From assembly GCF_000234095.1 (NCBI RefSeq), contig NZ_JH376798.1:380521-444520 (forward strand): a stretch of 64,000 nucleotides of DNA, written 5' to 3'. The stretch comes from Centipeda infelix ATCC 43532. GTDB taxonomy: Bacteria; Bacillota; Negativicutes; Selenomonadales; Selenomonadaceae. The notes below the pieces were generated by a model, which saw nothing but the letters and a program-made list of their open reading frames with translations, was not told where the DNA came from and did no database searches. This document shows, in pieces, positions 1 to 64,000 of this stretch (positions are counted from its first letter, which is position 1; each line of letters starts with the position of its first letter). Position numbers and translations under genes: made by a program.

Positions 1-211
1 GGCGCGGCAGGAGGAAGCCCTTCATCAGTTCGCCGACGATGTGCTCCGCATCTGAGGCGGAGCCGCCGTTGCCGCAGACGATGAGCTTGCCGCCCGCACG
101 GTAGCTCGTCACGAGTGCCTCAATCGCGGTGCGGACATCCGCTGCGCAGACCGCGAGCGCAGGATACCGCGCAATCAGCGTGTCTACGACGGCGTAGGTG
201 GATTCTTTCAT
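1..211 (-). CDS. SIS-domain sugar-phosphate isomerase, GmhA-like (partial, N-terminal 70 aa)
   Basis: The gene runs off the left edge, so only the first 70 residues are visible. They contain CGNGGSASDAEH (about residues 46-57), the phosphate-binding loop of GmhA/DiaA-type SIS proteins. GmhA converts sedoheptulose-7-phosphate to heptose-7-phosphate for LPS or S-layer glycans; DiaA-like relatives act in replication initiation, and the fragment does not separate the two. The ATG at 209-211 has an AAAGGAG ribosome site about 10 nt upstream. A promoter reading leftward lies at 247-274. The missing C-terminus decides the exact function. Confidence 0.75.
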   Translation of the reverse strand, partial: MKESTYAVVDTLIARYPALAVCAADVRTAIEALVTSYRAGGKLIVCGNGGSASDAEHIVGELMKGFLLPR

Positions 212-246
212 AGGTGTGATGCTCCTTTACAAACCAATCTTCTCTT

Positions 247-274
247 ATTATGGACGATGTGAATTTTTTTTCAA
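247..274 (-). promoter_or_regulatory. Sigma70-type promoter of the SIS-domain gene
   Basis: On the minus strand, -35 TTGAAA (274-269), a 16-nt spacer and -10 CATAAT (252-247) lie about 36 nt upstream of the start codon. The whole 212-433 stretch is strikingly AT-rich compared with the coding DNA. I see no gene in it. Confidence 0.5.
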
Positions 275-433
275 GGGAAAATATACACAGAAGATGTTAT
301 TTTTAGATGTATTTATTTTAATTTATATCTATTTATCGTTATTTTATAGAATTGATTTGTATTTATTGGTTGACGGCATATTACGTATATCTGACAATGT
401 TTCTGGACAATTTAGGGAATCGCGGAAATACAA

Positions 434-464
434 ATCCCCCGCAGGAGTAAATCCTGCGGGGGAT
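434..464 (-). terminator. Rho-independent terminator after the signal-peptide membrane protein gene
   Basis: A perfect 13-bp stem (434-446 with 452-464) and 5-nt loop lie just beyond the stop at 479. On the minus strand a short T-rich tail follows. Confidence 0.8.
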
Positions 465-478
465 GCTTGTCTGTGTTG

Positions 479-1162
479 TTACCGATTGCGATAGTGGTCG
501 GCAATCGTGTGCGGGCTTTCGCCTGCAATCGTGCCGCGTGCCATTGGGGCTGCGTAGGATGTGGGTGCACCCTGTGGGCGGATGTCCGTGATGGGCGGCT
601 GCGGGGCTGCCTGCGGATGCTGCACATTCTGATAGACGTTCTCCTCCTTGCGACCGCGGAAGCGATTCCACGCCCAGCGGAGTACCATGAAGGCGACCAC
701 GGCGATCGCGACGTTCGCGAGGACACCGAGGATGTCGGCGAGCATTCCGCCGCCCATGCCGAACATGGAGGCAAGCAGCCCGCCGAGCATCATGCCGCCC
801 GCGAGAAGTCCGATGTTCCGCAGGGTGTTGCCCCAGCCCGAGCTTCTCTGTGCCTGACTTGCGGCGTTTGACGTGCTCGATTTTGCACCTGCGGCGGGGG
901 CGTTTTTGTCGAGCTGGTTTGCGCTCTTGGATGGGGCATAGCCCTCGCCGTTGCCCGAGACGGATTTGCTCTTGCTGCCGCTCTGCGTGCTCGGTGCCGC
1001 CTTTGGTGCGGACGGAGCCGCTTTCGGCGCGATGCGTGCGCCGCCCTTTGCCGCCTCCGCCTGCGCACCGAGGGTGCTCTGCACGGTCTGCGGGAGGATG
1101 AGGGGGGCGGTAAAGGTCAGCGAGCCGACCATTGCCGCAGCAATGAGGTTCTTTAGTTTCAT
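479..1162 (-). CDS. Exported or membrane protein with glycine-rich hydrophobic segment (Tim44-like N-terminal type)
   Basis: The 227-aa protein starts with a signal-like segment (Lys-rich start, hydrophobic core, Ala-x-Ala near residue 36). A low-complexity Ala/Pro/Lys/Ser linker of about 80 residues follows. Then come a Gly/Met-rich hydrophobic stretch (GGMMLGGLLASMFGMGGG) and a membrane helix ending in RFRGRK. This layout resembles the N-terminal half of bacterial Tim44-domain proteins, but the Tim44 domain itself is absent. The start follows AAAGGAG with normal spacing. It is probably the last gene of a small minus-strand group. Function unknown; the Tim44 link is weak. Confidence 0.7.
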   Translation of the reverse strand: MKLKNLIAAAMVGSLTFTAPLILPQTVQSTLGAQAEAAKGGARIAPKAAPSAPKAAPSTQSGSKSKSVSGNGEGYAPSKSANQLDKNAPAAGAKSSTSNAASQAQRSSGWGNTLRNIGLLAGGMMLGGLLASMFGMGGGMLADILGVLANVAIAVVAFMVLRWAWNRFRGRKEENVYQNVQHPQAAPQPPITDIRPQGAPTSYAAPMARGTIAGESPHTIADHYRNR

Positions 1163-1217
1163 TCGATGTTCTCCTTTGTATTCTTTCGATACGGAGGTTA
1201 TCCTCCGGTATTCGCAG

Positions 1218-1493
1218 TTACTCCCGATAGGATTTCACATCCTCGGGGAAGGCGTAGATCTCGCCGACGGTGTCGAGCTCACCCGAGAGATAGCGGTCGA
1301 TGTCGTCCACATCGATGTAGAGCTTGCAGTCGATGTCGAGATAGCCTTGCTCGCGCCCGTCCGAGAGGTCGCGGATCGCCATGAGCTTTTCGCGCAGCTT
1401 CATGAGGTCGGTGCGTGTCGCGTGCACGTCGAGGCGCAGCTGCGGCACGCCGTACTCCTTGAGAACTTCCTCCATGGTCATACGCTGTGACAT
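1218..1493 (-). CDS. Small hypothetical protein (91 aa)
   Basis: The start chosen is the ATG of MSQRMTM, preceded by AGAAAGGAA at good spacing; an upstream ATG seven codons earlier has no ribosome site. The protein is soluble and acidic, rich in Asp, Leu and Tyr, with no signal peptide or membrane segment. No family recognised. It lies between two other minus-strand genes and may be cotranscribed with them. Confidence 0.65.
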   Translation of the reverse strand: MSQRMTMEEVLKEYGVPQLRLDVHATRTDLMKLREKLMAIRDLSDGREQGYLDIDCKLYIDVDDIDRYLSGELDTVGEIYAFPEDVKSYRE

Positions 1494-1562
1494 AGTTATT
1501 TCCTTTCTATGCAATCAATTCTTGACTATTTGTCTTTTATCCTACCTGATGATGCTGAATTT

Positions 1563-1751
1563 TTACTGAATATTACGCTGCGTGTTTTCCTGTTCCCGCC
1601 GCTTTCGCAGGGCGAGGAGGGCGGCGGTGAGGGCACGCTTTTCGTGGAGATGTGTCTCGTAGTCGAGATCGCCGACCGCGCTTTGCATACGAGCTTCGAG
1701 GGCGCGCATCGCTGCCTCTGTGCGTCGAATCGCATTGCCCAGATCTGACAT
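1563..1751 (-). CDS. Small helical hypothetical protein (62 aa)
   Basis: It starts at ATG 1751 after GGGAGGAAC. The sequence is almost entirely predicted helix, with heptad-like Ala/Leu/Arg spacing suggesting a short coiled coil. A promoter (-35 TAGACA, 17 nt, -10 TACACT, positions 1804-1776) lies just upstream, so it probably heads the leftward group. No family recognised. Confidence 0.6.
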   Translation of the reverse strand: MSDLGNAIRRTEAAMRALEARMQSAVGDLDYETHLHEKRALTAALLALRKRREQENTQRNIQ

Positions 1752-1775
1752 CGCAGTTCCTCCCATCGTCTCTAT

Positions 1776-1804
1776 AGTGTAGCAGTTTTGAGAAAAATTG
1801 TCTA
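1776..1804 (-). promoter_or_regulatory. Leftward promoter for the small-gene group
   Basis: -35 TAGACA (1804-1799), 17-nt spacer and -10 TACACT (1781-1776) lie 25 nt upstream of the 1751 start. It is divergent from the mutS-like gene promoter. Confidence 0.5.
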
Positions 1805-1822
1805 CATTCATAAATCAAGCTG

Positions 1823-1831
1823 TGCTATAAT
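1823..1831 (+). promoter_or_regulatory. Extended -10 promoter of the membrane MutS-like gene
   Basis: TGCTATAAT is an extended -10 element ending 33 nt upstream of the preferred TTG start. No convincing -35 was seen. Confidence 0.45.
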
Positions 1832-1864
1832 GAAAATTATTGCAAAATGATAAGGAGTTTCGCT

Positions 1865-3646
1865 TTGAAGAAACAGTTCTATGAAAATGTGCGGGAGAAT
1901 ACGATTGCACTGGAACGGTCGCAGAACAAGCAGCGGACGCGGTACATCCTTGCGCGTACGGTGGTCTTTCCTGTGATGCTGGTGGTGCTGATCCACGGCT
2001 ATGATATGGGCTCGGCGGCAGAGCTGATGCTCGGCGGATTCCTGCTGCTGCTCTTTATGGTGCTTGTCGCGCGCCATCGGAAATTGGAGCGGCTGCGCCT
2101 CCTGACGAAGGCGTATCTTGCGGTGACGGCAGGCTATCTCATGCGCTTCTCGGGGGAGTGGAAGTCCCTGCCCGAGGACGGTGCTGTCTATGGCAAGGAA
2201 AAGCGTCCGCCCGACCGCGATCTGCACATCTTCGGCACGGCGTCGCTCTATCAGTATCTCTGCGCGGCTCGTACACAGGCGGGACGGGAACGGCTCGCCG
2301 CTGCGCTCACGGCAACGCCGCGTGATCTCGAACGGACGCGCAGGCGGCAGGCAGCAGTGGCGGAGCTGCTGGCACATCCGCTTCTGTGCATCGAGCTGGA
2401 GGCGCGCGGTGCGCGTCTGCCGGATGGACACGATACGCGCGCGCTGGCAAAGGAATTGGCTCAGCCGCTTAGAGGATCACTAAAGACAATATCTTGTATT
2501 GGCATTGTATTTGCGAATGCGTTTGTTTTATCGTTTCTGTGGGCCGCTTTCGCGGGAGGATCATGGGCACCGCCGCTCGTCCTCTTTATGTTCAACCTGA
2601 CGGTAGCGATGGCATTTTACACACGCACGCAGCGCGAGCTTGCGCCGCTCGGGCATCTCGCGCGGGAACTGCGGCTGTATGGGAGGATTTTCTATGCGCT
2701 TGAACGGGCACCGCTGCGCGGGGAGGCATTTGCGGCGGTGCTCGCACCGCTCTTCGCGCCTGTCCGTGCGCGGCAGGCGCAGAGCCGTCTCACAACGCTC
2801 GCACAGTGCGCGGCGATGCGGCGCAATTTTGTCTTTTTCATGCTTGCCAACGGTGTTCTCCTCTGGGATCTGCACTGCATGGCGTATTTCTCCCATTGGC
2901 GGATGCAGGCGGGAGCTGCTGCCGCAGGATGGTTGAAGGTCTGGGCGGAGGTGGAGGTACTGCTCTCGCTTGCGCGCATTGGTCATACGCGTGAGGTGCA
3001 CTGCTTCCCGCAGTTCATCGAGGGGGATGCACCGCGTCTCGATGTGGAGGGGGCAATGCCGCTCGTGATCGCCGAGGAGACGGCGACACCGAACGATGCA
3101 CACCGCGCGGCGGGGACGCTTGTCATCACGGGATCGAATATGTCGGGCAAGACGACGTATATGCGGACGCTGGGATCTAACGCTGTTTTGGCATACTCGG
3201 GCGCGCCTGTGTGTGCAAAAGCGTTTGCTCTGACACCGATGGCGGTCTATACGTCGATCCAGATCAGCGATGATCTCGCGGGCGGGATCTCGACGTTCTA
3301 TGCAGAGCTCCTGCGTATCAAGAAAATGATGACTTACAGCAAGCGTGGAAAGCCGATGCTCATTCTGATTGACGAGATCTTCCGTGGGACGAATTCCGCC
3401 GACCGCATTGTCGGCGCGCGTGAGGCGATCCGACGGCTGACGCTGCCGCACGCGATCACGATTGTGACGACGCATGACTTTGAGCTGTGCGACCTCGCGT
3501 GCGCGGGTGTGCCCGTGGAGAACGCGCATTTTGAGGAGCATTACGAGGGGGACAAGATTCTCTTTGACTTTAAGATCCGCGCGGGTCGCTGCCGCACGAC
3601 GAACGCGCAGTATTTGCTGCGGATGGCGGGCATCATGGGGGAGTGA
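1865..3646 (+). CDS. Membrane-anchored MutS-family ATPase
   Basis: A TTG start at 1865 is preferred over the ATG at 1847 because TAAGGAG lies 7 nt before the TTG. The 593-aa product has hydrophobic segments near residues 35-75 and again near 205-260, a linker, then a MutS ATPase core. That core has Walker A GSNMSGKTTY (about 423-432), Walker B LILIDEIF (about 499-506) and the downstream TTHD switch. MutS mismatch-recognition domains I-II are not evident. It belongs to the short, membrane-associated MutS paralogues of Firmicutes, whose substrate is unknown. It is not the mutL-linked mismatch repair MutS. Confidence 0.85.
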   Translation: MKKQFYENVRENTIALERSQNKQRTRYILARTVVFPVMLVVLIHGYDMGSAAELMLGGFLLLLFMVLVARHRKLERLRLLTKAYLAVTAGYLMRFSGEWKSLPEDGAVYGKEKRPPDRDLHIFGTASLYQYLCAARTQAGRERLAAALTATPRDLERTRRRQAAVAELLAHPLLCIELEARGARLPDGHDTRALAKELAQPLRGSLKTISCIGIVFANAFVLSFLWAAFAGGSWAPPLVLFMFNLTVAMAFYTRTQRELAPLGHLARELRLYGRIFYALERAPLRGEAFAAVLAPLFAPVRARQAQSRLTTLAQCAAMRRNFVFFMLANGVLLWDLHCMAYFSHWRMQAGAAAAGWLKVWAEVEVLLSLARIGHTREVHCFPQFIEGDAPRLDVEGAMPLVIAEETATPNDAHRAAGTLVITGSNMSGKTTYMRTLGSNAVLAYSGAPVCAKAFALTPMAVYTSIQISDDLAGGISTFYAELLRIKKMMTYSKRGKPMLILIDEIFRGTNSADRIVGAREAIRRLTLPHAITIVTTHDFELCDLACAGVPVENAHFEEHYEGDKILFDFKIRAGRCRTTNAQYLLRMAGIMGE

Positions 3647-3678
3647 GGTTAGATTTTAGGCATGAGTCGCTGAGAACG

Positions 3679-3852
3679 CCATGCGCACTCCACGCAAACG
3701 CTTAGTTACGCAAGCGGTCGGGCGCTTATCTGCATAAATACCTGCGGACTTCTTAAACGCGCTTCGCTTGAACGAAAGAAATCCGCAGGGGGGGCAGAAC
3801 GTGCCCTTTTTTCCGCTTGCTCCACTAGGGTTTGCTTAGGAGCATCACATGG
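3679..3852. repeat. Family A fold-back repeat, copy A1
   Basis: This about 175-bp intergenic element has imperfect complementary ends (CCATGCG... and ...CATGG) and an internal hairpin (CCTGCGGA...TCCGCAGG). It shares a core (GCGCTTCGCTTGAACG, and TCCGCTTGCTCCACTAGGG) with copies near 7453, 25461, 34753 and 37170. No ORF was seen in it. Confidence 0.85.
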
Positions 3853-3906
3853 CTTCGTTTCTTGTTTTCCGTAATATACGGATAAAGAGTCGTTCGTTTC
3901 GACTCC

Positions 3907-3935
3907 GTGACAGCGTGCCTAAAATCTGTTATAAT
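3907..3935 (+). promoter_or_regulatory. Strong promoter of the DUF2232-gdpP-rplI group
   Basis: -35 GTGACA (3907-3912), 17-nt spacer and perfect -10 TATAAT (3930-3935) lie about 58 nt upstream of the preferred start. Confidence 0.7.
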
Positions 3936-3992
3936 AGGAAAGTATTTTATATAAGGAAGGGAATGCGAATAAACCCGCAGAAAGGATATGGA

Positions 3993-4958
3993 ATGAGTGA
4001 GCAAGGTGCTCGCCCTGCCGCGACGGCGGGGGTTATGACGGCTGCGGCGGTGGTCTACGCGCTCGCGGCAATCTATCTGCCCATGCTGACAATGATGATG
4101 GGGATGTTCTGGCCGGTCTTTATCGCACTTGTAACGGTGCGTGAGGGGCTGCGCTGGGGCGTGCTTGCGGCTGTTGCGTCGCTGCTGCTCACGATGCTGT
4201 TTGCAACGCCGGTGACGGGGGCGTTCTTCGTGCTCTCGTTCGCACCGACAGGACTTGCCCTTGGGGGGCTCTTTCGCCGCAGCGCGAATACGGTGCGTGC
4301 GCTCACGGGCGGCATTGTCGCCTCGCTCGTCGGCAAGGCTGCCGCTGCGGGGATGATGCTGTTGCTCTTCGGGCTGAATCCGTTTGCGATGGATCTCTCC
4401 ATGGCGAATGAGGCGATGGACGAGACGCTTGCGATGTACCGCAGTCTTGGCATGAACGAGGCCCAGCTGGAGGAGACACGGGCCGCCTCGGCGCAGGTTC
4501 TTGAGATCTTTGTACTCATGCTGCCAGCGCTGTTCCTCGGCAGTTCTGTGATCGAGGCTGCGGCGTGCTTTGCCGTGCTGCACAAGGTGCTCGTGCGCCT
4601 CGGGATATCGGCGACACCGTTCCCTCCGTTTATTGAGTGGCGGCTGCCCGTCGTCTTCCCCTATCTCTTCGCGTTCTCGCTGATCGGGATCTACTGGGGG
4701 ACGACGCGTGACATCGCGTGGCTCTACCAGGCGGCACTGAACGGTTATCTGATTGCGTTTATTGCAGGTCTGGTGCAGGGGCTTTCTCTGGTGCATTTCC
4801 TGATGAAGCATTTCAAGGTGTCTGCGTTTGTGCGTATTCTCATCTATGCGTTTATCGTGTTGAACGGCTTTGTGACACAGATTGTCTCATGGACGGGGCT
4901 GTTCGATATGGCATTTGACTACCGGAAAAAATTTCGGGAACGCAATCATTTACAGTAA
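3993..4958 (+). CDS. DUF2232 (YybS-type) multipass membrane protein
   Basis: The start is the ATG at 3993 (MSEQG), preceded by AGAAAGGA; upstream ATGs would read through the promoter. The 321-aa protein is mostly hydrophobic, with about eight membrane segments, and matches the DUF2232/YybS family in length and in position before gdpP and rplI. YybS-type proteins are thought to be small-molecule transporters or structural membrane proteins; the substrate is unknown. The gdpP start lies 48 nt downstream, so the genes are probably cotranscribed. Confidence 0.85.
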   Translation: MSEQGARPAATAGVMTAAAVVYALAAIYLPMLTMMMGMFWPVFIALVTVREGLRWGVLAAVASLLLTMLFATPVTGAFFVLSFAPTGLALGGLFRRSANTVRALTGGIVASLVGKAAAAGMMLLLFGLNPFAMDLSMANEAMDETLAMYRSLGMNEAQLEETRAASAQVLEIFVLMLPALFLGSSVIEAAACFAVLHKVLVRLGISATPFPPFIEWRLPVVFPYLFAFSLIGIYWGTTRDIAWLYQAALNGYLIAFIAGLVQGLSLVHFLMKHFKVSAFVRILIYAFIVLNGFVTQIVSWTGLFDMAFDYRKKFRERNHLQ

Positions 4959-5006
4959 AATAACGCTATTTGTATATACATTATCCATATAAAAGAAGGT
5001 GATTCT

Positions 5007-7019
5007 ATGCCGCGGAATTTGTCCGCGTGGATCGACCTCACGGTCCATCTGATCGTTATGCTCGCGCTCGCGCTTGTGACGTTCTGTTACAATTCCTATG
5101 TAGGGACGGCCGCGCTCCTGCTCTGGGCGATCCTTGCCGCATTTGCGTGGGAGCGTTGTCGTGACAGGGAACGGCGATTTGAACGCTATTGTATGGGCGT
5201 TATCCGTAATGTTAACAATGTGATGAACTATGCGGTCGATTCCCTGCCGCAGGCGATTTTCCTCGTCAATCAAGATGGTCATCTGGAGTGGTGCAATCAA
5301 CAGCTCGGTGTCTTTTTGGGGGGCGCGAAGCCCGAACAGGGGACGGCGATTGCCGATTTCTGGCCGACGTTCAGCTTTGAGACGGTCTGGGGCAGCGAGG
5401 GGGAGTACCATTTCGCACACGAGGGGCGTTCTTACCGCATCTATCATCGTATGGTACCGACTCCGCCGCAGATGGATCCGCTGCTCGCGCTCTATGTGGA
5501 GGATGAGACGGAGTTTGCCGATCTGCAGAAACGATTCCATGAGAGTCGGACGGCGCTTCTCTACATCCAGCTTGACAACTACGATGAAATTATGCAGGGG
5601 CAGTCGGAGGCGGAGAAGTCGATGCTGCTGCTCGCTGTGCGCGAGCGTCTGGACGCGTGGATGAACGGTCTCGGTGGCTTTATGCGCAGCATTTCGGATG
5701 GCGAGTTCGTCGCGCTGCTTGACCGCGCAGCACTCGATCATGCGATTGCGGAGAAGTTTGACATTCTCGACCAGGTGCGCAAGATTGTCAACTCGAAGGG
5801 GCTTCCCGTGACGCTCTCCATCGGGCTCTCGCTTGCGGCGGATCAGTCGCTCAAGGAGCTCGGTGAGGAGGCGGAGGCAAAGCTCGACCTCGCGCTCGGT
5901 CGCGGCGGCGATCAGGTGGCACTCGATATCAGCGGCAAGACGCAGTTCTTCGGCGGCAAGGCAAAGGCGGTCGAAAAGCATACGCGCGTCAAGGCACGCG
6001 TGGTGGCGCATGCCCTGCGCGACATCATGGAGTCGGCGGACGAGGTCTATGTCATGGGGCATCACAACGAGGACTATGACTGCTTCGGCGCGGCGATGGG
6101 CGTTGCGTGTATGGCGCGTGCGATTGGCAAGCCTGTGCACATTGTGCTCAGCGATACGAATGAGGGCATTGACCGCATTCTCGACATGGTAGGGAAAGAC
6201 GAGGCGTATGACGGACTTTTCGTTCGCGCAGGCGATATCGCAGGCGTTGCCTCGCTTACCGCGCTGCTCGTCGTGGTAGATGCGCACATCCCGCACATTC
6301 TTGCCGACCCGACCCTGTTGGAGCGCATTCCAAAGATTGTCGTGATCGACCATCACCGCCGCAGCGAGAACTTTGTCAAGAACCCGCTGCTTGTCTACAT
6401 TGAGACGGCATCCAGCTCGGCAAGTGAGCTGGTGACGGAGCTTCTGATGTACTTTGGCGACAATATCCGACCGACGCGGCTCGACGCGACAGCACTCTAC
6501 TCGGGTGTCGTGGTGGATACGAAGAATTTTAACGTCGGCGCGGGTGTCCGCACGTTCGATGCGGCGGCGTATCTGCGCCGCGCGGGTGCCGATCCTGTGC
6601 TCGTTCGGGCACTGTTTCAGAGTGACTATGAGACCACGGTCGCACTTGCGCGTGCAAAGGCAAATGCGGAGTATTTCCCCGGTGGGCTGATTGTCGGGAG
6701 TATCCCCGAGCGTCTGGCGAACGGACAGATCATCGCTGCACAGGCGGCGGACGGAATGCTGCGCGTGGACGGGGTGCGGATGAGCATCTATGTGTTCCAG
6801 CTGCCGGGCGATGTCGTTGGCATCAGTGCACGCTCGACAGGGGAACTCAATGTTCAGGTGATTATGGAGGCGTTCGGCGGCGGCGGTCATGCGAATGTGG
6901 CGGGGGCGCAAGTCAAGGGCGTGCCGCTCAGCGTGGTGCGCGGCAATGTCGTTGAGCGCGCGCGGGAATATATAGAGGAGAGTGACAAACATGAAGGTAA
7001 TACTGCAGGCGGACGTTAA
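5007..7019 (+). CDS. gdpP: Cyclic-di-AMP phosphodiesterase GdpP
   Basis: The 670-aa protein has the full GdpP layout: two N-terminal membrane helices (about residues 8-50), a PAS-like domain (about 75-180), a degenerate GGDEF-like domain (about 190-320), then DHH and DHHA1 domains. The DHH metal site is visible as MGHHNEDYDCFG (near 348) and VIDHHRR (near 445), and the DHHA1 motif as GGGGHANVAG (near 624). The enzyme hydrolyses c-di-AMP to pApA at the inner membrane, affecting potassium and wall homeostasis. Its last 29 nt overlap rplI, suggesting translational coupling. Confidence 0.93.
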   Translation: MPRNLSAWIDLTVHLIVMLALALVTFCYNSYVGTAALLLWAILAAFAWERCRDRERRFERYCMGVIRNVNNVMNYAVDSLPQAIFLVNQDGHLEWCNQQLGVFLGGAKPEQGTAIADFWPTFSFETVWGSEGEYHFAHEGRSYRIYHRMVPTPPQMDPLLALYVEDETEFADLQKRFHESRTALLYIQLDNYDEIMQGQSEAEKSMLLLAVRERLDAWMNGLGGFMRSISDGEFVALLDRAALDHAIAEKFDILDQVRKIVNSKGLPVTLSIGLSLAADQSLKELGEEAEAKLDLALGRGGDQVALDISGKTQFFGGKAKAVEKHTRVKARVVAHALRDIMESADEVYVMGHHNEDYDCFGAAMGVACMARAIGKPVHIVLSDTNEGIDRILDMVGKDEAYDGLFVRAGDIAGVASLTALLVVVDAHIPHILADPTLLERIPKIVVIDHHRRSENFVKNPLLVYIETASSSASELVTELLMYFGDNIRPTRLDATALYSGVVVDTKNFNVGAGVRTFDAAAYLRRAGADPVLVRALFQSDYETTVALARAKANAEYFPGGLIVGSIPERLANGQIIAAQAADGMLRVDGVRMSIYVFQLPGDVVGISARSTGELNVQVIMEAFGGGGHANVAGAQVKGVPLSVVRGNVVERAREYIEESDKHEGNTAGGR

Positions 7020-7434
7020 GAATATCGGGAAAAAGGGCGAGATCGTGGAGGTTGCGGACGGGTACGGGCGCAATTTCCTTCTGCCGAAGAAGCTCGCACT
7101 GCCCGCAAACAGTGAGAATGTGAACGTCGCAAAGGCGCAGGCAGGCGCGAAGGCACGCAAGGATGCGATGGCGGTCGATGAGGCAAAGCTGATGGCGGCG
7201 CAGCTCGAAAAGGTCGAGGTGGAGATCCCCGTGCGCATCGGCGAGAACGGACGACTCTTTGGTGCAGTGACGGGCAAGGATGTCGCGGAGGCTCTGAAGA
7301 AGAAGAACATCGATGTGGATCGCCGCAAGATTACGATTCGCGGCGAGGTGGTCGGCGAGGGCCTGTACGAGGCCATCGTCAAGGTGCATCCGAACATCTC
7401 CACGACGATCAAGATTCATGTGAAGAAAGAGTAG
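6991..7434 (+). CDS. rplI: 50S ribosomal protein bL9
   Basis: The start is the ATG of MKVILQADVKNIGKKGE, preceded by GAGGAG; the ATG three codons earlier is poorer. The 147-aa length and the N-terminal 23S-binding signature (GKKGEIVEVADGYGRNFLLP) are typical of bL9. It overlaps the 3' end of gdpP, as in many Firmicutes. Confidence 0.97.
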   Translation: MKVILQADVKNIGKKGEIVEVADGYGRNFLLPKKLALPANSENVNVAKAQAGAKARKDAMAVDEAKLMAAQLEKVEVEIPVRIGENGRLFGAVTGKDVAEALKKKNIDVDRRKITIRGEVVGEGLYEAIVKVHPNISTTIKIHVKKE

Positions 7435-7452
7435 GGACGGCATTTTTTACAC

Positions 7453-7630
7453 AGGCTGTGGAGTATCCCCTTCGCAGAACCTCGTTACGCAATCGATCGG
7501 GTGCTTATCTGCCTAAATACCTGCGGATTCCAAACGCGCTTCGCTTGAACGGTTAAAATCCGCAGGGGGCAGAACGCACCCTTGTTTCCGCTTGCTCCAC
7601 TAGGTTTGCTACAGGGGATCCCCACAGCCT
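7453..7630. repeat. Family A fold-back repeat, copy A2
   Basis: The ends form a perfect 9-bp inverted repeat (AGGCTGTGG and CCACAGCCT) extended inward by TATCCCC/GGGGAT. The end sequence differs from other A copies but is still self-complementary. The internal stem is CCTGCGGATT...AATCCGCAGG. Confidence 0.88.
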
Positions 7631-7716
7631 ATCATGTCAGAACGGTCAACTTTTTCTGTATTGATGCAGGGAGTTCAATGTGTTGGGCAGCACGGCACAA
7701 CAATTTCATCCAACAG

Positions 7717-7744
7717 GCTGGTGAGGATTGCCTCATCAGCTTTT
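7717..7744 (+). terminator. Terminator or attenuator-like hairpin before lonC
   Basis: A 10-bp stem (7717-7726 with 7731-7740, including one G-T pair) with loop ATTG is followed by TTTTCTCTC. It ends 25 nt before the lonC ATG. It may end rplI transcription or act as an attenuator. The short, interrupted T-tract makes efficiency uncertain. Confidence 0.45.
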
Positions 7745-7765
7745 CTCTCAGAAGGAAACATTTCT

Positions 7766-9838
7766 ATGTCATTTTTTAAGGACTTATTTGTCGGCGATGG
7801 AAAGACGGAAAAGCCTCCTGAGCTTTCCACCGAGGCGCGGGTCGATGCGGAGATCGCGACAATCTTTCGGATGCTTGCGGATACAATGGGCACGGAGCAT
7901 CTTGTCATACAGGCGGGCAAGATGAACGCGATGACGCTCATGCGCTCGGAGAACCGCCGTGAGCGTGTGCTCGCTCTCATGCGCATTCTTGAGGAGGATC
8001 CGCTGCTTTCACCACCGCCGTCCGAGGCGGAGATCCCCGAGATCCTAAATCGCATGACGGAACAGCTTGCGGTGATTCTTGCGCGGCGCGACCTTGAGGA
8101 TCGCATTGAGCGTAAGGTGACGGAGAAACTGGAGAAGGATCACGAGGAGTATGTGGACGATATCCGCCGTCAGGTGATCTCGGAGGAGAGCCCCGGCACG
8201 GAGTCGCCGCATGACAAAAAGAAACGTGAGGATCTGGAGGCCCTTGAGAACGTCCACCTTACGCAGTCGGTCATGGAGCTTTTGCGTCCGCAGAGCTTTG
8301 ACGAGATCGTCGGACAGGAGCGTGCGGTGCGCTCGCTCATGGCAAAGCTGTCCTCGCCCTATCCGCAGCATCTCCTTCTCTATGGACCGCCGGGGGTGGG
8401 CAAGACGACGGCGGCGCGTCTTGTGCTTGAGGCGGCGAAGAAGCGTGCGGTATCGCCGTTCGCAGAGGGGGCACCATTTGTGGAGACAGACGGGACAACC
8501 CTGCGCTGGGACCCGCGCGACATGACGAACCCACTGCTCGGCTCCGTGCATGACCCCATCTATCAGGGAGCGCAAAAGAGCCTCGCGGACAGCGGTGTGC
8601 CCGAGCCAAAGCCGGGGCTGGTAACAGATGCACATGGCGGTATTCTATTCATCGACGAGATCGGCGAAATGGATGAGATGCTGCAAAATAAGCTGCTCAA
8701 GGTGCTTGAGGATAAGCGTGCGTATTTTGAGTCAGCGTACTACGATCCTGACGATAAGCGTGTCCCACCCTACATTCGGAAACTATTTGAGGAGGGCGCT
8801 CCTGCGGACTTTGTTCTCATCGGTGCGACAACGCGCGATGCAGAACATATCAATCCTGCGCTGCGTTCGCGCTGTGCAGAGATCTACTTCGAACCGCTGA
8901 CCCCCGCGCACATTCTTACGATTGTGGAGAATGCGGCACGCCGGCTCAATGTACAGCTTGCGGAGGGGGCGGCGCGGCTCATCAGTGAGTACACAATTGA
9001 GGGACGTAAGGCAATCAACATTCTCGCGGATGCGTACAGCCTTGCGCTGAACCGCCTCGGGGATGCGGAGATCGAGCAGATTGTTTCACGTGAAACAATG
9101 AACGAGGGGGAAGATGCAGCGACGGGAAATGAGCAGGACGCTGTTTCACGTGAAACAGCGACAGTGCCCCTCCTTGTCACAAAGGATGATATTTACGAGG
9201 TCGCCCAGGTTAGCCGCCTCTATCAGTTCGGGCGCAGAAAAGCGTCGGATACGCCTGCCGTCGGCAGAGTATTCGGGCTCGGCGTGGCGGGCTTTCTCGG
9301 CTCAATCATTGAGATCGAGGCGGTCGCTTTCCCCGCGGCGGAGAAGGGGAAGGGAACGGTGCGCTTCAATGAGACGGCGGGCAGCATGGCAAAGGATTCT
9401 GTGTTCAATGCGGCATCGGTCATGCGCCAGCTCACGGGGCGCGACATCCATGACTATGATATCCACGTCAATGTGATCGGCGGTGGCAACATCGACGGCC
9501 CGAGCGCAGGCACTGCTATCCTTGCGGCGATTGTGAGTGCGGTGACGGGGGCAGCAATCCGTCAGGATGTTGCTGTGACGGGGGAGATCTCTCTGCAAGG
9601 GGAGATCAAACCCGTTGGTGGCGTATTCGAGAAGGCGTACGGTGCACGGCAGGCGGGGATCTCGACGCTCATCATCCCATGGGAAAATAAGAAGGACATC
9701 CCCGAGGAACATCTGGGACTGACCATTCATCGTCTGAAGAAGGCAGAGGAAGCATTTGCGATTCTCTTTGCGGATGACAAGTGGAAGGAGAAAGGAGAGT
9801 CTCATGACGGAAGGACGCATTCCACCGCAGAGCATTGA
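7766..9838 (+). CDS. lonC: ATP-dependent protease of the LonC type
   Basis: The start is ATG 7766 (MSFFKDLF) after AGAAGGAAAC. The 690-aa protein has an N-terminal helical region, an AAA+ domain (Walker A GPPGVGKTT about 205-213; Walker B GILFIDEIGEMD about 291-302) and a C-terminal Lon protease domain. The catalytic dyad is visible as Ser580 in GPSAG and Lys623, with the canonical 43-residue spacing. It sits between rplI and dnaB, as in other Firmicutes. The linker between the two domains is unusual: it encodes VSRET twice (440-444 and 460-464), where the DNA carries two perfect parS sites. It overlaps dnaB by 35 nt. Confidence 0.9.
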   Translation: MSFFKDLFVGDGKTEKPPELSTEARVDAEIATIFRMLADTMGTEHLVIQAGKMNAMTLMRSENRRERVLALMRILEEDPLLSPPPSEAEIPEILNRMTEQLAVILARRDLEDRIERKVTEKLEKDHEEYVDDIRRQVISEESPGTESPHDKKKREDLEALENVHLTQSVMELLRPQSFDEIVGQERAVRSLMAKLSSPYPQHLLLYGPPGVGKTTAARLVLEAAKKRAVSPFAEGAPFVETDGTTLRWDPRDMTNPLLGSVHDPIYQGAQKSLADSGVPEPKPGLVTDAHGGILFIDEIGEMDEMLQNKLLKVLEDKRAYFESAYYDPDDKRVPPYIRKLFEEGAPADFVLIGATTRDAEHINPALRSRCAEIYFEPLTPAHILTIVENAARRLNVQLAEGAARLISEYTIEGRKAINILADAYSLALNRLGDAEIEQIVSRETMNEGEDAATGNEQDAVSRETATVPLLVTKDDIYEVAQVSRLYQFGRRKASDTPAVGRVFGLGVAGFLGSIIEIEAVAFPAAEKGKGTVRFNETAGSMAKDSVFNAASVMRQLTGRDIHDYDIHVNVIGGGNIDGPSAGTAILAAIVSAVTGAAIRQDVAVTGEISLQGEIKPVGGVFEKAYGARQAGISTLIIPWENKKDIPEEHLGLTIHRLKKAEEAFAILFADDKWKEKGESHDGRTHSTAEH
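9082..9097. promoter_or_regulatory. parS centromere-like site 1 (inside lonC)
   Basis: TGTTTCACGTGAAACA is a perfect 16-bp palindrome matching the Bacillus-type parS consensus bound by ParB/Spo0J. It is in frame inside lonC, starting exactly 60 bp before site 2. Confidence 0.93.
9142..9157. promoter_or_regulatory. parS centromere-like site 2 (inside lonC)
   Basis: An identical 16-bp palindrome 20 codons after site 1, again encoding VSRET in the lonC reading frame. Confidence 0.93.
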
Positions 9839-11126
9839 GGCGGAGCTGTCCGTACTTGGCGCAATGATGCTGAAACCGGCGGCGACCACACAGGCGATCG
9901 AGCTATTGCGCGCGGACGAGTTCTATCGGCAGGCACACCGCGCCGTGTTCGAGACGATGGAGGAGCTAGTAAAGAACGGCGAGCCGGTCGACATTGTGAC
10001 GGTAACGGAGCTGCTGAAGAAGAAAAACCTCATTGAGCAGGTCGGTGGGATCTCGTTCCTTGCCAATCTGACGAACAGTGTGCCGAGCACGGCGAATCTC
10101 GCCCATTATGCAAAGATCGTCAAGGAGAAGGCAATCTTGCGCTCTCTGATCGATGCGAGCACGGAGATCGCGGGCGCGGCGTACGAGGCGAGTGAGGACA
10201 TCGCCGAGCAGCTGGACGATGCAGAGCGCAAGATCCTCGCGATTGCGGGCGGACAGACGACGGGGGCGTTCATCCCTGCCAAGGATGTCGTCTTTGATGC
10301 CGTTGATCGCGTGAGTGAACTTGCCAAGGCAAAGGGTGGCATTACAGGTCTATCTACGGGGCTTGCAACGCTCGACTCCGTGACGCGTGGTCTGCAAAAG
10401 TCTGATCTCATCATCGTTGCCGCACGTCCCGCGATGGGCAAGACGGCGTTCGTCCTCAACCTTGCGACACACGTTGCACTGCAGGGCGGTACGGTCGCAT
10501 TTTTCTCCCTTGAGATGCCGCGCGAGCAGCTGATGCACCGTATCTTCTGCGCCGAGGGACAGATCGATGCGACGCGCCTTGCACGCGGAGAGCTTGATGA
10601 TGAGGAATGGGCTCGTCTTGTAAAGGTTGCCGATCGCATCATGAAGACGAACCTCTACTTCGATGATACAAGCAGTACCACGGTACTCGATATTCGCACG
10701 CGTGCGCGGAGGCTGAAGGCGGAGCACGGACTTGATCTCATCGCCATTGATTACCTTCAGTTGATCCAAGCACCCGGACGCGCGGAGAACCGCACGCTCG
10801 CCGTTGCCGAGATGACGCGCTCGCTCAAGGTGCTCGCCCGCGAGCTCTCTGTGCCGATCGTCGTCCTTTCGCAGCTCTCGCGTGCAACCGAGGGGCGCTC
10901 GGACAAACGTCCCATGCTCTCCGATCTGCGTGAGTCCGGCTCCATCGAGCAGGACGCGGATATTGTCATGTTCCTCTACCGCGAGGACTATTACAATCAA
11001 GACACGGAGAATGCGAACATCACCGAGCTCAGCATCGCGAAGCACCGCAATGGTGCAACCGATACGGTGAGGATGTTCTTTCAGAAGGAGTATACGCGCT
11101 TCCGTGATCTGACAAGAGAAAGTTAA
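9804..11126 (+). CDS. dnaB: Replicative DNA helicase DnaB
   Basis: The start is ATG 9804 (MTEGRIPPQ) after AAAGGAGAG, overlapping the end of lonC by 35 nt. The 440-aa protein has the N-terminal DnaB domain (SIEAELSVLGAMM) and a RecA-like core with Walker A ARPAMGKTAF (about 205-214) and the IDYLQLI Walker B region. It unwinds DNA at the fork and interacts with primase. The last codons, including TAA, lie in the left end of a family D repeat. Confidence 0.96.
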   Translation: MTEGRIPPQSIEAELSVLGAMMLKPAATTQAIELLRADEFYRQAHRAVFETMEELVKNGEPVDIVTVTELLKKKNLIEQVGGISFLANLTNSVPSTANLAHYAKIVKEKAILRSLIDASTEIAGAAYEASEDIAEQLDDAERKILAIAGGQTTGAFIPAKDVVFDAVDRVSELAKAKGGITGLSTGLATLDSVTRGLQKSDLIIVAARPAMGKTAFVLNLATHVALQGGTVAFFSLEMPREQLMHRIFCAEGQIDATRLARGELDDEEWARLVKVADRIMKTNLYFDDTSSTTVLDIRTRARRLKAEHGLDLIAIDYLQLIQAPGRAENRTLAVAEMTRSLKVLARELSVPIVVLSQLSRATEGRSDKRPMLSDLRESGSIEQDADIVMFLYREDYYNQDTENANITELSIAKHRNGATDTVRMFFQKEYTRFRDLTRES

Positions 11127-11481
11127 GGAAGCACGGATAAATTCAGCGCCATCATCTTGACGCATCTTTTTACCTGCCCCTTGTCATTATGTCCGCGGTA
11201 TCGCTACAAGCGCCCCTTCCACCGCTCGTGCGGCCCCCTCCCCCGTGTCAAGCGGGCAACGTCATCCAATCACACTCCGCTTACGCTTGTGTTCTTGGGC
11301 GGTTTTCCCATACGACCTGTTACCCGCTCAGCTGCCCCCTTCGGGCTTGTTTCTCGGACAGGTCAGTAAGTGGCGAGCGCAGCGAGTCGATAGGGGCGCT
11401 TGTGCAACAGTCCCTTGTCTCCTTGTTCGGGCAAAAATCTACGCCAATCCAGCGGACTTCATTTTATCAGCGATTCCTTAA
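11123..11481. repeat. Family D repeat, copy D1, interrupted by a family C repeat
   Basis: The ends are inverted repeats (TTAAGGAAGCACGGATAAAT; right end ATTTTATCAGCGATTCCTTAA read inverted). Left and right pieces match the intact copy at 28135-28303, but the middle is replaced by a family C element at about 11211-11404, consistent with a nested insertion. The left end contains the dnaB stop codon. No gene was seen in the interval. Confidence 0.75.
11211..11404. repeat. Family C repeat, copy C1
   Basis: This GC-rich element of about 190 bp has ends CAAGCGCCCC and GGGGCGCTTG (inverted). Its internal segments (TTTTCCCATACGACCTGT and TCGGACAGGTCAG) recur near 34873 and, inverted, near 37443. Confidence 0.75.
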
Positions 11482-11483
11482 AA

Positions 11484-11499
11484 TGTTTCACGTGAAACA
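11484..11499. promoter_or_regulatory. parS centromere-like site 3
   Basis: A third perfect TGTTTCACGTGAAACA, intergenic, about 1.2 kb upstream of parA and just past the right end of repeat D1. Confidence 0.93.
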
Positions 11500-11511
11500 T
11501 TTTGGCCGCGG

Positions 11512-11538
11512 CCCCTCAAAAAAGAGGGGATTTTTTTT
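11512..11538 (+). terminator. Rho-independent terminator upstream of pfkA
   Basis: Stem CCCCTC/GAGGGG (11512-11517 with 11524-11529), A6 loop, then a run of eight T after one A. It ends rightward transcription from the dnaB group. Confidence 0.8.
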
Positions 11539-11546
11539 GTCATTTG

Positions 11547-11555
11547 TGCTATGAT
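11547..11555 (+). promoter_or_regulatory. Extended -10 promoter of pfkA
   Basis: TGCTATGAT lies about 70 nt upstream of the pfkA start, directly after the terminator. No clear -35 was found. Confidence 0.4.
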
Positions 11556-11624
11556 GAGAGAGTATGAAAGAATGGGTATGCGTTTATTTGCGCACTTTAT
11601 AAATGGGTAGGGGAGGAAGAAGTC

Positions 11625-12587
11625 GTGTTAAAGAGTATTGCGATCATGACGAGCGGGGGAGACAGCCCGGGGATGAATGCGGCGGCGCGCGCGGTTGCAC
11701 GCACGGCGCTCTATGAGGGCGTGAAAGTCTGGGGCATCAACGACGGCTACCACGGACTGCTCGAAGAGGATATGCGGGAACTCGAGTCCAAGGATGTGGG
11801 CGATATCATCCAGCGCGGCGGCACCTTCCTCGGAACGGCACGCTGCAAGCGTTGGCAGACCCCCGAGGGACGTCGGCAGGGACACGAAAATCTCATCAAA
11901 CGCGGCATCGAGGGGCTTTGTGTCATCGGTGGTGATGGTTCCCTGCGCGGCGCGCAGCTGCTCTCGGAGGAATACGGTTTTCCGATTGTGGGGCTGCCGG
12001 GCACGATCGACAACGATGTCTGGGGCATGGACTACACGATTGGCTGTGATACGGCAGCGAACACAATCATCGACGCAATCAATAAACTGCGTGATACGGC
12101 ATCGGCACATCGCCGCGTGATCGTGCTCGAGGTCATGGGGCGCGGCAGCGGCTGGCTGGCACTCGTCTCCGGCATCTCGGGCGGTGCGGAGTACATCATT
12201 GTGCCCGAGGAGGAGTTCAACATCGAGGAGATCACAAAGGATCTCTCAAGAGCCTATGAGCACGGCAAACGCTATATCCTCATCGTGGTCGCTGAGGGCG
12301 CGGCAAGCGGACAGGAGATCTGCGACTACATCGCCAAGCATACGGATATCGAGACGCGCGTCTCCGTACTCGGGCATATCCAGCGCGGCGGCTCGCCGAC
12401 GGTCATCGACCGTGTACGCGCGAGCCAGCTCGGTGAGCAGGCAGCACTTGCCCTCATCTCGGGGCTCTCGGGTGTGGTATTCGGCTACAGCAAGGGACAC
12501 GTCGTCTCGGTTAACCTCTATGATGCCGTGAATAACAAGAAGAAGCTCGACCCCGACTATCTGCATCTGGCGAAGGTGCTGTTCTAA
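11625..12587 (+). CDS. pfkA: 6-phosphofructokinase
   Basis: The GTG start at 11625 follows GGGGAGGAAGA. The 320-aa length equals the bacterial PfkA family. Visible motifs are the ATP site TSGGDSPGMNAA near the N-terminus, IGGDGSLRGA, and the catalytic PGTIDND (Asp acting as base). The enzyme phosphorylates fructose-6-phosphate with ATP in glycolysis. GGDG at the position that separates donors fits an ATP- rather than PPi-dependent enzyme. It is not obviously coupled to parA, which starts 67 nt downstream. Confidence 0.95.
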   Translation: MLKSIAIMTSGGDSPGMNAAARAVARTALYEGVKVWGINDGYHGLLEEDMRELESKDVGDIIQRGGTFLGTARCKRWQTPEGRRQGHENLIKRGIEGLCVIGGDGSLRGAQLLSEEYGFPIVGLPGTIDNDVWGMDYTIGCDTAANTIIDAINKLRDTASAHRRVIVLEVMGRGSGWLALVSGISGGAEYIIVPEEEFNIEEITKDLSRAYEHGKRYILIVVAEGAASGQEICDYIAKHTDIETRVSVLGHIQRGGSPTVIDRVRASQLGEQAALALISGLSGVVFGYSKGHVVSVNLYDAVNNKKKLDPDYLHLAKVLF

Positions 12588-12654
12588 GAAAGGGCACTTT
12601 CCCCCTGCAAAATCTAATTGTCAGAATAAACACTCCCGCAGAAAGGATGATCCC

Positions 12655-13419
12655 GTGGCAAAGATCATTGCGATTGCCAGTCAGAAGGGCGGCGTCGGCA
12701 AAACGACGACGGCGGTGAATCTCTCCGCTGCTGTCGCACGCGCCAAACGGCGTGTCCTGCTCGTCGACATCGACCCACAGGGGAATGCGACGAGCGGCTT
12801 TGGCATCGACAAGACGATGCTCATGTCGACCACCTACCGCGTCCTCATCGAGGGGCGCAGTATGCGGGAGTCGATTGTTCACTCGGATTACCGCGTGGAT
12901 GTCCTGCCCGCGAACGTCGAGCTTGCAGGCGCAGAGGTTGAGCTGGCAGGAATGGAGCGGCGCGAGACACGTCTCAGGGATGCGCTGACCGAGGTGGAGC
13001 ACGACTACGACTACGTCTTCATCGACTGCCCCCCGTCCCTCGGCTTCCTCACTCTGAATGCCCTCGCGGCAGCGCACTCCGTTCTCATTCCAATCCAGTG
13101 TGAGTTCTATGCACTCGAGGGAGTTGCGCAGCTGATGAACACAATCAGCCTCGTGCAGGAGAGCGCAAATCCTGCGCTCGGCGTGCAGGGGGTTGTTATG
13201 ACGATGTACGACGGTCGGACGCGGATTGCAACGCAGGTCGTTGACGAGGTGAAAAATGTCTTTGGTGCGGCACTTTACGAGACGCTGATCCCGCGCAACG
13301 TACGCCTTTCAGAGGCGCCGTCCTTTGGACAGCCCATCACATCCTATGACATCACATCGCGCGGTGCAGAGAGCTACATCGGGCTCGCAAGGGAGGTCAT
13401 GAAGCGTGAAGAAAGCTAA
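12655..13419 (+). CDS. parA: Chromosome-partitioning ATPase ParA (Soj)
   Basis: The GTG start follows AGAAAGGATG. The 254-aa protein is a deviant-Walker ATPase: QKGGVGKTTTAVNLS at residues 10-24, DIDPQGNATSG near 40, and DCPPSLGF. There is no N-terminal HTH, which marks the chromosomal Soj type rather than the plasmid type. It moves ParB-parS complexes and modulates DnaA. parB overlaps its end by 14 nt. Confidence 0.96.
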   Translation: MAKIIAIASQKGGVGKTTTAVNLSAAVARAKRRVLLVDIDPQGNATSGFGIDKTMLMSTTYRVLIEGRSMRESIVHSDYRVDVLPANVELAGAEVELAGMERRETRLRDALTEVEHDYDYVFIDCPPSLGFLTLNALAAAHSVLIPIQCEFYALEGVAQLMNTISLVQESANPALGVQGVVMTMYDGRTRIATQVVDEVKNVFGAALYETLIPRNVRLSEAPSFGQPITSYDITSRGAESYIGLAREVMKREES

Positions 13420-14422
13420 ACAGGGCGGCCTCGGGCGTGGGCTCGGCGCACTCGGGCTTGGGAAAAATGTCCTTGCGGGTACAAAGAAAACAGACATCCC
13501 TGCGGACGTGCAGCCGGCGGAGAAAGATTCTCCCGCAGCATCCGCCGTGCCCGAGAACCCGACCGAAATCTCTGTCGAGGTGATTGTACCGAACCGTTTC
13601 CAGCCCCGTCGCGAATTTGATGAGGCGGCACTGGAGGAACTCCGCGAGTCCATCGCACGCCACGGCATCCTCCAGCCGCTCTCCGTGCGTGCTGTCGGCG
13701 ATGGGAAGTACGAGCTCATCGCGGGCGAGCGCCGCCTTCGTGCGGCACGCCTGGCGGGGCGCGCGACCGTTCCCGTGGTTGTGCGTACGGCATCGGATGC
13801 AGAGATGGCGGAGATGGCTCTCATTGAGAACATCCAGCGTGAGGATCTGAATCCCATCGAGGAGGCGCGCGCCTACGAGCAGCTGCTGACGAAGTTTCGC
13901 CTTTCGCAGGAGGAACTGGCACGCCGCGTGGCACGCAGCCGCTCGGCGATCGCCAACAGCGTCCGCCTCCTGCGGCTCGCCGAAGAGGTGCAGGCATTTA
14001 TTGCGAACGGCGTCCTCTCCATGGGACAGACGCGTCCGCTTCTCGCACTTGAGAGCAAAACCCTCCAACGCGAGGCAGCGGAGTATATCCAGGAGCACGA
14101 ACTCTCCGCACGCGGGGCGGAGGCACTGGTAAAGCGCCTTCTCAAAGATCCGAACGCCCTCAAAAAGGCGACACAGCCCGCGAAGGCGCGTACGCCTGAC
14201 ATCTTTGTCCGCGAGGCGGAGGAGCGGCTGACACGCAGCCTTGGAACGAAAGTCCGCATACAGGAGGGCCGTGAGCAGGGCAAGGGACGCCTTGAGATCA
14301 GCTATTTCTCCGCAGATGATCTGGAGCGCCTGCTGGCACTCCTCACGGGCTCGGACAGCGCGATAAAGGAGGACAAGCGCGCGGCACTGCGTGCCATTTC
14401 CACGCAGTCCTTTACGGTGTGA
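13406..14422 (+). CDS. parB: Chromosome-partitioning protein ParB (Spo0J)
   Basis: The GTG start lies inside parA. The 338-aa protein has the N-terminal KQGGLGRGLGALG motif that stimulates ParA, the CTP-binding GERRLRAARLAG box (about 106-117), a helix-turn-helix (SQEELARRVARSRSAIANS) and a C-terminal dimerisation domain. It binds parS and spreads as a CTP-dependent clamp. Three consensus sites lie 1.9-4.3 kb upstream. Confidence 0.96.
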   Translation: MKKAKQGGLGRGLGALGLGKNVLAGTKKTDIPADVQPAEKDSPAASAVPENPTEISVEVIVPNRFQPRREFDEAALEELRESIARHGILQPLSVRAVGDGKYELIAGERRLRAARLAGRATVPVVVRTASDAEMAEMALIENIQREDLNPIEEARAYEQLLTKFRLSQEELARRVARSRSAIANSVRLLRLAEEVQAFIANGVLSMGQTRPLLALESKTLQREAAEYIQEHELSARGAEALVKRLLKDPNALKKATQPAKARTPDIFVREAEERLTRSLGTKVRIQEGREQGKGRLEISYFSADDLERLLALLTGSDSAIKEDKRAALRAISTQSFTV

Positions 14423-14458
14423 ATACCCCAAATAATGTAGGGAAGAAGGGAAAAAGCA

Positions 14459-14980
14459 TTGTTTCTGAACAATCTTGTCAACTATATTGCGGCACATGAG
14501 GCGTCCCTCCTGCTCGCCTCGATGCTGCTCATTCTGGTCTTATTGATTCTCGTCATTTATACGATGGTGCGCCTCTCGACGATGAGCAGCCGTTACCGTG
14601 AGATGATGCGCGGCTCGGAGACGGAGGACATCGAGGGGATGCTGATCCAACACATCCACGAGGTCGAACAGGTCGCCGCAACGAACACACGCATCCTTGA
14701 GGAGAACGAACTCATTCGTCAGTTCATTCGCAAATCTCTCGTACGCACTGCGATGGTGCGTTTCCGCGCCTTCGAGGACATGGGCGGCGATCTCAGCTAT
14801 GCTGTCGCCATGCTCGACGCGAACAACGACGGCGTAATCTTCTCAAGTATCTTCGCGCGGGCAGACTCGCGCAGCTACATCAAGCCGATTAAGGGAGGCT
14901 CTTCGGACTACCCTCTGACCGATGAGGAAAAGAGTGTGCTGCGTGAGGCAATGGCGCAGCCGCTGCCGATCCAGTATTAA
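14459..14980 (+). CDS. DUF4446 family protein with one membrane helix
   Basis: The TTG start at 14459 follows GGGAAGAAGGG. The 173-aa protein has one membrane helix (residues about 15-40), a short coiled-coil-like region, then a conserved domain with RTAMVRFRAFEDMGGDLSYAVAMLD. It matches DUF4446, a family often encoded beside parB in Firmicutes; the molecular function is unknown. It is probably cotranscribed with parAB. Confidence 0.8.
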   Translation: MFLNNLVNYIAAHEASLLLASMLLILVLLILVIYTMVRLSTMSSRYREMMRGSETEDIEGMLIQHIHEVEQVAATNTRILEENELIRQFIRKSLVRTAMVRFRAFEDMGGDLSYAVAMLDANNDGVIFSSIFARADSRSYIKPIKGGSSDYPLTDEEKSVLREAMAQPLPIQY

Positions 14981-14982
14981 AG

Positions 14983-15090
14983 GGCGCCCCCACCGGCTCG
15001 CAGAGCTCGCCACCTCCCCCGTATCGACGGGGGAGGCTAATATGCCGTATCCAAAAGCCTGCCCCGCCACAGCGGTGGAAGGGGCACTTC
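14983..15090. repeat. Family B GC-rich repeat, copy B1
   Basis: It begins GGGCGCCCCCACCGGCTCGC, contains the short palindromic core CCTCCCCCGT...ACGGGGGAGG, and ends GGTGGAAGGGGC. It has the same architecture as copies near 21133, 25662, 28305, 32778, 37360 and 56266. Confidence 0.75.
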
Positions 15091-15103
15091 TGCCAATATC
15101 AAG

Positions 15104-15139
15104 AAAACCTGCTGAAACTCAGCAGGTTTTCATTTTTTT
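15104..15139 (+). terminator. Rho-independent terminator after DUF4446
   Basis: A perfect 12-bp stem (15104-15115 with 15119-15130), 3-nt loop and a T-rich tail to 15139. Confidence 0.88.
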
Positions 15140-15191
15140 CGGCTAGGATAGGGCGAAGGAAACGGAACACATCATAGCATAGGAGAACGAC

Positions 15192-16100
15192 TTGAACGAA
15201 GAAAAACGCTATAAAATCCAATTCATCGACAGCGAGGAGGATGTGACGCGCACGGTGCGCCTCTCACTCCGTTCCCTGCGCGTGCTCGCCATCGGAGCGG
15301 GCGCGGTAGTTGCCCTCCTCACTGTCGGTGCTGTGCTCTCCATCTATACGCTGATGAACGGTGAAATGCACGCATCCGAGACGGCACAGCTGCGCGAGGC
15401 GAACCGCATCCAGCAGGAGCAGATCCTGCAGGTGTCGAAAAAGGCATCTGCGCTCCAACAGGATCTTGACAGCCTCCGCCGCGCCGAGGACGGGCTGCGT
15501 GCCATCGTCGGTGCACCGCCCGCCGCGGCGGACGAGACCGTGCAGGAGGGGACGGTCTCGCCGACGGGGGGCGAGCAGCATACGCCGACTACGGCGGATC
15601 TCTCCGAGGCACTTGAGATGATCGAGGAGCGTCTCAGTACGCGCCGCTCGTCCATTGACCTCCTCGCCGAGACCATGCGCAGGGAGTTCCCCGGTGCGGC
15701 CTCCTATGCCTCGGACAGTGCCCCCCACACGACGCCCTCCATCTGGCCGGCGGCGGGCTACGTCAGCTCGCCCTACGGGTTGCGCTTTAACGGCACGGAG
15801 TTCCATCAGGGGATCGACATTGCCGCCGATATGGGCGCCCCCATCGTTGCGACCGCTGACGGTGTCGTCACGGCGGCGGGCTGGAACGGCGGCTATGGCA
15901 ACATGGTCGATGTGGATCACGGCGGCGGTATTGTGACGCGCTACGGGCACGCTTCCGCCGTCGCTGTGACGGTTGGACAGCAGGTGCGGCGCGGTGAGGT
16001 CATCGCTTATGTCGGCTCGACGGGACGCTCTACGGGACCCCATGTTCACTACGAGGTGCGCGTTGATGGGCAGCCCGTCAACCCCGCAGGATATTTATAA
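15192..16100 (+). CDS. Membrane-anchored M23 family peptidase
   Basis: The TTG start follows AGGAGAACGAC. The 302-aa protein has one membrane helix (about residues 28-52), a coiled coil (about 60-105), a Ser/Thr/Pro linker and a C-terminal M23 (LytM) domain. Zinc ligands are visible in HQGIDIAADMG and HVHYEVR, so it looks catalytically intact. It should cleave peptidoglycan cross-bridges or activate amidases in the periplasm. The next gene starts 11 nt downstream. Confidence 0.88.
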   Translation: MNEEKRYKIQFIDSEEDVTRTVRLSLRSLRVLAIGAGAVVALLTVGAVLSIYTLMNGEMHASETAQLREANRIQQEQILQVSKKASALQQDLDSLRRAEDGLRAIVGAPPAAADETVQEGTVSPTGGEQHTPTTADLSEALEMIEERLSTRRSSIDLLAETMRREFPGAASYASDSAPHTTPSIWPAAGYVSSPYGLRFNGTEFHQGIDIAADMGAPIVATADGVVTAAGWNGGYGNMVDVDHGGGIVTRYGHASAVAVTVGQQVRRGEVIAYVGSTGRSTGPHVHYEVRVDGQPVNPAGYL

Positions 16101-16111
16101 GGGAGAATGCT

Positions 16112-16888
16112 ATGAAATCCTTCATTTGTATGATTGCCGCAGGACTTTTTCTCCTGCCTGCATGGGGCGTGAGCGCGGAGAAGAAGGACATCCACGAGGT
16201 CATGACGGCGCAGGAGCACCACGGGAGCACCGCGCCCGCAGAAGCGCATACACGCGCGCGTACATCGGACGAGGAGAGCGTCCTGGACGAGGAGATGGAC
16301 GAGCTGGGCGATGAGCCTGTCGGCTCGGGCGCGGCAGCCGCCACCGCTCATCCCACCGATGAGGGGACGGTGAAAAAGGATGCCGTCGTGGAGCAGTCCG
16401 CACCGCAGGACGGTGGGCACGGGATCGGCATTGCTCCCGTGGCATCCGACGATGCTGCCTACGGCGCGGCGACGGCGATCGAACCCGTGACGCTCGCGGA
16501 CGGCGACTGGGTCTTTATCGAGGGCGACGAGCGGCGCGGCTGGTTCTTTGACCGCGCGAAGATGCAGCGCAACAGCGATGGGAGCATATCCTACTGGCAG
16601 CTCATCCTCTACAACGATCTCGGCAAGGCGCAGTTCGTGAATGCAATGCACGACGAAGCGTACCGCAATGTCGGCTACACACTCCAGCGCCGCGTGCTCG
16701 ACACAAAGAAAAACACGATCCGCACCTACGAGATCATCGCCTATGACGCTGAGAATACCGTCATTACAGACAGCTCGCGCGACGGGCACGCCGCCGAGAT
16801 CCGCCCGCACACGATGGCGGCGAAGGAACGCGATGCCGTGAAGAAGGCGGCGAAGAAACGGAACATCAAAAATAAATCACACACATGA
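16112..16888 (+). CDS. Exported protein with C-terminal adhesin-E-like domain
   Basis: The 258-aa protein has a signal peptide (residues 1-21, ending GVSA) and a long disordered acidic/Ala-rich region (about 25-125). A compact C-terminal domain follows (about 130-235) with WVFIEGDERRGWFFD and a run of alternating beta-like stretches. That pattern recalls surface-adhesin-E-type domains; this is a resemblance only. The tail is Lys-rich. It is probably cotranscribed with the M23 peptidase gene and located in the envelope. Confidence 0.7.
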   Translation: MKSFICMIAAGLFLLPAWGVSAEKKDIHEVMTAQEHHGSTAPAEAHTRARTSDEESVLDEEMDELGDEPVGSGAAAATAHPTDEGTVKKDAVVEQSAPQDGGHGIGIAPVASDDAAYGAATAIEPVTLADGDWVFIEGDERRGWFFDRAKMQRNSDGSISYWQLILYNDLGKAQFVNAMHDEAYRNVGYTLQRRVLDTKKNTIRTYEIIAYDAENTVITDSSRDGHAAEIRPHTMAAKERDAVKKAAKKRNIKNKSHT

Positions 16889-16907
16889 TGAGAATAGATA
16901 TCACATA

Positions 16908-16936
16908 TTGACAGTACGGCAATTTCCTGTTAGAAT
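16908..16936 (+). promoter_or_regulatory. Consensus sigma70 promoter before the hydrogenase region
   Basis: -35 TTGACA (16908-16913), 17-nt spacer, -10 TAGAAT (16931-16936). It is the best promoter in the window apart from rrn. Transcription would start near 16943, about 445 nt before the hydrogenase small-subunit start. Confidence 0.75.
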
Positions 16937-16942
16937 TAATAA

Positions 16943-17238
16943 ATAATTAAGGAAGAGCTGCAAAGCTCTTTCACGTTTCCGAGCAAAAATATCTAAGGGC
17001 ACCATTCCTATGATATTGCGCCTGCGCTGCGGGATTCTCCCAAGATGTGCACAGGGTACGGGCAGAAATGCACGCGCCTTCCCGTCGGGAGGAATCGCCT
17101 CCCCATTGAAAAGGAAGCGACAGAATTGCCGTCACAGGGCTGTTTCATGCGTCTGTTTCAGGATGTGCAGATGCGGCGTATATGGCTGTGTTAAGGGGCT
17201 GTCTGTCGTGCCTTTGGGTGCGGGAGACAGCCCTTTTT
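16943..17238 (+). ncRNA. Candidate structured RNA or leader upstream of the hydrogenase operon
   Basis: The region lies between a consensus promoter and a terminator-like hairpin. It contains hairpins AAGAGCT/AGCTCTT (16953-16970), GTGCA/TGCAC (17047-17073) and GGGAGG/CCTCCC (17087-17103). The last is nested in a longer stem CGCCTTCC/GGAAGCG (17075-17119). An ORF of 96 codons (17010-17300) crosses it but has no ribosome site or protein-like composition. I could not match it to a known riboswitch, 6S RNA, RNase P or SRP RNA. It could be a free small RNA of about 295 nt or a hydrogenase leader. Confidence 0.45.
17193..17238 (+). terminator. Terminator-like hairpin before the hydrogenase operon
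   Basis: Stem GGGCTGTCT/AGACAGCCC (17196-17204 with 17225-17233), a 20-nt loop, then TTTTT. It lies about 150 nt before the hydrogenase start and could be conditional. Confidence 0.6.
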
Positions 17239-17387
17239 GGATGCAAAAAACGAACGCAAAATTAGTTTTCGTACTGCACAAAAGTGTATTTCTTTTTTGA
17301 TGGGATGGGTGTATAATTATAAAAATTTTCTATAACTATGAGCAATAATTATCAATTATAAATGGTGTATTGGTTAGGAGGATTCAT

Positions 17388-18476
17388 GTGAGTAAAAGGG
17401 AGAGTTTGTGGGAGGCCTATCTCGCAAAGGGCATGAGCCGCCGCAGCTTTTTGAAGGGCTGTGTGACGCTCACGTCCCTGATGGGGCTGAGCACGGACAT
17501 GATGACAAAGGTCGTCGAGGCGGCGGAGACGAAGCCGCTGCCGGTCGTGATCTGGCTGCATGGGCACGAGTGCACGGGCTGCGATGAGTCCTTCATCCGC
17601 TCGGGTGCACCGCTTGCATCCGATCTGGTGCTGAACAGCATCGCGCTCGAGTACAGCCATGTCCTGAGTGCGGGCTGCGGCGAGCCGTTCGAGGAGCACC
17701 TCGAGACCACGATCAAAAAGTACCACGGGGAGTACATCCTCGCGGTCGAGGGCGCAGTCGCATCGGGCGCGCACGAGTATACCTGCATGTCGGGCGGACA
17801 TCCCTTCTCGCATACGCTCAAGCGTGTCGCCGAGGGGGCAAAGGCGGTCATCGCCTATGGGACGTGTGCGACGGCGGGCGGCATCCAGGCAGCTGCGCCG
17901 AATCCGACGGAGTCCAAGGGCATCCGCTCGTTCATTGGCGCGAAACCCTACATCGCCGTGCCCGGCTGCCCGCCGATCCCCGAGGTCATGACGGGCGTCG
18001 TCATGCACGTTGCGCTCTTTGGCACGCTGCCCCCGCTCGACGGGGAGGGGCGGCCGCGCCAGTTCTACGGCAACCGCATCCACGACACCTGCTATCGCCG
18101 TCCCTTCTTCGATGCGGGCATGTTTGCCGACCGCTTTGACGACGCGGGTGCAAAGGCGGGCTGGTGTCTCTATCACCTCGGCTGCAGAGGACCTGAGACG
18201 TATAACTCGTGCGGAAATCTGCGCTGGTATCAGGGGCTGTCGTACCCCATTCAGTCGGGTGCGCCCTGTATCGGGTGCAGCAATGCAAATTTCTGGGACG
18301 ATGCACCCTTCTCGAAACGCCTGCCCGAGTATGACGGCATCGACGTGGATATGGTCGGTGCGGGCCTTGCCGTGGCAACGGCGGTCGGTGTCGCGGCACA
18401 CGCGGGCGCGAGCCTTGTACAGAAGAAATGCCACGAGAAGCAGCTCGAAAACGAGGGAAAGCAGGTGCATGAATGA
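17388..18476 (+). CDS. hyaA: [NiFe] hydrogenase small subunit
   Basis: The GTG start at 17388 follows TAGGAGG; the ATG two bases earlier is out of frame and stops at once. The 362-aa protein has a twin-arginine signal (MSRRSFLKG near residue 16), the proximal iron-sulfur motif GHECTGCDES, further cluster cysteines (CRGPETYNSCGN, CIGCSNANFWD) and a C-terminal hydrophobic anchor (AVATAVGVAAHAGASL). This is a periplasm-facing group 1 uptake-type small subunit. It overlaps the large subunit by 4 nt. Confidence 0.95.
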   Translation: MSKRESLWEAYLAKGMSRRSFLKGCVTLTSLMGLSTDMMTKVVEAAETKPLPVVIWLHGHECTGCDESFIRSGAPLASDLVLNSIALEYSHVLSAGCGEPFEEHLETTIKKYHGEYILAVEGAVASGAHEYTCMSGGHPFSHTLKRVAEGAKAVIAYGTCATAGGIQAAAPNPTESKGIRSFIGAKPYIAVPGCPPIPEVMTGVVMHVALFGTLPPLDGEGRPRQFYGNRIHDTCYRRPFFDAGMFADRFDDAGAKAGWCLYHLGCRGPETYNSCGNLRWYQGLSYPIQSGAPCIGCSNANFWDDAPFSKRLPEYDGIDVDMVGAGLAVATAVGVAAHAGASLVQKKCHEKQLENEGKQVHE

Positions 18477-20386
18477 AACACGTTGTTGTCGACCCGATTA
18501 CGCGCATTGAGGGACATCTGCGCGTCGAGATCCAGGTGGATGAGACGACGGGTAAGGTCACGGATGCCATCTCCTCCGGTACGGCATGGCGCGGCCTTGA
18601 GCTCGTCATGAACGACCGCGACCCGCGTGACGCATGGGCATACATTCAGCGCATCTGCGGCGTCTGCACGTCGTCCCATGCGCTCGGCTGCCTGCGTGCC
18701 GTGGAGGATGCGTTCGGTATCACCATTCCGAAGAACGCACACTACATTCGCAACATCATCGCGGCGTGTCTCGGCCATCAGGACCACATCATTCATTTCT
18801 ATCATCTGCATGCCCTCGACTGGGTCAGTCCGCTCGAGGCGCTCAAGGCGGATCCTGCGGCGACGGCGGCACTCCAGAACACGGTGCTCGCAACCTATCG
18901 TCTGCCCTTCCGCGGCCCTGCGGGGCTCGAGACGGAGGCATACCCGCACGACGTACCCGTATCGAACCCCGAGTATTATGCGGCGATCAAGGCGAAGGTG
19001 CAGAAGATCGTGGAGAGCGGCCAGCTCGGTATTTTCTCCGCGCAGTGGTGGGATCACCCCGACTATCAGATGCTGCCGCCCGAGGTGCATCTGATGGCGA
19101 TTTCACACTACCTTGAGATGCTGGACAAGCAGAAGGATCTCGTCGTGCCGCACGTCGTCTTCGGCGGCAAGAACCCGCACCCGCACTATTGCCTTGGCGG
19201 CATGCCCTGCTCCATCTCGATGGAGGACGGCAATGCGCCGATCAACACGGCACGCCTGGCAATTGTTGACCGCTCGATCCAGTCCGCGCGTCACATGATG
19301 AATGACTACTACCTGCCGGATGTGCTCGCCATCGGGCATCTGTATGTGCAGAAGGGCTATGTCTCGGGCGGCGGCCTTGCGAAGGAGCGCGTGCTCGCGT
19401 TCGGCATGTTCCCGCAGGAGCCGTTCAGCGGCGCGACGAACGGCGATTTCTTCAAGGATCTGCTCGTGCGCTGCAACGGCGTTGTCGAGAACTTTGCGGG
19501 CGGCGTGATGCAGGCAAAGGTCTATGACTTTAAGATGGAGGATGTCTCCGACCCCGAGGTCATCAGCGAGAGCGTCGAGCACGGCTGGTACGAGTACAGC
19601 GGCGGAGACAGCAAGGGGCTGCATCCGTGGGAGGGCGAGACGAAGCCGCACTATACGGAGCCGAAGGAAGGCACGAAGACGGAGTGGAAGGCTCTGAACG
19701 AGCAGGGTAAATACTCGTGGCTCAAGACCCCGAAATGGCGCGGCAAGCTCTGCGAGGTCGGCCCGCTCGCGCGTTACATCGTGCTCTACACGAAGGCAAA
19801 GCAGGGGCTGCTCGGCGACCTCACGTGGGCGGAGCAGATGATTGTCGATCAGATCGACGCGGTGACGAAGGTGCTCGGCGTTCCCGTCGAGGCATGGCTG
19901 CCCTCGACGGTCGGTCGCACGGCGGCGCGTGCGCTCGATGCGCAGCTGCAGGCGGAGATCAGCAAGTTCTTCTTTGACAAGCTTGTCGCGAACATCAAGA
20001 GCGGCGACACGCGCGTGGTGAACAACGAGAAGTGGGATCCCTCGACCTGGCCGAAGGAGGCAAAGGGCGTTGGCTTCTACGAGGCGCCGCGCGGCGCGCT
20101 CAGTCACTGGGTCGTCATCAAGGACGGCAAGGTGGCGAACTATCAAGCGGTTGTGCCGACGACGTGGAACGCCTGCCCGCGTGATGATGCGGCGGGACAC
20201 GGCGCATACGAGATGACAATGATGGATACGCCCGTGAAGATTGCGGACAAGCCGCTCGAGATCGTGAAGGCGGTGCGCTCGTTCGACCCGTGCATGGCGT
20301 GCTCGACCCACCTCTTTAACGCGAAGGGGGAGAAGATCCGCGTCGTCACGACCGACCCCTACGCCGGCGTGCGCGTGGACGAATAG
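18473..20386 (+). CDS. hyaB: [NiFe] hydrogenase large subunit
   Basis: The 637-aa protein carries both nickel-binding motifs: RICGVCTSSHALG near residue 60 and DPCMACSTH near the C-terminus. The 19 residues after that His, starting LFNAKGE, are the peptide normally removed by the maturation protease. The N-terminal ITRIEGHLRVE motif is present. It splits or forms H2 at the Ni-Fe centre and is exported with the small subunit through Tat. Confidence 0.97.
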   Translation: MKHVVVDPITRIEGHLRVEIQVDETTGKVTDAISSGTAWRGLELVMNDRDPRDAWAYIQRICGVCTSSHALGCLRAVEDAFGITIPKNAHYIRNIIAACLGHQDHIIHFYHLHALDWVSPLEALKADPAATAALQNTVLATYRLPFRGPAGLETEAYPHDVPVSNPEYYAAIKAKVQKIVESGQLGIFSAQWWDHPDYQMLPPEVHLMAISHYLEMLDKQKDLVVPHVVFGGKNPHPHYCLGGMPCSISMEDGNAPINTARLAIVDRSIQSARHMMNDYYLPDVLAIGHLYVQKGYVSGGGLAKERVLAFGMFPQEPFSGATNGDFFKDLLVRCNGVVENFAGGVMQAKVYDFKMEDVSDPEVISESVEHGWYEYSGGDSKGLHPWEGETKPHYTEPKEGTKTEWKALNEQGKYSWLKTPKWRGKLCEVGPLARYIVLYTKAKQGLLGDLTWAEQMIVDQIDAVTKVLGVPVEAWLPSTVGRTAARALDAQLQAEISKFFFDKLVANIKSGDTRVVNNEKWDPSTWPKEAKGVGFYEAPRGALSHWVVIKDGKVANYQAVVPTTWNACPRDDAAGHGAYEMTMMDTPVKIADKPLEIVKAVRSFDPCMACSTHLFNAKGEKIRVVTTDPYAGVRVDE

Positions 20387-20398
20387 GGGGCGATCCGC

Positions 20399-21082
20399 AT
20401 GAAACAAGAAGTACGCAAGGAGTACTACCTCTTTAGCCCCTTCCTGCGCATCTTTCACTGGCTGATGGTCATTGCGATCATCGTGCTCTTTATCACGGGC
20501 TTCCTCATTACGAAGCCGCCCGTGATCCTTGCCTCCGAGCCGACGAATACGCCGCTCCTGATGAACCTCGTGCGCAACATCCATTTCATTGCGGCGTTTG
20601 CGTTCTGTGCGGGCTTCATCGGACGCATCTACGGCTTTATCATCAATCGCGGTGACCGCCTTTTCCCGCATTTCTGGAAAAAGCAGTATTACCGAGACAC
20701 GATCGATGTTGCGATGCACTACATGCTCATCAAGCCGACACACGCACCGTTCCTGCGCAACCCGCTTGCACGCGCTTCGTACGCGGGGCTGTATGTGCTC
20801 GTTGCCATCGAGGTGCTGACGGGCTTTGCCATGTACTACATGACGGAGCCGTCGGCGATCGGCGGCATCCTGTTCGGCTGGGTGAACCGTGTCCTCGGGA
20901 ATGAGTTCATGTCGCATTTCGTGCATCACTATGCAGCGTGGGCGATCATTCTCTTTGCAATTGGACATTTCTACATGGTCATCCGTGCGGAGTTCATGGA
21001 GGGCGAGGCGGAGGTCTCAAGTATGTTCGCAGGCAGCAAGCTGCTGCGGCATACGGCGGCGGACGCGCAGGATGTGGAGTAG
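20399..21082 (+). CDS. hyaC: Hydrogenase cytochrome b subunit
   Basis: The 227-aa protein has four membrane helices, with histidines at helix positions expected for two b hemes (FHWLM, RNIHFI, HFVHHYAAW, GHFYM). It follows the large subunit by 12 nt, as in hya/hyb/hup operons. It passes electrons from H2 to the menaquinone pool. A 60-bp perfect palindrome lies downstream. Confidence 0.93.
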   Translation: MKQEVRKEYYLFSPFLRIFHWLMVIAIIVLFITGFLITKPPVILASEPTNTPLLMNLVRNIHFIAAFAFCAGFIGRIYGFIINRGDRLFPHFWKKQYYRDTIDVAMHYMLIKPTHAPFLRNPLARASYAGLYVLVAIEVLTGFAMYYMTEPSAIGGILFGWVNRVLGNEFMSHFVHHYAAWAIILFAIGHFYMVIRAEFMEGEAEVSSMFAGSKLLRHTAADAQDVE

Positions 21083-21132
21083 TTCGGTATTGTCGATTGT
21101 CCAGTTTGCCGTGCCAATCTCGCCATGCAAGT

Positions 21133-21224
21133 AACAAGCGCCCCTTCCACCGCCTCGCGGTCCCCCTCCCCCGTCGCGACGGGGGAGGGGGACCGCGAGG
21201 CGGTGGGGGCGCCTGTGGCGGATA
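21133..21224. repeat. Family B repeat, copy B2, with a perfect 60-bp palindrome
   Basis: From 21147 to 21206 the sequence is a perfect inverted repeat with 30-bp arms and no loop, centred between 21176 and 21177. Outer bases pair with a few mismatches. It lies between the cytochrome gene and the HMA protein gene. Confidence 0.92.
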
Positions 21225-21260
21225 CAACAGACATTTATTTAGAATATAAAGGAGCAACAT

Positions 21261-21503
21261 ATGTGTAAAGAATGCGGCTGCGGGCTCGCGGAGAGTACAA
21301 CGCATTTGCAGTTTTTTGTCAAGGGCTATACGGCGGAGAATGCTGCCGCCGTGGAGAAGGCTCTGCTCGGCCTTGCGGGTGTGCTCTATGTACACATCCA
21401 CACGCACGACGGTGAGACGACGGTGGACTATGATCCGGCAAAGACGAAGATGACGGAACTCATCAGCACCTTTGCTGCACACGGTCTGACGGCGGAGCTG
21501 TAG
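21261..21503 (+). CDS. Small HMA-type metal-binding protein with HypB-like CxxCGC start
   Basis: The 80-aa protein begins MCKECGCG and continues as an HMA-like beta-alpha fold (FFVKGYTAEN... VDYDPAKTKMTELI). The HMA domain's own CxxC is not present. MCxxCGC is the high-affinity nickel motif usually found at the N-terminus of HypB, but the HypB encoded two genes downstream lacks it. I infer a nickel donor or sensor for maturation. hypA follows after one base. Confidence 0.75.
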   Translation: MCKECGCGLAESTTHLQFFVKGYTAENAAAVEKALLGLAGVLYVHIHTHDGETTVDYDPAKTKMTELISTFAAHGLTAEL

Positions 21504-21504
21504 G

Positions 21505-21843
21505 ATGCACGAGATGGCGATTGCCGAGGGCATCCTTGACATCGCCCTCACGCACGCGCGGGACAATGATGCGCAGCGCATCGAGCGCATCCACCTCCTC
21601 CTCGGGGAGCTCTCGGGGGTGGAGACGGAGGCGCTGACGCTTGCCTTTCGGACGCTCGTGCGCGGGACAATGGCGGAGACAGCGGCACTGACGTGGACGC
21701 GCATCCCCCTTGCGGGACGCTGCCACGACTGCGGCAAAGAACGCGCGCTGCGCCCGCAGGACTACCTCTGCCCCGACTGCGGCGGCGGGATGGAGTTCAC
21801 GCATGGGCGCGAGATGCGCGTTGACTATATAGAGATGGAATAG
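21505..21843 (+). CDS. hypA: Hydrogenase nickel-insertion protein HypA
   Basis: The 112-aa protein starts MHEMAIAEG; the N-terminal His2-Glu3 nickel site is intact. Two CxxC pairs (CHDC and CPDC) form the zinc site. It delivers nickel to the large subunit with HypB. Confidence 0.96.
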   Translation: MHEMAIAEGILDIALTHARDNDAQRIERIHLLLGELSGVETEALTLAFRTLVRGTMAETAALTWTRIPLAGRCHDCGKERALRPQDYLCPDCGGGMEFTHGREMRVDYIEME

Positions 21844-21845
21844 GT

Positions 21846-22508
21846 ATGAAGGTAGTTGTAAAGGCGGACATCCTCGGACAGAACGAGGCGGCGGCGGCGG
21901 AGAACGCGGCACTCTTTGCGCGGCATGGCATCTACGCGCTGAATCTCCTCGGCTCGCCCGGCTGCGGCAAGACCTCGCTGCTCGAGCAGACACTCGCGGC
22001 ACTCGGCGGGGAGCTGCGCATGGCGGTCATCGAGGGGGATCTCTTCACGACGAAGGATGCGGCGCGCATCGAACGCTGCGGTGCACCTGTCGTGCAGATC
22101 AATACGAGCGGCGGCTGTCATCTGGATGCGGCGATGGTCGCGGCGGCACTTGGGAAACTGGATTTGTCCGCGCTCGACCTCCTCGTGATTGAAAATGTCG
22201 GCAACCTTGTCTGTCCCGCCGAGTTTGCGCTCGGCGAGGATGCAAAGGCGGTCGCGCTCAGCATCACGGAGGGCGACGACAAGCCGCTGAAGTACCCGCT
22301 CATTTTCAAGGAGTCGGCGGTGGCTCTCCTCAACAAGGTGGACATTCTGCCCTATACGAATTTCGATATGGAGGCGGCGGAGCGCGACATCACGGCACTC
22401 CATCCCGGCATTGCCGTGATGCCCGTCTCGTGCCGTACGGGTGAGGGGCTCTCAGCGTGGTATGACTGGCTGCGCGCGCAGGTGCGGGCGAAGAAGAAAC
22501 AGGCGTGA
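21846..22508 (+). CDS. hypB: Hydrogenase maturation GTPase HypB (no N-terminal Cys/His extension)
   Basis: The 220-aa SIMIBI GTPase has P-loop GSPGCGKTSL near residue 38, the metal-site region NVGNLVCPAEF, and the guanine motif NKVD. The N-terminal CxxCGC nickel motif and His-rich stretch found in many HypB proteins are missing. It powers nickel insertion with HypA, from which it is separated by 2 nt. Confidence 0.95.
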   Translation: MKVVVKADILGQNEAAAAENAALFARHGIYALNLLGSPGCGKTSLLEQTLAALGGELRMAVIEGDLFTTKDAARIERCGAPVVQINTSGGCHLDAAMVAAALGKLDLSALDLLVIENVGNLVCPAEFALGEDAKAVALSITEGDDKPLKYPLIFKESAVALLNKVDILPYTNFDMEAAERDITALHPGIAVMPVSCRTGEGLSAWYDWLRAQVRAKKKQA

Positions 22509-22524
22509 CAATAGGAGGAAGGCG

Positions 22525-23058
22525 ATGAGCGTGATCGATGACCAGTTGGTTGCGGTGGCGCCCGTGACGGTGCTCGGGATCGGCAATATTATTTTGCGGG
22601 ACGAGGGCTTTGGCGTGCGTGCCGTGGAGTATCTGGAGGAGCACTTCCACTTTCCACACGATGTCCGTCTGCTCGACGGCGGGACGCTCGGCCCCGAGCT
22701 GCTGCATTTCGTCACGGGGACAGAGAAGCTGCTCATCCTCGATGCGGTCGCGGGCGACGCACCTGCGGGCACGGTCTACCGCTTTGAGGACGACGCGGTG
22801 ATGGCGCATTTTCAGGAAAAGATGTCTTCACATGAAATCGGGATTCAGGATGTGCTCGCGTGGCTGACGGTGACGGAGCGGGCGATTCCAAACGTCGTTG
22901 TGCTCGGGATGCAGCCGTACGAGGTGACGGCGGGGCTCTCGCTCAGTCCGGAGATGGCGGCGGCACTGCCGCGCTTTGCACATCGTGCGGTGGAGGAGCT
23001 GGTGCGCTGGGGTATTGTTCCCGCAGAGCGTTCGAAACAGAGCCGGCAGAGCGCATGA
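22525..23058 (+). CDS. hyaD: Hydrogenase maturation protease (HyaD/HybD/HupD type)
   Basis: The start is ATG 22525 after ATAGGAGGAA. The 177-aa protein has the family motif GIGNIILRDEGFGVRA with the metal-binding Glu, the Asp of LDGGTLG, and HEIGIQDVL with the metal-binding His. It removes the C-terminal peptide of the large subunit after nickel insertion. It overlaps hypF by 4 nt. Confidence 0.93.
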   Translation: MSVIDDQLVAVAPVTVLGIGNIILRDEGFGVRAVEYLEEHFHFPHDVRLLDGGTLGPELLHFVTGTEKLLILDAVAGDAPAGTVYRFEDDAVMAHFQEKMSSHEIGIQDVLAWLTVTERAIPNVVVLGMQPYEVTAGLSLSPEMAAALPRFAHRAVEELVRWGIVPAERSKQSRQSA

Positions 23059-25382
23059 GTGCGCATCAGGGCGGCGATTCCATACATCCTGCGGGAGGCG
23101 CGCGTGCAAGGCGCGCTTTTCGTGTCTCAGGGATTGTGCAGGGCGTGGGGTTCCGCCCCTTTGTCTATCGGCTTGCCGTGCGGTATGGACTGGCGGGATG
23201 CGTGTGGAACGACAGCGCGGGTGTCGGCATCGAGGCGGAGGGGACGGCGGCGGCTCTCGATGCGTTTGCAGAGGACGTGTGCGCGGAGGCTCCGCTTGCG
23301 GCATCCGTAATTGTTGTGACATTTGAGGAGCTCTCGCCGACGGGGGAGCAGGGCTTTCAGATCCTGCCGAGCCCTGCGGGAACGGTCGCGCGGACGCTTG
23401 TCTCACCCGACCTTGCGGTCTGTGCGGACTGCCGCCGTGAGATTTTGTCCGCTGAAAACAGGCGGTACGGCTACGCCTTTACGAACTGTACGAACTGCGG
23501 TCCGCGCTACTCGATCATTCGCGGTGTTCCCTATGACCGTCCGCTGACCTCGATGGCACCGTTTCGGATGTGTCCTGCGTGCCAGCGCGAGTACGATGAC
23601 CCCGCCGACCGTCGCTTTCACGCCCAGCCGAATGCGTGCGCGGTGTGCGGCCCCGCCTACCGTCTCCTTGTCGATGGGGCGGCGCAGGAGGGCGATCCGT
23701 TCGCGCGGGCGCGGGAGATTGTCGCGGCGGGCGGCATTGTTGCGGTCAAGGGCATCGGCGGCTATCATCTGGCGTGCGATGCGCGCAGTGACGCAGCGGT
23801 GCGCCGCCTACGAGCGAGGAAGCACCGCGAGGCGAAGGCCCTCGCCGTGATGGCGGGGTCGATGGAACTGGTGCGGTCGCTGTGCGTCGTCTCCGATGAG
23901 GAGGAGCGGTGGCTCATGTCTCCTGCCGCGCCGATTGTGCTGCTCCATCGGTGCGCGGATGCGTCGGATGCTGTCGCACAGAGCGTTGCGCCGGGGAATG
24001 CGTACCTCGGCGTGCTGCTTCCGTATGCCCCCGTGCATCTGCTTTTGCTTGCGGCAAACGACCTCTGGGTGATGACGAGTGCGAACCTCAGCGGTGCACC
24101 GATGATGTGCGAGGATGATGTTGCCGTGCGGGGGCTTGCGGGAATTGCGGATGCGATTCTCGTGCACAATCGGGAGATCGTGCACCGCGTTGACGATTCG
24201 GTGATGCGCATGACGGCGGGCGGACGGCAGATGATCCGCCGCAGCCGTGGCTTTGCACCAATGCCGCTTGCGCTGCCGTTTGCAAAGGAGCGGGCGGTGC
24301 TTGCGGCCGGGGCGGAGCTGAAGAATACGTTCTGTCTGACGCGCGGGGCGGAGGCGTTTCTGAGCGAGCATATCGGCGATCTGATGGAGCGTTCTGTGCT
24401 CGCGTCGTATGAAGCGACCATTGCACACTACGAGCAGTTCTTTGAGGTACGGCCGGAGGTGCTTGCGGCAGACCTCCATCCTGCCTATCTCTCGGGACAG
24501 TACATGGCGGCGCGTGCCGCACGGGAGGGATTGCCGCTCGTGCGCGTGCAGCACCATCACGCGCACATTGCTGCGGTGCTCGCCGAACACGCCTGTCATG
24601 AGCACGTGCTCGGTGTCGCGCTCGACGGGACGGGGTACGGCGATGACGGTGCTTCGTGGGGCGGGGAGTTTATGGCTGCCGATCTCGCGGACTATGAGCG
24701 GTTGGCGCATTTTGTGTATCTGCCCCTGCCGGGCGGCGACCGTGCGGCAGGGGAGCCGTGGCGGCTCGCGCTGTGGGTGCTCCACGGGATGTACGGCGGG
24801 GATTTGGAAAAATATGCGCCGCAGTTCGCGGCGGAGCTTCCGACAGGATGGGAACTGCTGATGCAGGCGACGACGGCGGGGGTGAATGCACCGCTAACCT
24901 CGAGCGCGGGGCGGATCTTCGATGCGGCGGCGGCACTGCTCGACATTTGCCGCGTAAATGTGTACGAGGGACAGGCGGCAATCGGACTGGAACTCTGTGC
25001 GCGGCGCGCACAGCGGGCGGGCGTTGTGCTGCCGTATCGTATGAACTGCGCGTCTGTGCCGATGACAGTGGACTTTCTGCCTGTGCTGTGCGCGCTCGCG
25101 GACGGTGCGGAGCGACTGACGGCGGAGGAGCGTGCGGGACGTGCGCTTGACTTCCATGTGACGATGGCGGCGGCGGTCGCGGAGATGCTCGGCATTCTGG
25201 CGACGCGGACGGGACTTCGCACGGCGGCGCTCTCGGGTGGTGTGTTCCAGAATGCGCTGCTGCTGGAGAATCTGCTCACGCGTCTCGGCGATTTCCGTGT
25301 GCTCCTGCCGCACAATGCCCCGCCGAACGATGGCGGCATTGCGTATGGGCAGGCGGCGGCGGCACTCGCACGGATGGGATGA
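23055..25382 (+). CDS. hypF: Carbamoyltransferase HypF
   Basis: The ATG at 23055 overlaps the previous stop (ATGA); the longer in-frame ORF upstream is only a shadow of the protease gene. The 775-aa length is typical. Domains in order are acylphosphatase (GIVQGVGFRPFVYRLA near residue 32), paired CxxC zinc fingers (CADCRRE, CTNCG, CPACQ, CAVCG), a YrdC-like domain and a Kae1-like domain with VQHHHAHIAAV. It transfers the carbamoyl group to the HypE C-terminal Cys, the source of the active-site cyanides. Confidence 0.96.
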   Translation: MSAHQGGDSIHPAGGARARRAFRVSGIVQGVGFRPFVYRLAVRYGLAGCVWNDSAGVGIEAEGTAAALDAFAEDVCAEAPLAASVIVVTFEELSPTGEQGFQILPSPAGTVARTLVSPDLAVCADCRREILSAENRRYGYAFTNCTNCGPRYSIIRGVPYDRPLTSMAPFRMCPACQREYDDPADRRFHAQPNACAVCGPAYRLLVDGAAQEGDPFARAREIVAAGGIVAVKGIGGYHLACDARSDAAVRRLRARKHREAKALAVMAGSMELVRSLCVVSDEEERWLMSPAAPIVLLHRCADASDAVAQSVAPGNAYLGVLLPYAPVHLLLLAANDLWVMTSANLSGAPMMCEDDVAVRGLAGIADAILVHNREIVHRVDDSVMRMTAGGRQMIRRSRGFAPMPLALPFAKERAVLAAGAELKNTFCLTRGAEAFLSEHIGDLMERSVLASYEATIAHYEQFFEVRPEVLAADLHPAYLSGQYMAARAAREGLPLVRVQHHHAHIAAVLAEHACHEHVLGVALDGTGYGDDGASWGGEFMAADLADYERLAHFVYLPLPGGDRAAGEPWRLALWVLHGMYGGDLEKYAPQFAAELPTGWELLMQATTAGVNAPLTSSAGRIFDAAAALLDICRVNVYEGQAAIGLELCARRAQRAGVVLPYRMNCASVPMTVDFLPVLCALADGAERLTAEERAGRALDFHVTMAAAVAEMLGILATRTGLRTAALSGGVFQNALLLENLLTRLGDFRVLLPHNAPPNDGGIAYGQAAAALARMG

Positions 25383-25460
25383 TAAAGGTGATTGGAGTTT
25401 TTGATTAGCCTTTGTGCGTGCCCGTCGCGAACGCTTAGTTGCGCAAGTGTTCGTGTGTAT

Positions 25461-25643
25461 GTGCGCAGTGCGTGCTCCTCGCAGAACCCTCGTTACGCAA
25501 GCGGTCATGTGCTTATCTGCCTAAATACCTGCGGATTCCAAACGCGCTTCGCTTGAACGGTTAAAATCCGCAGGGGGCAGAACGCACATTTGTTTCCGCT
25601 TGCTCCACTAGGGTTTGCTACGGAGCATCGCACTGCTTGCGCC
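25461..25643. repeat. Family A fold-back repeat, copy A3
   Basis: The ends pair as TGCGCAGTGCGTGCTCC with the inverse of GGAGCATCGCACTGCTTGCGC, allowing a short bulge. The internal stem is CCTGCGGATT/AATCCGCAGG. It separates hypF from hypC. No gene was seen in 25383-25779. Confidence 0.85.
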
Positions 25644-25661
25644 AGTCTACAGCATAACCAA

Positions 25662-25712
25662 AAGCCTCCCCCGTGGCTACGGGGGGGTGGCACGCGCCAG
25701 CGTGACGGTAGG
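25662..25712. repeat. Family B repeat, copy B3 (short)
   Basis: It contains GCCTCCCCCGTGGCTACGGG and continues through GACGGTAGGGGCGC, similar to other B copies. Confidence 0.6.
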
Positions 25713-25779
25713 GGCGCTTTGAACGCGCAGGGATACGTTTTGATAGAGATGGAATCCAACAAGATTTAGAGGAGAAACT

Positions 25780-26019
25780 ATGTGTTTAGCAGTTCCTGCA
25801 AAAATCGTTGACATACAGGATCAGCTTGCCTCGGTGGAGGTGAGCGGGGTGCGCCGCGCGGCAAGTCTCATGCTGCTGCCCGAGGCGGCGGTGGGGGACT
25901 ATGTGCTCGTCCACGCGGGCTTTGCGATGCAGATTGTTGATAATGAGGAGGCGGAGCGCATCGAGGCTCTGCGGGCGGAGATGCACGGTGCGCCGCGTAC
26001 GGTGGAGAGCATCCCATGA
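25780..26019 (+). CDS. hypC: Hydrogenase maturation chaperone HypC
   Basis: The 79-aa protein starts MCLAVPAKI; Cys2 is the invariant iron ligand. It carries the Fe(CN)2CO precursor with HypD. ATGA overlap with hypD. Confidence 0.95.
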   Translation: MCLAVPAKIVDIQDQLASVEVSGVRRAASLMLLPEAAVGDYVLVHAGFAMQIVDNEEAERIEALRAEMHGAPRTVESIP

Positions 26020-27125
26020 GGAGCGCACAGGACACACGGCAGGCTGCCTCGGAGATCGTTGCGGATCTGCGCCGCATTCTAGCGGCACGGGGTGGGAGCA
26101 TCCGTATCATGGAGGTGTGCGGCACGCACACGGTTGCGATTTTCCGCGCGGGACTGCGGCAGATTCTGCCCGAGGGCATCGAGCTGGTCTCGGGACCCGG
26201 CTGCCCTGTCTGCGTGACGGCGGACGACTACATCGACGCGGCGATTGCGTATGCGGGGATGGCGGATGTCATCATCACGACGTTCGGCGATATGCTGAAG
26301 GTGCCGGGCACGCATGCAAGCCTCGCCGAGGCGCAGGCGCAGGGTGCGGATGTCCGTATCGTCTACTCGCCGCTCGATGCGCTCACGGTCGCAGCAGGAA
26401 ACCCGAGCAAGCAGGTTGTATTCCTTGCCGTCGGCTTCGAGACGACCGCCCCGACCGAGGCTGCGGCGGTGCTCGCGGCAGAGGCGCAGGGGCTCAGGAA
26501 CTTCTTTTTGCTGTCCGCACAAAAGCTCGTCCCGCCCGTGATGCGTGCGCTCCTCGATGGCGGGGAGACGCACGTCGACGGCTTCCTCCTGCCGGGACAC
26601 GTCTCGGTGGTGACGGGGACGGATGCCTTTGCTTTCCTCACGCAGGACTACCATATCCCCGGCGTTGTGGGCGGTTTTGAGCCGCTTGAGATCTTGCGTG
26701 CCCTGCAGATGATCGTGCGTCAGATCGGTGCAGGTGAGGCGCACATTGAGAATGCCTACGAGACGGTTGTGCGGCGGGAGGGCAATCCGGTCGCGCGTGC
26801 GGCAATCGACCGTGTCTACGAACCTGCGGCGGTGCGCTGGCGGGGGCTGGGGGAGATTCCCGCCTCGGGGCTCGTGATGCGGGAGGAATATGCGGCGTTT
26901 GACTTTGCCCGCGTGCGTCCGCTTACACTTGCGGCGGTCGGGGATGGGCGGAACGGATGCCGCTGCGGCGAGGTGCTGCGTGGTGCAATCGTGCCGCGCG
27001 ACTGCGCACTCTTTGGCAGGGCATGTGTGCCGGAGCACGCGATCGGCCCATGCATGGTGTCGGTCGAGGGAACGTGTGCCGCATGGTACAAATACGGAGG
27101 AGGAAAATTCCGCTATGGAGCATGA
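26016..27125 (+). CDS. hypD: Hydrogenase maturation scaffold HypD
   Basis: The 369-aa protein has the diagnostic motifs EVCGTHTVAIFRAGLR near residue 30, GPGCPVCVT, and C-terminal iron-sulfur cysteines (CRCGEVLRG, the CALFG region, CVPEHAIGPCMVS). It builds the Fe(CN)2CO unit with HypC and HypE. It overlaps hypE by 11 nt. Confidence 0.96.
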   Translation: MRSAQDTRQAASEIVADLRRILAARGGSIRIMEVCGTHTVAIFRAGLRQILPEGIELVSGPGCPVCVTADDYIDAAIAYAGMADVIITTFGDMLKVPGTHASLAEAQAQGADVRIVYSPLDALTVAAGNPSKQVVFLAVGFETTAPTEAAAVLAAEAQGLRNFFLLSAQKLVPPVMRALLDGGETHVDGFLLPGHVSVVTGTDAFAFLTQDYHIPGVVGGFEPLEILRALQMIVRQIGAGEAHIENAYETVVRREGNPVARAAIDRVYEPAAVRWRGLGEIPASGLVMREEYAAFDFARVRPLTLAAVGDGRNGCRCGEVLRGAIVPRDCALFGRACVPEHAIGPCMVSVEGTCAAWYKYGGGKFRYGA

Positions 27126-28122
27126 GGTCATCACACTCGCGCACGGCGCGGGCGGACAGGCGGGGCACGCGCTGATGGAGGAGGTCGTGCTGCCGGAGCT
27201 CGGAAATACGATCCTCAATACGCTGCATGACGGTGCCATCCTGCCGAGTGCGGGACGTGTTGCGTTTACCACGGATTCCTATGTTGTGCAGCCGCATTTC
27301 TTCCCCGGCGGCAGCATCGGTCGGCTCGCGGTCTGTGGGACGGTCAACGATCTCGCGATGACGGGCGCTGTGCCGCGCTGGCTCTCGCTCGCCGTGATCC
27401 TCGAGGAGGGCTTCCCGATGGAGACCCTGCGCCGCATTGTGCGCGACATCCGCACGGCAGCGGAGGAGGCGGGCGTTCTCATCGTCACGGGGGATACGAA
27501 GGTCGTGCCGCGCGGCTGCGGCGACGGCATCTACATCAACACGGCGGGTGTTGGAGAGCTGATCGAGGGTGTGGACATCGCTCCGACGAACATCAAGGCG
27601 GGCATGGACATCATCGTCTCGGGTACGCTCGGCGACCATGCGGCTACGGTCATGGCGGCACGGCACAATCTGACGCTGCCGCCCGAGATCATGAGCGACA
27701 GTGCGCCGCTCTGCCATCTGACGGCGGCGATGCTCGCGGCGGCGCCGTCCATCGCCGTCTTGCGTGACCCAACGCGCGGCGGTGTGGCGGCATCGCTGAA
27801 CGAACTGGCGGATGCGGCGGGTGTCGGCATCCTACTGGACGAGGCTGCGATTCCCGTGCATCCCGCCGTGGAGGGGGTCTGTGTCATCCTCGGATTCGAC
27901 CCGCTCACACTCGCGAACGAGGGGAAGCTTCTCGCCTTTGTCCCGCCCGAAGACACAGAGCGCGTACTCGCGGTGATGCACGCCGATCCGCATGGACGCG
28001 CGGCGTGTGTCATCGGACACACGACGGCGGAAGCACCCGGATCGGTCGGGCTGCGTACCGCACTCGGCGGCATCCGTGTCGTAGATCTGCCGCTCGGAGA
28101 GCTTGTGCCGCGCATTTGCTGA
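27115..28122 (+). CDS. hypE: Hydrogenase maturation protein HypE
   Basis: The start is ATG 27115 after GGAGGAGG. The 335-aa protein is an AIR-synthase-like ATPase starting ITLAHGAGG and ending PRIC. The C-terminal Cys is the residue carbamoylated by HypF and dehydrated to thiocyanate. It is the last gene of the hydrogenase locus. Confidence 0.96.
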   Translation: MEHEVITLAHGAGGQAGHALMEEVVLPELGNTILNTLHDGAILPSAGRVAFTTDSYVVQPHFFPGGSIGRLAVCGTVNDLAMTGAVPRWLSLAVILEEGFPMETLRRIVRDIRTAAEEAGVLIVTGDTKVVPRGCGDGIYINTAGVGELIEGVDIAPTNIKAGMDIIVSGTLGDHAATVMAARHNLTLPPEIMSDSAPLCHLTAAMLAAAPSIAVLRDPTRGGVAASLNELADAAGVGILLDEAAIPVHPAVEGVCVILGFDPLTLANEGKLLAFVPPEDTERVLAVMHADPHGRAACVIGHTTAEAPGSVGLRTALGGIRVVDLPLGELVPRIC

Positions 28123-28134
28123 GAGGGGACCTAC

Positions 28135-28303
28135 CTAGGGAAGCACTGATAAATTCAGCCGCGCCATCTTGACGCATCTTTTTTGCCCGCACTTCGTCGG
28201 CAAATCCTCCACATAGCTTTGGCTATGCGTCCGGTTTGCCTCCTTGTTCGGACGAAAAATCTACGCCAATCTGACGGACTTCATTTTATCAGCGATTCCC
28301 TAG
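28135..28303. repeat. Family D repeat, copy D2 (intact, MITE-like)
   Basis: The 169-bp element has terminal inverted repeats: CTAGGGAAGCACTGATAAA left, and the inverse of the right end CTAGGGAATCGCTGATAAA, matching at 17 of 19 positions. A long imperfect central hairpin lies at about 28199-28240. It starts 12 nt after the hypE stop. Full-length similarity to the rrn leader at 63328-63495 in the opposite orientation is described in the findings. Confidence 0.85.
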
Positions 28304-28304
28304 A

Positions 28305-28366
28305 AGCCTCCCCCGTGCGACACGGGGGAGGGGGACCATGCGCAGCATGGTGGAAGGGGCGCCATG
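28305..28366. repeat. Family B repeat, copy B4
   Basis: It starts GCCTCCCCCGTGCGACACGG and ends GGTGGAAGGGGCGC, directly abutting D2. Confidence 0.7.
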
Positions 28367-28405
28367 AACGACATAGGCTATCTACCGTCAGAGAGTCGCA
28401 ATAGC

Positions 28406-28472
28406 CACAAGCGCCCCTATCGTCACGCCTATGGCGTGCCACTTCCCCCGCTTCGGCGGGGGAAGCCGATCA
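28406..28472. repeat. Family B repeat, copy B5 (inverted)
   Basis: It starts AAGCGCCCCTATCGTCACGC and ends at a CTTCGGCGGGGGAAGCC core. Opposite orientation to B4. Confidence 0.65.
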
Positions 28473-28496
28473 TTGCGTGCCCTGTTTTCTACGCAC

Positions 28497-28533
28497 GAAA
28501 AAAGCGGGTAGTGGTCAGCCGCCCGCTTTTTTT
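28497..28533. terminator. Bidirectional terminator between hypE and the 54-aa gene
   Basis: AAAAAAAGCGGG (28497-28508) pairs with CCCGCTTTTTTT (28522-28533) around a 13-nt loop, giving T runs on both strands. It can end both the hydrogenase operon and the leftward 54-aa gene. Confidence 0.82.
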
Positions 28534-28612
28534 CTTGAAGAATCGCTGAGAACCTAGCCTTTCTCCCCGATTCTTCCCTTATCTATCTGTAGTGGGATGA
28601 TAGTAAGCTGTA

Positions 28613-28777
28613 TTACTTCGTGAGATGCACGTCGGGGATCTCAACCTCGTGGTGTGTGTCCGGGTCGACGTTGGCGTACACGCCCGGCTTCGTCTCGAAC
28701 GCCTTGAGATTGTCCGCATTCGCCTCGAGTATATCCTTGACGAACTGTTCCACCGCATCTGCAAAATAGACTGCCAT
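28613..28777 (-). CDS. Small acidic hypothetical protein (54 aa)
   Basis: The reading frame starts at ATG 28777 after AAAAGGGGAA and ends at TAA 28613. The product begins MAVYFADAVEQFVKDI and ends DVHLTK. It is acidic, with no membrane segment or signal peptide. The good ribosome site, sensible composition and shared terminator support a real gene. It is divergent from the LysR gene and may be its target; this is inferred from position only. Confidence 0.65.
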   Translation of the reverse strand: MAVYFADAVEQFVKDILEANADNLKAFETKPGVYANVDPDTHHEVEIPDVHLTK

Positions 28778-29000
28778 GATAATTCCCCTTTTCTATCTAT
28801 ATGTCTGTGCCGCAGCACGTATTTAACTGCCTGTAATGTAGCACTTTTTTTCGCCCCTGAAAAATATTCCTTTTTGATAAAACGATAGAGAGAAACTATA
28901 AAATTTTTTTATTTGACTGTGACATTTGCGCTGTTCAGCACACCCAATATATAGTAAACTAATAACGGAATAGTTCTTGTGAATAGGGTGAGTGAGTAGT

Positions 29001-29936
29001 ATGAGTTGGGAGATGAGTCGGATGACGTTGGTTCAGATGCGGTATTTCTACGAGGTCTGTCAGTGGCAGAACATCACGAAGGCGGCGGAGCACCTGCACG
29101 TCTCACAGCCGACCGTTACCGTCGCCATGCAGGCACTTGAGGCGGAGACGGGGCTGAACTTGTTCCACCGCGAGGGGCGTAAGATTACGGTGACGACGGA
29201 CGGGGCGAAACTTCTCGGCAAGGTCTCCTACATCCTCACGGAGGTCGCACGTCTCGACGATGAGATTCGCGACATGGCGCACCGCCACGCGAAGGTGCGG
29301 ATTGCGATGCCGCTGCAGCTTGGCGTCGTCTTCCTGCCGCATATTCTCGGCGACTTTCGCCGCGAGCACCCCGAGATCGACCTCGAGATCATCGAGACGG
29401 GCGGCGTGAGCGCCCTGCAGATGGTTGAGGAGGAAAAGCTCGACTTTGCCCTGACGAACTACACCGTCGATTTCAGTGCACGCCTGACGTACGCAAAGCT
29501 CTTTGACTGCGAGTGCACCTTTGTCACGCGAACGGATCACCCCTTTGCGGAGCGGCATTCGCTCAGCATCACGGATCTCAGGGATGAGCCGCTCATCATG
29601 CTCGACAGCAATTTCTTCGTCGATCGCCTTGTGCAGGATGCCTATGGGCGCGCGGGCGAAAAGCCGAACGTCGTCCATTACTCGCCCTACCTCCATACCG
29701 TCAAGAACCTCGTGCACGCAGGTATCGGCTCGACCTTCCTCGCGCGGCCGTCCGTGCTGCCGACGGACAACTTCGTCCAGATCCCGCTGATTGATCCCAT
29801 CTTTATTAACAGCGGCCTCGTCACAAAGAAGGGACGCCAGACCTTCGACGACGTGCGGCTCGTCATGAACTACCTGCGCGGTTTGACAAAGGAACTGCTC
29901 GGAGGCGGGAAGAAGACCCCGCACGGTGACAGATGA
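29001..29936 (+). CDS. LysR-family transcriptional regulator
   Basis: The start at ATG 29001 is preferred (GGTGAG 8 nt upstream); a GTG at 28992 and an ATG at 29013 are alternatives. The protein of about 311 aa has an N-terminal winged HTH (YFYEVCQWQNITKAAEHL, VSQPTVTVAM, LFHREGR) and a LysR substrate-binding domain. The inducer is unknown. The 28778-29000 gap between it and the divergent 54-aa gene probably holds the operator. A terminator hairpin follows the gene. Confidence 0.88.
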   Translation: MSWEMSRMTLVQMRYFYEVCQWQNITKAAEHLHVSQPTVTVAMQALEAETGLNLFHREGRKITVTTDGAKLLGKVSYILTEVARLDDEIRDMAHRHAKVRIAMPLQLGVVFLPHILGDFRREHPEIDLEIIETGGVSALQMVEEEKLDFALTNYTVDFSARLTYAKLFDCECTFVTRTDHPFAERHSLSITDLRDEPLIMLDSNFFVDRLVQDAYGRAGEKPNVVHYSPYLHTVKNLVHAGIGSTFLARPSVLPTDNFVQIPLIDPIFINSGLVTKKGRQTFDDVRLVMNYLRGLTKELLGGGKKTPHGDR

Positions 29937-29948
29937 CTTATCGCCCCA

Positions 29949-29984
29949 CCCCGCCCTTGCAACATTTAGTATGCAAAGGCGGGG
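29949..29984 (+). terminator. Hairpin terminator after the LysR gene
   Basis: The 13-nt arms CCCCGCCCTTGCA and TGCAAAGGCGGGG pair with one mismatch around a 10-nt loop. The T-tract is weak (GCTTTGTGTT). Confidence 0.65.
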
Positions 29985-29993
29985 GCTTTGTGT

Positions 29994-29999
29994 TATAAT
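29994..29999 (+). promoter_or_regulatory. -10 element of the secA promoter
   Basis: TATAAT lies about 85 nt upstream of the secA start. No strong -35 was seen, so it is a partial call. Confidence 0.4.
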
Positions 30000-30083
30000 G
30001 AAACGAATACTGTCTTGGCGCAGGTTTTTTTGCGTGCGCTATTATCATAGATCCACAGCACAGACATAGGAGTGTGAAACTAC

Positions 30084-32729
30084 TTGTTCGGAATATCTTC
30101 GATTCTCAAACGCTTCCTTGGCGACAACAATGACAAGGAGATTGCCCGCTACCGTGGCATTGTTGAGCAGATCAACGCGCTCGAGCCAACGATGATGAAC
30201 CTCACGGATGACAAACTCACGGGTTACACGCGCAAATTTCGCGAGCAGCTCGCAGAGGGCGTGACGATGGAGGAGATCCTGCCAGAGGCGTTTGCCGTCG
30301 TGCGCGAGACCTCGCGCCGCGTGCTCGGTATGCGGCATTTTGACGTGCAGATGATCGGCGGCATCTGTCTCCACGAGGGGCGGATTGCAGAGATGCGTAC
30401 GGGCGAAGGCAAGACCCTCGTCGCGACGACAGCGGTCTATCTGAACGCGCTGGAGGGCAAGGGGGTCCACGTCGTCACGGTCAATGACTACCTCGCACGC
30501 CGCGACAGCGAGTGGATGGGCAAGCTCTATCGCTACCTCGGACTTTCGGTCGGGCTCATCGCGCACAACATGGATTTCCCCGAGCGCAAGGCGGCGTATG
30601 CGGCAGACGTGACGTTCGGCACGAACAACGAGTTCGGCTTTGACTACCTGCGCGACAACATGGTACTCTCCGAGGCGCAGATGGTGCAGCGTCCGCTGCA
30701 CTACGCCATCGTGGACGAGGTGGACTCCATCCTCATCGACGAGGCGCGCACGCCGCTCATCATCTCGGGACCGGGCACGAAGTCCACGGACAACTACCGC
30801 GTCATGGCGGAGGCGGTGCGCCACCTGAAGGAGGGCGAGGACTACACAGTCGACGAGAAGCAGAAGACCGTCGCGCCCGCCGACTCTGCCGTACCCAAAA
30901 TTGAAAAAATCGTCGGCATCACGAACCTCTACGCCCCCGAGAACATCGAGCTCTCGCACTGCTTCACGGCGGCACTGCGTGCGAAGGCACTGATGCACCG
31001 CGACCGCGACTATGTCGTGCGGAACGACGAGATCGTCATCGTGGATGAGTTCACAGGTCGACTGATGGAGGGCCGTCGCTACTCCGACGGGCTTCATCAG
31101 GCGATCGAGGCGAAGGAGGGCGTGAAGATCCAGCGCGAGTCGCAGACCCTCGCGAGCATCACCTTCCAGAACTACTTCCGCATGTACGACAAGCTCGCGG
31201 GCATGACGGGCACGGCAAAGACCGAGGAGAATGAGTTCCTCAAGATCTACAATTTGCCCGTCATCGTCATCCCGACGAACAAGCCCGTGCAGCGCATCGA
31301 CGAGCCGGATGTCATCTACAAGACGAAGGCGGCGAAGTACCGCGCCGTCGGCAGAGCCGTCAAGGAGATCCACGAGACGGGGCAGCCGATCCTCATCGGT
31401 ACGACCTCGATTACGCAGTCCGAGGAGATGTCGAACGTCCTCAAGAAAAACGGCATTCCGCACGTCGTTCTGAATGCGAAGTTCCACGAAAAGGAAGCGG
31501 AGATTGTCGCAAATGCGGGGCAAAAGGGCGCGGTTACCATCGCCACGAATATGGCGGGACGCGGCACGGACATTAAGCTCGGCGAGGGCGTTGAGGCACT
31601 TGGCGGACTCTACATTGTCGGTACAGAACGCCACGAATCGCGGCGCATTGACAATCAGCTGCGCGGACGTTCGGGGCGTCAGGGCGACCCCGGCGCGTCG
31701 AAGTTCTTCCTCTCGCTCGAGGACGATCTGATGCGCCTGTTTGCCTCCGACCGCATCGCGGGCATCATGGACCGCCTCGGAATGGAGGAGGACGAGCCGA
31801 TCGAGCACGCGATCATCACGCGCTCCATCGAGCACGCACAGAAGAAGGTCGAGGCGCGCAACTTCGACATCCGCAAGCACGTCCTCGAGTACGACGATGT
31901 CATGAATCAGCAGCGCGAGGTCATCTACGGTGAGCGCAGGAAGATCCTCAAGGGGGAGAACCTGCGCGAGAACATCCTTGCGATGGTGAAGCACATCATC
32001 AAGGACGAGATGACGCAGTACGCGAACGAGAAGCTCTACCCCGAGGAGTGGCAGCTGGACGCGCTCATCGAGGACGCGGAGAAGGTGTACGCACCTGCGG
32101 GACGCTTGAAAAAAGCGGAACTCGAAGCACTCGCGCGCGACGAGATCCAGGAGGAGCTCGAAAAGGTCGCCGAGGAGGGGTACAAGAACCGTGAGCTGAT
32201 GTTCGGCGAGGAGAATATGCGCGAGCTGGAGAAGGTCGTCATGCTCCGCGTCGTCGATCAGAAATGGATGGATCACCTCGATCATATGGATATGTTGCGT
32301 GAGGGGATCAACCTGCGCGCGTATGGACAACGCAATCCTCTTGTCGAGTATAAGATTGAGGCTCTCACGATGTTCGAGGAGATGGAGGCATCCATCATGG
32401 ATCAGATCGCCTCGCTCATGTACCATGTGAGCATCGTGACCCCGCAGTCTGCGCCGCCCGCTGCTCCTGTGGCGGAGGATGGCACGCCGCGTCCCGCACC
32501 CGTCATGGATGAGGGCGCACAGCGCCGCGCAGAGCAGCTGCTCGCACACGAGCGGTCAAAGCTCGAGGATCACCTCTCGACCGCACGTGCCTCGCACGGC
32601 GACGAGTCTGTTCCCGCCGAGGCAAAGTCGGCGAAGAAGGACGAGGACGGCAAGAAGGTCGGGCGCAACGACCCGTGTCCCTGCGGCAGCGGCAAGAAGT
32701 ATAAGAACTGCCACGGGAAGGATAAGTAG
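30084..32729 (+). CDS. secA: Preprotein translocase ATPase SecA
   Basis: The TTG start is preceded by ATAGGAG at rather long spacing. The 881-aa protein has the SecA motor (MRTGEGKTL Walker A near residue 107; [16 protein letters not shown]), the [13 protein letters not shown] helicase motif and a C-terminal zinc-binding tail ([16 protein letters not shown]). It drives Sec export at the inner membrane. prfB lies downstream, as in many bacteria. Confidence 0.98.
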
Positions 32730-32777
32730 GGATAGACTAGGATTCGCTTTTGGACAATACATCGTTCCCTTCGCGCC

Positions 32778-32852
32778 CAAAGCCTCCCTCGTCGGTACGG
32801 GGGAGGTGGCGAACGGAGTGAGCCGGTGGGGGCGCTTTGAACGGTTCGTTGT
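32778..32852. repeat. Family B repeat, copy B6
   Basis: It contains AGCCTCCCTCGTCGGTACGG and ends AGCCGGTGGGGGCGCTTTGA, in the secA-prfB gap. Confidence 0.7.
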
Positions 32853-32901
32853 TACATCACGTTGAACAGGAAACAGGGATTTACATTTTAAGGAAAAAAC
32901 A

Positions 32902-34008
32902 ATGCTGGAAGATCTGAAACCGATACTGAATGATCTGGGCGAGAAGCTCGATCAGATGCGCATCTCTCTGGAGATCCCCGCGAAGGAGGAGAAGATCGCC
33001 GAGCTCGAGTATAAGATGAGCGAGCCGTCCTTTTGGGACGATGCGGTGGCAGCGCAGAAGCTGAATCAGGAGCTCGCCGCGCTGAAGGGCGGCGTGGATA
33101 CCTACCGCGATCTGATGGCGAAGTACGAGGATGCCGAGACGCTCTACGAGATGGGCATCGAGGAAAGCGACCCGTCGATGGAGGGCGACATCCGCGCGGA
33201 GCTGGACCTCATCGCCGAGGGCCTTGAGACGCTCCGGCTTGAGGTGCTGCTCTCGGGCGAGTACGACGCGAACGACGCGATTCTCACGCTCCACGCGGGC
33301 GCGGGCGGCACGGAGGCGCAGGACTGGACGCAGATGCTCCTGCGGATGTACGGACGCTGGGCGGAGCGGCACGGCTTTACCGTCGATACCGCCGACCTGC
33401 AGCCGGGCGAGGAGGCGGGCGTGAAGTCCGCAACCCTCTTTATCAAGGGGCACAACGCCTACGGCTTCCTAAAGTCCGAGAAGGGGGTTCATCGCCTCGT
33501 CCGCATCTCACCGTTTGACTCGCAGGCACGGCGGCACACGTCGTTCTCTGCGTGCGATGTTATGCCGGAAATTGACGATGCTGTGGAAGTTCCCATCAAT
33601 ATGGACGATGTGCGCGTTGACTATTTCCGTGCGAGCGGTGCGGGCGGGCAGCACATCAACAAGACTTCGTCCGCTGTGCGCATGACGCATGAGCCGACGG
33701 GCATTGTCGTGCAGTGCCAGAACGAGCGGTCACAGCTGCAGAACAAGGAGCAGTGTCTCAAGATGCTCCGTGCAAAGCTGTTTGAACTGGAGCAGGAGAA
33801 GAAAGAAGAGGAGATCGCCAAACTCGAGGGCGTACAGCAGAAGATCGAGTGGGGCAGCCAGATCCGCTCCTATGTGTTCCAGCCGTATACGATGGTGAAG
33901 GACGTGCGCACGAACGCCGAGACGGGCAACGTACAGGCGGTCATGGACGGGGATATTGACCCCTTCATCCGCGCGTATCTGAACGCCAAGGCAAATCACG
34001 AGATTTAA
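32902..34008 (+). CDS. prfB: Peptide chain release factor 2 (no programmed frameshift)
   Basis: The 368-aa protein has the GGQ peptide-release loop (GAGGQHINKTSSAVRMTH) and the SPF stop-recognition motif (RISPFDSQARRHTSF). It reads UGA and UAA. The ORF is continuous from ATG 32902; around codons 22-28 (MRISLEIP) there is no CTTTGA slippery stop, so the usual +1 autoregulatory frameshift is absent. The ribosome site is AAGGAAAA. Confidence 0.95.
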   Translation: MLEDLKPILNDLGEKLDQMRISLEIPAKEEKIAELEYKMSEPSFWDDAVAAQKLNQELAALKGGVDTYRDLMAKYEDAETLYEMGIEESDPSMEGDIRAELDLIAEGLETLRLEVLLSGEYDANDAILTLHAGAGGTEAQDWTQMLLRMYGRWAERHGFTVDTADLQPGEEAGVKSATLFIKGHNAYGFLKSEKGVHRLVRISPFDSQARRHTSFSACDVMPEIDDAVEVPINMDDVRVDYFRASGAGGQHINKTSSAVRMTHEPTGIVVQCQNERSQLQNKEQCLKMLRAKLFELEQEKKEEEIAKLEGVQQKIEWGSQIRSYVFQPYTMVKDVRTNAETGNVQAVMDGDIDPFIRAYLNAKANHEI

Positions 34009-34038
34009 GAATCGCTGAACTTATCGGCGTTTCCCTAA
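34006..34038. repeat. Family D end-to-end remnant at the prfB stop
   Basis: TTAAGAATCGCTGA followed by TTATCGGCGTTTCCCTAAG looks like two family D termini facing each other with the interior lost. It includes the prfB stop codon. Confidence 0.5.
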
Positions 34039-34048
34039 GGAGTTCATC

Positions 34049-34723
34049 ATGTGGAAAGTATCTGCCGTCGTCCTCGCGATTGTCATGAGCATTGTGTGCG
34101 GCATCTTTGCGCTGCCGTATGCGGTCACGACAATGGTGACGGACGGACTGCGCGAACGCACAGGCGCGCAGGATGTGCAGCTGTCGATCATCGACAGTCC
34201 GCGCCTCGTCTTTGGTGAGATCGGCGCACTCGACGGTGTGATCCGAGAGGGGCGCATCGGCAAGGTGTTTGTGCGCGAGCTGACCGTCACGGGGACGAAC
34301 TTGCGCTTTGATATGGGGACGCTTCTCTCGAAGCAGGAGCTGATCCTCACCGGAGCGGAGCACATCGAAATGCGCGGTGTGGTGGATGCAGACGCGATCC
34401 GCGAGCTCATCACGAGTGCAGCGGACAAGTTCAGCGATGTCGCTGTCACCGTACACCCCGACAGCATCCTCGCGACGGCAAAGACGCGTGCGTTCGGGCA
34501 GACCTTCGAGGTGTCGATTGAGGGCAGCTTCATCATTGAGAGCGGCGACCTCTACTACAAGGCGCGGCGCATCAGCGCGCGCGGGATGGGGCTGAACGCC
34601 CTCAGTCTCGACGGGCTGTTCCCCGATGTGCTGGTTGCGCGTGCCGACAACGTCCCGTTTGGTCTTGCATTTGAGACCGTCGAGGAAAAGGACGACGTGG
34701 TGATCCTCACGGCGGGGAAATAA
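34049..34723 (+). CDS. DUF2993 (LmeA-like) envelope protein
   Basis: The 224-aa protein has an N-terminal signal or anchor (about residues 4-26) and a DUF2993-type repeat-beta region with alternating hydrophobics (ELILTGAEHIEMRGVVDADA). DUF2993/LmeA proteins bind phospholipids in the periplasm. It starts right after the D remnant and no partner gene is evident. Confidence 0.75.
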   Translation: MWKVSAVVLAIVMSIVCGIFALPYAVTTMVTDGLRERTGAQDVQLSIIDSPRLVFGEIGALDGVIREGRIGKVFVRELTVTGTNLRFDMGTLLSKQELILTGAEHIEMRGVVDADAIRELITSAADKFSDVAVTVHPDSILATAKTRAFGQTFEVSIEGSFIIESGDLYYKARRISARGMGLNALSLDGLFPDVLVARADNVPFGLAFETVEEKDDVVILTAGK

Positions 34724-34752
34724 TAAGACTCGTATGCTGAAATAGCTTATAC

Positions 34753-35038
34753 TGTGCGTGCTCCTCGCAGAACCCTCGTTGCGCAAGCGGTCGGGCACTT
34801 ATCTGTCTAAATACCTGCGGATTCCAAACGCGCTTCGCTTGAACGGTTAAAATCCGCAGGGGACAGAACGTGAGCGGTCAACGTCAACCAATCACACGTC
34901 GCTAACGCTCGTGTTCTTGGGACGTTTTCCCATACGACCTGTTTCCCAATCAGCTGCGTCCTGGGGACTTGCTTCTTGGACAGGTCAGCACCTCTCTTCC
35001 GCTTGCTTCACTAGGGTTTGCTACGGAGCATCGCACAG
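34753..35038. repeat. Family A fold-back repeat, copy A4, with a family C insert
   Basis: The ends CTGTGCGTGCTCC and GGAGCATCGCACAG are inverted repeats. The copy is about 115 bp longer than others because a family C segment (about 34871-34989) interrupts it after CAGAACGTG. It fills the gap before the DUF5693 gene. Confidence 0.82.
34871..34989. repeat. Family C repeat, copy C2 (nested in A4)
   Basis: It runs from GCGGTCAACGTCAACCAATC to CTTGGACAGGTCAG and matches C1 and, inverted, C3. Confidence 0.75.
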
Positions 35039-35112
35039 CAAAAGTTCCTTTCATTCACAACACGATCCCGACCGATTCGTATCAAGGATAGCGGTTGGAT
35101 AAGGAATCATAC

Positions 35113-37164
35113 ATGAAGAAATTTCACTATCATCCGATTCTGCTCGCGGCAATCCTCATCGGATTCATCGCGAGCCTCCTCATCGGGATGGAACGTCATG
35201 CCGTCGAGGAGAAGTCCCGCACGGTGGAACTCGCCATCGACTACGAGGGGCTGTTGGAACTCGCCGCACGCGAGGGACTGCCTGCTGAGCAGGTGCTCGC
35301 CCGCGCGAAGGAGGCGGGGATTACCTCGCTCGCCGTCTACGAGACGACCTTTGAAAAATTCAACAAAAACGGCAAGGCAAACGCCGTCCAGGGCGCGGAT
35401 CTCCTCGCCGCCTATCACACGGGCACACTCACCGATCCGCGCTGGCGTACATTGGTAGAGGAAGGCAAGATCGTCGGCACAGAGATCTACGTCGTCTCGC
35501 ATGACCCCGTGACCTATGCCGAGCTGAAGGAGGATCTCTTCCGCCGCTTTGGACCGACGCGTGTCACCGTGTATACGGTCGGCACGGACGAGGTCCTCGC
35601 GGTCAAGGATTACTACGAGGCGTTTGAGAAGCGCAACATCGGGCTGCCGTCTGACGAGATGCGTGCTGTCAATGCAGCGGGCTTCGACGTGCTCGCACGT
35701 CCTTCGAACTATCACGACTGCACGCCCGAGGATGTGCATGCCGTGTTCTCCCGCATGGATGGCATCGCGGTGTCGGACATTGTATTCTCGGGACAGGAGA
35801 CGCTCGGCGCACCGAAGGCACTCCAGGCGACGATCGACGAGATGAACGCGCGTCGTCTCCCGCTTGGGCTGATCGAGGGTGTGACCCAGCTGCAGTTTTA
35901 CCGTCAGCAGGGCATGGACGAGATCGCGAAGGGCGTTGGCTACGACCGCGTTGCGCGTCTTTACTCCATCCCGAAGGACGAACTGAAAAAGCTCAAGATC
36001 GATGCCGCTGTCGAGCGTTGGGTGACAACGGACGAGGAGCGGAACATCCGCATCAACCTCCTGCGCATCTACGAGGAGCCCGCGCCCGGGATGAGCCTCC
36101 TTGAGACGAATATGAAGTACTTCGCAGACACACGTGCCGCGCTTGAGGCGCATGGCTTCACCATCGGGCGGGCGGGTATGTTTGCCTCCTACGCGCCGCC
36201 CTCCATCCTGCGCGCACTTGTCATCATGGGCGTTGCGGCGGCGGGCGTGCTCTACCTCTCACTCATCATCCCTGCGCTGAACCGACGGAGAAAGGCGGTT
36301 CTGCTCCTCTTTGTCGTGGCGGCACTCATCACGATGATGCCGATCCTGATCGGCGCGGGCAGCAAGGTGCGTGTTGTCGCGGCACTTGCGAGCGCAAACC
36401 TCTTTCCGACGCTCGCCATCGTCGCACTGCTCGATCTCCTGCGCGGACGGCGGTTCCAGAAAAATGCGCCGACGTGGCGCGTCCTCGTCGCCGGGCTGGT
36501 ACTGCTCGGCATCACAAGTTCGCTCTCCATGATTGGTGCATCCTATCTCTCGGGAGCACTCACGGATACGCGTTATCTCCTTGAGTTCGACATTTTCCGT
36601 GGGATCAAGCTCACGTTTGTCCTGCCGATGCTCCTTGTCGCTGTCGCATTCATGCAGCGGTTCGACATTTTTGATGGGCAGTTCGATGCCTCGGCGGGCG
36701 TGCTCGGGCAGCTGCGGGAGATCATGGCGACCCCCGTGCGCGTTGGCTCGCTCCTCGGCGGACTCGTGCTGATCGGCGCACTCGTTGTGCTCGTTCTGCG
36801 GAGCGGGCACACCTCGGGGATGCCCGTGCCCGGCATCGAGCTCAAGATGCGTGCAGCACTGGAGCAGCTCTTTTACGCGCGTCCGCGCACGAAGGAATTC
36901 ATGATCGGACACCCCGCCTTCCTGCTTGCGTTCTATGGGGCGGCGCGGCGGTGGCGGACGTGGATCATCTTCGGGCTCGTGCTTGCCGCGACCATCGGAC
37001 AGGGGTCGATGGTCGAGACCTTTGCACATATGAGAACTCCTGTGGAAATGTCGCTTGTGCGCGGCATCGGCGGGGTTTGCTTCGGCGGCGCAATCGGCGC
37101 CGTGCTCGTGGCACTTGTCGCGGCATGGAATCATCTCTTGGAGCGCGTGAAAAGGGAAGGATAG
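35113..37164 (+). CDS. DUF5693 multipass membrane protein
   Basis: The start is ATG 35113 (MKKFHYHPI) after ATAAGGAA; the upstream TTG is less likely. The 683-aa protein has one N-terminal helix, a large soluble domain (about residues 40-365) and about seven C-terminal helices. It resembles DUF5693 proteins, which are usually encoded next to csaB, as here. I infer a role in cell-wall polymer modification or export. Function not established. Confidence 0.8.
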   Translation: MKKFHYHPILLAAILIGFIASLLIGMERHAVEEKSRTVELAIDYEGLLELAAREGLPAEQVLARAKEAGITSLAVYETTFEKFNKNGKANAVQGADLLAAYHTGTLTDPRWRTLVEEGKIVGTEIYVVSHDPVTYAELKEDLFRRFGPTRVTVYTVGTDEVLAVKDYYEAFEKRNIGLPSDEMRAVNAAGFDVLARPSNYHDCTPEDVHAVFSRMDGIAVSDIVFSGQETLGAPKALQATIDEMNARRLPLGLIEGVTQLQFYRQQGMDEIAKGVGYDRVARLYSIPKDELKKLKIDAAVERWVTTDEERNIRINLLRIYEEPAPGMSLLETNMKYFADTRAALEAHGFTIGRAGMFASYAPPSILRALVIMGVAAAGVLYLSLIIPALNRRRKAVLLLFVVAALITMMPILIGAGSKVRVVAALASANLFPTLAIVALLDLLRGRRFQKNAPTWRVLVAGLVLLGITSSLSMIGASYLSGALTDTRYLLEFDIFRGIKLTFVLPMLLVAVAFMQRFDIFDGQFDASAGVLGQLREIMATPVRVGSLLGGLVLIGALVVLVLRSGHTSGMPVPGIELKMRAALEQLFYARPRTKEFMIGHPAFLLAFYGAARRWRTWIIFGLVLAATIGQGSMVETFAHMRTPVEMSLVRGIGGVCFGGAIGAVLVALVAAWNHLLERVKREG

Positions 37165-37169
37165 CGTTT

Positions 37170-37341
37170 TCATGCGTGCTCTTCGCGAACGCTTAGTTGC
37201 GCAAGTGATCGCGTGCTTATTTGCCTAAATACCGGCGCACTTCTTAAACGCGCTTCGCTTGAACGAAAGAAGTACGCCGGGGGCATAACGTGCCCTCTCT
37301 TCCGCTCGCTCCACTAGGGTTTGCTACGGAGTACTGCATGG
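37170..37341. repeat. Family A fold-back repeat, copy A5
   Basis: The ends CATGCGTGCTC and GGAGTACTGCATGG are complementary. The internal stem is CCGGCG...CGCCGG, different from CCTGCGG...CCGCAGG in the other copies but still paired, so the stem is conserved rather than the bases. Confidence 0.85.
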
Positions 37342-37359
37342 CTGCGATTACGGCGGAAC

Positions 37360-37424
37360 AAAAGCCTCCCCCGTGCGACACGGGGGAGGTGGCGAACATA
37401 GTGAGCCGGTGGGGGCGCTTTGAG
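37360..37424. repeat. Family B repeat, copy B7
   Basis: AAAGCCTCCCCCGTGCGACA through GTGAGCCGGTGGGGGCGC, between A5 and C3. Confidence 0.7.
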
Positions 37425-37442
37425 CGGCAGAGCATTTCTGTC

Positions 37443-37640
37443 GTGAGAAAGCGGCATGGGGTACTGGCGCCCCTATCGCCTCGCGTTGCTCGGCACTTAC
37501 TGACCTGTCCGAGAAGCAAGCCTGAAGGGCGCAGCTGAGCGGGTAACAGGTCGTATGGGAAAACCTCCCAAGAACACAAGCCGAAAGGCGAAGTGTGATT
37601 GGAAGAGGTTGACCGCTCCCCCGTTGCGAACGGGGGAAGC
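37443..37640. repeat. Family C repeat, copy C3 (inverted)
   Basis: It is the inverse of C1 with fairly high similarity: TGACCTGTCCGAGAAGCAAG, then ACAGGTCGTATGGGAAAAC, ending near CGAACGGGGGAAGC. The region 37165-37676 is almost wholly repeat (A5, B7, C3). Confidence 0.75.
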
Positions 37641-37676
37641 AATCATAGGAATGGGAAACGGAGGGCATTTCACCCG

Positions 37677-38774
37677 ATGAAGCGGATCGTTGTATCGGGG
37701 TACTACGGCGCGAAGAACGCAGGCGACGAAGCCATGCTTGCGGCGATGCTCGAGGTACTCGCGGATTTGGACCCGGAACTTCATATCACCGTCATTAGTG
37801 CCGACCCCGCCGACACCGAACGCCGACACGGTGTGCACGCCGTCGGTTCCTTTGACGTGGGCGGCATCCTCGGGACACTGCGCCGCACCGACCTTCTCAT
37901 CAGCGGCGGCGGCAGCCTCCTCCAGAACGTCACGAGCCGCCGCAGCCTCTACTACTACATGGGCATCATCCTGCTCGCGCTCATGCTCGGCAAAAAGGTC
38001 ATGCTGTATGCGCAGGGCATCGGTCCCGTTACGGGGCGTTTTGCCTGCCGCTGTATGCGCTGGCTTGGCAACCGCGTCTCCCTTATCACCGTGCGTGACG
38101 AGGGCTCGATGGCGGAGCTGCGCCGGCTCGGCATCACACGTCCGCCGATGGAGTGCACGGCAGACCCCGTGCTCGGCATTCATCCCGTCGGACGGGATGC
38201 GGGGCGCACCATCCTCAGCCGCTATGGAGCGGACGGTGCAAAGCCCGTCGTCGGCATCTCCGTGCGCGACTGGCAGGGTTGGCAGCACTACAAGGAAATC
38301 CTTGCCGAGATCAGCGATGCCATTGTGCGCGAACTGGACGCGCGCGTCGTCTTCCTCCCCATGCAGTATCCCGAGGACGTGCGCACGGCAAAGACCGTCG
38401 CCGCATGGACGCGCGAGGAGTGCACCGTTCTCGCGGACGAGTACAGCACGAGCGAACTGCTCTCCCTCGTCGCGAACATGGATCTGATGATCGGTGTACG
38501 CCTGCACGCCCTGATCTTCGCGGGGGTCATGGGCGTGCCCATGATCGGCATCTCGTATGACCCGAAGGTCGACCGCTTCCTGCGCTCCATTGGTGAGAAG
38601 CCCGTCAATGACCTGCAGGATATCACCACCGCGAGCGTCCTCAAGGAGGTGCGCCGCAAATGGGGTGCACGTCACGAATTCACGATGGCAAACGCCGACC
38701 TCCTCGCGCAGATGCGCACCCTCGCCGCACGCAACGCAGAGCTTGCAATGGGGCTTGTGCGGGGAAAATCTTGA
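37677..38774 (+). CDS. csaB: Polysaccharide pyruvyl transferase CsaB
   Basis: The start is the ATG at 37677 (MKRIVVSGYYGAKNAGDEA); upstream in-frame codons read into repeat C3. The 365-aa protein carries the family's N-terminal nucleotide-sugar region and GVRLHALIFAGVMGVPMIGISYDPKV. CsaB pyruvylates a wall polymer so that SLH-domain proteins can bind. In Negativicutes, SLH-domain outer-membrane proteins tether the outer membrane to the wall. Confidence 0.92.
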   Translation: MKRIVVSGYYGAKNAGDEAMLAAMLEVLADLDPELHITVISADPADTERRHGVHAVGSFDVGGILGTLRRTDLLISGGGSLLQNVTSRRSLYYYMGIILLALMLGKKVMLYAQGIGPVTGRFACRCMRWLGNRVSLITVRDEGSMAELRRLGITRPPMECTADPVLGIHPVGRDAGRTILSRYGADGAKPVVGISVRDWQGWQHYKEILAEISDAIVRELDARVVFLPMQYPEDVRTAKTVAAWTREECTVLADEYSTSELLSLVANMDLMIGVRLHALIFAGVMGVPMIGISYDPKVDRFLRSIGEKPVNDLQDITTASVLKEVRRKWGARHEFTMANADLLAQMRTLAARNAELAMGLVRGKS

Positions 38775-38786
38775 TGATGACGTGGC

Positions 38787-38808
38787 TGGATTTATCAGTG
38801 CCTCCTAA
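38787..38808. repeat. Family D solitary end after csaB
   Basis: GGATTTATCAGTGCCTCCTAA matches one terminal repeat of D (TTTATCAG...TCCC) 12 nt after the csaB stop. Confidence 0.45.
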
Positions 38809-38813
38809 AATTC

Positions 38814-38851
38814 AAAAGCCGAATTCGCTCTTGTGAACGAATTCGGCTTTT
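38814..38851. terminator. Bidirectional terminator between csaB and the phosphonate cluster
   Basis: A 14-bp stem (38814-38827 with 38838-38851), 10-nt loop, with A and T runs at both ends. It serves csaB rightward and aepY leftward. Confidence 0.88.
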
Positions 38852-38873
38852 CGTGTATTTGTCAATGGCTGTG

Positions 38874-39989
38874 TTATCCGTGCAGGGTGCGCATCAATGC
38901 CTCTTTATTCTCAAGCGGCGTGGTGGTCGGCCGCCCAAGATCCGCACGTGAGCCGATGGCGGTGCGTACCTCAAGGAAGGTAAGTGTATCGGTATCGTGC
39001 AGATGTGCGAGGGTGCGCGAGAGCTCCTCCGCCGTTTCTGCCGTCGGCAGAACATGGTAGCCGACGTTTGCGGCGACGGCGGGGAGGTTGACGCTGCCCG
39101 CTGCCGTCGGTGCGCCGCCGACGCTCTCATGCGCCTCGTTGTTGAGGAGGATGTGCACGAGGTTCTTTGGGGCGGCTGCACCGATGGTCGTGAGTGCGCC
39201 CATGTGCATGAGTGCCGCACCGTCACCGTCGAGGATCACCACACGCCGCTGCGGGCGGTGGAGGGCGATGCCGAGTGCAAGTGCGGAGGCGTGCCCCATC
39301 GAGCCGACGGTGAGGAAGTCATGTGCGTGATCCTCGCCGCGAGCCTCGCGCAGCTCGAACAGCTCGCGTCCCGTCTTGCCCGTGGTCGCGACGATGACGG
39401 CATCTCCTGCCGCATCGAGAATGTGTGCGATTGCGTCCTCGCGGCGCAGCGCGTAGACGTTCGTATACTTTCGTTTCGGATATGTGAGCGCACCGTCGCG
39501 CACGAGGAGGGCGCACTGTCCACCGCGTTCAAGGTGGGGACGGATTTCTTTCATCCAAGCCGCAGCCTCGATGGGGGTGCTTTCACGCGTCAGCACCATT
39601 GTTTTCACGCCCATTGTTTCAAGGAGAGGGAGTGTGAGCCGTCCCTGTACGAGGTGCTGCGGCTCGTCGTGCAGATCCGGCTCGCCGCGCCAGCCGATGA
39701 CGAAGATACACGGGATGCCGTAGACCTCACTGTGCAGCAGGGAGAGCAGCGGGTTGACGATGTTGCCGAGCCCGCTGTTCTGGAGGTATACGAGCGGCGT
39801 CTTACCCGTCGCGAGGTGATAACCCGCCGCGAGTGCCGCCGCGCTGCCCTCGTTCACTGCAATGACGTGTGTGGCACTGTGCGCGCCGTACGTATCCATG
39901 AGATAGTCGACGAGCGGGCGCAGCTTCGAGTCGGGGACGCCCGTGAAGAACTCTGTGCCGAGGGCTGAAATTAGTTCATTTACGTTCAT
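38874..39989 (-). CDS. aepY: Phosphonopyruvate decarboxylase
   Basis: The 371-aa ThDP enzyme has an N-terminal pyrimidine-binding domain with the catalytic Glu region (VIAVNEGSAAALAAGY) and a C-terminal diphosphate domain with the GDGAALMHMGAL motif followed by Asn in LLNNEAHES. It converts phosphonopyruvate to phosphonoacetaldehyde, the irreversible step that pulls PEP mutase forward. It is the last gene of the leftward cluster, separated from the sixth paralogue by a B repeat. Confidence 0.92.
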   Translation of the reverse strand: MNVNELISALGTEFFTGVPDSKLRPLVDYLMDTYGAHSATHVIAVNEGSAAALAAGYHLATGKTPLVYLQNSGLGNIVNPLLSLLHSEVYGIPCIFVIGWRGEPDLHDEPQHLVQGRLTLPLLETMGVKTMVLTRESTPIEAAAWMKEIRPHLERGGQCALLVRDGALTYPKRKYTNVYALRREDAIAHILDAAGDAVIVATTGKTGRELFELREARGEDHAHDFLTVGSMGHASALALGIALHRPQRRVVILDGDGAALMHMGALTTIGAAAPKNLVHILLNNEAHESVGGAPTAAGSVNLPAVAANVGYHVLPTAETAEELSRTLAHLHDTDTLTFLEVRTAIGSRADLGRPTTTPLENKEALMRTLHG

Positions 39990-40026
39990 AGAAGCTCCTT
40001 GCTCTTATCCATTATATGTGCCCATA

Positions 40027-40083
40027 CGTCCAAAGCGCCCCCACCGTCGCCACCTCCCCGCTGCGGCAGGGGAGGCTTTGGGA
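40027..40083. repeat. Family B repeat, copy B8
   Basis: CAAAGCGCCCCCACCGTCGC through GCAGGGGAGGCTTTGG, between aepY and the neighbouring paralogue. Confidence 0.6.
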
Positions 40084-40093
40084 GCCTTGCATC

Positions 40094-42247
40094 CTACTCC
40101 TTCCCAAACCACTGCGGACGCGCCGCGCGCATCGCGGGCCAGAACTCGCCGTTGTTTGCAATCGTACGTACGATTTCGCGTGCACGCGGGTAGAAGAACG
40201 CACGCAGTTCGGGGCTGTCCAGTTCATAGCCCTCCTCGAGCTCGTGGGCGCGGGGATAGATCGCGGCCGCTGCTCCCGCGAAGTCGACCGTTCCATCCTC
40301 GTCGACAACCTCCCGCGTCTCAACGCGCAGGGTGTAGTCATGCGTACGCAGGGCGAGCTTGCACGTTTGTCCCGGATAGATGGATATGCTCGGTACGGCG
40401 TCGCGTGCAGTGCCGCCAAAGACAGCGGGGAGATTGCCGTCAATATCAGCGGCGACAGGGAAGCCCGTGAGCGCACCGAGGGTCGCATAGATATCCGCAA
40501 TGCTTGTCAGCTCGTCCGCAGTCACTCCCTGCGGGATGCCCGCGCCGCGCATCATCCAGGCGGTACGCGCCGAGTCCTCGCCGATGACATCGATCACACC
40601 GCCCTTCGGCGCGGAGAACACCGAGTTCCCATGGTCGGAGTAGAGGCTTACAATGTATTCGTCTGCGGTGAAATGCTCCTCGATATAGGAGAGGAGATAT
40701 CCGATGTTGCGGTCGACGTGGCGCAGGCTCTGCCAGAACTGCTCCTGATAGATTGTGAGACGCGGCAGACGGACGCTCGCGATGCGCTCGTCCAGTTCGA
40801 AGAGGCGGTCGGAGAGCGGCAGATGCGTCTCCACGCGCGGCAGAAATTTGAGCCCCTTTGCATTCCACGGGTGTACATCGGAGATGTGCAGAAAGAGAAA
40901 CTGATCCGCCTCATCGAGTGCCTCGATCTGCATGATCGCACGGTCAACCGCCTCTGCCGAAGGCTGCTTCCACGAGGTCACATTCAGCATATCATAGCCG
41001 CGCATCGCCCCACAGTAGACACTGTCGCTCGTCGCCATCGGCGCGGCGGCGTAGTAGCCGAGATCCAACATACACTCCGAGAGTGTTCGGATCGCAGGGG
41101 ACATCCCATGGCTGTTGCGCTCGTTAAAGACCTGCGTGTGATGGGGCCAGCGGCCCGTCTCGATGACGGGCAGGGCGGGAAAGGTGCACTCCGAGGTGGA
41201 GAAATGTTGATCGAAGATCGTCCCGCGTGCGAAGAAGCGTGCGATGTTCGGCATACATTCCGGGAAGCGCGTGCGTGCCACATTCCACGACAGCCCGTCC
41301 ACGAGGATGTTCAGTACGAGCTTGCGCCGCAGAGGGCTGTGGCCGAGACGAATTGGTGTGCCGACCGCATAGGGGGCGTCGCTCGTCGGTGTGAGTGTGG
41401 TTGTTTCCGCAAGGCGGAAATGGCTGAACGCCCATTTGCCAAGGTATGCGGCGGCGGGTGCCGTATACTCGCTTGTAAAGCGCAGCTCCTGCAGGTGCTC
41501 CGTCCCCGCAACGGGGAGGACGACCTCCGCGCCTGCGGGCACGTCAATGCGTACCGCGCCGCGCACCTCCTGTGCGCGTTGGAGTTGGAACGGGAAATCG
41601 CGCTGCATTCGGTCCACGAACATCTCTGTATGCCGTACCTGCTCAATGAGTGCACTCTTGTCCGAGAGAAAACCGCCCTCGACATAGGCACCGACCCAGT
41701 GTCGTGCACGGCCTTCGGGCGGGGGCAGCGGGAGGTACTCGCCGACAAAGGCATCGGGGATGAATTGGAGGTCATTTCCCGCCGTGAGGATCGCCCGTGT
41801 CTGGACCATCGGTGCACCCATGCCAAGCCCCACTGCGGCAGAGAGACGGCTGAGCCCCTCCGTGCCGCCGCGCTGCAGGAGGTCTGTGGGAATCTCGGGA
41901 GCGAGGTACAGCCCGTAGGCGTAGCCATGCATTGCGAGGGCATCGACGGGGCGATCCAGTTGTGCATAGATCGCTGCGAGGAGTTTCCAGATCTCGTAGT
42001 TCACGGGACGGCGGGCATAGGCACGTTCCGCGCATACGCACGCCGCCTCTGTCTCTGCGTGATGCAGGAGATAGTACGCCGCGAAGATATCCGCACGCTC
42101 GCTCTCGGGCGCAGCCGCCCGATAGGCGGCAAGTACGGCGAGGAAGTCGTCGTCAAACGCACGTCGCTCCGCACGCGCCAAGAGATCGTAAAAGAGTGCG
42201 GAGGAATGCGTGTCATTGCACCAGAATACCGCGAAATCGTCCTGCAT
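40094..42247 (-). CDS. Alkaline-phosphatase-superfamily hydrolase/transferase with TPR-like N-terminus, paralogue 1
   Basis: The start at 42247 (MQDDFAVFW) aligns with the other five paralogues; an upstream ATG at 42280 with a GGGGGTGA ribosome site is a real alternative. The 717-aa protein has a helical TPR-like region (about residues 45-120), a beta-rich middle (about 190-310) and an alkaline-phosphatase/sulfatase-type core. The core shows metal Asp317 in LVDGLSW, candidate nucleophile Thr355 in TFPALPVIETG, HISDVHPW and YSDHG. There is no signal peptide or membrane helix, so it is probably cytoplasmic. Substrate unknown; context suggests phosphonate-containing molecules. Confidence 0.8.
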   Translation of the reverse strand: MQDDFAVFWCNDTHSSALFYDLLARAERRAFDDDFLAVLAAYRAAAPESERADIFAAYYLLHHAETEAACVCAERAYARRPVNYEIWKLLAAIYAQLDRPVDALAMHGYAYGLYLAPEIPTDLLQRGGTEGLSRLSAAVGLGMGAPMVQTRAILTAGNDLQFIPDAFVGEYLPLPPPEGRARHWVGAYVEGGFLSDKSALIEQVRHTEMFVDRMQRDFPFQLQRAQEVRGAVRIDVPAGAEVVLPVAGTEHLQELRFTSEYTAPAAAYLGKWAFSHFRLAETTTLTPTSDAPYAVGTPIRLGHSPLRRKLVLNILVDGLSWNVARTRFPECMPNIARFFARGTIFDQHFSTSECTFPALPVIETGRWPHHTQVFNERNSHGMSPAIRTLSECMLDLGYYAAAPMATSDSVYCGAMRGYDMLNVTSWKQPSAEAVDRAIMQIEALDEADQFLFLHISDVHPWNAKGLKFLPRVETHLPLSDRLFELDERIASVRLPRLTIYQEQFWQSLRHVDRNIGYLLSYIEEHFTADEYIVSLYSDHGNSVFSAPKGGVIDVIGEDSARTAWMMRGAGIPQGVTADELTSIADIYATLGALTGFPVAADIDGNLPAVFGGTARDAVPSISIYPGQTCKLALRTHDYTLRVETREVVDEDGTVDFAGAAAAIYPRAHELEEGYELDSPELRAFFYPRAREIVRTIANNGEFWPAMRAARPQWFGKE

Positions 42248-42317
42248 TGTGAGATTCACTCCCTCGTTTCGGTGTTCCATCAGCGTTTCACCCCCTCCGC
42301 ATCGACATAACGGGACG

Positions 42318-44447
42318 TTATGCTTTCACGCTCGGCTCGGGGAAGACCTCGCCATTGCTTGCAATTCGCTGCAAGAATTCGCGTACGCGCGGGTAGAAGA
42401 ACGCGCGGAGCTCAGGGCTGTCCACTTCATAGCCCGCTTCATGCTCATGTTCACGCGGATAGATCGCGACCTTTGCCTTTGCGATATCCACGGTGCCGTC
42501 CATCGCCACAGGCTCCTCCGTCTCAAGACAGAGCACGTGCGCGGCGGAGCGTGCCGCGAGGAAGTAAGGCTTCGTCGGGAAATGCGAGTTGCTGAACGTG
42601 ATGTCACGACCCTGCCCGCCGAACGCACGCGGAAGTACGCCGTCGATGTAGCTGTCGACGGAGAAGCCAAGCAGATGCCCGAGCGTACTGTAGATATCCA
42701 CGGGGCTGGTCAGCTCGTTCGTATATACCCCGCGTGGGATGCCCGCTCCGCGCATCATCCATGATGCACCTGTGAGGTATGGGTCGACAATGTAGGGATG
42801 TGGGCTGAAGATGGAGACCCCGTGGTCGGAGTAGAGATTCACAATGTACTCATCGGGGGCATAGTGCTCCTCAATATAGTCGAAGAGCACCCCGAGCGAT
42901 CGATCGAGATCGCGCATACCGAGGCGGTATGCCTCCTGATTCAGCGGGCTGGGCAGCAGATAGGGGCTCGGAACAGGACCTGTCGGCTCCGTCATGCGCG
43001 CAGCGAGTGGGAGACGTGCCTGCGCCGCCGTCGGGTATTGGAAGCTCGGTGAGGGCCATGGGTGCACATCGGAGGAGTGGATGAGGATGAAATTCTGTGC
43101 ATCACCCATCCCGTCGAGATGGCGGATGACGCGCTCGACCCCCTCGTAGTTTGCCTGACGGTACGGGGATGTGATGCAGCGGTCATAGCCGCGCGCAGCT
43201 CCTGTATAGATACCCTCACCGACATCCATCAGATTCGAGGTCAGATAGCCTGCATCGCGCATGCGCTCCGAGAGCGTTACATACTCCTCGCGTAGGGGAA
43301 TGGCGATCTTGTTGTTAAAGAGTTGACTGCGGTGGGGATACATTCCCGTCTCGATGGAGGCAAAGGAGGGCGTTGTGTACTCTGCAACCGAGAAATGCTG
43401 ATCGAAGATCAGACCCTCCGCAAAAAAGCGTGCCGTACGCGGCATCTCCTCGGCAAAGTGTGTGCGCAGTACCTGCCATGGAAGGGCATCGGCGAGGATA
43501 TTCAGCACGAGACGGGGCCGTTCGGACTTGCGCCCCACGGGGATCGGCTGCCCCACGAGGAAGTTTTGCTCTGAGGAGAGCTCCGTTTCCTCATTCAGGC
43601 GAAAGAAGTTCGGTGTCGCCACGTTCAGCCAGCCTGATGTGTTGACTGCAGATGTGCGTACGTGCAGCCGCTGCGGCGGACGTATGCCGAGTGCGGGCAG
43701 CACTGTGCCGATCACGGGGAGTACTGCCTCCTCATTTGGTGGGATTGTGACGTGTGCCGCCCCACCCGTGCGCTGACAGCGCATGAGGTCAAAGACAAAA
43801 TCTCCCGCGCCAAAGTAGGCGACACCGTATGAACGGCTCAGCACATTCAGCTGCCATGCCTTGTCTCCCTGAAATCCCTTCTCCGCGTGAACCCCCACAT
43901 AAAGCGGCGGCATTATGTGGGGTGCAACGGGGAGAAACTCGCCCGCGAATACGCTGTCCTCCGTCGTGATCCCCTTTTCGGGATCGTAGGAAGCACGGAC
44001 GGCAATCGGGGCGAACGAGGGGCGGGACAGTGCGACCGACAGGCGGTCCAGCACCTCCTCGGTGAACACCTCCGGCGAGTAGTGCGCCACATCGAATGGG
44101 ACCTCATAGAGCTTTGCCGCATAGCCCTGCATGATGAGCGCATCTGCCCAGCGGTCGACCGCCTCATAGGCACGTCTGAGTACGGCCCAGAGAGTCGCCT
44201 GAATCGGGCGCGTGCGGTAGGCGCGTTCTGCACATACAATGGCGGTCTCCGCATCGCCGTGATGGAGGAGATACTGTGCGGCAAAGAGATCCGCGTGTGC
44301 CGTGTCTGTTGTCTCTTCCCTGTATGCCGCAAGCTGCGCCAGGAAGTCGTCGTCAAAGGCACTCTGCTCTGCGCGGTCGAGGAGATCGCGGAACAGTGCA
44401 CAGGAGCGTTCGTTATTGTGCCAGAAAACCGTCAAATCGTTGTTCAT
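42318..44447 (-). CDS. Alkaline-phosphatase-superfamily paralogue 2
   Basis: It starts at ATG 44447 after GAAGGAG, exactly abutting the stop of paralogue 3. The 709-aa protein has the same layout. Active-site motifs are LADALPW, TTPSFASIETG (Thr nucleophile candidate), HSSDVHPW and YSDHG, all intact. LADALPW and the NFFRLNEETE stretch place it with paralogue 3 as a subgroup. The C-terminus ends after FPEPSVKA without the WFG(K/E) tail seen in paralogues 1, 4 and 6. No signal peptide. Confidence 0.8.
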   Translation of the reverse strand: MNNDLTVFWHNNERSCALFRDLLDRAEQSAFDDDFLAQLAAYREETTDTAHADLFAAQYLLHHGDAETAIVCAERAYRTRPIQATLWAVLRRAYEAVDRWADALIMQGYAAKLYEVPFDVAHYSPEVFTEEVLDRLSVALSRPSFAPIAVRASYDPEKGITTEDSVFAGEFLPVAPHIMPPLYVGVHAEKGFQGDKAWQLNVLSRSYGVAYFGAGDFVFDLMRCQRTGGAAHVTIPPNEEAVLPVIGTVLPALGIRPPQRLHVRTSAVNTSGWLNVATPNFFRLNEETELSSEQNFLVGQPIPVGRKSERPRLVLNILADALPWQVLRTHFAEEMPRTARFFAEGLIFDQHFSVAEYTTPSFASIETGMYPHRSQLFNNKIAIPLREEYVTLSERMRDAGYLTSNLMDVGEGIYTGAARGYDRCITSPYRQANYEGVERVIRHLDGMGDAQNFILIHSSDVHPWPSPSFQYPTAAQARLPLAARMTEPTGPVPSPYLLPSPLNQEAYRLGMRDLDRSLGVLFDYIEEHYAPDEYIVNLYSDHGVSIFSPHPYIVDPYLTGASWMMRGAGIPRGVYTNELTSPVDIYSTLGHLLGFSVDSYIDGVLPRAFGGQGRDITFSNSHFPTKPYFLAARSAAHVLCLETEEPVAMDGTVDIAKAKVAIYPREHEHEAGYEVDSPELRAFFYPRVREFLQRIASNGEVFPEPSVKA

Positions 44448-46559
44448 TTATAGCTCCTTCGGTGTGGGGAATGCCTCCCCGTTGTTTCCGATGCCGCGCA
44501 GGAATTCGCGCACGCGCGGGTAGAAGAATGCACGCAGCTCTGCGCTGTCCACCTCATAGCCCGTTTCGCCCTCGTGTTCGCGTGGATAGATGGCGGAAGA
44601 TGCGTGTGCGACATCCACCGTCCCGTTCGGCAGAACTGGGATGCCTGTCTCAAGATGGAATGTGTGCGTTTTTGCGCGTGCGCGCAGACAGTAGCTCTTG
44701 GTCGGATAGAGCGAGTTGCTGAACGCGATCTCGCGTCCCACACCGCCGAAGAGCTGCGGCAGCACGCCGTCCACATCGTCATCCACGGGAAAACCGCAGA
44801 GGGCACCGAGCGTCGGGTAGATATCGACCGCACTCGTCAGCTCATCCGCGACCACGCCCTCGGGGACCCCTGCCCCGCGCATCATCCACGCCGCATGGGT
44901 CAGATCGGGGCTGACAATGTAGTGGTGTTCACTGAAGACGGGAACGCCGTGGTCGGAGTAGATATTCACGAGATACTCCTCAGGGCTGTAGTGCTTCTCC
45001 AGATAGCGGTAGAGTGCACCCAGCGCACGGTCGAGGTCGCGGATGCCCTGACGGCAGACCTCCATGCTCAGATCCGTGCGGCGCAGATAGGGGCTCGGCT
45101 CGCTGCCCGCCGCGCCCGAGAGACGCGCGGCAAGCGGCAGACGCGCCTGTACACTTGATGTGATCTGAAAGAGCGGATACGGCCACGGGTGAATATCCTG
45201 TATGTGCAGAAAGATAAACTGATCCGTGTCGCGCAGTCCTTCGAGATGGCGAATTGTCCGCTCGACGCCCTCATAGGTATGCAGACGGTAGCCTGTGACG
45301 ATGAGCCGATCATAGCCGCGCGTCACCTCGTTGTAGACCCCAATGCCATCGCCCATGAGATTTGACGTCGCATAGCCGAGGGTACGCATACGCTCGGCCA
45401 GCGTGACGAACTCCTGTCGCAGCGGGACGGCAGCGGCGTTATTTGTAACGATCTGACTGTGATGCTGATACATTCCCGTCTCAATGCTTGGAAGCGATGG
45501 ATGGGTGTACTCCGCAACGGAGAAATGCTGATCGAAGACCGTGCCGCGTGCAAAGAAGCGCGCCGTGTTCGGCATCCATTCGGCAAAGTGTTCGCGCACG
45601 ATTGCCCATGGGAGGGCATCGGCGAGGATGTTCAGCACGAGCGGACGGCGTGCGGGACTGTGTCCGACCGTGATCGGTGTACCGACGATGAAGTTGTGAT
45701 CGGATGAGAACTCCGTCGGCTCTGCGAGGCGGAAAAAGTTCGGGGTTGCGATGGTAAGCGGCGTTTCCTTATCGAGACTCTGCGTCTTTACCCGCAGCTG
45801 CTGGAAGTCAATTGTACCGAGCACGGGCAGGACGGCGCTCTGCCCCGGGGCAAGATGAATCTCTGCCTTGCCGGGGGCACGTTCGCCGCGGATGAGGTCG
45901 AACGTGAAGTCTCCGCCGAGATAGTAGGCGAAATCCTTCGCATGGCGGATGTTATAGAGCAGCCATGCCTTATTCCCCTGCTGCTCCTGCTCCGTGTAGA
46001 CACCGACATAGTACGGCGGGAGATCCGAGGTGCTTTGCGGGAGAAACTCGCCCATGAACGATGTGCTCTCAGCCGTCAGCCCTTGCTCCGCGCTGTAGGA
46101 CATACGGGATACGGCGATCGGGGCAAAGCCCGCCTTGCCCATCGCGACGGAGAGACGGTCAAGGAGCTCGTCGGTGAATACCTCCGGAGGAATGCCCTCG
46201 GCTGTGAGCGGGCGTTCGAGCAGCTTTGCCATGTACGCCTGCATGATGAGCGCGTCCGCATAGCGCCCCTGTGCCATATAGGCACGCGCGAGCACCTGCC
46301 ATGCGGCGTACTCGATGGGGCGGGTGCGGAAGGCACGTTCGCCGCAGAGGGCAGCCGCCTCCGCATCGCCGTTTGCGAGGAGATAGTGTGCTGCAAAGAC
46401 ATCGGCGTGCACCGCATCACCGCCCGCCTCCCGATAGGCGGCGAGGAGGGCGAGATATTCCTCGTCATAGGCATCGCGTTCCATGCGTATCAAAAGCTCT
46501 TGAAAGAGCGTATAGGCGCGGCCGTTGTTTTGCCAAAATGTACGGCAATCGTCTGTCAT
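44448..46559 (-). CDS. Alkaline-phosphatase-superfamily paralogue 3
   Basis: The start is ATG 46559 (MTDDCRTFW) after GAGGGAAGGG; the longer ORF into the neighbour is not supported. The 703-aa protein has active-site motifs LADALPW, THPSLPSIETG, HIQDIHPW and YSDHG. HIQDIHPW differs from the HxSDVHP of the others, a possible specificity change. It is closest to paralogue 2. Zero-base spacing to paralogue 2 suggests coupled translation. Confidence 0.8.
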   Translation of the reverse strand: MTDDCRTFWQNNGRAYTLFQELLIRMERDAYDEEYLALLAAYREAGGDAVHADVFAAHYLLANGDAEAAALCGERAFRTRPIEYAAWQVLARAYMAQGRYADALIMQAYMAKLLERPLTAEGIPPEVFTDELLDRLSVAMGKAGFAPIAVSRMSYSAEQGLTAESTSFMGEFLPQSTSDLPPYYVGVYTEQEQQGNKAWLLYNIRHAKDFAYYLGGDFTFDLIRGERAPGKAEIHLAPGQSAVLPVLGTIDFQQLRVKTQSLDKETPLTIATPNFFRLAEPTEFSSDHNFIVGTPITVGHSPARRPLVLNILADALPWAIVREHFAEWMPNTARFFARGTVFDQHFSVAEYTHPSLPSIETGMYQHHSQIVTNNAAAVPLRQEFVTLAERMRTLGYATSNLMGDGIGVYNEVTRGYDRLIVTGYRLHTYEGVERTIRHLEGLRDTDQFIFLHIQDIHPWPYPLFQITSSVQARLPLAARLSGAAGSEPSPYLRRTDLSMEVCRQGIRDLDRALGALYRYLEKHYSPEEYLVNIYSDHGVPVFSEHHYIVSPDLTHAAWMMRGAGVPEGVVADELTSAVDIYPTLGALCGFPVDDDVDGVLPQLFGGVGREIAFSNSLYPTKSYCLRARAKTHTFHLETGIPVLPNGTVDVAHASSAIYPREHEGETGYEVDSAELRAFFYPRVREFLRGIGNNGEAFPTPKEL

Positions 46560-46578
46560 GATGTCCCTTCCCTCGCAC

Positions 46579-48741
46579 TCATTGTCCGTATTTCTCTCCA
46601 AACCAGTCTTTTCGTGCGGCACGCATCGACGGCCAGAATTCGCCGTTGTTTGCAATGTTCGCGAGGAATGCCCGTGCACGCGGATAGAAGAACGCGCGCA
46701 GTTCGGGGCTGTCTACGATGTATGCGGTATAGAGCTCATGTCCGCGCACAAAGATGTTCGGTTCGCATCCCGCAAAGTTAACCGTTCCGTCCTCGTCGAC
46801 ATACTCGTTGGTCTCCAGACGCAGGACGTGCTCATGTGTACGCATGGCAAGTTTGAACGTCTGACCGCGGAACATGGAGGTCGTGTAGACCACATCGCGT
46901 GCCGTACCGCCGAACGCGGCGGGCAGATTCCCGTCGATGTCGGGGCTGACGGGGAAGCCGACGAGATGTCCAAGCGTGGGGTAGAGGTCGAGCGAGCTCG
47001 TGAGTTCGCTTGCGACCACGCCCTGCGGAACACCTGCTCCGCGCATCATCCACGTTGCACCGGTCGACTGTTCTCCGGTGACGTCGACCACCCACGTCTC
47101 AGGGTTTACGCTGAAGACGGGAACGCCGTGATCGGAGTAGAGGTTCACGATATACTCATCCGCGGCGAAGTTCTCCTCGATGTAGGAGAGGAGCTGACCA
47201 ATCGCGCGGTCAACATTGCGCGCACCGTCCAGAAACTGCTGTTGATAGATCTCCGCGTTCGGCAGACGAACGCTGGCGACCCCGTCCTGTACTTCATAGA
47301 GGCGGTCGGAGAGCGGCAGGGATGTCTCCACCGGCAGATTGAACTTATAAGCCTTTGCATCGTAGGGGTGCACATCGGAGACATGGAGGAAGAGAAAGAG
47401 ATCTGCCTCTTTGAATGCCTTGATGTAGCGGAGCGTGCGATCCGCTCCGATAAAAGCGTGTGTATTCCACGAGCAGGGGTTGATCTGATCGTAGCCGCGG
47501 AAAATATTGCTGTAGATGCAGTCCGACATGAGCATGGGCGAGGCGCAGTGATAGCCAAGATCCTTCATGCGTTCCGCGAGCGTGATGAAGTTTGGCGCGA
47601 GCCTGTGATAGTGCGTTCCGTTGAAGATCTGTGTGTGGTGCGGGTAGCAGCCCGTCTCGATTCCGGGGAGTGCGGGGTAGGTGTACTCCGAGGTGGAGAA
47701 ATGCTGATCGAAGATGATGCCCTGCTTGAAAAACGCGGCGATGTTGGGCATATCCTGTGCGAAACGGGATCGCATGACCGGCCATGAGAGCGCGTCGACG
47801 AGAATGTTCAGCACGAGCCTCTTGCGCTGCGGGCTGTGTCCGAGACGGATGGGCGTACCGACGGCGATGGGAGCGTTGTCCGTCGTACGCAGTGTGGTGT
47901 CCTCGTTTAGGCGGTAGTAGCTGAATGCCCATCTGCCAAGATATGTGGTGCGCTCCCCCATCGACGGGGTCTCTACCGAGATGGGCTGTTCGTCTGCCGT
48001 CCCCGCAAGCGGCAGTATGATCTCCTGTCCCTCCGCAATGTCGATGTTCATCGTGCCGCAGATCTCGCGTGCCTTCTGCATCTGGAAGGTGAAGTCGCGA
48101 TGCCCGCAGACGGAGAACCACAGGCTGTTGCGTACATCGTCGATCAGGTAGCTCTTCTCCGAGAGGAAGCCGTAGTCTGCATAGCAGCCGACCCAGAATG
48201 GATCACTGCCCGCAGGGACGGGCAGCGGTATCGTCTCGCCGATAAAGACATCGCGGTGGAAGTGCACCGCATCATCCTTCAGATAGGCGCGGTAGGTTGC
48301 CATCGGCGCGTATGTCGTATCCTCAAGGGCTGCGGACAGGTAGGCGAGCGCCTCGGCTGTCGGCGTGTGTGTGAGCCGCAGCGGGGGCAGGGGATCCCCG
48401 TAGACATTGTGGCAGTAGGCTCGTATGATGAGTGCGTCGAGCTCGCGTCCCGTCTGCTCGTATGCGGGGGCGAGCACCTTCCATACCTCGTAGTTCACGG
48501 GGCGGCGGGCAAAGGCACGCTCTGCGCAGACACATGCTCCCTCCGCATCGCCGTGTGCGAGGAGGTACTGCGCGGCGAAGATGTCCGCATGCTCACTTGC
48601 AGGGGCTTCCTCCCGATAGGCGGCAAGTACGGCGAGAAAGTCGTCGTCGAAGGCGTTCCGCTCCGCACGCGTCAGCAGATCGCAGAAGAGTTCGCGGGCG
48701 CGTGCGTTGTTTTGCCAGAATACATTGAGCTCGTCCGTCAT
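46579..48741 (-). CDS. Alkaline-phosphatase-superfamily paralogue 4
   Basis: It starts at ATG 48741 after AAGGAAAGGAC. The 720-aa protein has motifs LVDALSW, TYPALPGIETGCY, HVSDVHPYD and YSDHG, and ends KDWFGEKYGQ. It has the same TPR-like N-terminus (ADIFAAQYLLAHGDAEGA) and no signal peptide. Its stop lies 19 nt before paralogue 3. Confidence 0.8.
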   Translation of the reverse strand: MTDELNVFWQNNARARELFCDLLTRAERNAFDDDFLAVLAAYREEAPASEHADIFAAQYLLAHGDAEGACVCAERAFARRPVNYEVWKVLAPAYEQTGRELDALIIRAYCHNVYGDPLPPLRLTHTPTAEALAYLSAALEDTTYAPMATYRAYLKDDAVHFHRDVFIGETIPLPVPAGSDPFWVGCYADYGFLSEKSYLIDDVRNSLWFSVCGHRDFTFQMQKAREICGTMNIDIAEGQEIILPLAGTADEQPISVETPSMGERTTYLGRWAFSYYRLNEDTTLRTTDNAPIAVGTPIRLGHSPQRKRLVLNILVDALSWPVMRSRFAQDMPNIAAFFKQGIIFDQHFSTSEYTYPALPGIETGCYPHHTQIFNGTHYHRLAPNFITLAERMKDLGYHCASPMLMSDCIYSNIFRGYDQINPCSWNTHAFIGADRTLRYIKAFKEADLFLFLHVSDVHPYDAKAYKFNLPVETSLPLSDRLYEVQDGVASVRLPNAEIYQQQFLDGARNVDRAIGQLLSYIEENFAADEYIVNLYSDHGVPVFSVNPETWVVDVTGEQSTGATWMMRGAGVPQGVVASELTSSLDLYPTLGHLVGFPVSPDIDGNLPAAFGGTARDVVYTTSMFRGQTFKLAMRTHEHVLRLETNEYVDEDGTVNFAGCEPNIFVRGHELYTAYIVDSPELRAFFYPRARAFLANIANNGEFWPSMRAARKDWFGEKYGQ

Positions 48742-48777
48742 ACTGTGTCCTTTCCTTGTACCGCCATAGCGTTATCT

Positions 48778-50892
48778 TTAGCGCACAAACAGTTCCCCGT
48801 TGTTTGAAATCTCCCGCACGAAGTCACGCGCACGTGGGTAGAAGAACGTACGCAGCTCCGCACTGTCCACAATGTGTGCGGGATTGAGTTCGTGGCCGCG
48901 CAGGTAGATCTGTGCCTCTGCGTCCGCGAAGTCCGCCGTTCCATCCTGTGCGGTGCAGCCGCGCGTCTCCACGCGCAGCACATGATCGCGCGTGCGTACG
49001 GCGAGCTTGAACGTCTGTCCCGGGAACTGGGAGACGGAGTAGGCCGCGTCGCGCTCCCTGCCGCCGAATACGGCGGGCAGATTGCCGTCGAGACCATCGG
49101 CGACGGGAAAGCCGCAGAGCTTTCCGAGCGTTGGGTAGATATCGACCGAGCTGGTGAGCTCGTCGGTGATGATGCCCTCGGGCACGCCCGCGCCGCGGAT
49201 CATCCACGTTGCGCCGGTCGCATATTCTCCGATGAGGTCGGTTTCCGCTCCCGCAGGATCGGGGTCGAAGAGGGCGCAGCCATGATCGGAGTAAAGATTT
49301 ACAATGTATTCATTCTCGTCATAGTGCTCCTCGATATAGGAGAGGAGTGCTCCCACGCTGCGATCAATGTGGCGGAGGCTCACGCGCAGCTGCTCCAGAT
49401 AGATGGGCAGACGAGGTGTCCGAACACTGGGCAGGGTTGGGTCAAGCGGGACAAAGCGATCGGCAAGGGGGATGTGTGCCTCCACCTCCGTGGAGAATTT
49501 GGGCGGCATCTGTACGTTGAGCGGATGCACGTCACTTGTATGGTAGAGCATGAAATGATCCACCTCGGGCAGCGCCTCCAATGTACGCAGAACGCGCTCT
49601 GCCCCCTCGTATGTGGGCTGAAAGGCATGTGTGGAGATGAGACGTTGATAGCCGCGGTACACTCCGGTATAGCATAATTGCCCTGTCGCGAGCGGCGCAG
49701 AGCAGTAGTAGCCGAGTGCCTGCATCTCCTCGGAGAGCGTGCGTACCGCAAGCGGCAGTTCGTGCGAGTCACACTCGTGAAAGATCTGCGTGTGGTGCGA
49801 GTAGAGCCCTGTCTCAATGGTCGGAAGGGCGGACAGGGTATGCTCGGCGGCTGAGAAATGCTGGTCGAAGATGACCCCGCGGGCAAAGAATTTTGCAATG
49901 TGCGGCATGTACTCCGCAAATAGAGGACGTACCGCCGGCCAGCACAGCCCGTCGATGAGCAGATTCAGCACGAGTTTTTTGCGATGCGGACTGTGCCCAA
50001 GGCGGATTGGTGTACCAACGGCAAAGGGAGCATCGTCCGAGCGCAGTGTTGCCGTCTCCGTGAGACGGAAATAGCTGAATGCCCATTTGCCGAGGTAGCC
50101 GGGATACTCGTTTGCAGCAGTTTGGATGGAAAATCTCTGGTCGACCTTTGTCCCCGCCACCGGTACGACAAAAGCTTCGCCCGCCGGCACATCGATGCGG
50201 ATGTGGTCGCTGATTTCCCGTGCCTTTTGGATGTCAAAGGTCGCATCTCGATTGCAGACGAAGAAGTTGAGCTCATGCCGTCTGGGCTCATGGACATACG
50301 ACATCATGGAGAGAAAGCCTTCGTCGACGAAGATGCCGACCCAGAAACGGTCGCTGCTGCTTGGCATCGTGGTGGGAATCTCCTCGCCGATGTAAATATC
50401 GTTGACGAGCTGCACGGCACCGTTTTCAAGAACCGCACGGCCGATGATCAGCGGCGCGTAGCTCGACATATTCGTCGCCATGGTGAGGCGGCTGAGCGCC
50501 TCATCACGCGGACAATCCCTCGGAAGGGTGGGGCAGAACGTATCCTGCGGGGCTCTCCGCTGGATATATCCCCGGATTGTGAGCGCATCGCGTTCGCGTC
50601 CGAGCGCACTGTATGCAGTGGAGAGAACGTGCCACACGGCGAAATTCAACGGGCGTTTTTGAAAGGCACGCTCCCCGCAGAGTGCGGCGTTCTCCGCATC
50701 GCCGCACGCGAGGAGGTAGAGTGCGGCAAAGATATCCGCACGCTCACTCTCGGGGGCAGCCTCCCGATAGGCGGCAAGTACGGCGAGAAAGTCGTCGTCG
50801 AAGGTGTTCCGTTCCGCACGCGCCAGCAGATCGCGGAAAAGTTCGTAAGCACGTACGTTGTTGCGCCAGAATACGCTGAGATCGTTCGTCAC
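48778..50892 (-). CDS. Alkaline-phosphatase-superfamily paralogue 5
   Basis: A GTG start at 50892 (MTNDLSVFW) follows AAGGAAAGGAC and aligns with the others; the longer ORF would overlap paralogue 6. The 704-aa protein has motifs LIDGLCW, TLSALPTIETG, HTSDVHPLN and YSDHG. The Cys in LIDGLCW is unique in the set. The C-terminus stops early after NNGELFVR, without the WFG tail. Confidence 0.78.
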   Translation of the reverse strand: MTNDLSVFWRNNVRAYELFRDLLARAERNTFDDDFLAVLAAYREAAPESERADIFAALYLLACGDAENAALCGERAFQKRPLNFAVWHVLSTAYSALGRERDALTIRGYIQRRAPQDTFCPTLPRDCPRDEALSRLTMATNMSSYAPLIIGRAVLENGAVQLVNDIYIGEEIPTTMPSSSDRFWVGIFVDEGFLSMMSYVHEPRRHELNFFVCNRDATFDIQKAREISDHIRIDVPAGEAFVVPVAGTKVDQRFSIQTAANEYPGYLGKWAFSYFRLTETATLRSDDAPFAVGTPIRLGHSPHRKKLVLNLLIDGLCWPAVRPLFAEYMPHIAKFFARGVIFDQHFSAAEHTLSALPTIETGLYSHHTQIFHECDSHELPLAVRTLSEEMQALGYYCSAPLATGQLCYTGVYRGYQRLISTHAFQPTYEGAERVLRTLEALPEVDHFMLYHTSDVHPLNVQMPPKFSTEVEAHIPLADRFVPLDPTLPSVRTPRLPIYLEQLRVSLRHIDRSVGALLSYIEEHYDENEYIVNLYSDHGCALFDPDPAGAETDLIGEYATGATWMIRGAGVPEGIITDELTSSVDIYPTLGKLCGFPVADGLDGNLPAVFGGRERDAAYSVSQFPGQTFKLAVRTRDHVLRVETRGCTAQDGTADFADAEAQIYLRGHELNPAHIVDSAELRTFFYPRARDFVREISNNGELFVR

Positions 50893-50939
50893 GTTATTGT
50901 CCTTTCCTTCGCTCAAAGCGTTCCCTCCCTCGTGCACCG

Positions 50940-53108
50940 TTACGATTCTTCCCCAAACCACTGCGGACGCGCTGCACGCATCGCAGGCCAGTGTTCGCCG
51001 TTGCTTGCGATCGCGCGCACGAAGTCACGTGCGCGCGGGTAGAAGAACGCACGCAGCTCCTCGGAGTCGAGCCGATAGCCTTCCTCAAGTTCGTGTTCAC
51101 GCGGATAGATGCCGACTATTGCTCCTGCAAGGTCCACACGCCCGTCCTCGTCGACGAACTCCCGCGTCTCAAGGCGCAGCGCATGATCGCGCGTGCGGAC
51201 AGCAAGCTTGAATGTCTGCCCCGGGTACTGGGACATGGAGTAGACCACATCGCGCTCCCTGCCGCTGAATACGGCGGGGAGATTGCCGTCACTGCACGCG
51301 GCGACGGAGAAGCCGCACAGATGGGCGAGCGTCCGCTGGATATCGACAATGCTCGTCAGCTCATTTGCACGCACACCCACGGGCACGCCCGCGCCGCGCA
51401 TCATCCATGTCGCGTTTGAGACGTATGTGCTGATAATATCCAGCTTGTCCGAGGTTTCCTTGTTGAATATGGGAACACCGTGATCCGAGTAGAGGCTGAC
51501 AATGTACTCGTCGTCGGCAAAGTTCTCCTCCAGGTAGGTGAGGAGGATACCGATGTTGTGATCCACCTGACGCACACGCTCCAGATACTGCTCCTGATAG
51601 ATGCGCATATTGGTCAAAAAGACGCTTGCCGTGCGCTCTGTGTGGTCAAAGAAGCGGTCGGCGAGCGGGAGGTGGGTCTCAACGTTGGTGTCGAATTTAT
51701 AGCCGAGACCGTCGTACGGATGTACGTCATTGACCGCAAGGAAGAGGAACTGATCGACCTCGTCGAAGGCTTTGAGCTGGCGCAGGACGCGATCCACGCC
51801 ATCGACCGAATTCTGAATCCATGTGGAGAGCACCGCACGGTCATAGCCGCGCATGACGCCTTGAGAGAGCCCCTGATCGGCCCCCATCGGGATGGCACAG
51901 TAGTAGCCGAGTGCCTTCATGTGCTCGGCTGTGGTGGTCATCTCTGCGGGCAGCTCGCGTCCGGCATTTACGTTGAAGATATGTGTATGATGGGGATAGC
52001 AGCCGGTCTCAATGGCGGGGAATGCCGAGAGGGTATGCTCCGAGGTCGAGAAATGCTGATCGAAGATTGTGCCACGTGCGAAGAATTTGGAGATGTTTGG
52101 CAGATGGGTCGCGGCGTAGGGACGAACGACCGCCCAGGATAGGGCATCGACGAAAATATTCAGGACGAGCTTGCGCCGCGCAGGACTGTGTCCGAGCAGG
52201 ATCGGCGTGCCGATGGCATAGGCATCCTGTGCATCGGCATACAGCTGTGTGGTCTCGTTCAGACGAAAGAAGCTGAACGCCCACTTGCCGAGATAGATAT
52301 CCCGTGTCCCCATGGAGGGCGTTGTGACAGAGATTCGTTGGTCGGGGACCGTGCCCGCCAAGGGGACAATCGCCTCCCGTCCGGCGGGAAGGGCGATCTC
52401 GGTTGTGCCGCGCACCTCGCTTGCCTTTTGCAGGTCAAAGAAGAAGTCGCGGTGTCCGTAGCGTGTGAACCACGCGGTATGCCGTGCCTCAGTGAGCATA
52501 TAGCTGTGATCGGACAGCCCCGTGTTCTCTGCATAGGCGGCACTCCAAAAGCGTGCGCTGCCCTGTGGCATCGTTATGGGAATCTCCTCACCGATGAATA
52601 TGTCAAAGCGGAACCCGAGCCCCGGGTTCATCAGATAGGCGCGGCTGGTTGAGGTCGGGGCGTTCAGGCTCTTTCCCGTAGCGAGCGTCAGTCGGCCCAG
52701 GGCTTCGTTTTGAATTTCCTCACTCAGACTGAGATCGAGGTCAATTCCCCCCGTGTCCGCGCCCCGATAGAGCCCGTAGGCGTAGCCCTGCATCGTGACG
52801 GCATCGAGCTCCCGCCCGAGCTGCTTGTAGGCGGCGGCGAGCACGCGCCACACCTCGAGATTCAGGGGCCGCTTTTGAAAGGCGCGTTCCCCGCAAAGCG
52901 CGGCGCTTTCCGCGTCGCCGTGATGGAGAAGGTACTGTGCTGCGAAGATGTCCGCACGCTCACTCTCGGGGGCTGCCATACGATAGGCGGCAAGTACGGC
53001 GAGAAAGTCATCGTCGTATGCCGCACGTTCGGAGCGTGCCAAGAGATCGTAAAAGAGTTCTGAGGCACGCTTGTCATTGCGCCAAAATACGGTGAAGTCG
53101 TCCTGCAT
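50940..53108 (-). CDS. Alkaline-phosphatase-superfamily paralogue 6
   Basis: The start is ATG 53108 (MQDDFTVFW) after AGAGGAC. The 722-aa protein has motifs FVDALSW (Asp321), TLSAFPAIETG (Thr359), VNDVHPYD and YSDHG (Asp542-His543). The N-terminus and the C-terminal PQWFGEES are closest to paralogue 1, at the other end of the array. It starts 24 nt after aepZ, firmly inside the same operon. Confidence 0.8.
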   Translation of the reverse strand: MQDDFTVFWRNDKRASELFYDLLARSERAAYDDDFLAVLAAYRMAAPESERADIFAAQYLLHHGDAESAALCGERAFQKRPLNLEVWRVLAAAYKQLGRELDAVTMQGYAYGLYRGADTGGIDLDLSLSEEIQNEALGRLTLATGKSLNAPTSTSRAYLMNPGLGFRFDIFIGEEIPITMPQGSARFWSAAYAENTGLSDHSYMLTEARHTAWFTRYGHRDFFFDLQKASEVRGTTEIALPAGREAIVPLAGTVPDQRISVTTPSMGTRDIYLGKWAFSFFRLNETTQLYADAQDAYAIGTPILLGHSPARRKLVLNIFVDALSWAVVRPYAATHLPNISKFFARGTIFDQHFSTSEHTLSAFPAIETGCYPHHTHIFNVNAGRELPAEMTTTAEHMKALGYYCAIPMGADQGLSQGVMRGYDRAVLSTWIQNSVDGVDRVLRQLKAFDEVDQFLFLAVNDVHPYDGLGYKFDTNVETHLPLADRFFDHTERTASVFLTNMRIYQEQYLERVRQVDHNIGILLTYLEENFADDEYIVSLYSDHGVPIFNKETSDKLDIISTYVSNATWMMRGAGVPVGVRANELTSIVDIQRTLAHLCGFSVAACSDGNLPAVFSGRERDVVYSMSQYPGQTFKLAVRTRDHALRLETREFVDEDGRVDLAGAIVGIYPREHELEEGYRLDSEELRAFFYPRARDFVRAIASNGEHWPAMRAARPQWFGEES

Positions 53109-53132
53109 GCTTCTATGTCCTCTCCCCAACGA

Positions 53133-54224
53133 TTATGCCTTCAGTGCTTCCTCAAACACGCGGAAGAAACCCGCGATGTCGGGTGCGTCGATCGCACCGA
53201 GGGCACAGAGGCGAAAGGTCGATGAGGTCTGCATCTTGCCGGGGTAGATGGTATAGCCGCGCTCGTAGCAGTAGTCGTGCACGCGCAGGAAGTCAAAGTC
53301 TGCAGGATACTCCACTGCGACGACGAGCCCCGACTGGATTGCGCGGGGAATGGCTTCCTTCAGGCCGAGCCTTTCCAGTCCCTCGTGGATCGCCTCAATC
53401 GTGCGCGTGTGGCGTGCCCATTTTTTCGACGCGCCCTCGGCGAAGTACTCGGCGAGCGCACGCTTTGCCGCATAGACGGTCTGGACGGGTGGGGTAAAGC
53501 GCATTTCGCCCGTCTGCTCGAATCCCTCGTACTGCATGATGAGGTTTGTGTAGTAGGAACGCACGGGATAGGCTTTTGCGGCGTTCAGCACGGATTTTTT
53601 GGCGAGGACGTACGAAAGCCCCGTCATGCCCTGAATGCCCTTCTGTGCCGAGGACATACACACGTCGATGTTCATGTCATCCGCCGTGAACGGGATCATC
53701 GCATAGGTCGAGATCGTGTCCGCGATCATGACCGCGCCGTGCGCATGGGCGAGTGCGCCGATCTCCCGTACGGGGTTGAGGATGCCCGTGCCCGTCTCCT
53801 GATGCGTTGTGTAGACGGCGGCAATCTCGGGATGCTCACGCAGCGTTTGCTCGACAACATCAAGATCGGGCAGCCCGTCGATTGGGAATTTCAGGTCGAT
53901 GTGCGGCACGCTGTAGGCACGCGCCATCTCTGCCGCCCGCGCGGAATACGCCCCGTTGTTGACGATGAGGAGCTTTCCGTCAGCGGGAATGAGCGAGCTG
54001 ACGCAGGCATCCATGGCGATGGTGCCCGAGCCGCAGAAGAGGACGGTCGTCCAGTCCGCGGGATCGGCGTGGACGACCTTTAATAGATCTGTGCCAAGCT
54101 CTCGCATGAGCTCGCCGAACTCGCGCTCGCGCGGGCAGATGTCGGGAACGAGCTGCGCACGCTTGACCGTATCGGTCGTTGTCGCGGGACCGGGGTTGAG
54201 AAGGATGTTGCGTTTGATGTCCAT
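53133..54224 (-). CDS. aepZ: 2-aminoethylphosphonate-pyruvate transaminase
   Basis: The 363-aa class V PLP aminotransferase starts LLNPGPATTTDTVK, with cofactor Lys in SSAQKGIQGMTG and the SGTIAMDA phosphate-binding region. In this setting it makes 2-aminoethylphosphonate from phosphonoacetaldehyde; the same fold (PhnW) also runs in the degradative direction. Next to PEP mutase and the decarboxylase, synthesis is the better reading. Confidence 0.9.
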   Translation of the reverse strand: MDIKRNILLNPGPATTTDTVKRAQLVPDICPREREFGELMRELGTDLLKVVHADPADWTTVLFCGSGTIAMDACVSSLIPADGKLLIVNNGAYSARAAEMARAYSVPHIDLKFPIDGLPDLDVVEQTLREHPEIAAVYTTHQETGTGILNPVREIGALAHAHGAVMIADTISTYAMIPFTADDMNIDVCMSSAQKGIQGMTGLSYVLAKKSVLNAAKAYPVRSYYTNLIMQYEGFEQTGEMRFTPPVQTVYAAKRALAEYFAEGASKKWARHTRTIEAIHEGLERLGLKEAIPRAIQSGLVVAVEYPADFDFLRVHDYCYERGYTIYPGKMQTSSTFRLCALGAIDAPDIAGFFRVFEEALKA

Positions 54225-54227
54225 AGG

Positions 54228-54935
54228 TCACTTCCGATACATAAAGCAGGTGAAGATAAACGGCGCATTCCAGTAATCCGCCATCTGGAGGGCGGGGAAG
54301 ACGATCCGCAGATCGTGTTCCTGTGCAAAGTCCTCGAAGAACTCTCTGCGGAAGAAGAGGCGGCCGAGCCCCTCGTAGCGTTCATCGTAGTTCGGGATGT
54401 TCGCGCGGCGGAACGTGAGATAGTCCTGCCGCTTCGCACGGTCGTGCAGCTCCGTGATGCCGATGGCGTACCGCGACTTTTCGAGCATACGCTCGAGCAC
54501 ACGGGTCGCGTAGGCGTGATCGGGGAAATAGGAGAAGACGCCGCAGGAATAGACGGCATCGTACTTCTCCTCCGTCGGGATATCTGCCGCCTCCATCGCT
54601 CCCATCTCGCGTGCGTTGGGAACGACCGCACGTGCTGTTTCGATCAGCCCCTCGGCGTAGTCCGAGCCGCCGACGATCATTCCCTCACGCTGCATGAGGT
54701 ACATATTCGCGCCCGCGCCGCAGCCGACCTCATAGACGGACTTGCCGGGCGTGAGGTCAAGCAGCTCCACGAGCCCCGAGTGAAAGTTCAGCAATGCCTC
54801 AAGCGGGACACCGCCCTCCATGACATCGTAGCCGTTGAGCCGCTTCAGTTCGAGATAAACGTGCTCCCAGTCCCCCGTCAGCCCTCCTGTGACGGGCCTC
54901 CTGCGATTCCAGATCTCTTTCCATTTGTTTCCCAT
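54228..54935 (-). CDS. SAM-dependent class I methyltransferase
   Basis: The 235-aa protein has SAM motif I YEVGCGAGAN near residue 67 and the acidic loop GSDYAEG. It sits between PEP mutase (1-nt TAATG overlap) and aepZ. No signal peptide. By position it could N-methylate aminoethylphosphonate or modify its acceptor, but the sequence does not identify a substrate. Confidence 0.8.
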   Translation of the reverse strand: MGNKWKEIWNRRRPVTGGLTGDWEHVYLELKRLNGYDVMEGGVPLEALLNFHSGLVELLDLTPGKSVYEVGCGAGANMYLMQREGMIVGGSDYAEGLIETARAVVPNAREMGAMEAADIPTEEKYDAVYSCGVFSYFPDHAYATRVLERMLEKSRYAIGITELHDRAKRQDYLTFRRANIPNYDERYEGLGRLFFRREFFEDFAQEHDLRIVFPALQMADYWNAPFIFTCFMYRK

Positions 54936-56230
54936 TACATTACCTCGATCAGCCGTATGATGTCCTTGATCGGCAGGAGCTTGCTGTCGATCTCGTGAGC
55001 ACGATGGTGAACGAGGAGGGAGCGCGCTGCGCTTTCCATGGCGGGAAATGCCGCCCGCGTGAGCTGGTTCGCGTAGATGACGATACGCACGCCATGCGCT
55101 GCGAGCTCCGCCTCCGTGATTGTGTTGTAGGAGGAGGGAACCGCGACAATGGGGATGTTTGGATGTTTTGCGTGGAATGCGTCGCAGAACGCGATGACCT
55201 CGTCGGGGGACTTCGCACGCGAATGGATCATGATGCCGTCTGCACCCGCCGCAACGTAGCCCTCCGCGCGTTCGAGTGCATCTGCGAGGCCCTTTTCCAA
55301 AATCAGGCTCTCGATGCGTGCGATGATCATGAACTCCTCTGTGCGCTGTGCCGCTTTGCCCGCGGCGATTTTCTCGGAGAAGTTCGGGATTGTGTCCTGC
55401 GTCTGTGCGACCTCCGTGCCGAAGAGGGAGTTGCGCTTTGCGCCCGTCTTGTCCTCGATGATGACGGCAGAAACGCCGATGCGCTCAAGGGTGCGGACGT
55501 TGTAGGCGAAATGCTCCGCCGTGCCGCCCGTGTCCATGTCGAGGATGATGGGCTTCGTTGTAACCTCCATGACTTCGTTGATGGTCTGGATGCGGTCGGA
55601 GAGGTCGACCAGCTCGATGTCGGGCTTGCCGCGCGAGGTCGAGTCACAGAGGCTTGAGACCCACATCGCGTCGAACTGGTCGAGCCCGCCGTCGTTCTCG
55701 ACAACCGTCTTTTCGGCAATCAGCCCTGTGAGCCCATTGTGTACTTCGATCGTCTTTACGATGGGGACGATCGAAAGGAGACGGCGCAGCCGTCCGCGCC
55801 GCGCCTCGGGCATCGCGAGCTGCTCGCGCATCTGCCAGTCGATCTTGCGTACCTCGGCGTTCTCCGTATACGGCGGCTCGATGAGCTCGCCGCCATAGCG
55901 CGCGAGTGCGGCAAGTACGTTTTTGCGGATCGAGGACTCGGGCCCCTGCGCCCAGTTGCTCCCGTGCACGACGTAGTCGGGACGCAGTCGGTCAAGGATC
56001 TCATCGTACATGATGTGCTCCTGTACGACGACCTCTGCGACCTCAGGCAGTACGCGGATCATCTCCATGCGCTCTGCAAGTGTCTTGGTCGGAAAGCGGT
56101 TGTAGCGCACCATCTCCGGATCAGAGAGCACGCCGACCGTGACCTCGCCCAGCTCCGCTGCTGCACGCAGGAGGTTCTTATGACCTTCGTGGATGATGTC
56201 GGTGCAGAAGCAGGTATATACTTTCTTCAT
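54935..56230 (-). CDS. aepX: Nucleotidyltransferase-phosphoenolpyruvate mutase fusion
   Basis: The 431-aa protein has two domains. The N-terminal one is a cytidylyltransferase-like fold with the HxGH-type motif HEGH (residues 14-17) and is about 130 aa. The C-terminal one is PEP mutase of the isocitrate-lyase superfamily, with EDKTGAKRNS near 258-267 and metal-binding DMDTGG. PEP mutase makes phosphonopyruvate, the first C-P bond step. This fusion resembles AepX of bacterial polysaccharide loci. The second nucleotidyltransferase in the cluster is of a different type. Confidence 0.92.
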   Translation of the reverse strand: MKKVYTCFCTDIIHEGHKNLLRAAAELGEVTVGVLSDPEMVRYNRFPTKTLAERMEMIRVLPEVAEVVVQEHIMYDEILDRLRPDYVVHGSNWAQGPESSIRKNVLAALARYGGELIEPPYTENAEVRKIDWQMREQLAMPEARRGRLRRLLSIVPIVKTIEVHNGLTGLIAEKTVVENDGGLDQFDAMWVSSLCDSTSRGKPDIELVDLSDRIQTINEVMEVTTKPIILDMDTGGTAEHFAYNVRTLERIGVSAVIIEDKTGAKRNSLFGTEVAQTQDTIPNFSEKIAAGKAAQRTEEFMIIARIESLILEKGLADALERAEGYVAAGADGIMIHSRAKSPDEVIAFCDAFHAKHPNIPIVAVPSSYNTITEAELAAHGVRIVIYANQLTRAAFPAMESAARSLLVHHRAHEIDSKLLPIKDIIRLIEVM

Positions 56231-56265
56231 GTGGTAGTTCTCCCTCTATCCCTATTTATCGTATT

Positions 56266-56325
56266 TATGCCTCCCCCGCCGCGGCAGGGGAGGGGGACCA
56301 TGCGAAGCATGGTGGAAGGGCGCTT
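56266..56325. repeat. Family B repeat, copy B9
   Basis: GCCTCCCCCGCCGCGGCAGG through CATGGTGGAAGGGCGC, in the aepX-cytidylyltransferase gap. The gap 56231-56377 has nothing else. Confidence 0.65.
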
Positions 56326-56365
56326 TGAGCGAATGGGGCACTCTCACGTAAGAGAGTCTCGTTTC

Positions 56366-56432
56366 CCACCGGCGCCCCTATCGGCTCACTGCATTCGCCA
56401 CTTCCCCCGCCGCGACGGGGGAAGCTGAATTT
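56366..56432. repeat. Family B repeat, copy B10, partly coding
   Basis: GGCGCCCCTATCGGCTCACT then ACTTCCCCCGCCGCGACGGG. It provides the stop and the last roughly 18 codons of the neighbouring cytidylyltransferase gene. Confidence 0.65.
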
Positions 56433-57145
56433 CCGCGCATCCTTTCCTCCAGCTCCCGCAGCTCCTCCACCGTATCGATCTCCCACACGTCCGCGCGCGT
56501 GCATTCCCTGATATACACGTCGCATTCGTGCAGATGATATTTCAGCATGATCTCGTCCCAGTAGAGCTGACGATACTGCTTCTCGGCGTAGAGCGCATTC
56601 GCACACGCGGCGAGCCGTGCCCCGTCCGCTGCCGTCCAGTAGGACAGCCCGAGCATCTGATGACAGGGGTGATCGCTCGCCGTGTCAATGTGCGTGATCT
56701 TCCCGTCCGCGTCCGTGTCAAAGCACCAATCATCCGTCGCCTGCACGGGGAACGCGATGTAGTTCGTGCGCGTCTGTGTGGGTGTGATGACAGCGGGATT
56801 TGCGAGGTAGAGATCGCCCTCGATAACGTAGCTGTCCGCGAGCAGCCCCGCACGCCCCGCGAGGGCGATGGACGAGATGTTGTTTGCGGTTTCCCAGTCG
56901 GGATTGTCGATGAATGCGAGATGCGGGTACGTTTTGCGGAGTGCGTCAAATGCCTCTCCGCAATACCCCCGTACAATAGTAATCGACGAAATCCCCGCTG
57001 CGTTAAGCGCATCGAGAATTGTCGCAATGATTGGCGTGCCGTTCACGGGGACGAGCGGTTTCGGCACGCGATCCGTCAGCGGTGCGAGCCGCGAGCCGCG
57101 CCCTGCCGCGAGAATGACGGCGCGGGTTACGCGATGTGCATCCAT
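56378..57145 (-). CDS. LicC/PntC-type nucleotidyltransferase (probable CTP:2-aminoethylphosphonate cytidylyltransferase)
   Basis: The ATG at 57145 overlaps the trpS stop (TGATG). The 255-aa protein has the nucleotidyltransferase signature LAAGRGSRLAPLTDRVPKPL and the LicC-like NNISSIALAGRA and EGDLYLANP motifs. In the phosphonate setting it most likely makes CMP-2-aminoethylphosphonate (PntC activity). The last roughly 18 residues (after EERMRGN) come from a family B repeat and are probably not conserved. Confidence 0.8.
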   Translation of the reverse strand: MDAHRVTRAVILAAGRGSRLAPLTDRVPKPLVPVNGTPIIATILDALNAAGISSITIVRGYCGEAFDALRKTYPHLAFIDNPDWETANNISSIALAGRAGLLADSYVIEGDLYLANPAVITPTQTRTNYIAFPVQATDDWCFDTDADGKITHIDTASDHPCHQMLGLSYWTAADGARLAACANALYAEKQYRQLYWDEIMLKYHLHECDVYIRECTRADVWEIDTVEELRELEERMRGNSASPVAAGEVANAVSR

Positions 57146-58155
57146 CAGCACAGCCCCATCTTGCGCATCGTTTTCTTCAGCGTCCTCTCCGCGATGTGCG
57201 CGGCACGCTCCGCGCCCTTTGCAATCTCCGCGTCGAGATACGACTTGTCCTCCATCAGCCGCGCGTAATTCTCTCGGATCGGGCGCAGCTCGTCCGCGAC
57301 CACCGTGCCGACGGCGGTCTTGAAGTCGCCGTAGCCCTTGCCCGCGAACTCCGCCGTAATTTCATCGAGTGATTTGCCCGTCACGGCGGAGTAGATCGTC
57401 ATCAGATTGTTGATGCCGTCCTTGCCCTCGCGAAATGCGATCTCCGCCTCGCTGTCCGTCACGGCGGACTTGAACTTTTTGAGGATCGTCTTCTCATCGT
57501 CGAGGATGTAGATCGTCGCCTTCGCATTCTCGTCCGACTTGCTCATCTTCGCCGTCGGCTCTTGCAAACTCATGACGCGTGCGCCCGCCTTCGGGAAATA
57601 GCCTTCGGGCAGGCGGAACGTCTCGCCGTAGACGTGGTTGAACCGCGCCGCTACGTTGCGCGTGAACTCAAGGTGCTGCGTCTGATCCGCACCGACAGGT
57701 ACATAGTCTGCCTGATAGAGCAGAATATCGCCCGCCATGAGGGCGGGGTAGGTAAAGAGTCCCGCATTGATGTCCTCGGGATGCTTCGCCGACTTGTCCT
57801 TGAACTGCGTCATGCGCGAGAGATCGCCGAACGGGCTGAGGCAGGACAGCATCCACCCCATCTGCGCATGCGCAGGGACATGGCTCTGGATGAAGACGAG
57901 GCTCTGCTCCGGATCGAGACCGCACGCGAGCAAGAGGGCAAATGCCGCGCGGCTCGCCTTACGCCGCGCGGCGGGATCGTGGTACACCGTCAGTGCGTGG
58001 AGATCGGCGACAAAATAATAGCAGTCATACTCCTCCTGCAGATGCCGCCAGTTCTTCACCGCCCCGAGATAGTTGCCTAGGGTAAATGTGCCGGTGGGCT
58101 GAATGCCGCTCAGGATAATCTTGCGGCGAGAGGTGACTGCGTCCTTTTCGTTCAT
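57145..58155 (-). CDS. trpS: Tryptophanyl-tRNA synthetase
   Basis: The start is ATG 58155 (MNEKDAV) after AAAGGAAGG; the longer ORF adds an unlikely hydrophobic leader across the promoter. The 336-aa length is typical. Visible signatures are PTGTFTLGNYLG (HIGH-like) and KMSKSDEN near residue 200. It attaches Trp to tRNA. It overlaps the phosphonate cytidylyltransferase gene, linking that cluster to its promoter. Confidence 0.97.
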   Translation of the reverse strand: MNEKDAVTSRRKIILSGIQPTGTFTLGNYLGAVKNWRHLQEEYDCYYFVADLHALTVYHDPAARRKASRAAFALLLACGLDPEQSLVFIQSHVPAHAQMGWMLSCLSPFGDLSRMTQFKDKSAKHPEDINAGLFTYPALMAGDILLYQADYVPVGADQTQHLEFTRNVAARFNHVYGETFRLPEGYFPKAGARVMSLQEPTAKMSKSDENAKATIYILDDEKTILKKFKSAVTDSEAEIAFREGKDGINNLMTIYSAVTGKSLDEITAEFAGKGYGDFKTAVGTVVADELRPIRENYARLMEDKSYLDAEIAKGAERAAHIAERTLKKTMRKMGLC

Positions 58156-58188
58156 GACGTTCCTTCCTTTGTTGTAGAATGTTTCTCC

Positions 58189-58217
58189 ATTATATACCAT
58201 GAGAGAAAGATAAGCAA
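58189..58217 (-). promoter_or_regulatory. Promoter of trpS and probably of the phosphonate cluster
   Basis: -35 TTGCTT (58217-58212), 17-nt spacer, perfect -10 TATAAT (58194-58189), 34 nt upstream of the trpS start. Confidence 0.7.
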
Positions 58218-58232
58218 AGACACAAAAAAATC

Positions 58233-58261
58233 TTGCCAACATTCCTTCTCTCTGTTACAAT
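58233..58261 (+). promoter_or_regulatory. Promoter of nrdD
   Basis: -35 TTGCCA (58233-58238), 17-nt spacer, -10 TACAAT (58256-58261), about 55 nt upstream of the ATG. Divergent from the trpS promoter. Confidence 0.7.
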
Positions 58262-58315
58262 ATCTTCCGTACGATCGAATATGAACCACAAGATATAGTA
58301 TAAGGAGCAGAATTC

Positions 58316-60580
58316 ATGACAGTGACAATGGTAACGAAGCGTGCAGGACATTCCGTGCCGTACGACCGTGCGAAGATTCGCAATGCGATTGCGGCGGCGA
58401 GCAAGGAGTACGTCCACCCGATGACGGGCATCGAGATCGACGCGGTGACGACAGCAGTCGAGGCGGCGTTTGGCGAGCGCACGGAGATCAGCGTCGAGGA
58501 GATCCAGGATCTCGTCGAAAAGCAGCTGCTTGTGCACGGCTTCCACGACATCGCACGCCGCTACATCACCTACCGCCAGCGGCACGCACAGCGTCGCCTT
58601 GCGCAAAAGCATCTCATGGCGAGCTACCGTGACATCTTCTTCGCGGATGCCGTCGACTCCGACCTCAAGCGCGACAATGCGAACATCAACACGGACGCGT
58701 CCATGGGCATCATGCTGAAACTTGGCGCGGAGGGTGCGAAACACTTCGTCGACAACTACGTCCTCGAGGAGCGTTACGCCGTTGCCGACCGCGAGAACTT
58801 CATCCACATCCACGACAAGGACTTCTCACTCATCACGTTCAACTGCTGCCAGATCGACCTGCTGAAGCTGTTCCGCGGCGGTTTCTCCACGGGACACGGC
58901 TTTCTGCGTGAGCCGAACTCCATCCGCGCATACGCGAGCCTCGCGTGCATTGCGATCCAGTCGAACCAGAACGACATGTTCGGCGGGCAGAGCATCAACG
59001 CGTTTGACTATGCGATGGCGGACGGCGTGAAAAAGTCGTTCCGCAAGGCTCTCGTCGAGGAGGCGTGGAAGGCATTGCTCTACCGTCTCGGACGCGGGCA
59101 TTTCACGCATGAGGCGTTCAAGAAGGCACTGCGTGCGGAGCTCGACTTTGCCGTCTGCATCTACGCGGAAAAGCAGGATGACGAACGCGCGGAGCGGGCG
59201 CGTTCGGAGCTCGTGCGTGCGCTCTCTGCCGTCTACAGTGCGGCGTTCGAGACCCCTGTGGCGCAGGAACTTGAGGCGGACGCGCGTACCGTCTATCAGC
59301 TCGCGTGTGAGAGCGTCGAGGAGGAGACCCATCAGGCGATGGAGGCGCTCATCCACAACTTTAACACGCTGCACTCCCGCGCGGGCGCACAGGTGCCGTT
59401 CAGCTCCATCAACTACGGTATGGACACCTCGCCCGAGGGGCGTCTCGTCATCCGCGAGGTGCTCAGCGCCATTTGGCAGGGGCTCGGCAACGGCGAGACA
59501 GCGATCTTCCCGATCTCCGTCTTCCAGCTCAAGGCAGGGGTCAACTACAACCCTGAGGACCCGAACTACGACCTCTTTATCGAAGCCTGCCGCGTCAGTG
59601 CGCGCCGTCTCTTCCCGAACTTCGTCAACCTCGACGCGCCGTACAACCTCCAATACTACAAGCCGGGGGACTACAACAGCTACGTCGCGACCATGGGCTG
59701 CCGCACGCGCGTCATGAGCAACGTCAATGGCCCCGAGCAGTCGGGCAGCCGCGGCAACTTCTCCTTTACCACGATCAACCTGCCGAAGATTGCGCTGGAG
59801 GCAAAGGGCGATCTCGATGCATTCTGGGAGCTCTACGACCATTACATCGACCTCTGCCATGACTACCTGCTCGATCGACTGAAGATCATCGAGGAAAAAC
59901 ACGTCTACAACTATCCGTTCCTCATGGGGCAGGGCGTGTGGATGGACAGCGAAAAGGCGGCCCCTGTCGACTCGATCAAGGACCTCCTCAAGCACGCCTC
60001 GTACTCCATCGGATTCTGCGGGCTTGCCGAGTGCCTCGTCGCACTCACGGGCAAGCACCACGGCGAGAGTGCAGCGGCGCAGGAGCTCGGGCTCAAGATC
60101 GTTGGACACATGAGGGAGCGCACCGACGCGTACACCGAGGCGGAGCACCGTAACTGGACGACGTTCGGCACGCCCGCAGAGAGCACGGCGGGGCAGTTCC
60201 AGCGCGCGAACAAGAAGGCGTACGGTATTATTCCGGGCGTGACCGACCGTTCCTACATGACGAACTCGAGCCATGTCCCTGTCTACTATGACATCAGCGC
60301 GTACGACAAGATCTGCATCGAGGCGCCGTACCATGCGCTTGAGAATGCGGGGCACATCGCCTATATCGAGATGGACGGCGACCCCTCGAAGAATGTCAAG
60401 GCGTTTGAGAAGGTCGTCCGCGCCATGCACGATGCGAACATGGGCTACTTCTCCATCAACCACCCCGTCGACCGTGACCCCGTCTGCGGCTATACGGGAC
60501 TGATCGAGAACGAGTGCCCACACTGCCACCGCAAGGAGACCTCGTTCGGGACAATGATTGTCCCGCGCATGAAGGATTAA
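58316..60580 (+). pseudogene. nrdD: Anaerobic ribonucleoside-triphosphate reductase NrdD, C-terminally truncated
   Basis: The first roughly 740 residues are a normal class III reductase: ATP-cone at residues 1-95, radical-enzyme barrel with the finger-loop Cys (NCCQIDL), and a C-terminal zinc region (PVCGYTG, C734-P-H-C737). In class III enzymes a glycyl-radical motif of the R-x-x-GY type should follow within about 15-30 residues. Here the frame ends at Asp754 (SFGTMIVPRMKD, stop) without it, and the activase gene nrdG is not next to it. The coding part is full and unbroken up to that point, so the loss is confined to the 3' end. Without the glycine the product should be inactive. Confidence 0.8.
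60547..60565. repeat. Perfect 19-bp inverted repeat at the nrdD/tctC junction
   Basis: CGGGACAATGATTGTCCCG has 9-bp arms around one base. It lies exactly where nrdD homology appears to end. Confidence 0.7.
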
Positions 60581-60597
60581 AGAGAGAGCGTACCACA

Positions 60598-61305
60598 AAC
60601 ATCGCGTTTACGATCATTGCGACGAACTCAGCGGCTCTTCTCGGAAATAAGGCGACGGGGCTCTCGGATTTCAGCTTTGAAGCGTTCGAACCGGTGGCAC
60701 TCTATGGAAAGCAGGCGGGCGAAAACATCGTCGTGCGTGCGGATTCTCCGTACAAGAGCCTTGAGGAGCTTCTAAACGCCTCCAAGGCGGCGCCGGGCAC
60801 GATCAAGTACGGTGTTTCGATGGGGGGCGGCGTCTACATCGCCTCCGTTATCATGGATAAGGAAGTCGGTGCGAAGTTCAATGTCGTCGATACGGGCGAT
60901 GCTTCGAACCGTCTGACGGCGCTGCTCGGCGGTCACGTTGACGCGACCTCCATCCCGTACAGTGCCGCAAAGGAGTACATCGAGAGCGGACAGCTCCGCA
61001 GTCTCGGCACCCTCCTCTCCGAGCGTTCGAAGCTCCTGCCGGATATCCCGTCCGCGAGCGAGATCTATAAAAATCTCTCCGTCGACACCTTCTACGTTGT
61101 TCTCGCACCGAAGGGAACCGATCCCGCGATCGTTGCGAAGCTGAATGCTGCAATCCAGAAGGTCGTCAAGGAGAACCCCGAGTACAAGACCGAGGTCGAG
61201 AAGATGAACTTCCAAGCACCGTGGGTGCTCGGCGTCGACGAGACCAAGGCAGAGCTCCAGAAACAGCTCGATCACTTCATGGCATTTGAACAGTATTTGA
61301 AGTAA
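60598..61305 (+). pseudogene. TctC-type substrate-binding protein, 5'-truncated
   Basis: The 235-codon fragment matches the middle and C-terminus of tripartite tricarboxylate transporter (Bug/TctC) binding proteins: FEPVALYGKQ, VRADSPYKSLEEL, APGTIKYG, GGHVDATS, IPSASEI, VLAPKGTDP. A full protein is about 320 aa with a signal peptide and PGGGTD-type region near the N-terminus; all of that is missing. The frame is open upstream into nrdD only by chance. No ribosome site was found. No TctA/B partner lies downstream. Confidence 0.82.
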
Positions 61306-61317
61306 AACAGGCATACG

Positions 61318-61356
61318 AAAAATCCCACTGCGTTTACCAGGCGCAGTGGGATTTTT
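61318..61356. terminator. Bidirectional terminator after the tctC remnant
   Basis: A 15-bp stem (61318-61332 with 61342-61356), A run on the left and T run on the right. Confidence 0.9.
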
Positions 61357-61367
61357 GTCGTCCGTTG

Positions 61368-61376
61368 TGCTATACT
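61368..61376 (+). promoter_or_regulatory. Extended -10 promoter of the small hydrophobic peptide gene
   Basis: TGCTATACT lies 54 nt before the ATG at 61431. There is no clear -35. Confidence 0.5.
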
Positions 61377-61430
61377 GAAGCTGCCACGGCCCTGACCAAG
61401 CCAATCCGGCAAGGAAGGGAGGCTGTCACG

Positions 61431-61520
61431 ATGACCATCGGAGATATTATGCTTTCCCTGCTGACCAGCGTACTCGGGAGTATTCTCGGGGCGCTGATTT
61501 TGCAGAGGCTGGGGCGGTAG
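61431..61520 (+). CDS. Small hydrophobic peptide, candidate type I toxin (29 aa)
   Basis: AAGGGAGG at good spacing precedes ATG 61431. The 29-aa peptide has one hydrophobic helix (IMLSLLTSVLGSILGALIL) and ends QRLGR, giving the usual membrane-toxin shape. Its mRNA would end at the hairpin at 61577-61601, which an oppositely oriented promoter reads through. No homologue recognised by name. Confidence 0.6.
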   Translation: MTIGDIMLSLLTSVLGSILGALILQRLGR

Positions 61521-61564
61521 AAGCGACCGCCGTTGTGGCACCAGCCAGATGCGACCTCACCAGT

Positions 61565-61641
61565 TGCAAAGAAAGACCCCTGCGGTAACCAGCCGCAGGG
61601 GATTTCTTTCTTTTGGTTGTCAATGACCATCGTTGACTTCT
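61565..61641 (-). ncRNA. Candidate antitoxin antisense RNA
   Basis: A leftward promoter (TTGCAA, 16 nt, TATACT; 61675-61648) would start an RNA near 61641 that ends at the shared hairpin (61577-61585/61593-61601) and T-rich tail. About 75 nt would overlap the 3' end of the toxin mRNA, as in Fst/TxpA-type loci. Inferred from arrangement only. Confidence 0.5.
61577..61610. terminator. Shared bidirectional hairpin of the toxin/antitoxin pair
   Basis: A perfect 9-bp stem CCCCTGCGG/CCGCAGGGG, 7-nt loop, TTTCTTTC on the plus side and TCTTTCTTT on the minus side. Confidence 0.75.
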
Positions 61642-61647
61642 ACACAC

Positions 61648-61675
61648 AGTATAACACGTTTATGCTGTTTTGCAA
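61648..61675 (-). promoter_or_regulatory. Promoter of the candidate antisense RNA
   Basis: Minus-strand -35 TTGCAA (61675-61670), 16-nt spacer, -10 TATACT (61653-61648). Confidence 0.55.
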
Positions 61676-61677
61676 GG

Positions 61678-61702
61678 ATAAATTTATCAGCGATTCCTTA
61701 TC
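61678..61702. repeat. Family D solitary end at the clpX stop
   Basis: TTATCAGCGATTCCTTATC matches the D terminal repeat and reaches the clpX stop codon. Confidence 0.5.
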
Positions 61703-62993
61703 ATCCCGCCGCCGCATTCTCGATGATTGGCGCAGCTCCCTCGGTGATGCACTCCTTCGTCACAGTAACGCGGCGCGGCGCACTCTCGCGCGGGATGTCG
61801 AACATCACGTCGAGCATGACCTCCTCGATGATGCCCTTCAGGCTGCGCGCACCGGTCTTGCGCTCGATTGCCTTCTTTGCGACCGCACGCAGCGCGTCCT
61901 CCGTAAAGACGAGCTCCACGCCGTCCATCGCAAGCAGCTTCTCGTACTGGCGCACGGGTGCGTTGATCGGCTCCGTGAGGATGCGCAGCAGTGCGTCCTC
62001 GTCGAGTGTCTCAAGTGTGCAGATCACGGGCAGGCGGCCAATGATTTCGGGGATGATGCCATACTGCATCAGATCCTCGGGCGTTACCTGGTGGATCAGC
62101 GTGTCGAACTCCTTCTCCACCTCTTTGCCGCGCACCTCCGCGCCGAATCCCATCGCGACGCTGCCCTTGCGCAGACGTTTTGCAATCGTCTTCTCGATGC
62201 CGACGAACGCGCCGCCGACGATAAAGAGAATGTTCTTTGTGTCCACCTTGATCGTCGGTGCCTCGGGATGCTTACGCTGTCCGCGTGCCGTGAACTCCAC
62301 CACGCTGCCCTCAAGCATTTTGAGGAGTGCCTGCTGCACACCCTCGTGCCCGGGGTCTGCGGTGATGGAGTTGTTCGCGCCCGACTTGCGTGCGATCTTG
62401 TCGAACTCGTCGAGGTAGATGATGCCGTGCTCCGCCTTCTCCACATCCTTGTCTGCCGCATAGTAGAGATTGCGCACGGCGACCTCCACATCCGCGCCGA
62501 CAAAGCCCGCTTCCGTCAGGCTCGATGCGTCTGTAACAGCGAACGGCACGTCGAGCAGCTTCGAGAGGTGGGAGAGCAGTGCCGTCTTGCCGCAGCCCGA
62601 GGGGCCGAGCATGATGACATTCGACTTCTCGATCTCCGTGTCCTCGCCCGTCGTCTCATAGCCGTACTTCATACGCTTGTAATGGTTGTAGACCGCGACC
62701 GCGAGAATCTTCTTCGCGCGATCCTGCTTGATGATGTAGGTGTCCAGATAGTCCTTGATGAGATGCGGGCGCGTTTTGTCGAGCACTTCGTCGAGCTGCA
62801 TGCGGAACGAGCTCCGCTCCTCGGAGGAAACGGAAGCATCGTGCTCATCGAGGAAGCGGTTGATCTCACGCACACAGTCCTTGCAGATCGCAAAGCCCGT
62901 ATTCGGATCGTAGATCGGCATATCGTATTGGTCGCGGACATCAATGATGCGCTTGCAAAAGCTGCACTGATGCTTCACCGGATTTTTCGACAT
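61701..62993 (-). CDS. clpX: ClpX-type AAA+ unfoldase
   Basis: The 430-aa protein has the ClpX zinc-binding domain (CSFC and CKDC), Walker A GPSGCGKTA (about residues 130-138), Walker B IIYLDEFDKI, an RKHP loop, and MGFGAEV at the ClpP-docking loop position (IGF in classical ClpX). The pore loop reads GFVG rather than GYVG. It is not next to clpP or tig, so it may be a second ClpX; the window cannot show whether a canonical copy exists. Start MSKNPVKHQ follows AAAGGAA. Confidence 0.88.
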   Translation of the reverse strand: MSKNPVKHQCSFCKRIIDVRDQYDMPIYDPNTGFAICKDCVREINRFLDEHDASVSSEERSSFRMQLDEVLDKTRPHLIKDYLDTYIIKQDRAKKILAVAVYNHYKRMKYGYETTGEDTEIEKSNVIMLGPSGCGKTALLSHLSKLLDVPFAVTDASSLTEAGFVGADVEVAVRNLYYAADKDVEKAEHGIIYLDEFDKIARKSGANNSITADPGHEGVQQALLKMLEGSVVEFTARGQRKHPEAPTIKVDTKNILFIVGGAFVGIEKTIAKRLRKGSVAMGFGAEVRGKEVEKEFDTLIHQVTPEDLMQYGIIPEIIGRLPVICTLETLDEDALLRILTEPINAPVRQYEKLLAMDGVELVFTEDALRAVAKKAIERKTGARSLKGIIEEVMLDVMFDIPRESAPRRVTVTKECITEGAAPIIENAAAG

Positions 62994-63028
62994 TTCAAAT
63001 TCCTTTCAGGATCATTGTCCTTTGATAA

Positions 63029-63043
63029 ATTCTATCATAGAAT
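63029..63043. promoter_or_regulatory. 15-bp palindrome in the clpX promoter region
   Basis: ATTCTATCATAGAAT, perfect 7-bp arms, 36 nt upstream of clpX and overlapping possible -10 sequences. A candidate repressor site; the regulator is unknown. Confidence 0.4.
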
Positions 63044-63156
63044 ACCACAGGAAGGGGAAAGAAACAAGCACAGACAGCAAGTGAAAGTGAAATAGAGGTT
63101 ATTATATGGATGGAAAACTATTACACGAAAAATCTTGAAAAACTTTCAAAAGGGGG

Positions 63157-63185
63157 TTGACGAAGGGAAAGCATCTGTGTTATAT
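63157..63185 (+). promoter_or_regulatory. rrn operon promoter
   Basis: -35 TTGACG (63157-63162), 17-nt spacer, -10 TTATAT (63180-63185); TATATT one base later is the alternative -10. An inverted repeat TTGAAA/TTTCAA (63135-63149) sits just upstream. It is about 375 nt before 16S. Confidence 0.72.
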
Positions 63186-63327
63186 TATGACAGTCGCGCC
63201 GATGAGAGCCGCAGGGGTCGGGAACGAACCTTGAAGCCTTACGCGGTGCAGGATGTACCCTGAAAACTACACAATGCAAAACAAGTTAGAATTAAATCTA
63301 ACAAGCCAGATGCAACATCGTTGTGAA

Positions 63328-63495
63328 GGAAGCAATGATGAAATGAAGTTGCTCAGGTTGGAGCAGATTTTGTGATCTGTCAAGGAGACAAACCGGACGC
63401 ATAGCTAGTGTGCTATGTGGAGGATTTGCCGACGCAGACAGAGCGGAAAAGATGCCCAAGATGAGTGGCTGAATGAATCAGTGATTCCTATAGTC
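63328..63495. repeat. Family D-like element inside the rrn leader
   Basis: The 168-bp stretch aligns end to end with the inverse of D2 (169 bp). Shared segments include AAATGAAGT, GACAAACCGGACGCATAGC (GGCAAACC... in D2), GCTATGTGGAGGATTTGCCG, AAAAGATGC and GGCTGAAT, with TCAGTG-TTCC at the end. It lies in the 16S leader transcript, so it is transcribed with every rRNA. Confidence 0.8.
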
Positions 63496-63561
63496 AACGA
63501 ACACAATTCTTTTACAAGAATGAAGTATTGAGCCAACAGGCTCTCGAATAGGGGCAACCCT

Positions 63562-64000
<439 letters not shown>

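What the first reader, a model, noticed from the sequence alone, without database searches (positions are those of the whole stretch)
38874..57145. Phosphonate cluster with six tandem TPR plus alkaline-phosphatase-superfamily paralogues
Seen: six consecutive same-strand genes (703-722 aa) share a TPR-like N-terminus, beta-rich middle and an alkaline-phosphatase-superfamily core with all metal-site and Thr motifs kept in all six. They are enclosed by PEP mutase, phosphonopyruvate decarboxylase, 2-aminoethylphosphonate transaminase, a LicC/PntC-type nucleotidyltransferase and a methyltransferase, with gaps of 0-105 nt. Known: these phosphonate enzymes together make aminoethylphosphonate and its CMP-activated form. 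Inferred: the six paralogues, lacking signal peptides, are cytoplasmic phosphonotransferases or phosphodiesterases acting on CMP-aminoethylphosphonate or on acceptors recognised by the TPR part. I know of no described system with this arrangement.
Basis: partly seen in the sequence, partly recalled or inferred. Interest (0 to 1): 0.93.

Follow-up and report, generated by a model that had tools for sequence, protein, structure and literature searches.

The report
Sixfold array of phosphonate-attaching enzymes
A Selenomonas bacterium carries genes predicted to make and activate the carbon-phosphorus compound aminoethylphosphonate and, among them, six related genes whose enzymes likely attach such groups to sugars on cell-surface proteins, possibly the flagellum; the known kind of attaching enzyme (LicD) was not found in this genome.

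Summary
Six same-strand paralogues (T1-T6, window 40094-53129) sit between phosphonopyruvate decarboxylase and AEP transaminase in a Selenomonas. Each has a TPR N-terminus, a beta-rich middle and an alkaline-phosphatase-superfamily core. In 91 of 91 aligned relatives the nucleophile position is Thr and the formylglycine Arg is missing, so these are not sulfatases.
In 101 Selenomonadaceae genomes, 26 of 29 with PepM have this family. It lies within 3 kb of pepM in 22; in the other 4 the two are on different contigs.
The family is not tied to phosphonates. Without pepM it often sits beside choline kinase + LicC, or beside genes resembling the C. difficile type A flagellin set. Its commonest partner is a LicC-type nucleotidyltransferase (25 of 29 loci; one fusion). 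Others are GT41 glycosyltransferases (12 of 29; one fusion) and, in other genera, flagellin.
LicD, the known family for this step, is absent from all 9 genomes of the host's genus searched. Each of 29 PepM genomes has LicD, this family, or both.
Best reading: soluble transferases that move CMP-activated head groups onto O-glycans of flagellin or similar glycoproteins. No activity or product was tested; in the host's genus the flagellin link is only by analogy.

The parts
38874..39989 (-). phosphonopyruvate decarboxylase (ppd), last gene of the run
   Evidence: TIGR03297 440 bits, cut-off 312.5
40094..42280 (-). T1, TPR-ALP paralogue (start by alignment 42247)
   Evidence: Sulfatase PF00884 58 bits; alignment
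42318..44447 (-). T2, TPR-ALP paralogue
   Evidence: PF00884 69 bits
44448..46559 (-). T3, TPR-ALP paralogue (ORF open to 46679; start by alignment)
   Evidence: PF00884 75 bits, TPR_19 below its cut-off
46579..48741 (-). T4, TPR-ALP paralogue; folded here
   Evidence: PF00884 72 bits; AF2 pLDDT 92.9, pTM 0.94
48778..50892 (-). T5, TPR-ALP paralogue (GTG start by alignment; ORF open to 50961)
   Evidence: PF00884 56 bits
50940..53108 (-). T6, TPR-ALP paralogue (ORF open to 53129; start by alignment)
   Evidence: PF00884 52 bits
53133..54224 (-). 2-aminoethylphosphonate transaminase
   Evidence: TIGR03301 427 bits, cut-off 360.8
54228..54935 (-). SAM-dependent methyltransferase, predicted to N-methylate the head group
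   Evidence: Methyltransf_11; homologue beside the family in pepM-less L052 and L057
54935..56230 (-). cytidylyltransferase-like domain fused to PEP mutase (pepM); motif EDKxxxxxNS present
   Evidence: PF01467 and PF13714; TIGR02320 389 bits, cut-off 319.6; sequence
56378..57151 (-). LicC/PntC-like nucleotidyltransferase, predicted AEP cytidylyltransferase (ATG option 57145)
   Evidence: NTP_transf_3 48.5 bits
57145..58242 (-). tRNA synthetase class Ic (Trp/Tyr type), next gene upstream; frequent neighbour in the genus, probably not part of the pathway
   Evidence: PF00579 250 bits

Best explanation
The six paralogues are predicted to be soluble head-group transferases: each would take CMP-activated aminoethylphosphonate (likely N-methylated) made by the flanking genes, hold the phosphonate on its invariant threonine, and pass it to an O-glycan of a glycoprotein, most likely flagellin, while that protein is still in the cytoplasm. 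Shown: the gene run, the equivalog-level AEP enzymes, the conserved Thr and metal-site residues, the lack of a formylglycine motif and of any hydrophobic signal or anchor, the high-confidence predicted fold, and the linkage counts across genomes. Inferred from family membership: PEP to phosphonopyruvate (PepM), decarboxylation (Ppd), transamination to AEP, CTP activation by the LicC/PntC-like enzyme. Inferred from genome context only: that CMP-AEP is the donor, that a covalent Thr intermediate forms with CMP leaving, that the acceptor is a GT41-type glycan, that the TPR part docks the acceptor protein, and that the six copies differ in acceptor or site (their beta middle is the most divergent part, 37% mean identity against 58% for the TPR part and 51% for the core).
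For: Phosphonate link: 26 of 29 PepM genomes (over cut-off) among 101 have the family, against 9 of 72 others (p 2e-13; 1.8e-9 without the host's genus); in 22 of the 26 the nearest copy is within 3 kb of pepM, in the other 4 on a different contig. Activation link: LicC-type gene within 10 kb in 25 of 29 loci; in 17 genomes that I picked, 16 against 0.5 expected; one LicC-TPR-ALP fusion, P0187, 919 aa. Head groups swap while the family stays: AEP transaminase, Fe-ADH, choline kinase, or LicC-aminotransferase, and the types interleave on the tree (FastTree). LicD: of 29 PepM genomes 15 have the family and no LicD match, 11 have both, 3 LicD only, 0 neither. Acceptor: GT41 within 10 kb in 12 of 29 loci; GT41-TPR-ALP fusion of 1205 aa; flagellin within 25 kb in at least 11 of 26 genomes outside the host genus (listing cut), about 2.3 expected for one random locus each, and in 3 of 3 single-contig ones; G072 has one same-strand run from flagellin through GT41 genes, the family and pepM to ppd. 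A distant relative in another family (G318) sits by choline kinase, LicC, BCCT and nonulosonate genes. Precedents (passages): AEP on C. difficile flagellin (PMC8861647); FlmG's TPR part binds flagellins (PMC7591256).
Against: No activity, donor, acceptor or product was tested. In the host's genus no pepM-linked array has flagellin within 25 kb: in 4 of 9 genomes they are over 200 kb apart and in 5 on different contigs, so the acceptor there rests on other genera. The own flagellin locus has GT41s but none of this family. The LicD contrast is weak as statistics (3 of 3 against 11 of 26, p 0.10), 9 of the 15 LicD-less genomes are one genus, one (G050) is 88% complete, and 11 PepM genomes have LicD that could do the transfer. 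Other transferase families were not searched. Four of 29 loci lack a LicC neighbour, as do 6 of 6 distant paralogue loci tallied apart (one of them, L063, has a PF00483 gene beside it). Centipeda periodontii (L016) has LicC and one copy but no phosphonate gene in 22 kb. The nearest solved folds are hydrolases. TPR and middle profiles match no neighbouring GT41 protein.
Confidence: 0.55

Rival explanations
1. Same transferase chemistry, but the main acceptor in this genus is not flagellin: an autotransporter adhesin, another outer-membrane protein or a surface glycan precursor takes the AEP.
For: In the host's genus no pepM-linked array has flagellin within 25 kb (0 of 9). A GT41 gene lies near an autotransporter gene 27-31 kb before the window start (L105). 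TibC-type glycosyltransferases sit near the family in 5 of 29 loci.
Against: Flagellin is the recurring neighbour in other genera (at least 11 of 26) and one own GT41 array adjoins flagellin.
Confidence: 0.22
2. The paralogues are hydrolases (phosphodiesterases or phosphonate-ester hydrolases) that trim AEP or recycle CMP-AEP; LicD-type or other enzymes do the transfer.
Against: No LicD match in any of 9 genus genomes (other transferase families not searched). Natural fusions to LicC and to GT41 join it to synthesis, not breakdown. A six-copy eraser beside the maker is unlikely (judgement).
Confidence: 0.15
3. The paralogues add phosphoglycerol- or phosphoethanolamine-like groups from lipid donors, as LtaS/EptA do (recalled), and the phosphonate neighbourhood is incidental.
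For: Same Thr and metal-site pattern (mapping to LtaS/EptA recalled); LtaS 4uoo is a weak sequence match (E 0.0044).
Against: No membrane segment; linkage to pepM and LicC far above chance.
Confidence: 0.05

Closest known systems
AEP tailoring pathway with PntC/LicC cytidylyltransferase (Rice et al. 2019, PMC6697681; abstract and passages seen)
   Same: PepM fused to a nucleotidyltransferase domain, Ppd, AEP transaminase, a LicC-like enzyme beside them
   Different: The main text has no occurrence of sulfatase, alkaline phosphatase, Selenomonas or flagell- (term finds; supplements not searched) and calls later tailoring steps enigmatic; it does mention LicD-like phosphotransferases nearby. Here a six-copy candidate transferase fills the cluster
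C. difficile type A flagellin modification (PMC4441256 passages; PMC8861647 abstract and passages)
   Same: phosphoserine-phosphatase-like, phosphocholine-cytidylyltransferase-like and methyltransferase genes with a flagellin glycosyltransferase, as in relative L052; AEP reported on the flagellin GlcNAc
   Different: C. difficile was reported negative for pepM; CD0244 was described as matching only hypothetical proteins. No sequence comparison with these proteins was made here
FlmG flagellin glycosyltransferase of Caulobacter (PMC7591256, passages)
   Same: TPR N-terminus joined to a transferase, cytoplasmic modification of several flagellins
   Different: Catalytic part is a glycosyltransferase, not an ALP-superfamily core; the TPR parts were not compared
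ALP-superfamily phosphotransferases LtaS, EptA, EptC, PptA (recalled)
   Same: Thr nucleophile and one-metal-type ligand pattern; EptC and PptA act on proteins
   Different: They are membrane-anchored with lipid donors; the family here is soluble by prediction, TPR-bearing and tied to nucleotide activation
LicD phosphocholine transferases (role recalled)
   Same: Expected to use activated head groups made by LicC; every PepM genome here has LicD or this family
   Different: Different Pfam family; no match in the host genome

Membership tests
S1 sulfatases | formylglycine motif C/S-x-P-x-R at the nucleophile | tested here: not met
   Thr at the nucleophile in 91 of 91, Arg of the motif in 0 of 91; alignment to solved sulfatases puts Thr at that position
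Phosphonate monoester hydrolases (PMH) | formylglycine (Cys) nucleophile (recalled) | tested here: not met
ALP-superfamily Thr phosphotransferases (LtaS/EptA type) | Thr nucleophile with Asp...Asp-His metal ligands | tested here: met
   D316, T354, D537, H538 invariant in 91 of 91; mapping to LtaS is recalled, coordinates were not superposed
ALP-superfamily Thr phosphotransferases (LtaS/EptA type) | N-terminal membrane anchor | tested here: not met
   highest 19-residue hydropathy 0.98-1.41 in T1-T6
ALP-superfamily Thr phosphotransferases (LtaS/EptA type) | lipid-linked donor | not testable with these tools
   needs an enzyme assay
Nucleotide pyrophosphatase/phosphodiesterase (NPP) | second metal site ligands | tested here: inconclusive
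   PF01663 passes its cut-off in all six; of the residues near that site H458 is kept in 91 of 91 and D456 in 83 of 91
LicD | PF04991 domain | tested here: not met
   no LicD match in T1-T6
AEP biosynthesis cluster | PepM with EDKxxxxxNS, Ppd and AEP transaminase at equivalog level | tested here: met
   TIGR02320, TIGR03297, TIGR03301 above cut-off; motif in sequence, motif definition from PMC6697681 passage
FlmG-type TPR-guided flagellin modifiers | TPR part binds flagellin | not testable with these tools
   TPR fold and profile matches present; binding needs two-hybrid or pull-down
FlmG-type TPR-guided flagellin modifiers | C-terminal glycosyltransferase domain | tested here: not met
   core is Sulfatase/ALP superfamily
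C. difficile type A flagellin gene set | homologues of CD0241, CD0242, CD0243 | not tested
   only matched by described function to Pfam hits of L052; sequences not compared

The most novel reading that the evidence does not exclude
A new class of cytoplasmic transferase: a TPR-guided alkaline-phosphatase-superfamily enzyme that uses nucleotide-activated donors (CMP-AEP, CMP-HEP, CDP-choline, CMP-phospho-amino acid) instead of lipids, decorates protein-linked glycans of flagellin and adhesins, stands in for LicD, and is multiplied into arrays in which each copy reads its own acceptor.
Probability: 0.45. Interest if true: 0.9.

Novelty: new variant of a known kind. Interest (0 to 1): 0.82.

Why it matters
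Most bacterial phosphonate capacity is said to go to cell-surface tailoring, while the later tailoring steps are called enigmatic (PMC6697681 abstract and passages). This family is a concrete candidate for the missing transfer step in genomes without LicD. It would also be a candidate for attaching zwitterionic groups to flagellin glycans, where AEP has been seen in C. difficile without a known source (PMC8861647, passages). One purified enzyme, CMP-AEP and a glycosylated flagellin would test it.

Tried and rejected
Rejected: secreted sulfatase (no signal or anchor by hydropathy, no formylglycine motif). Rejected: a phosphonate-only family (choline and aminotransferase loci). Rejected: decayed copies (dN/dS 0.11-0.21). 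Tried without result: a module shared with neighbouring GT41 proteins, no hit at E 0.01. The N-terminal plus middle model gave weak matches to the TPR-plus-oxygenase protein AspH (Foldseek E 2.7e-4, TM to query 0.2-0.3) and, lower, to TPR domains and cupins; the VIA second look at it did not run, so the middle's fold is left open. Viral fold library: best rows are generic sulfatases and other esterases of viruses. PHROGs: one weak family of unknown function. Phylum search with the N-terminal plus middle profile: full-length matches in 3 of 398 genomes, all Selenomonadaceae; 31 others matched short stretches only, mostly TPR, the best being G318, whose protein is a full-length distant relative, so this search misses distant kin. 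Protein search from G318 lists relatives named Lachnospiraceae and Bacteroidales; their loci were not fetched. Flagellin-less genomes: 0 of 6 have the family, p 0.07, too few to count. Literature: no paper with phosphonate, pepM, sulfatase and tetratricopeptide, none with phosphonate biosynthesis, pepM and Selenomonas, none with flagellin, phosphorylcholine and modified flagellin; the library holds open-licence papers only. The Selenomonas sputigena flagellin glycan paper (Rath 2018) is not held; I saw only its citation in PMC13339959 passages.

Rows and limits: 6 family members under 640 aa were dropped before the 91-row alignment, and identical sequences were kept once; some named and unnamed loci are the same genomes. 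G012's sub-cut-off PepM match is counted as no PepM. G029, G041, G044, G075, G082 and the host are not in the 29-locus tally, whose loci are at most 20 kb and labelled by phmmer against hand-picked references. The 17 genomes leave out 3 of the 4 loci known to lack LicC. Flagellin listings are cut; Flagellin_N also matches shorter hook-type frames. The closing counts (38/38/38) are a script error; its per-genome lists were used. Locus L130 (G321) was fetched and not followed.

Full report
WHAT IS THERE. The window lies on contig C2 of a 2.41 Mb genome. Genomes that share its genus have contigs of the same lengths as Selenomonas noxia, S. flueggei, S. artemidis and Selenomonas sp. F0473 records, so the host is a Selenomonas; that these are mouth bacteria is recalled. 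One minus-strand run reads, in order of transcription: LicC-like nucleotidyltransferase, cytidylyltransferase-PEP mutase fusion, methyltransferase, AEP transaminase, T6, T5, T4, T3, T2, T1, phosphonopyruvate decarboxylase. Junctions are 0-104 nt or a 1-nt overlap except PepM-LicC, 147 nt. A search with T4 finds these six copies and no others in the genome. Each copy shows dN/dS 0.11-0.21 against its nearest held relative.

LINKAGE TO PHOSPHONATE. I searched 101 Selenomonadaceae genomes, the host included. 35 have the family and 29 have PepM over cut-off. 26 have both, 9 the family only, 3 PepM only, 63 neither (Fisher p 2e-13; 1.8e-9 without the 9 genomes of the host's genus; relatedness is not otherwise corrected for). 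In 22 of the 26 the nearest copy lies within 3 kb of pepM; the other four have them on different contigs. In the host's genus the array lies between AEP transaminase and Ppd where both are held, with one further copy outside it in G008. Centipeda periodontii (L016) has one copy beside LicC and no phosphonate gene in 22 kb.

NOT PHOSPHONATE ALONE. Where pepM is missing from the locus, the family often still sits beside activation of another head group: choline kinase + LicC with a BCCT transporter (L055), a LicC-choline kinase fusion (L067), or a HAD enzyme + methyltransferase + LicC-aminotransferase fusion (L052). Two family loci with PepM (L075, L077) carry an iron alcohol dehydrogenase and no transaminase, which suggests a hydroxyethylphosphonate variant. 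Over 29 loci, one per genome, LicC-type genes lie within 10 kb in 25, PepM in 18, GT41 in 12, choline kinase in 6. The four without LicC are G017, G061, G064, G074. Six distant paralogue loci tallied apart have no LicC call, though L063 has a PF00483 gene beside it. In 17 genomes that I chose, 16 have the LicC-type gene within 10 kb against 0.5 expected. One protein, P0187, joins LicC, TPR and the ALP core in 919 residues. Head-group types interleave on the family tree (FastTree, some long branches), as if the chemistry had been swapped around a constant transferase.

LICD. LicD is the known family that uses LicC products (recalled). I searched 34 genomes for it, all 29 PepM genomes among them. 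None of the 9 genus genomes has a match. Over the 29, 15 have the TPR-ALP family and no LicD, 11 have both, 3 (G020, G021, G040) have LicD and no TPR-ALP, and none lacks both. This shows that LicD cannot be the general answer in these genomes and leaves TPR-ALP as the candidate. As a contrast it is weak: 3 of 3 against 11 of 26, p 0.10, 9 of the 15 are one genus, and G050 is 88% complete. Other transferase families were not searched.

ACCEPTOR. GT41, TibC-type and TPR-GT2 enzymes, which glycosylate proteins in the cytoplasm (recalled), surround many family loci outside the host's genus. G019 fuses GT41 and TPR-ALP in one 1205-residue frame. Flagellin lies within 25 kb of the family in at least 11 of 26 genomes outside the genus (the listing was cut), against about 2.3 expected for one random locus each, and in 3 of 3 single-contig genomes. 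G047 has a flagellin match 260 bp away. G072 has a same-strand run: flagellin, GT2 enzymes, GT41 genes, TPR protein, TPR-ALP, PepM, three TPR-ALPs, methyltransferase, LicC, GT61, AEP transaminase, Ppd. A distant relative outside the family (G318) stands by choline kinase, LicC, BCCT and nonulosonate genes. Against this, in the host's genus none of 9 pepM-linked arrays has flagellin within 25 kb; 4 are over 200 kb away and 5 on other contigs. A different paralogue in G078 is 18 kb from flagellin. The host has GT41 genes at its flagellin locus and another near an autotransporter 27-31 kb before the window, so either could be the acceptor.

MECHANISM. PEP to phosphonopyruvate, to phosphonoacetaldehyde, to AEP, to CMP-AEP, with a likely N-methylation; then the conserved Thr would displace CMP and the phosphonate would be handed to a sugar hydroxyl on a TPR-docked glycoprotein. 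The first steps follow from equivalog-level family hits; the last two are inference. AEP on the GlcNAc of a flagellin glycan is documented in C. difficile (PMC8861647, abstract and passages), where phosphatase-, cytidylyltransferase- and methyltransferase-like genes act in the type A cluster (PMC4441256, passages). TPR docking of flagellin is documented for FlmG (PMC7591256, passages).

NOVELTY. I found no description of this arrangement (searches; open-licence library only). It works like known head-group transferases but fails a defining test of each hydrolase or transferase family tried: formylglycine, membrane anchor, LicD domain. I file it as a new variant of a known kind, a soluble branch of the Thr phosphotransferases with a nucleotide-activated donor by inference.

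Noticed in passing
L088 9951-11354 (G056): In a relative, part of the array is broken into three short frames matching different copies; described only, nothing mended.
   Followed up: no
L060 7065-14298, L061 8906-11479, L062 9256-11850: A longer paralogue subfamily (about 790-865 aa, one to three copies) lies far from pepM; in L060 it is beside a valyl-tRNA synthetase and near an O-antigen-ligase-like gene. No LicC call.
   Followed up: partly
L054 6966-10962 (G017): A lone family member sits next to motA/motB homologues, a further motility link without head-group genes.
   Followed up: partly
L016 9000-12109 (Centipeda periodontii): One family copy beside LicC with no phosphonate gene in the 22 kb held.
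   Followed up: no
L070 15135-18752 (G019): GT41 and TPR-ALP fused in one 1205-aa frame.
   Followed up: partly
P0187: LicC-type nucleotidyltransferase fused to a TPR-ALP protein (919 aa).
   Followed up: partly
window 35095-38774: DUF5693 gene and a polysaccharide pyruvyl transferase on the other strand, next to the cluster.
   Followed up: no
L105 7770-13170 (own genome, 27-33 kb before the window): GT41 gene near an autotransporter, a possible second glycoprotein system.
   Followed up: partly
window 47857-48303 (T4 residues 147-295): The beta middle gives only weak AspH/cupin-like matches; its fold and role are open.
   Followed up: partly
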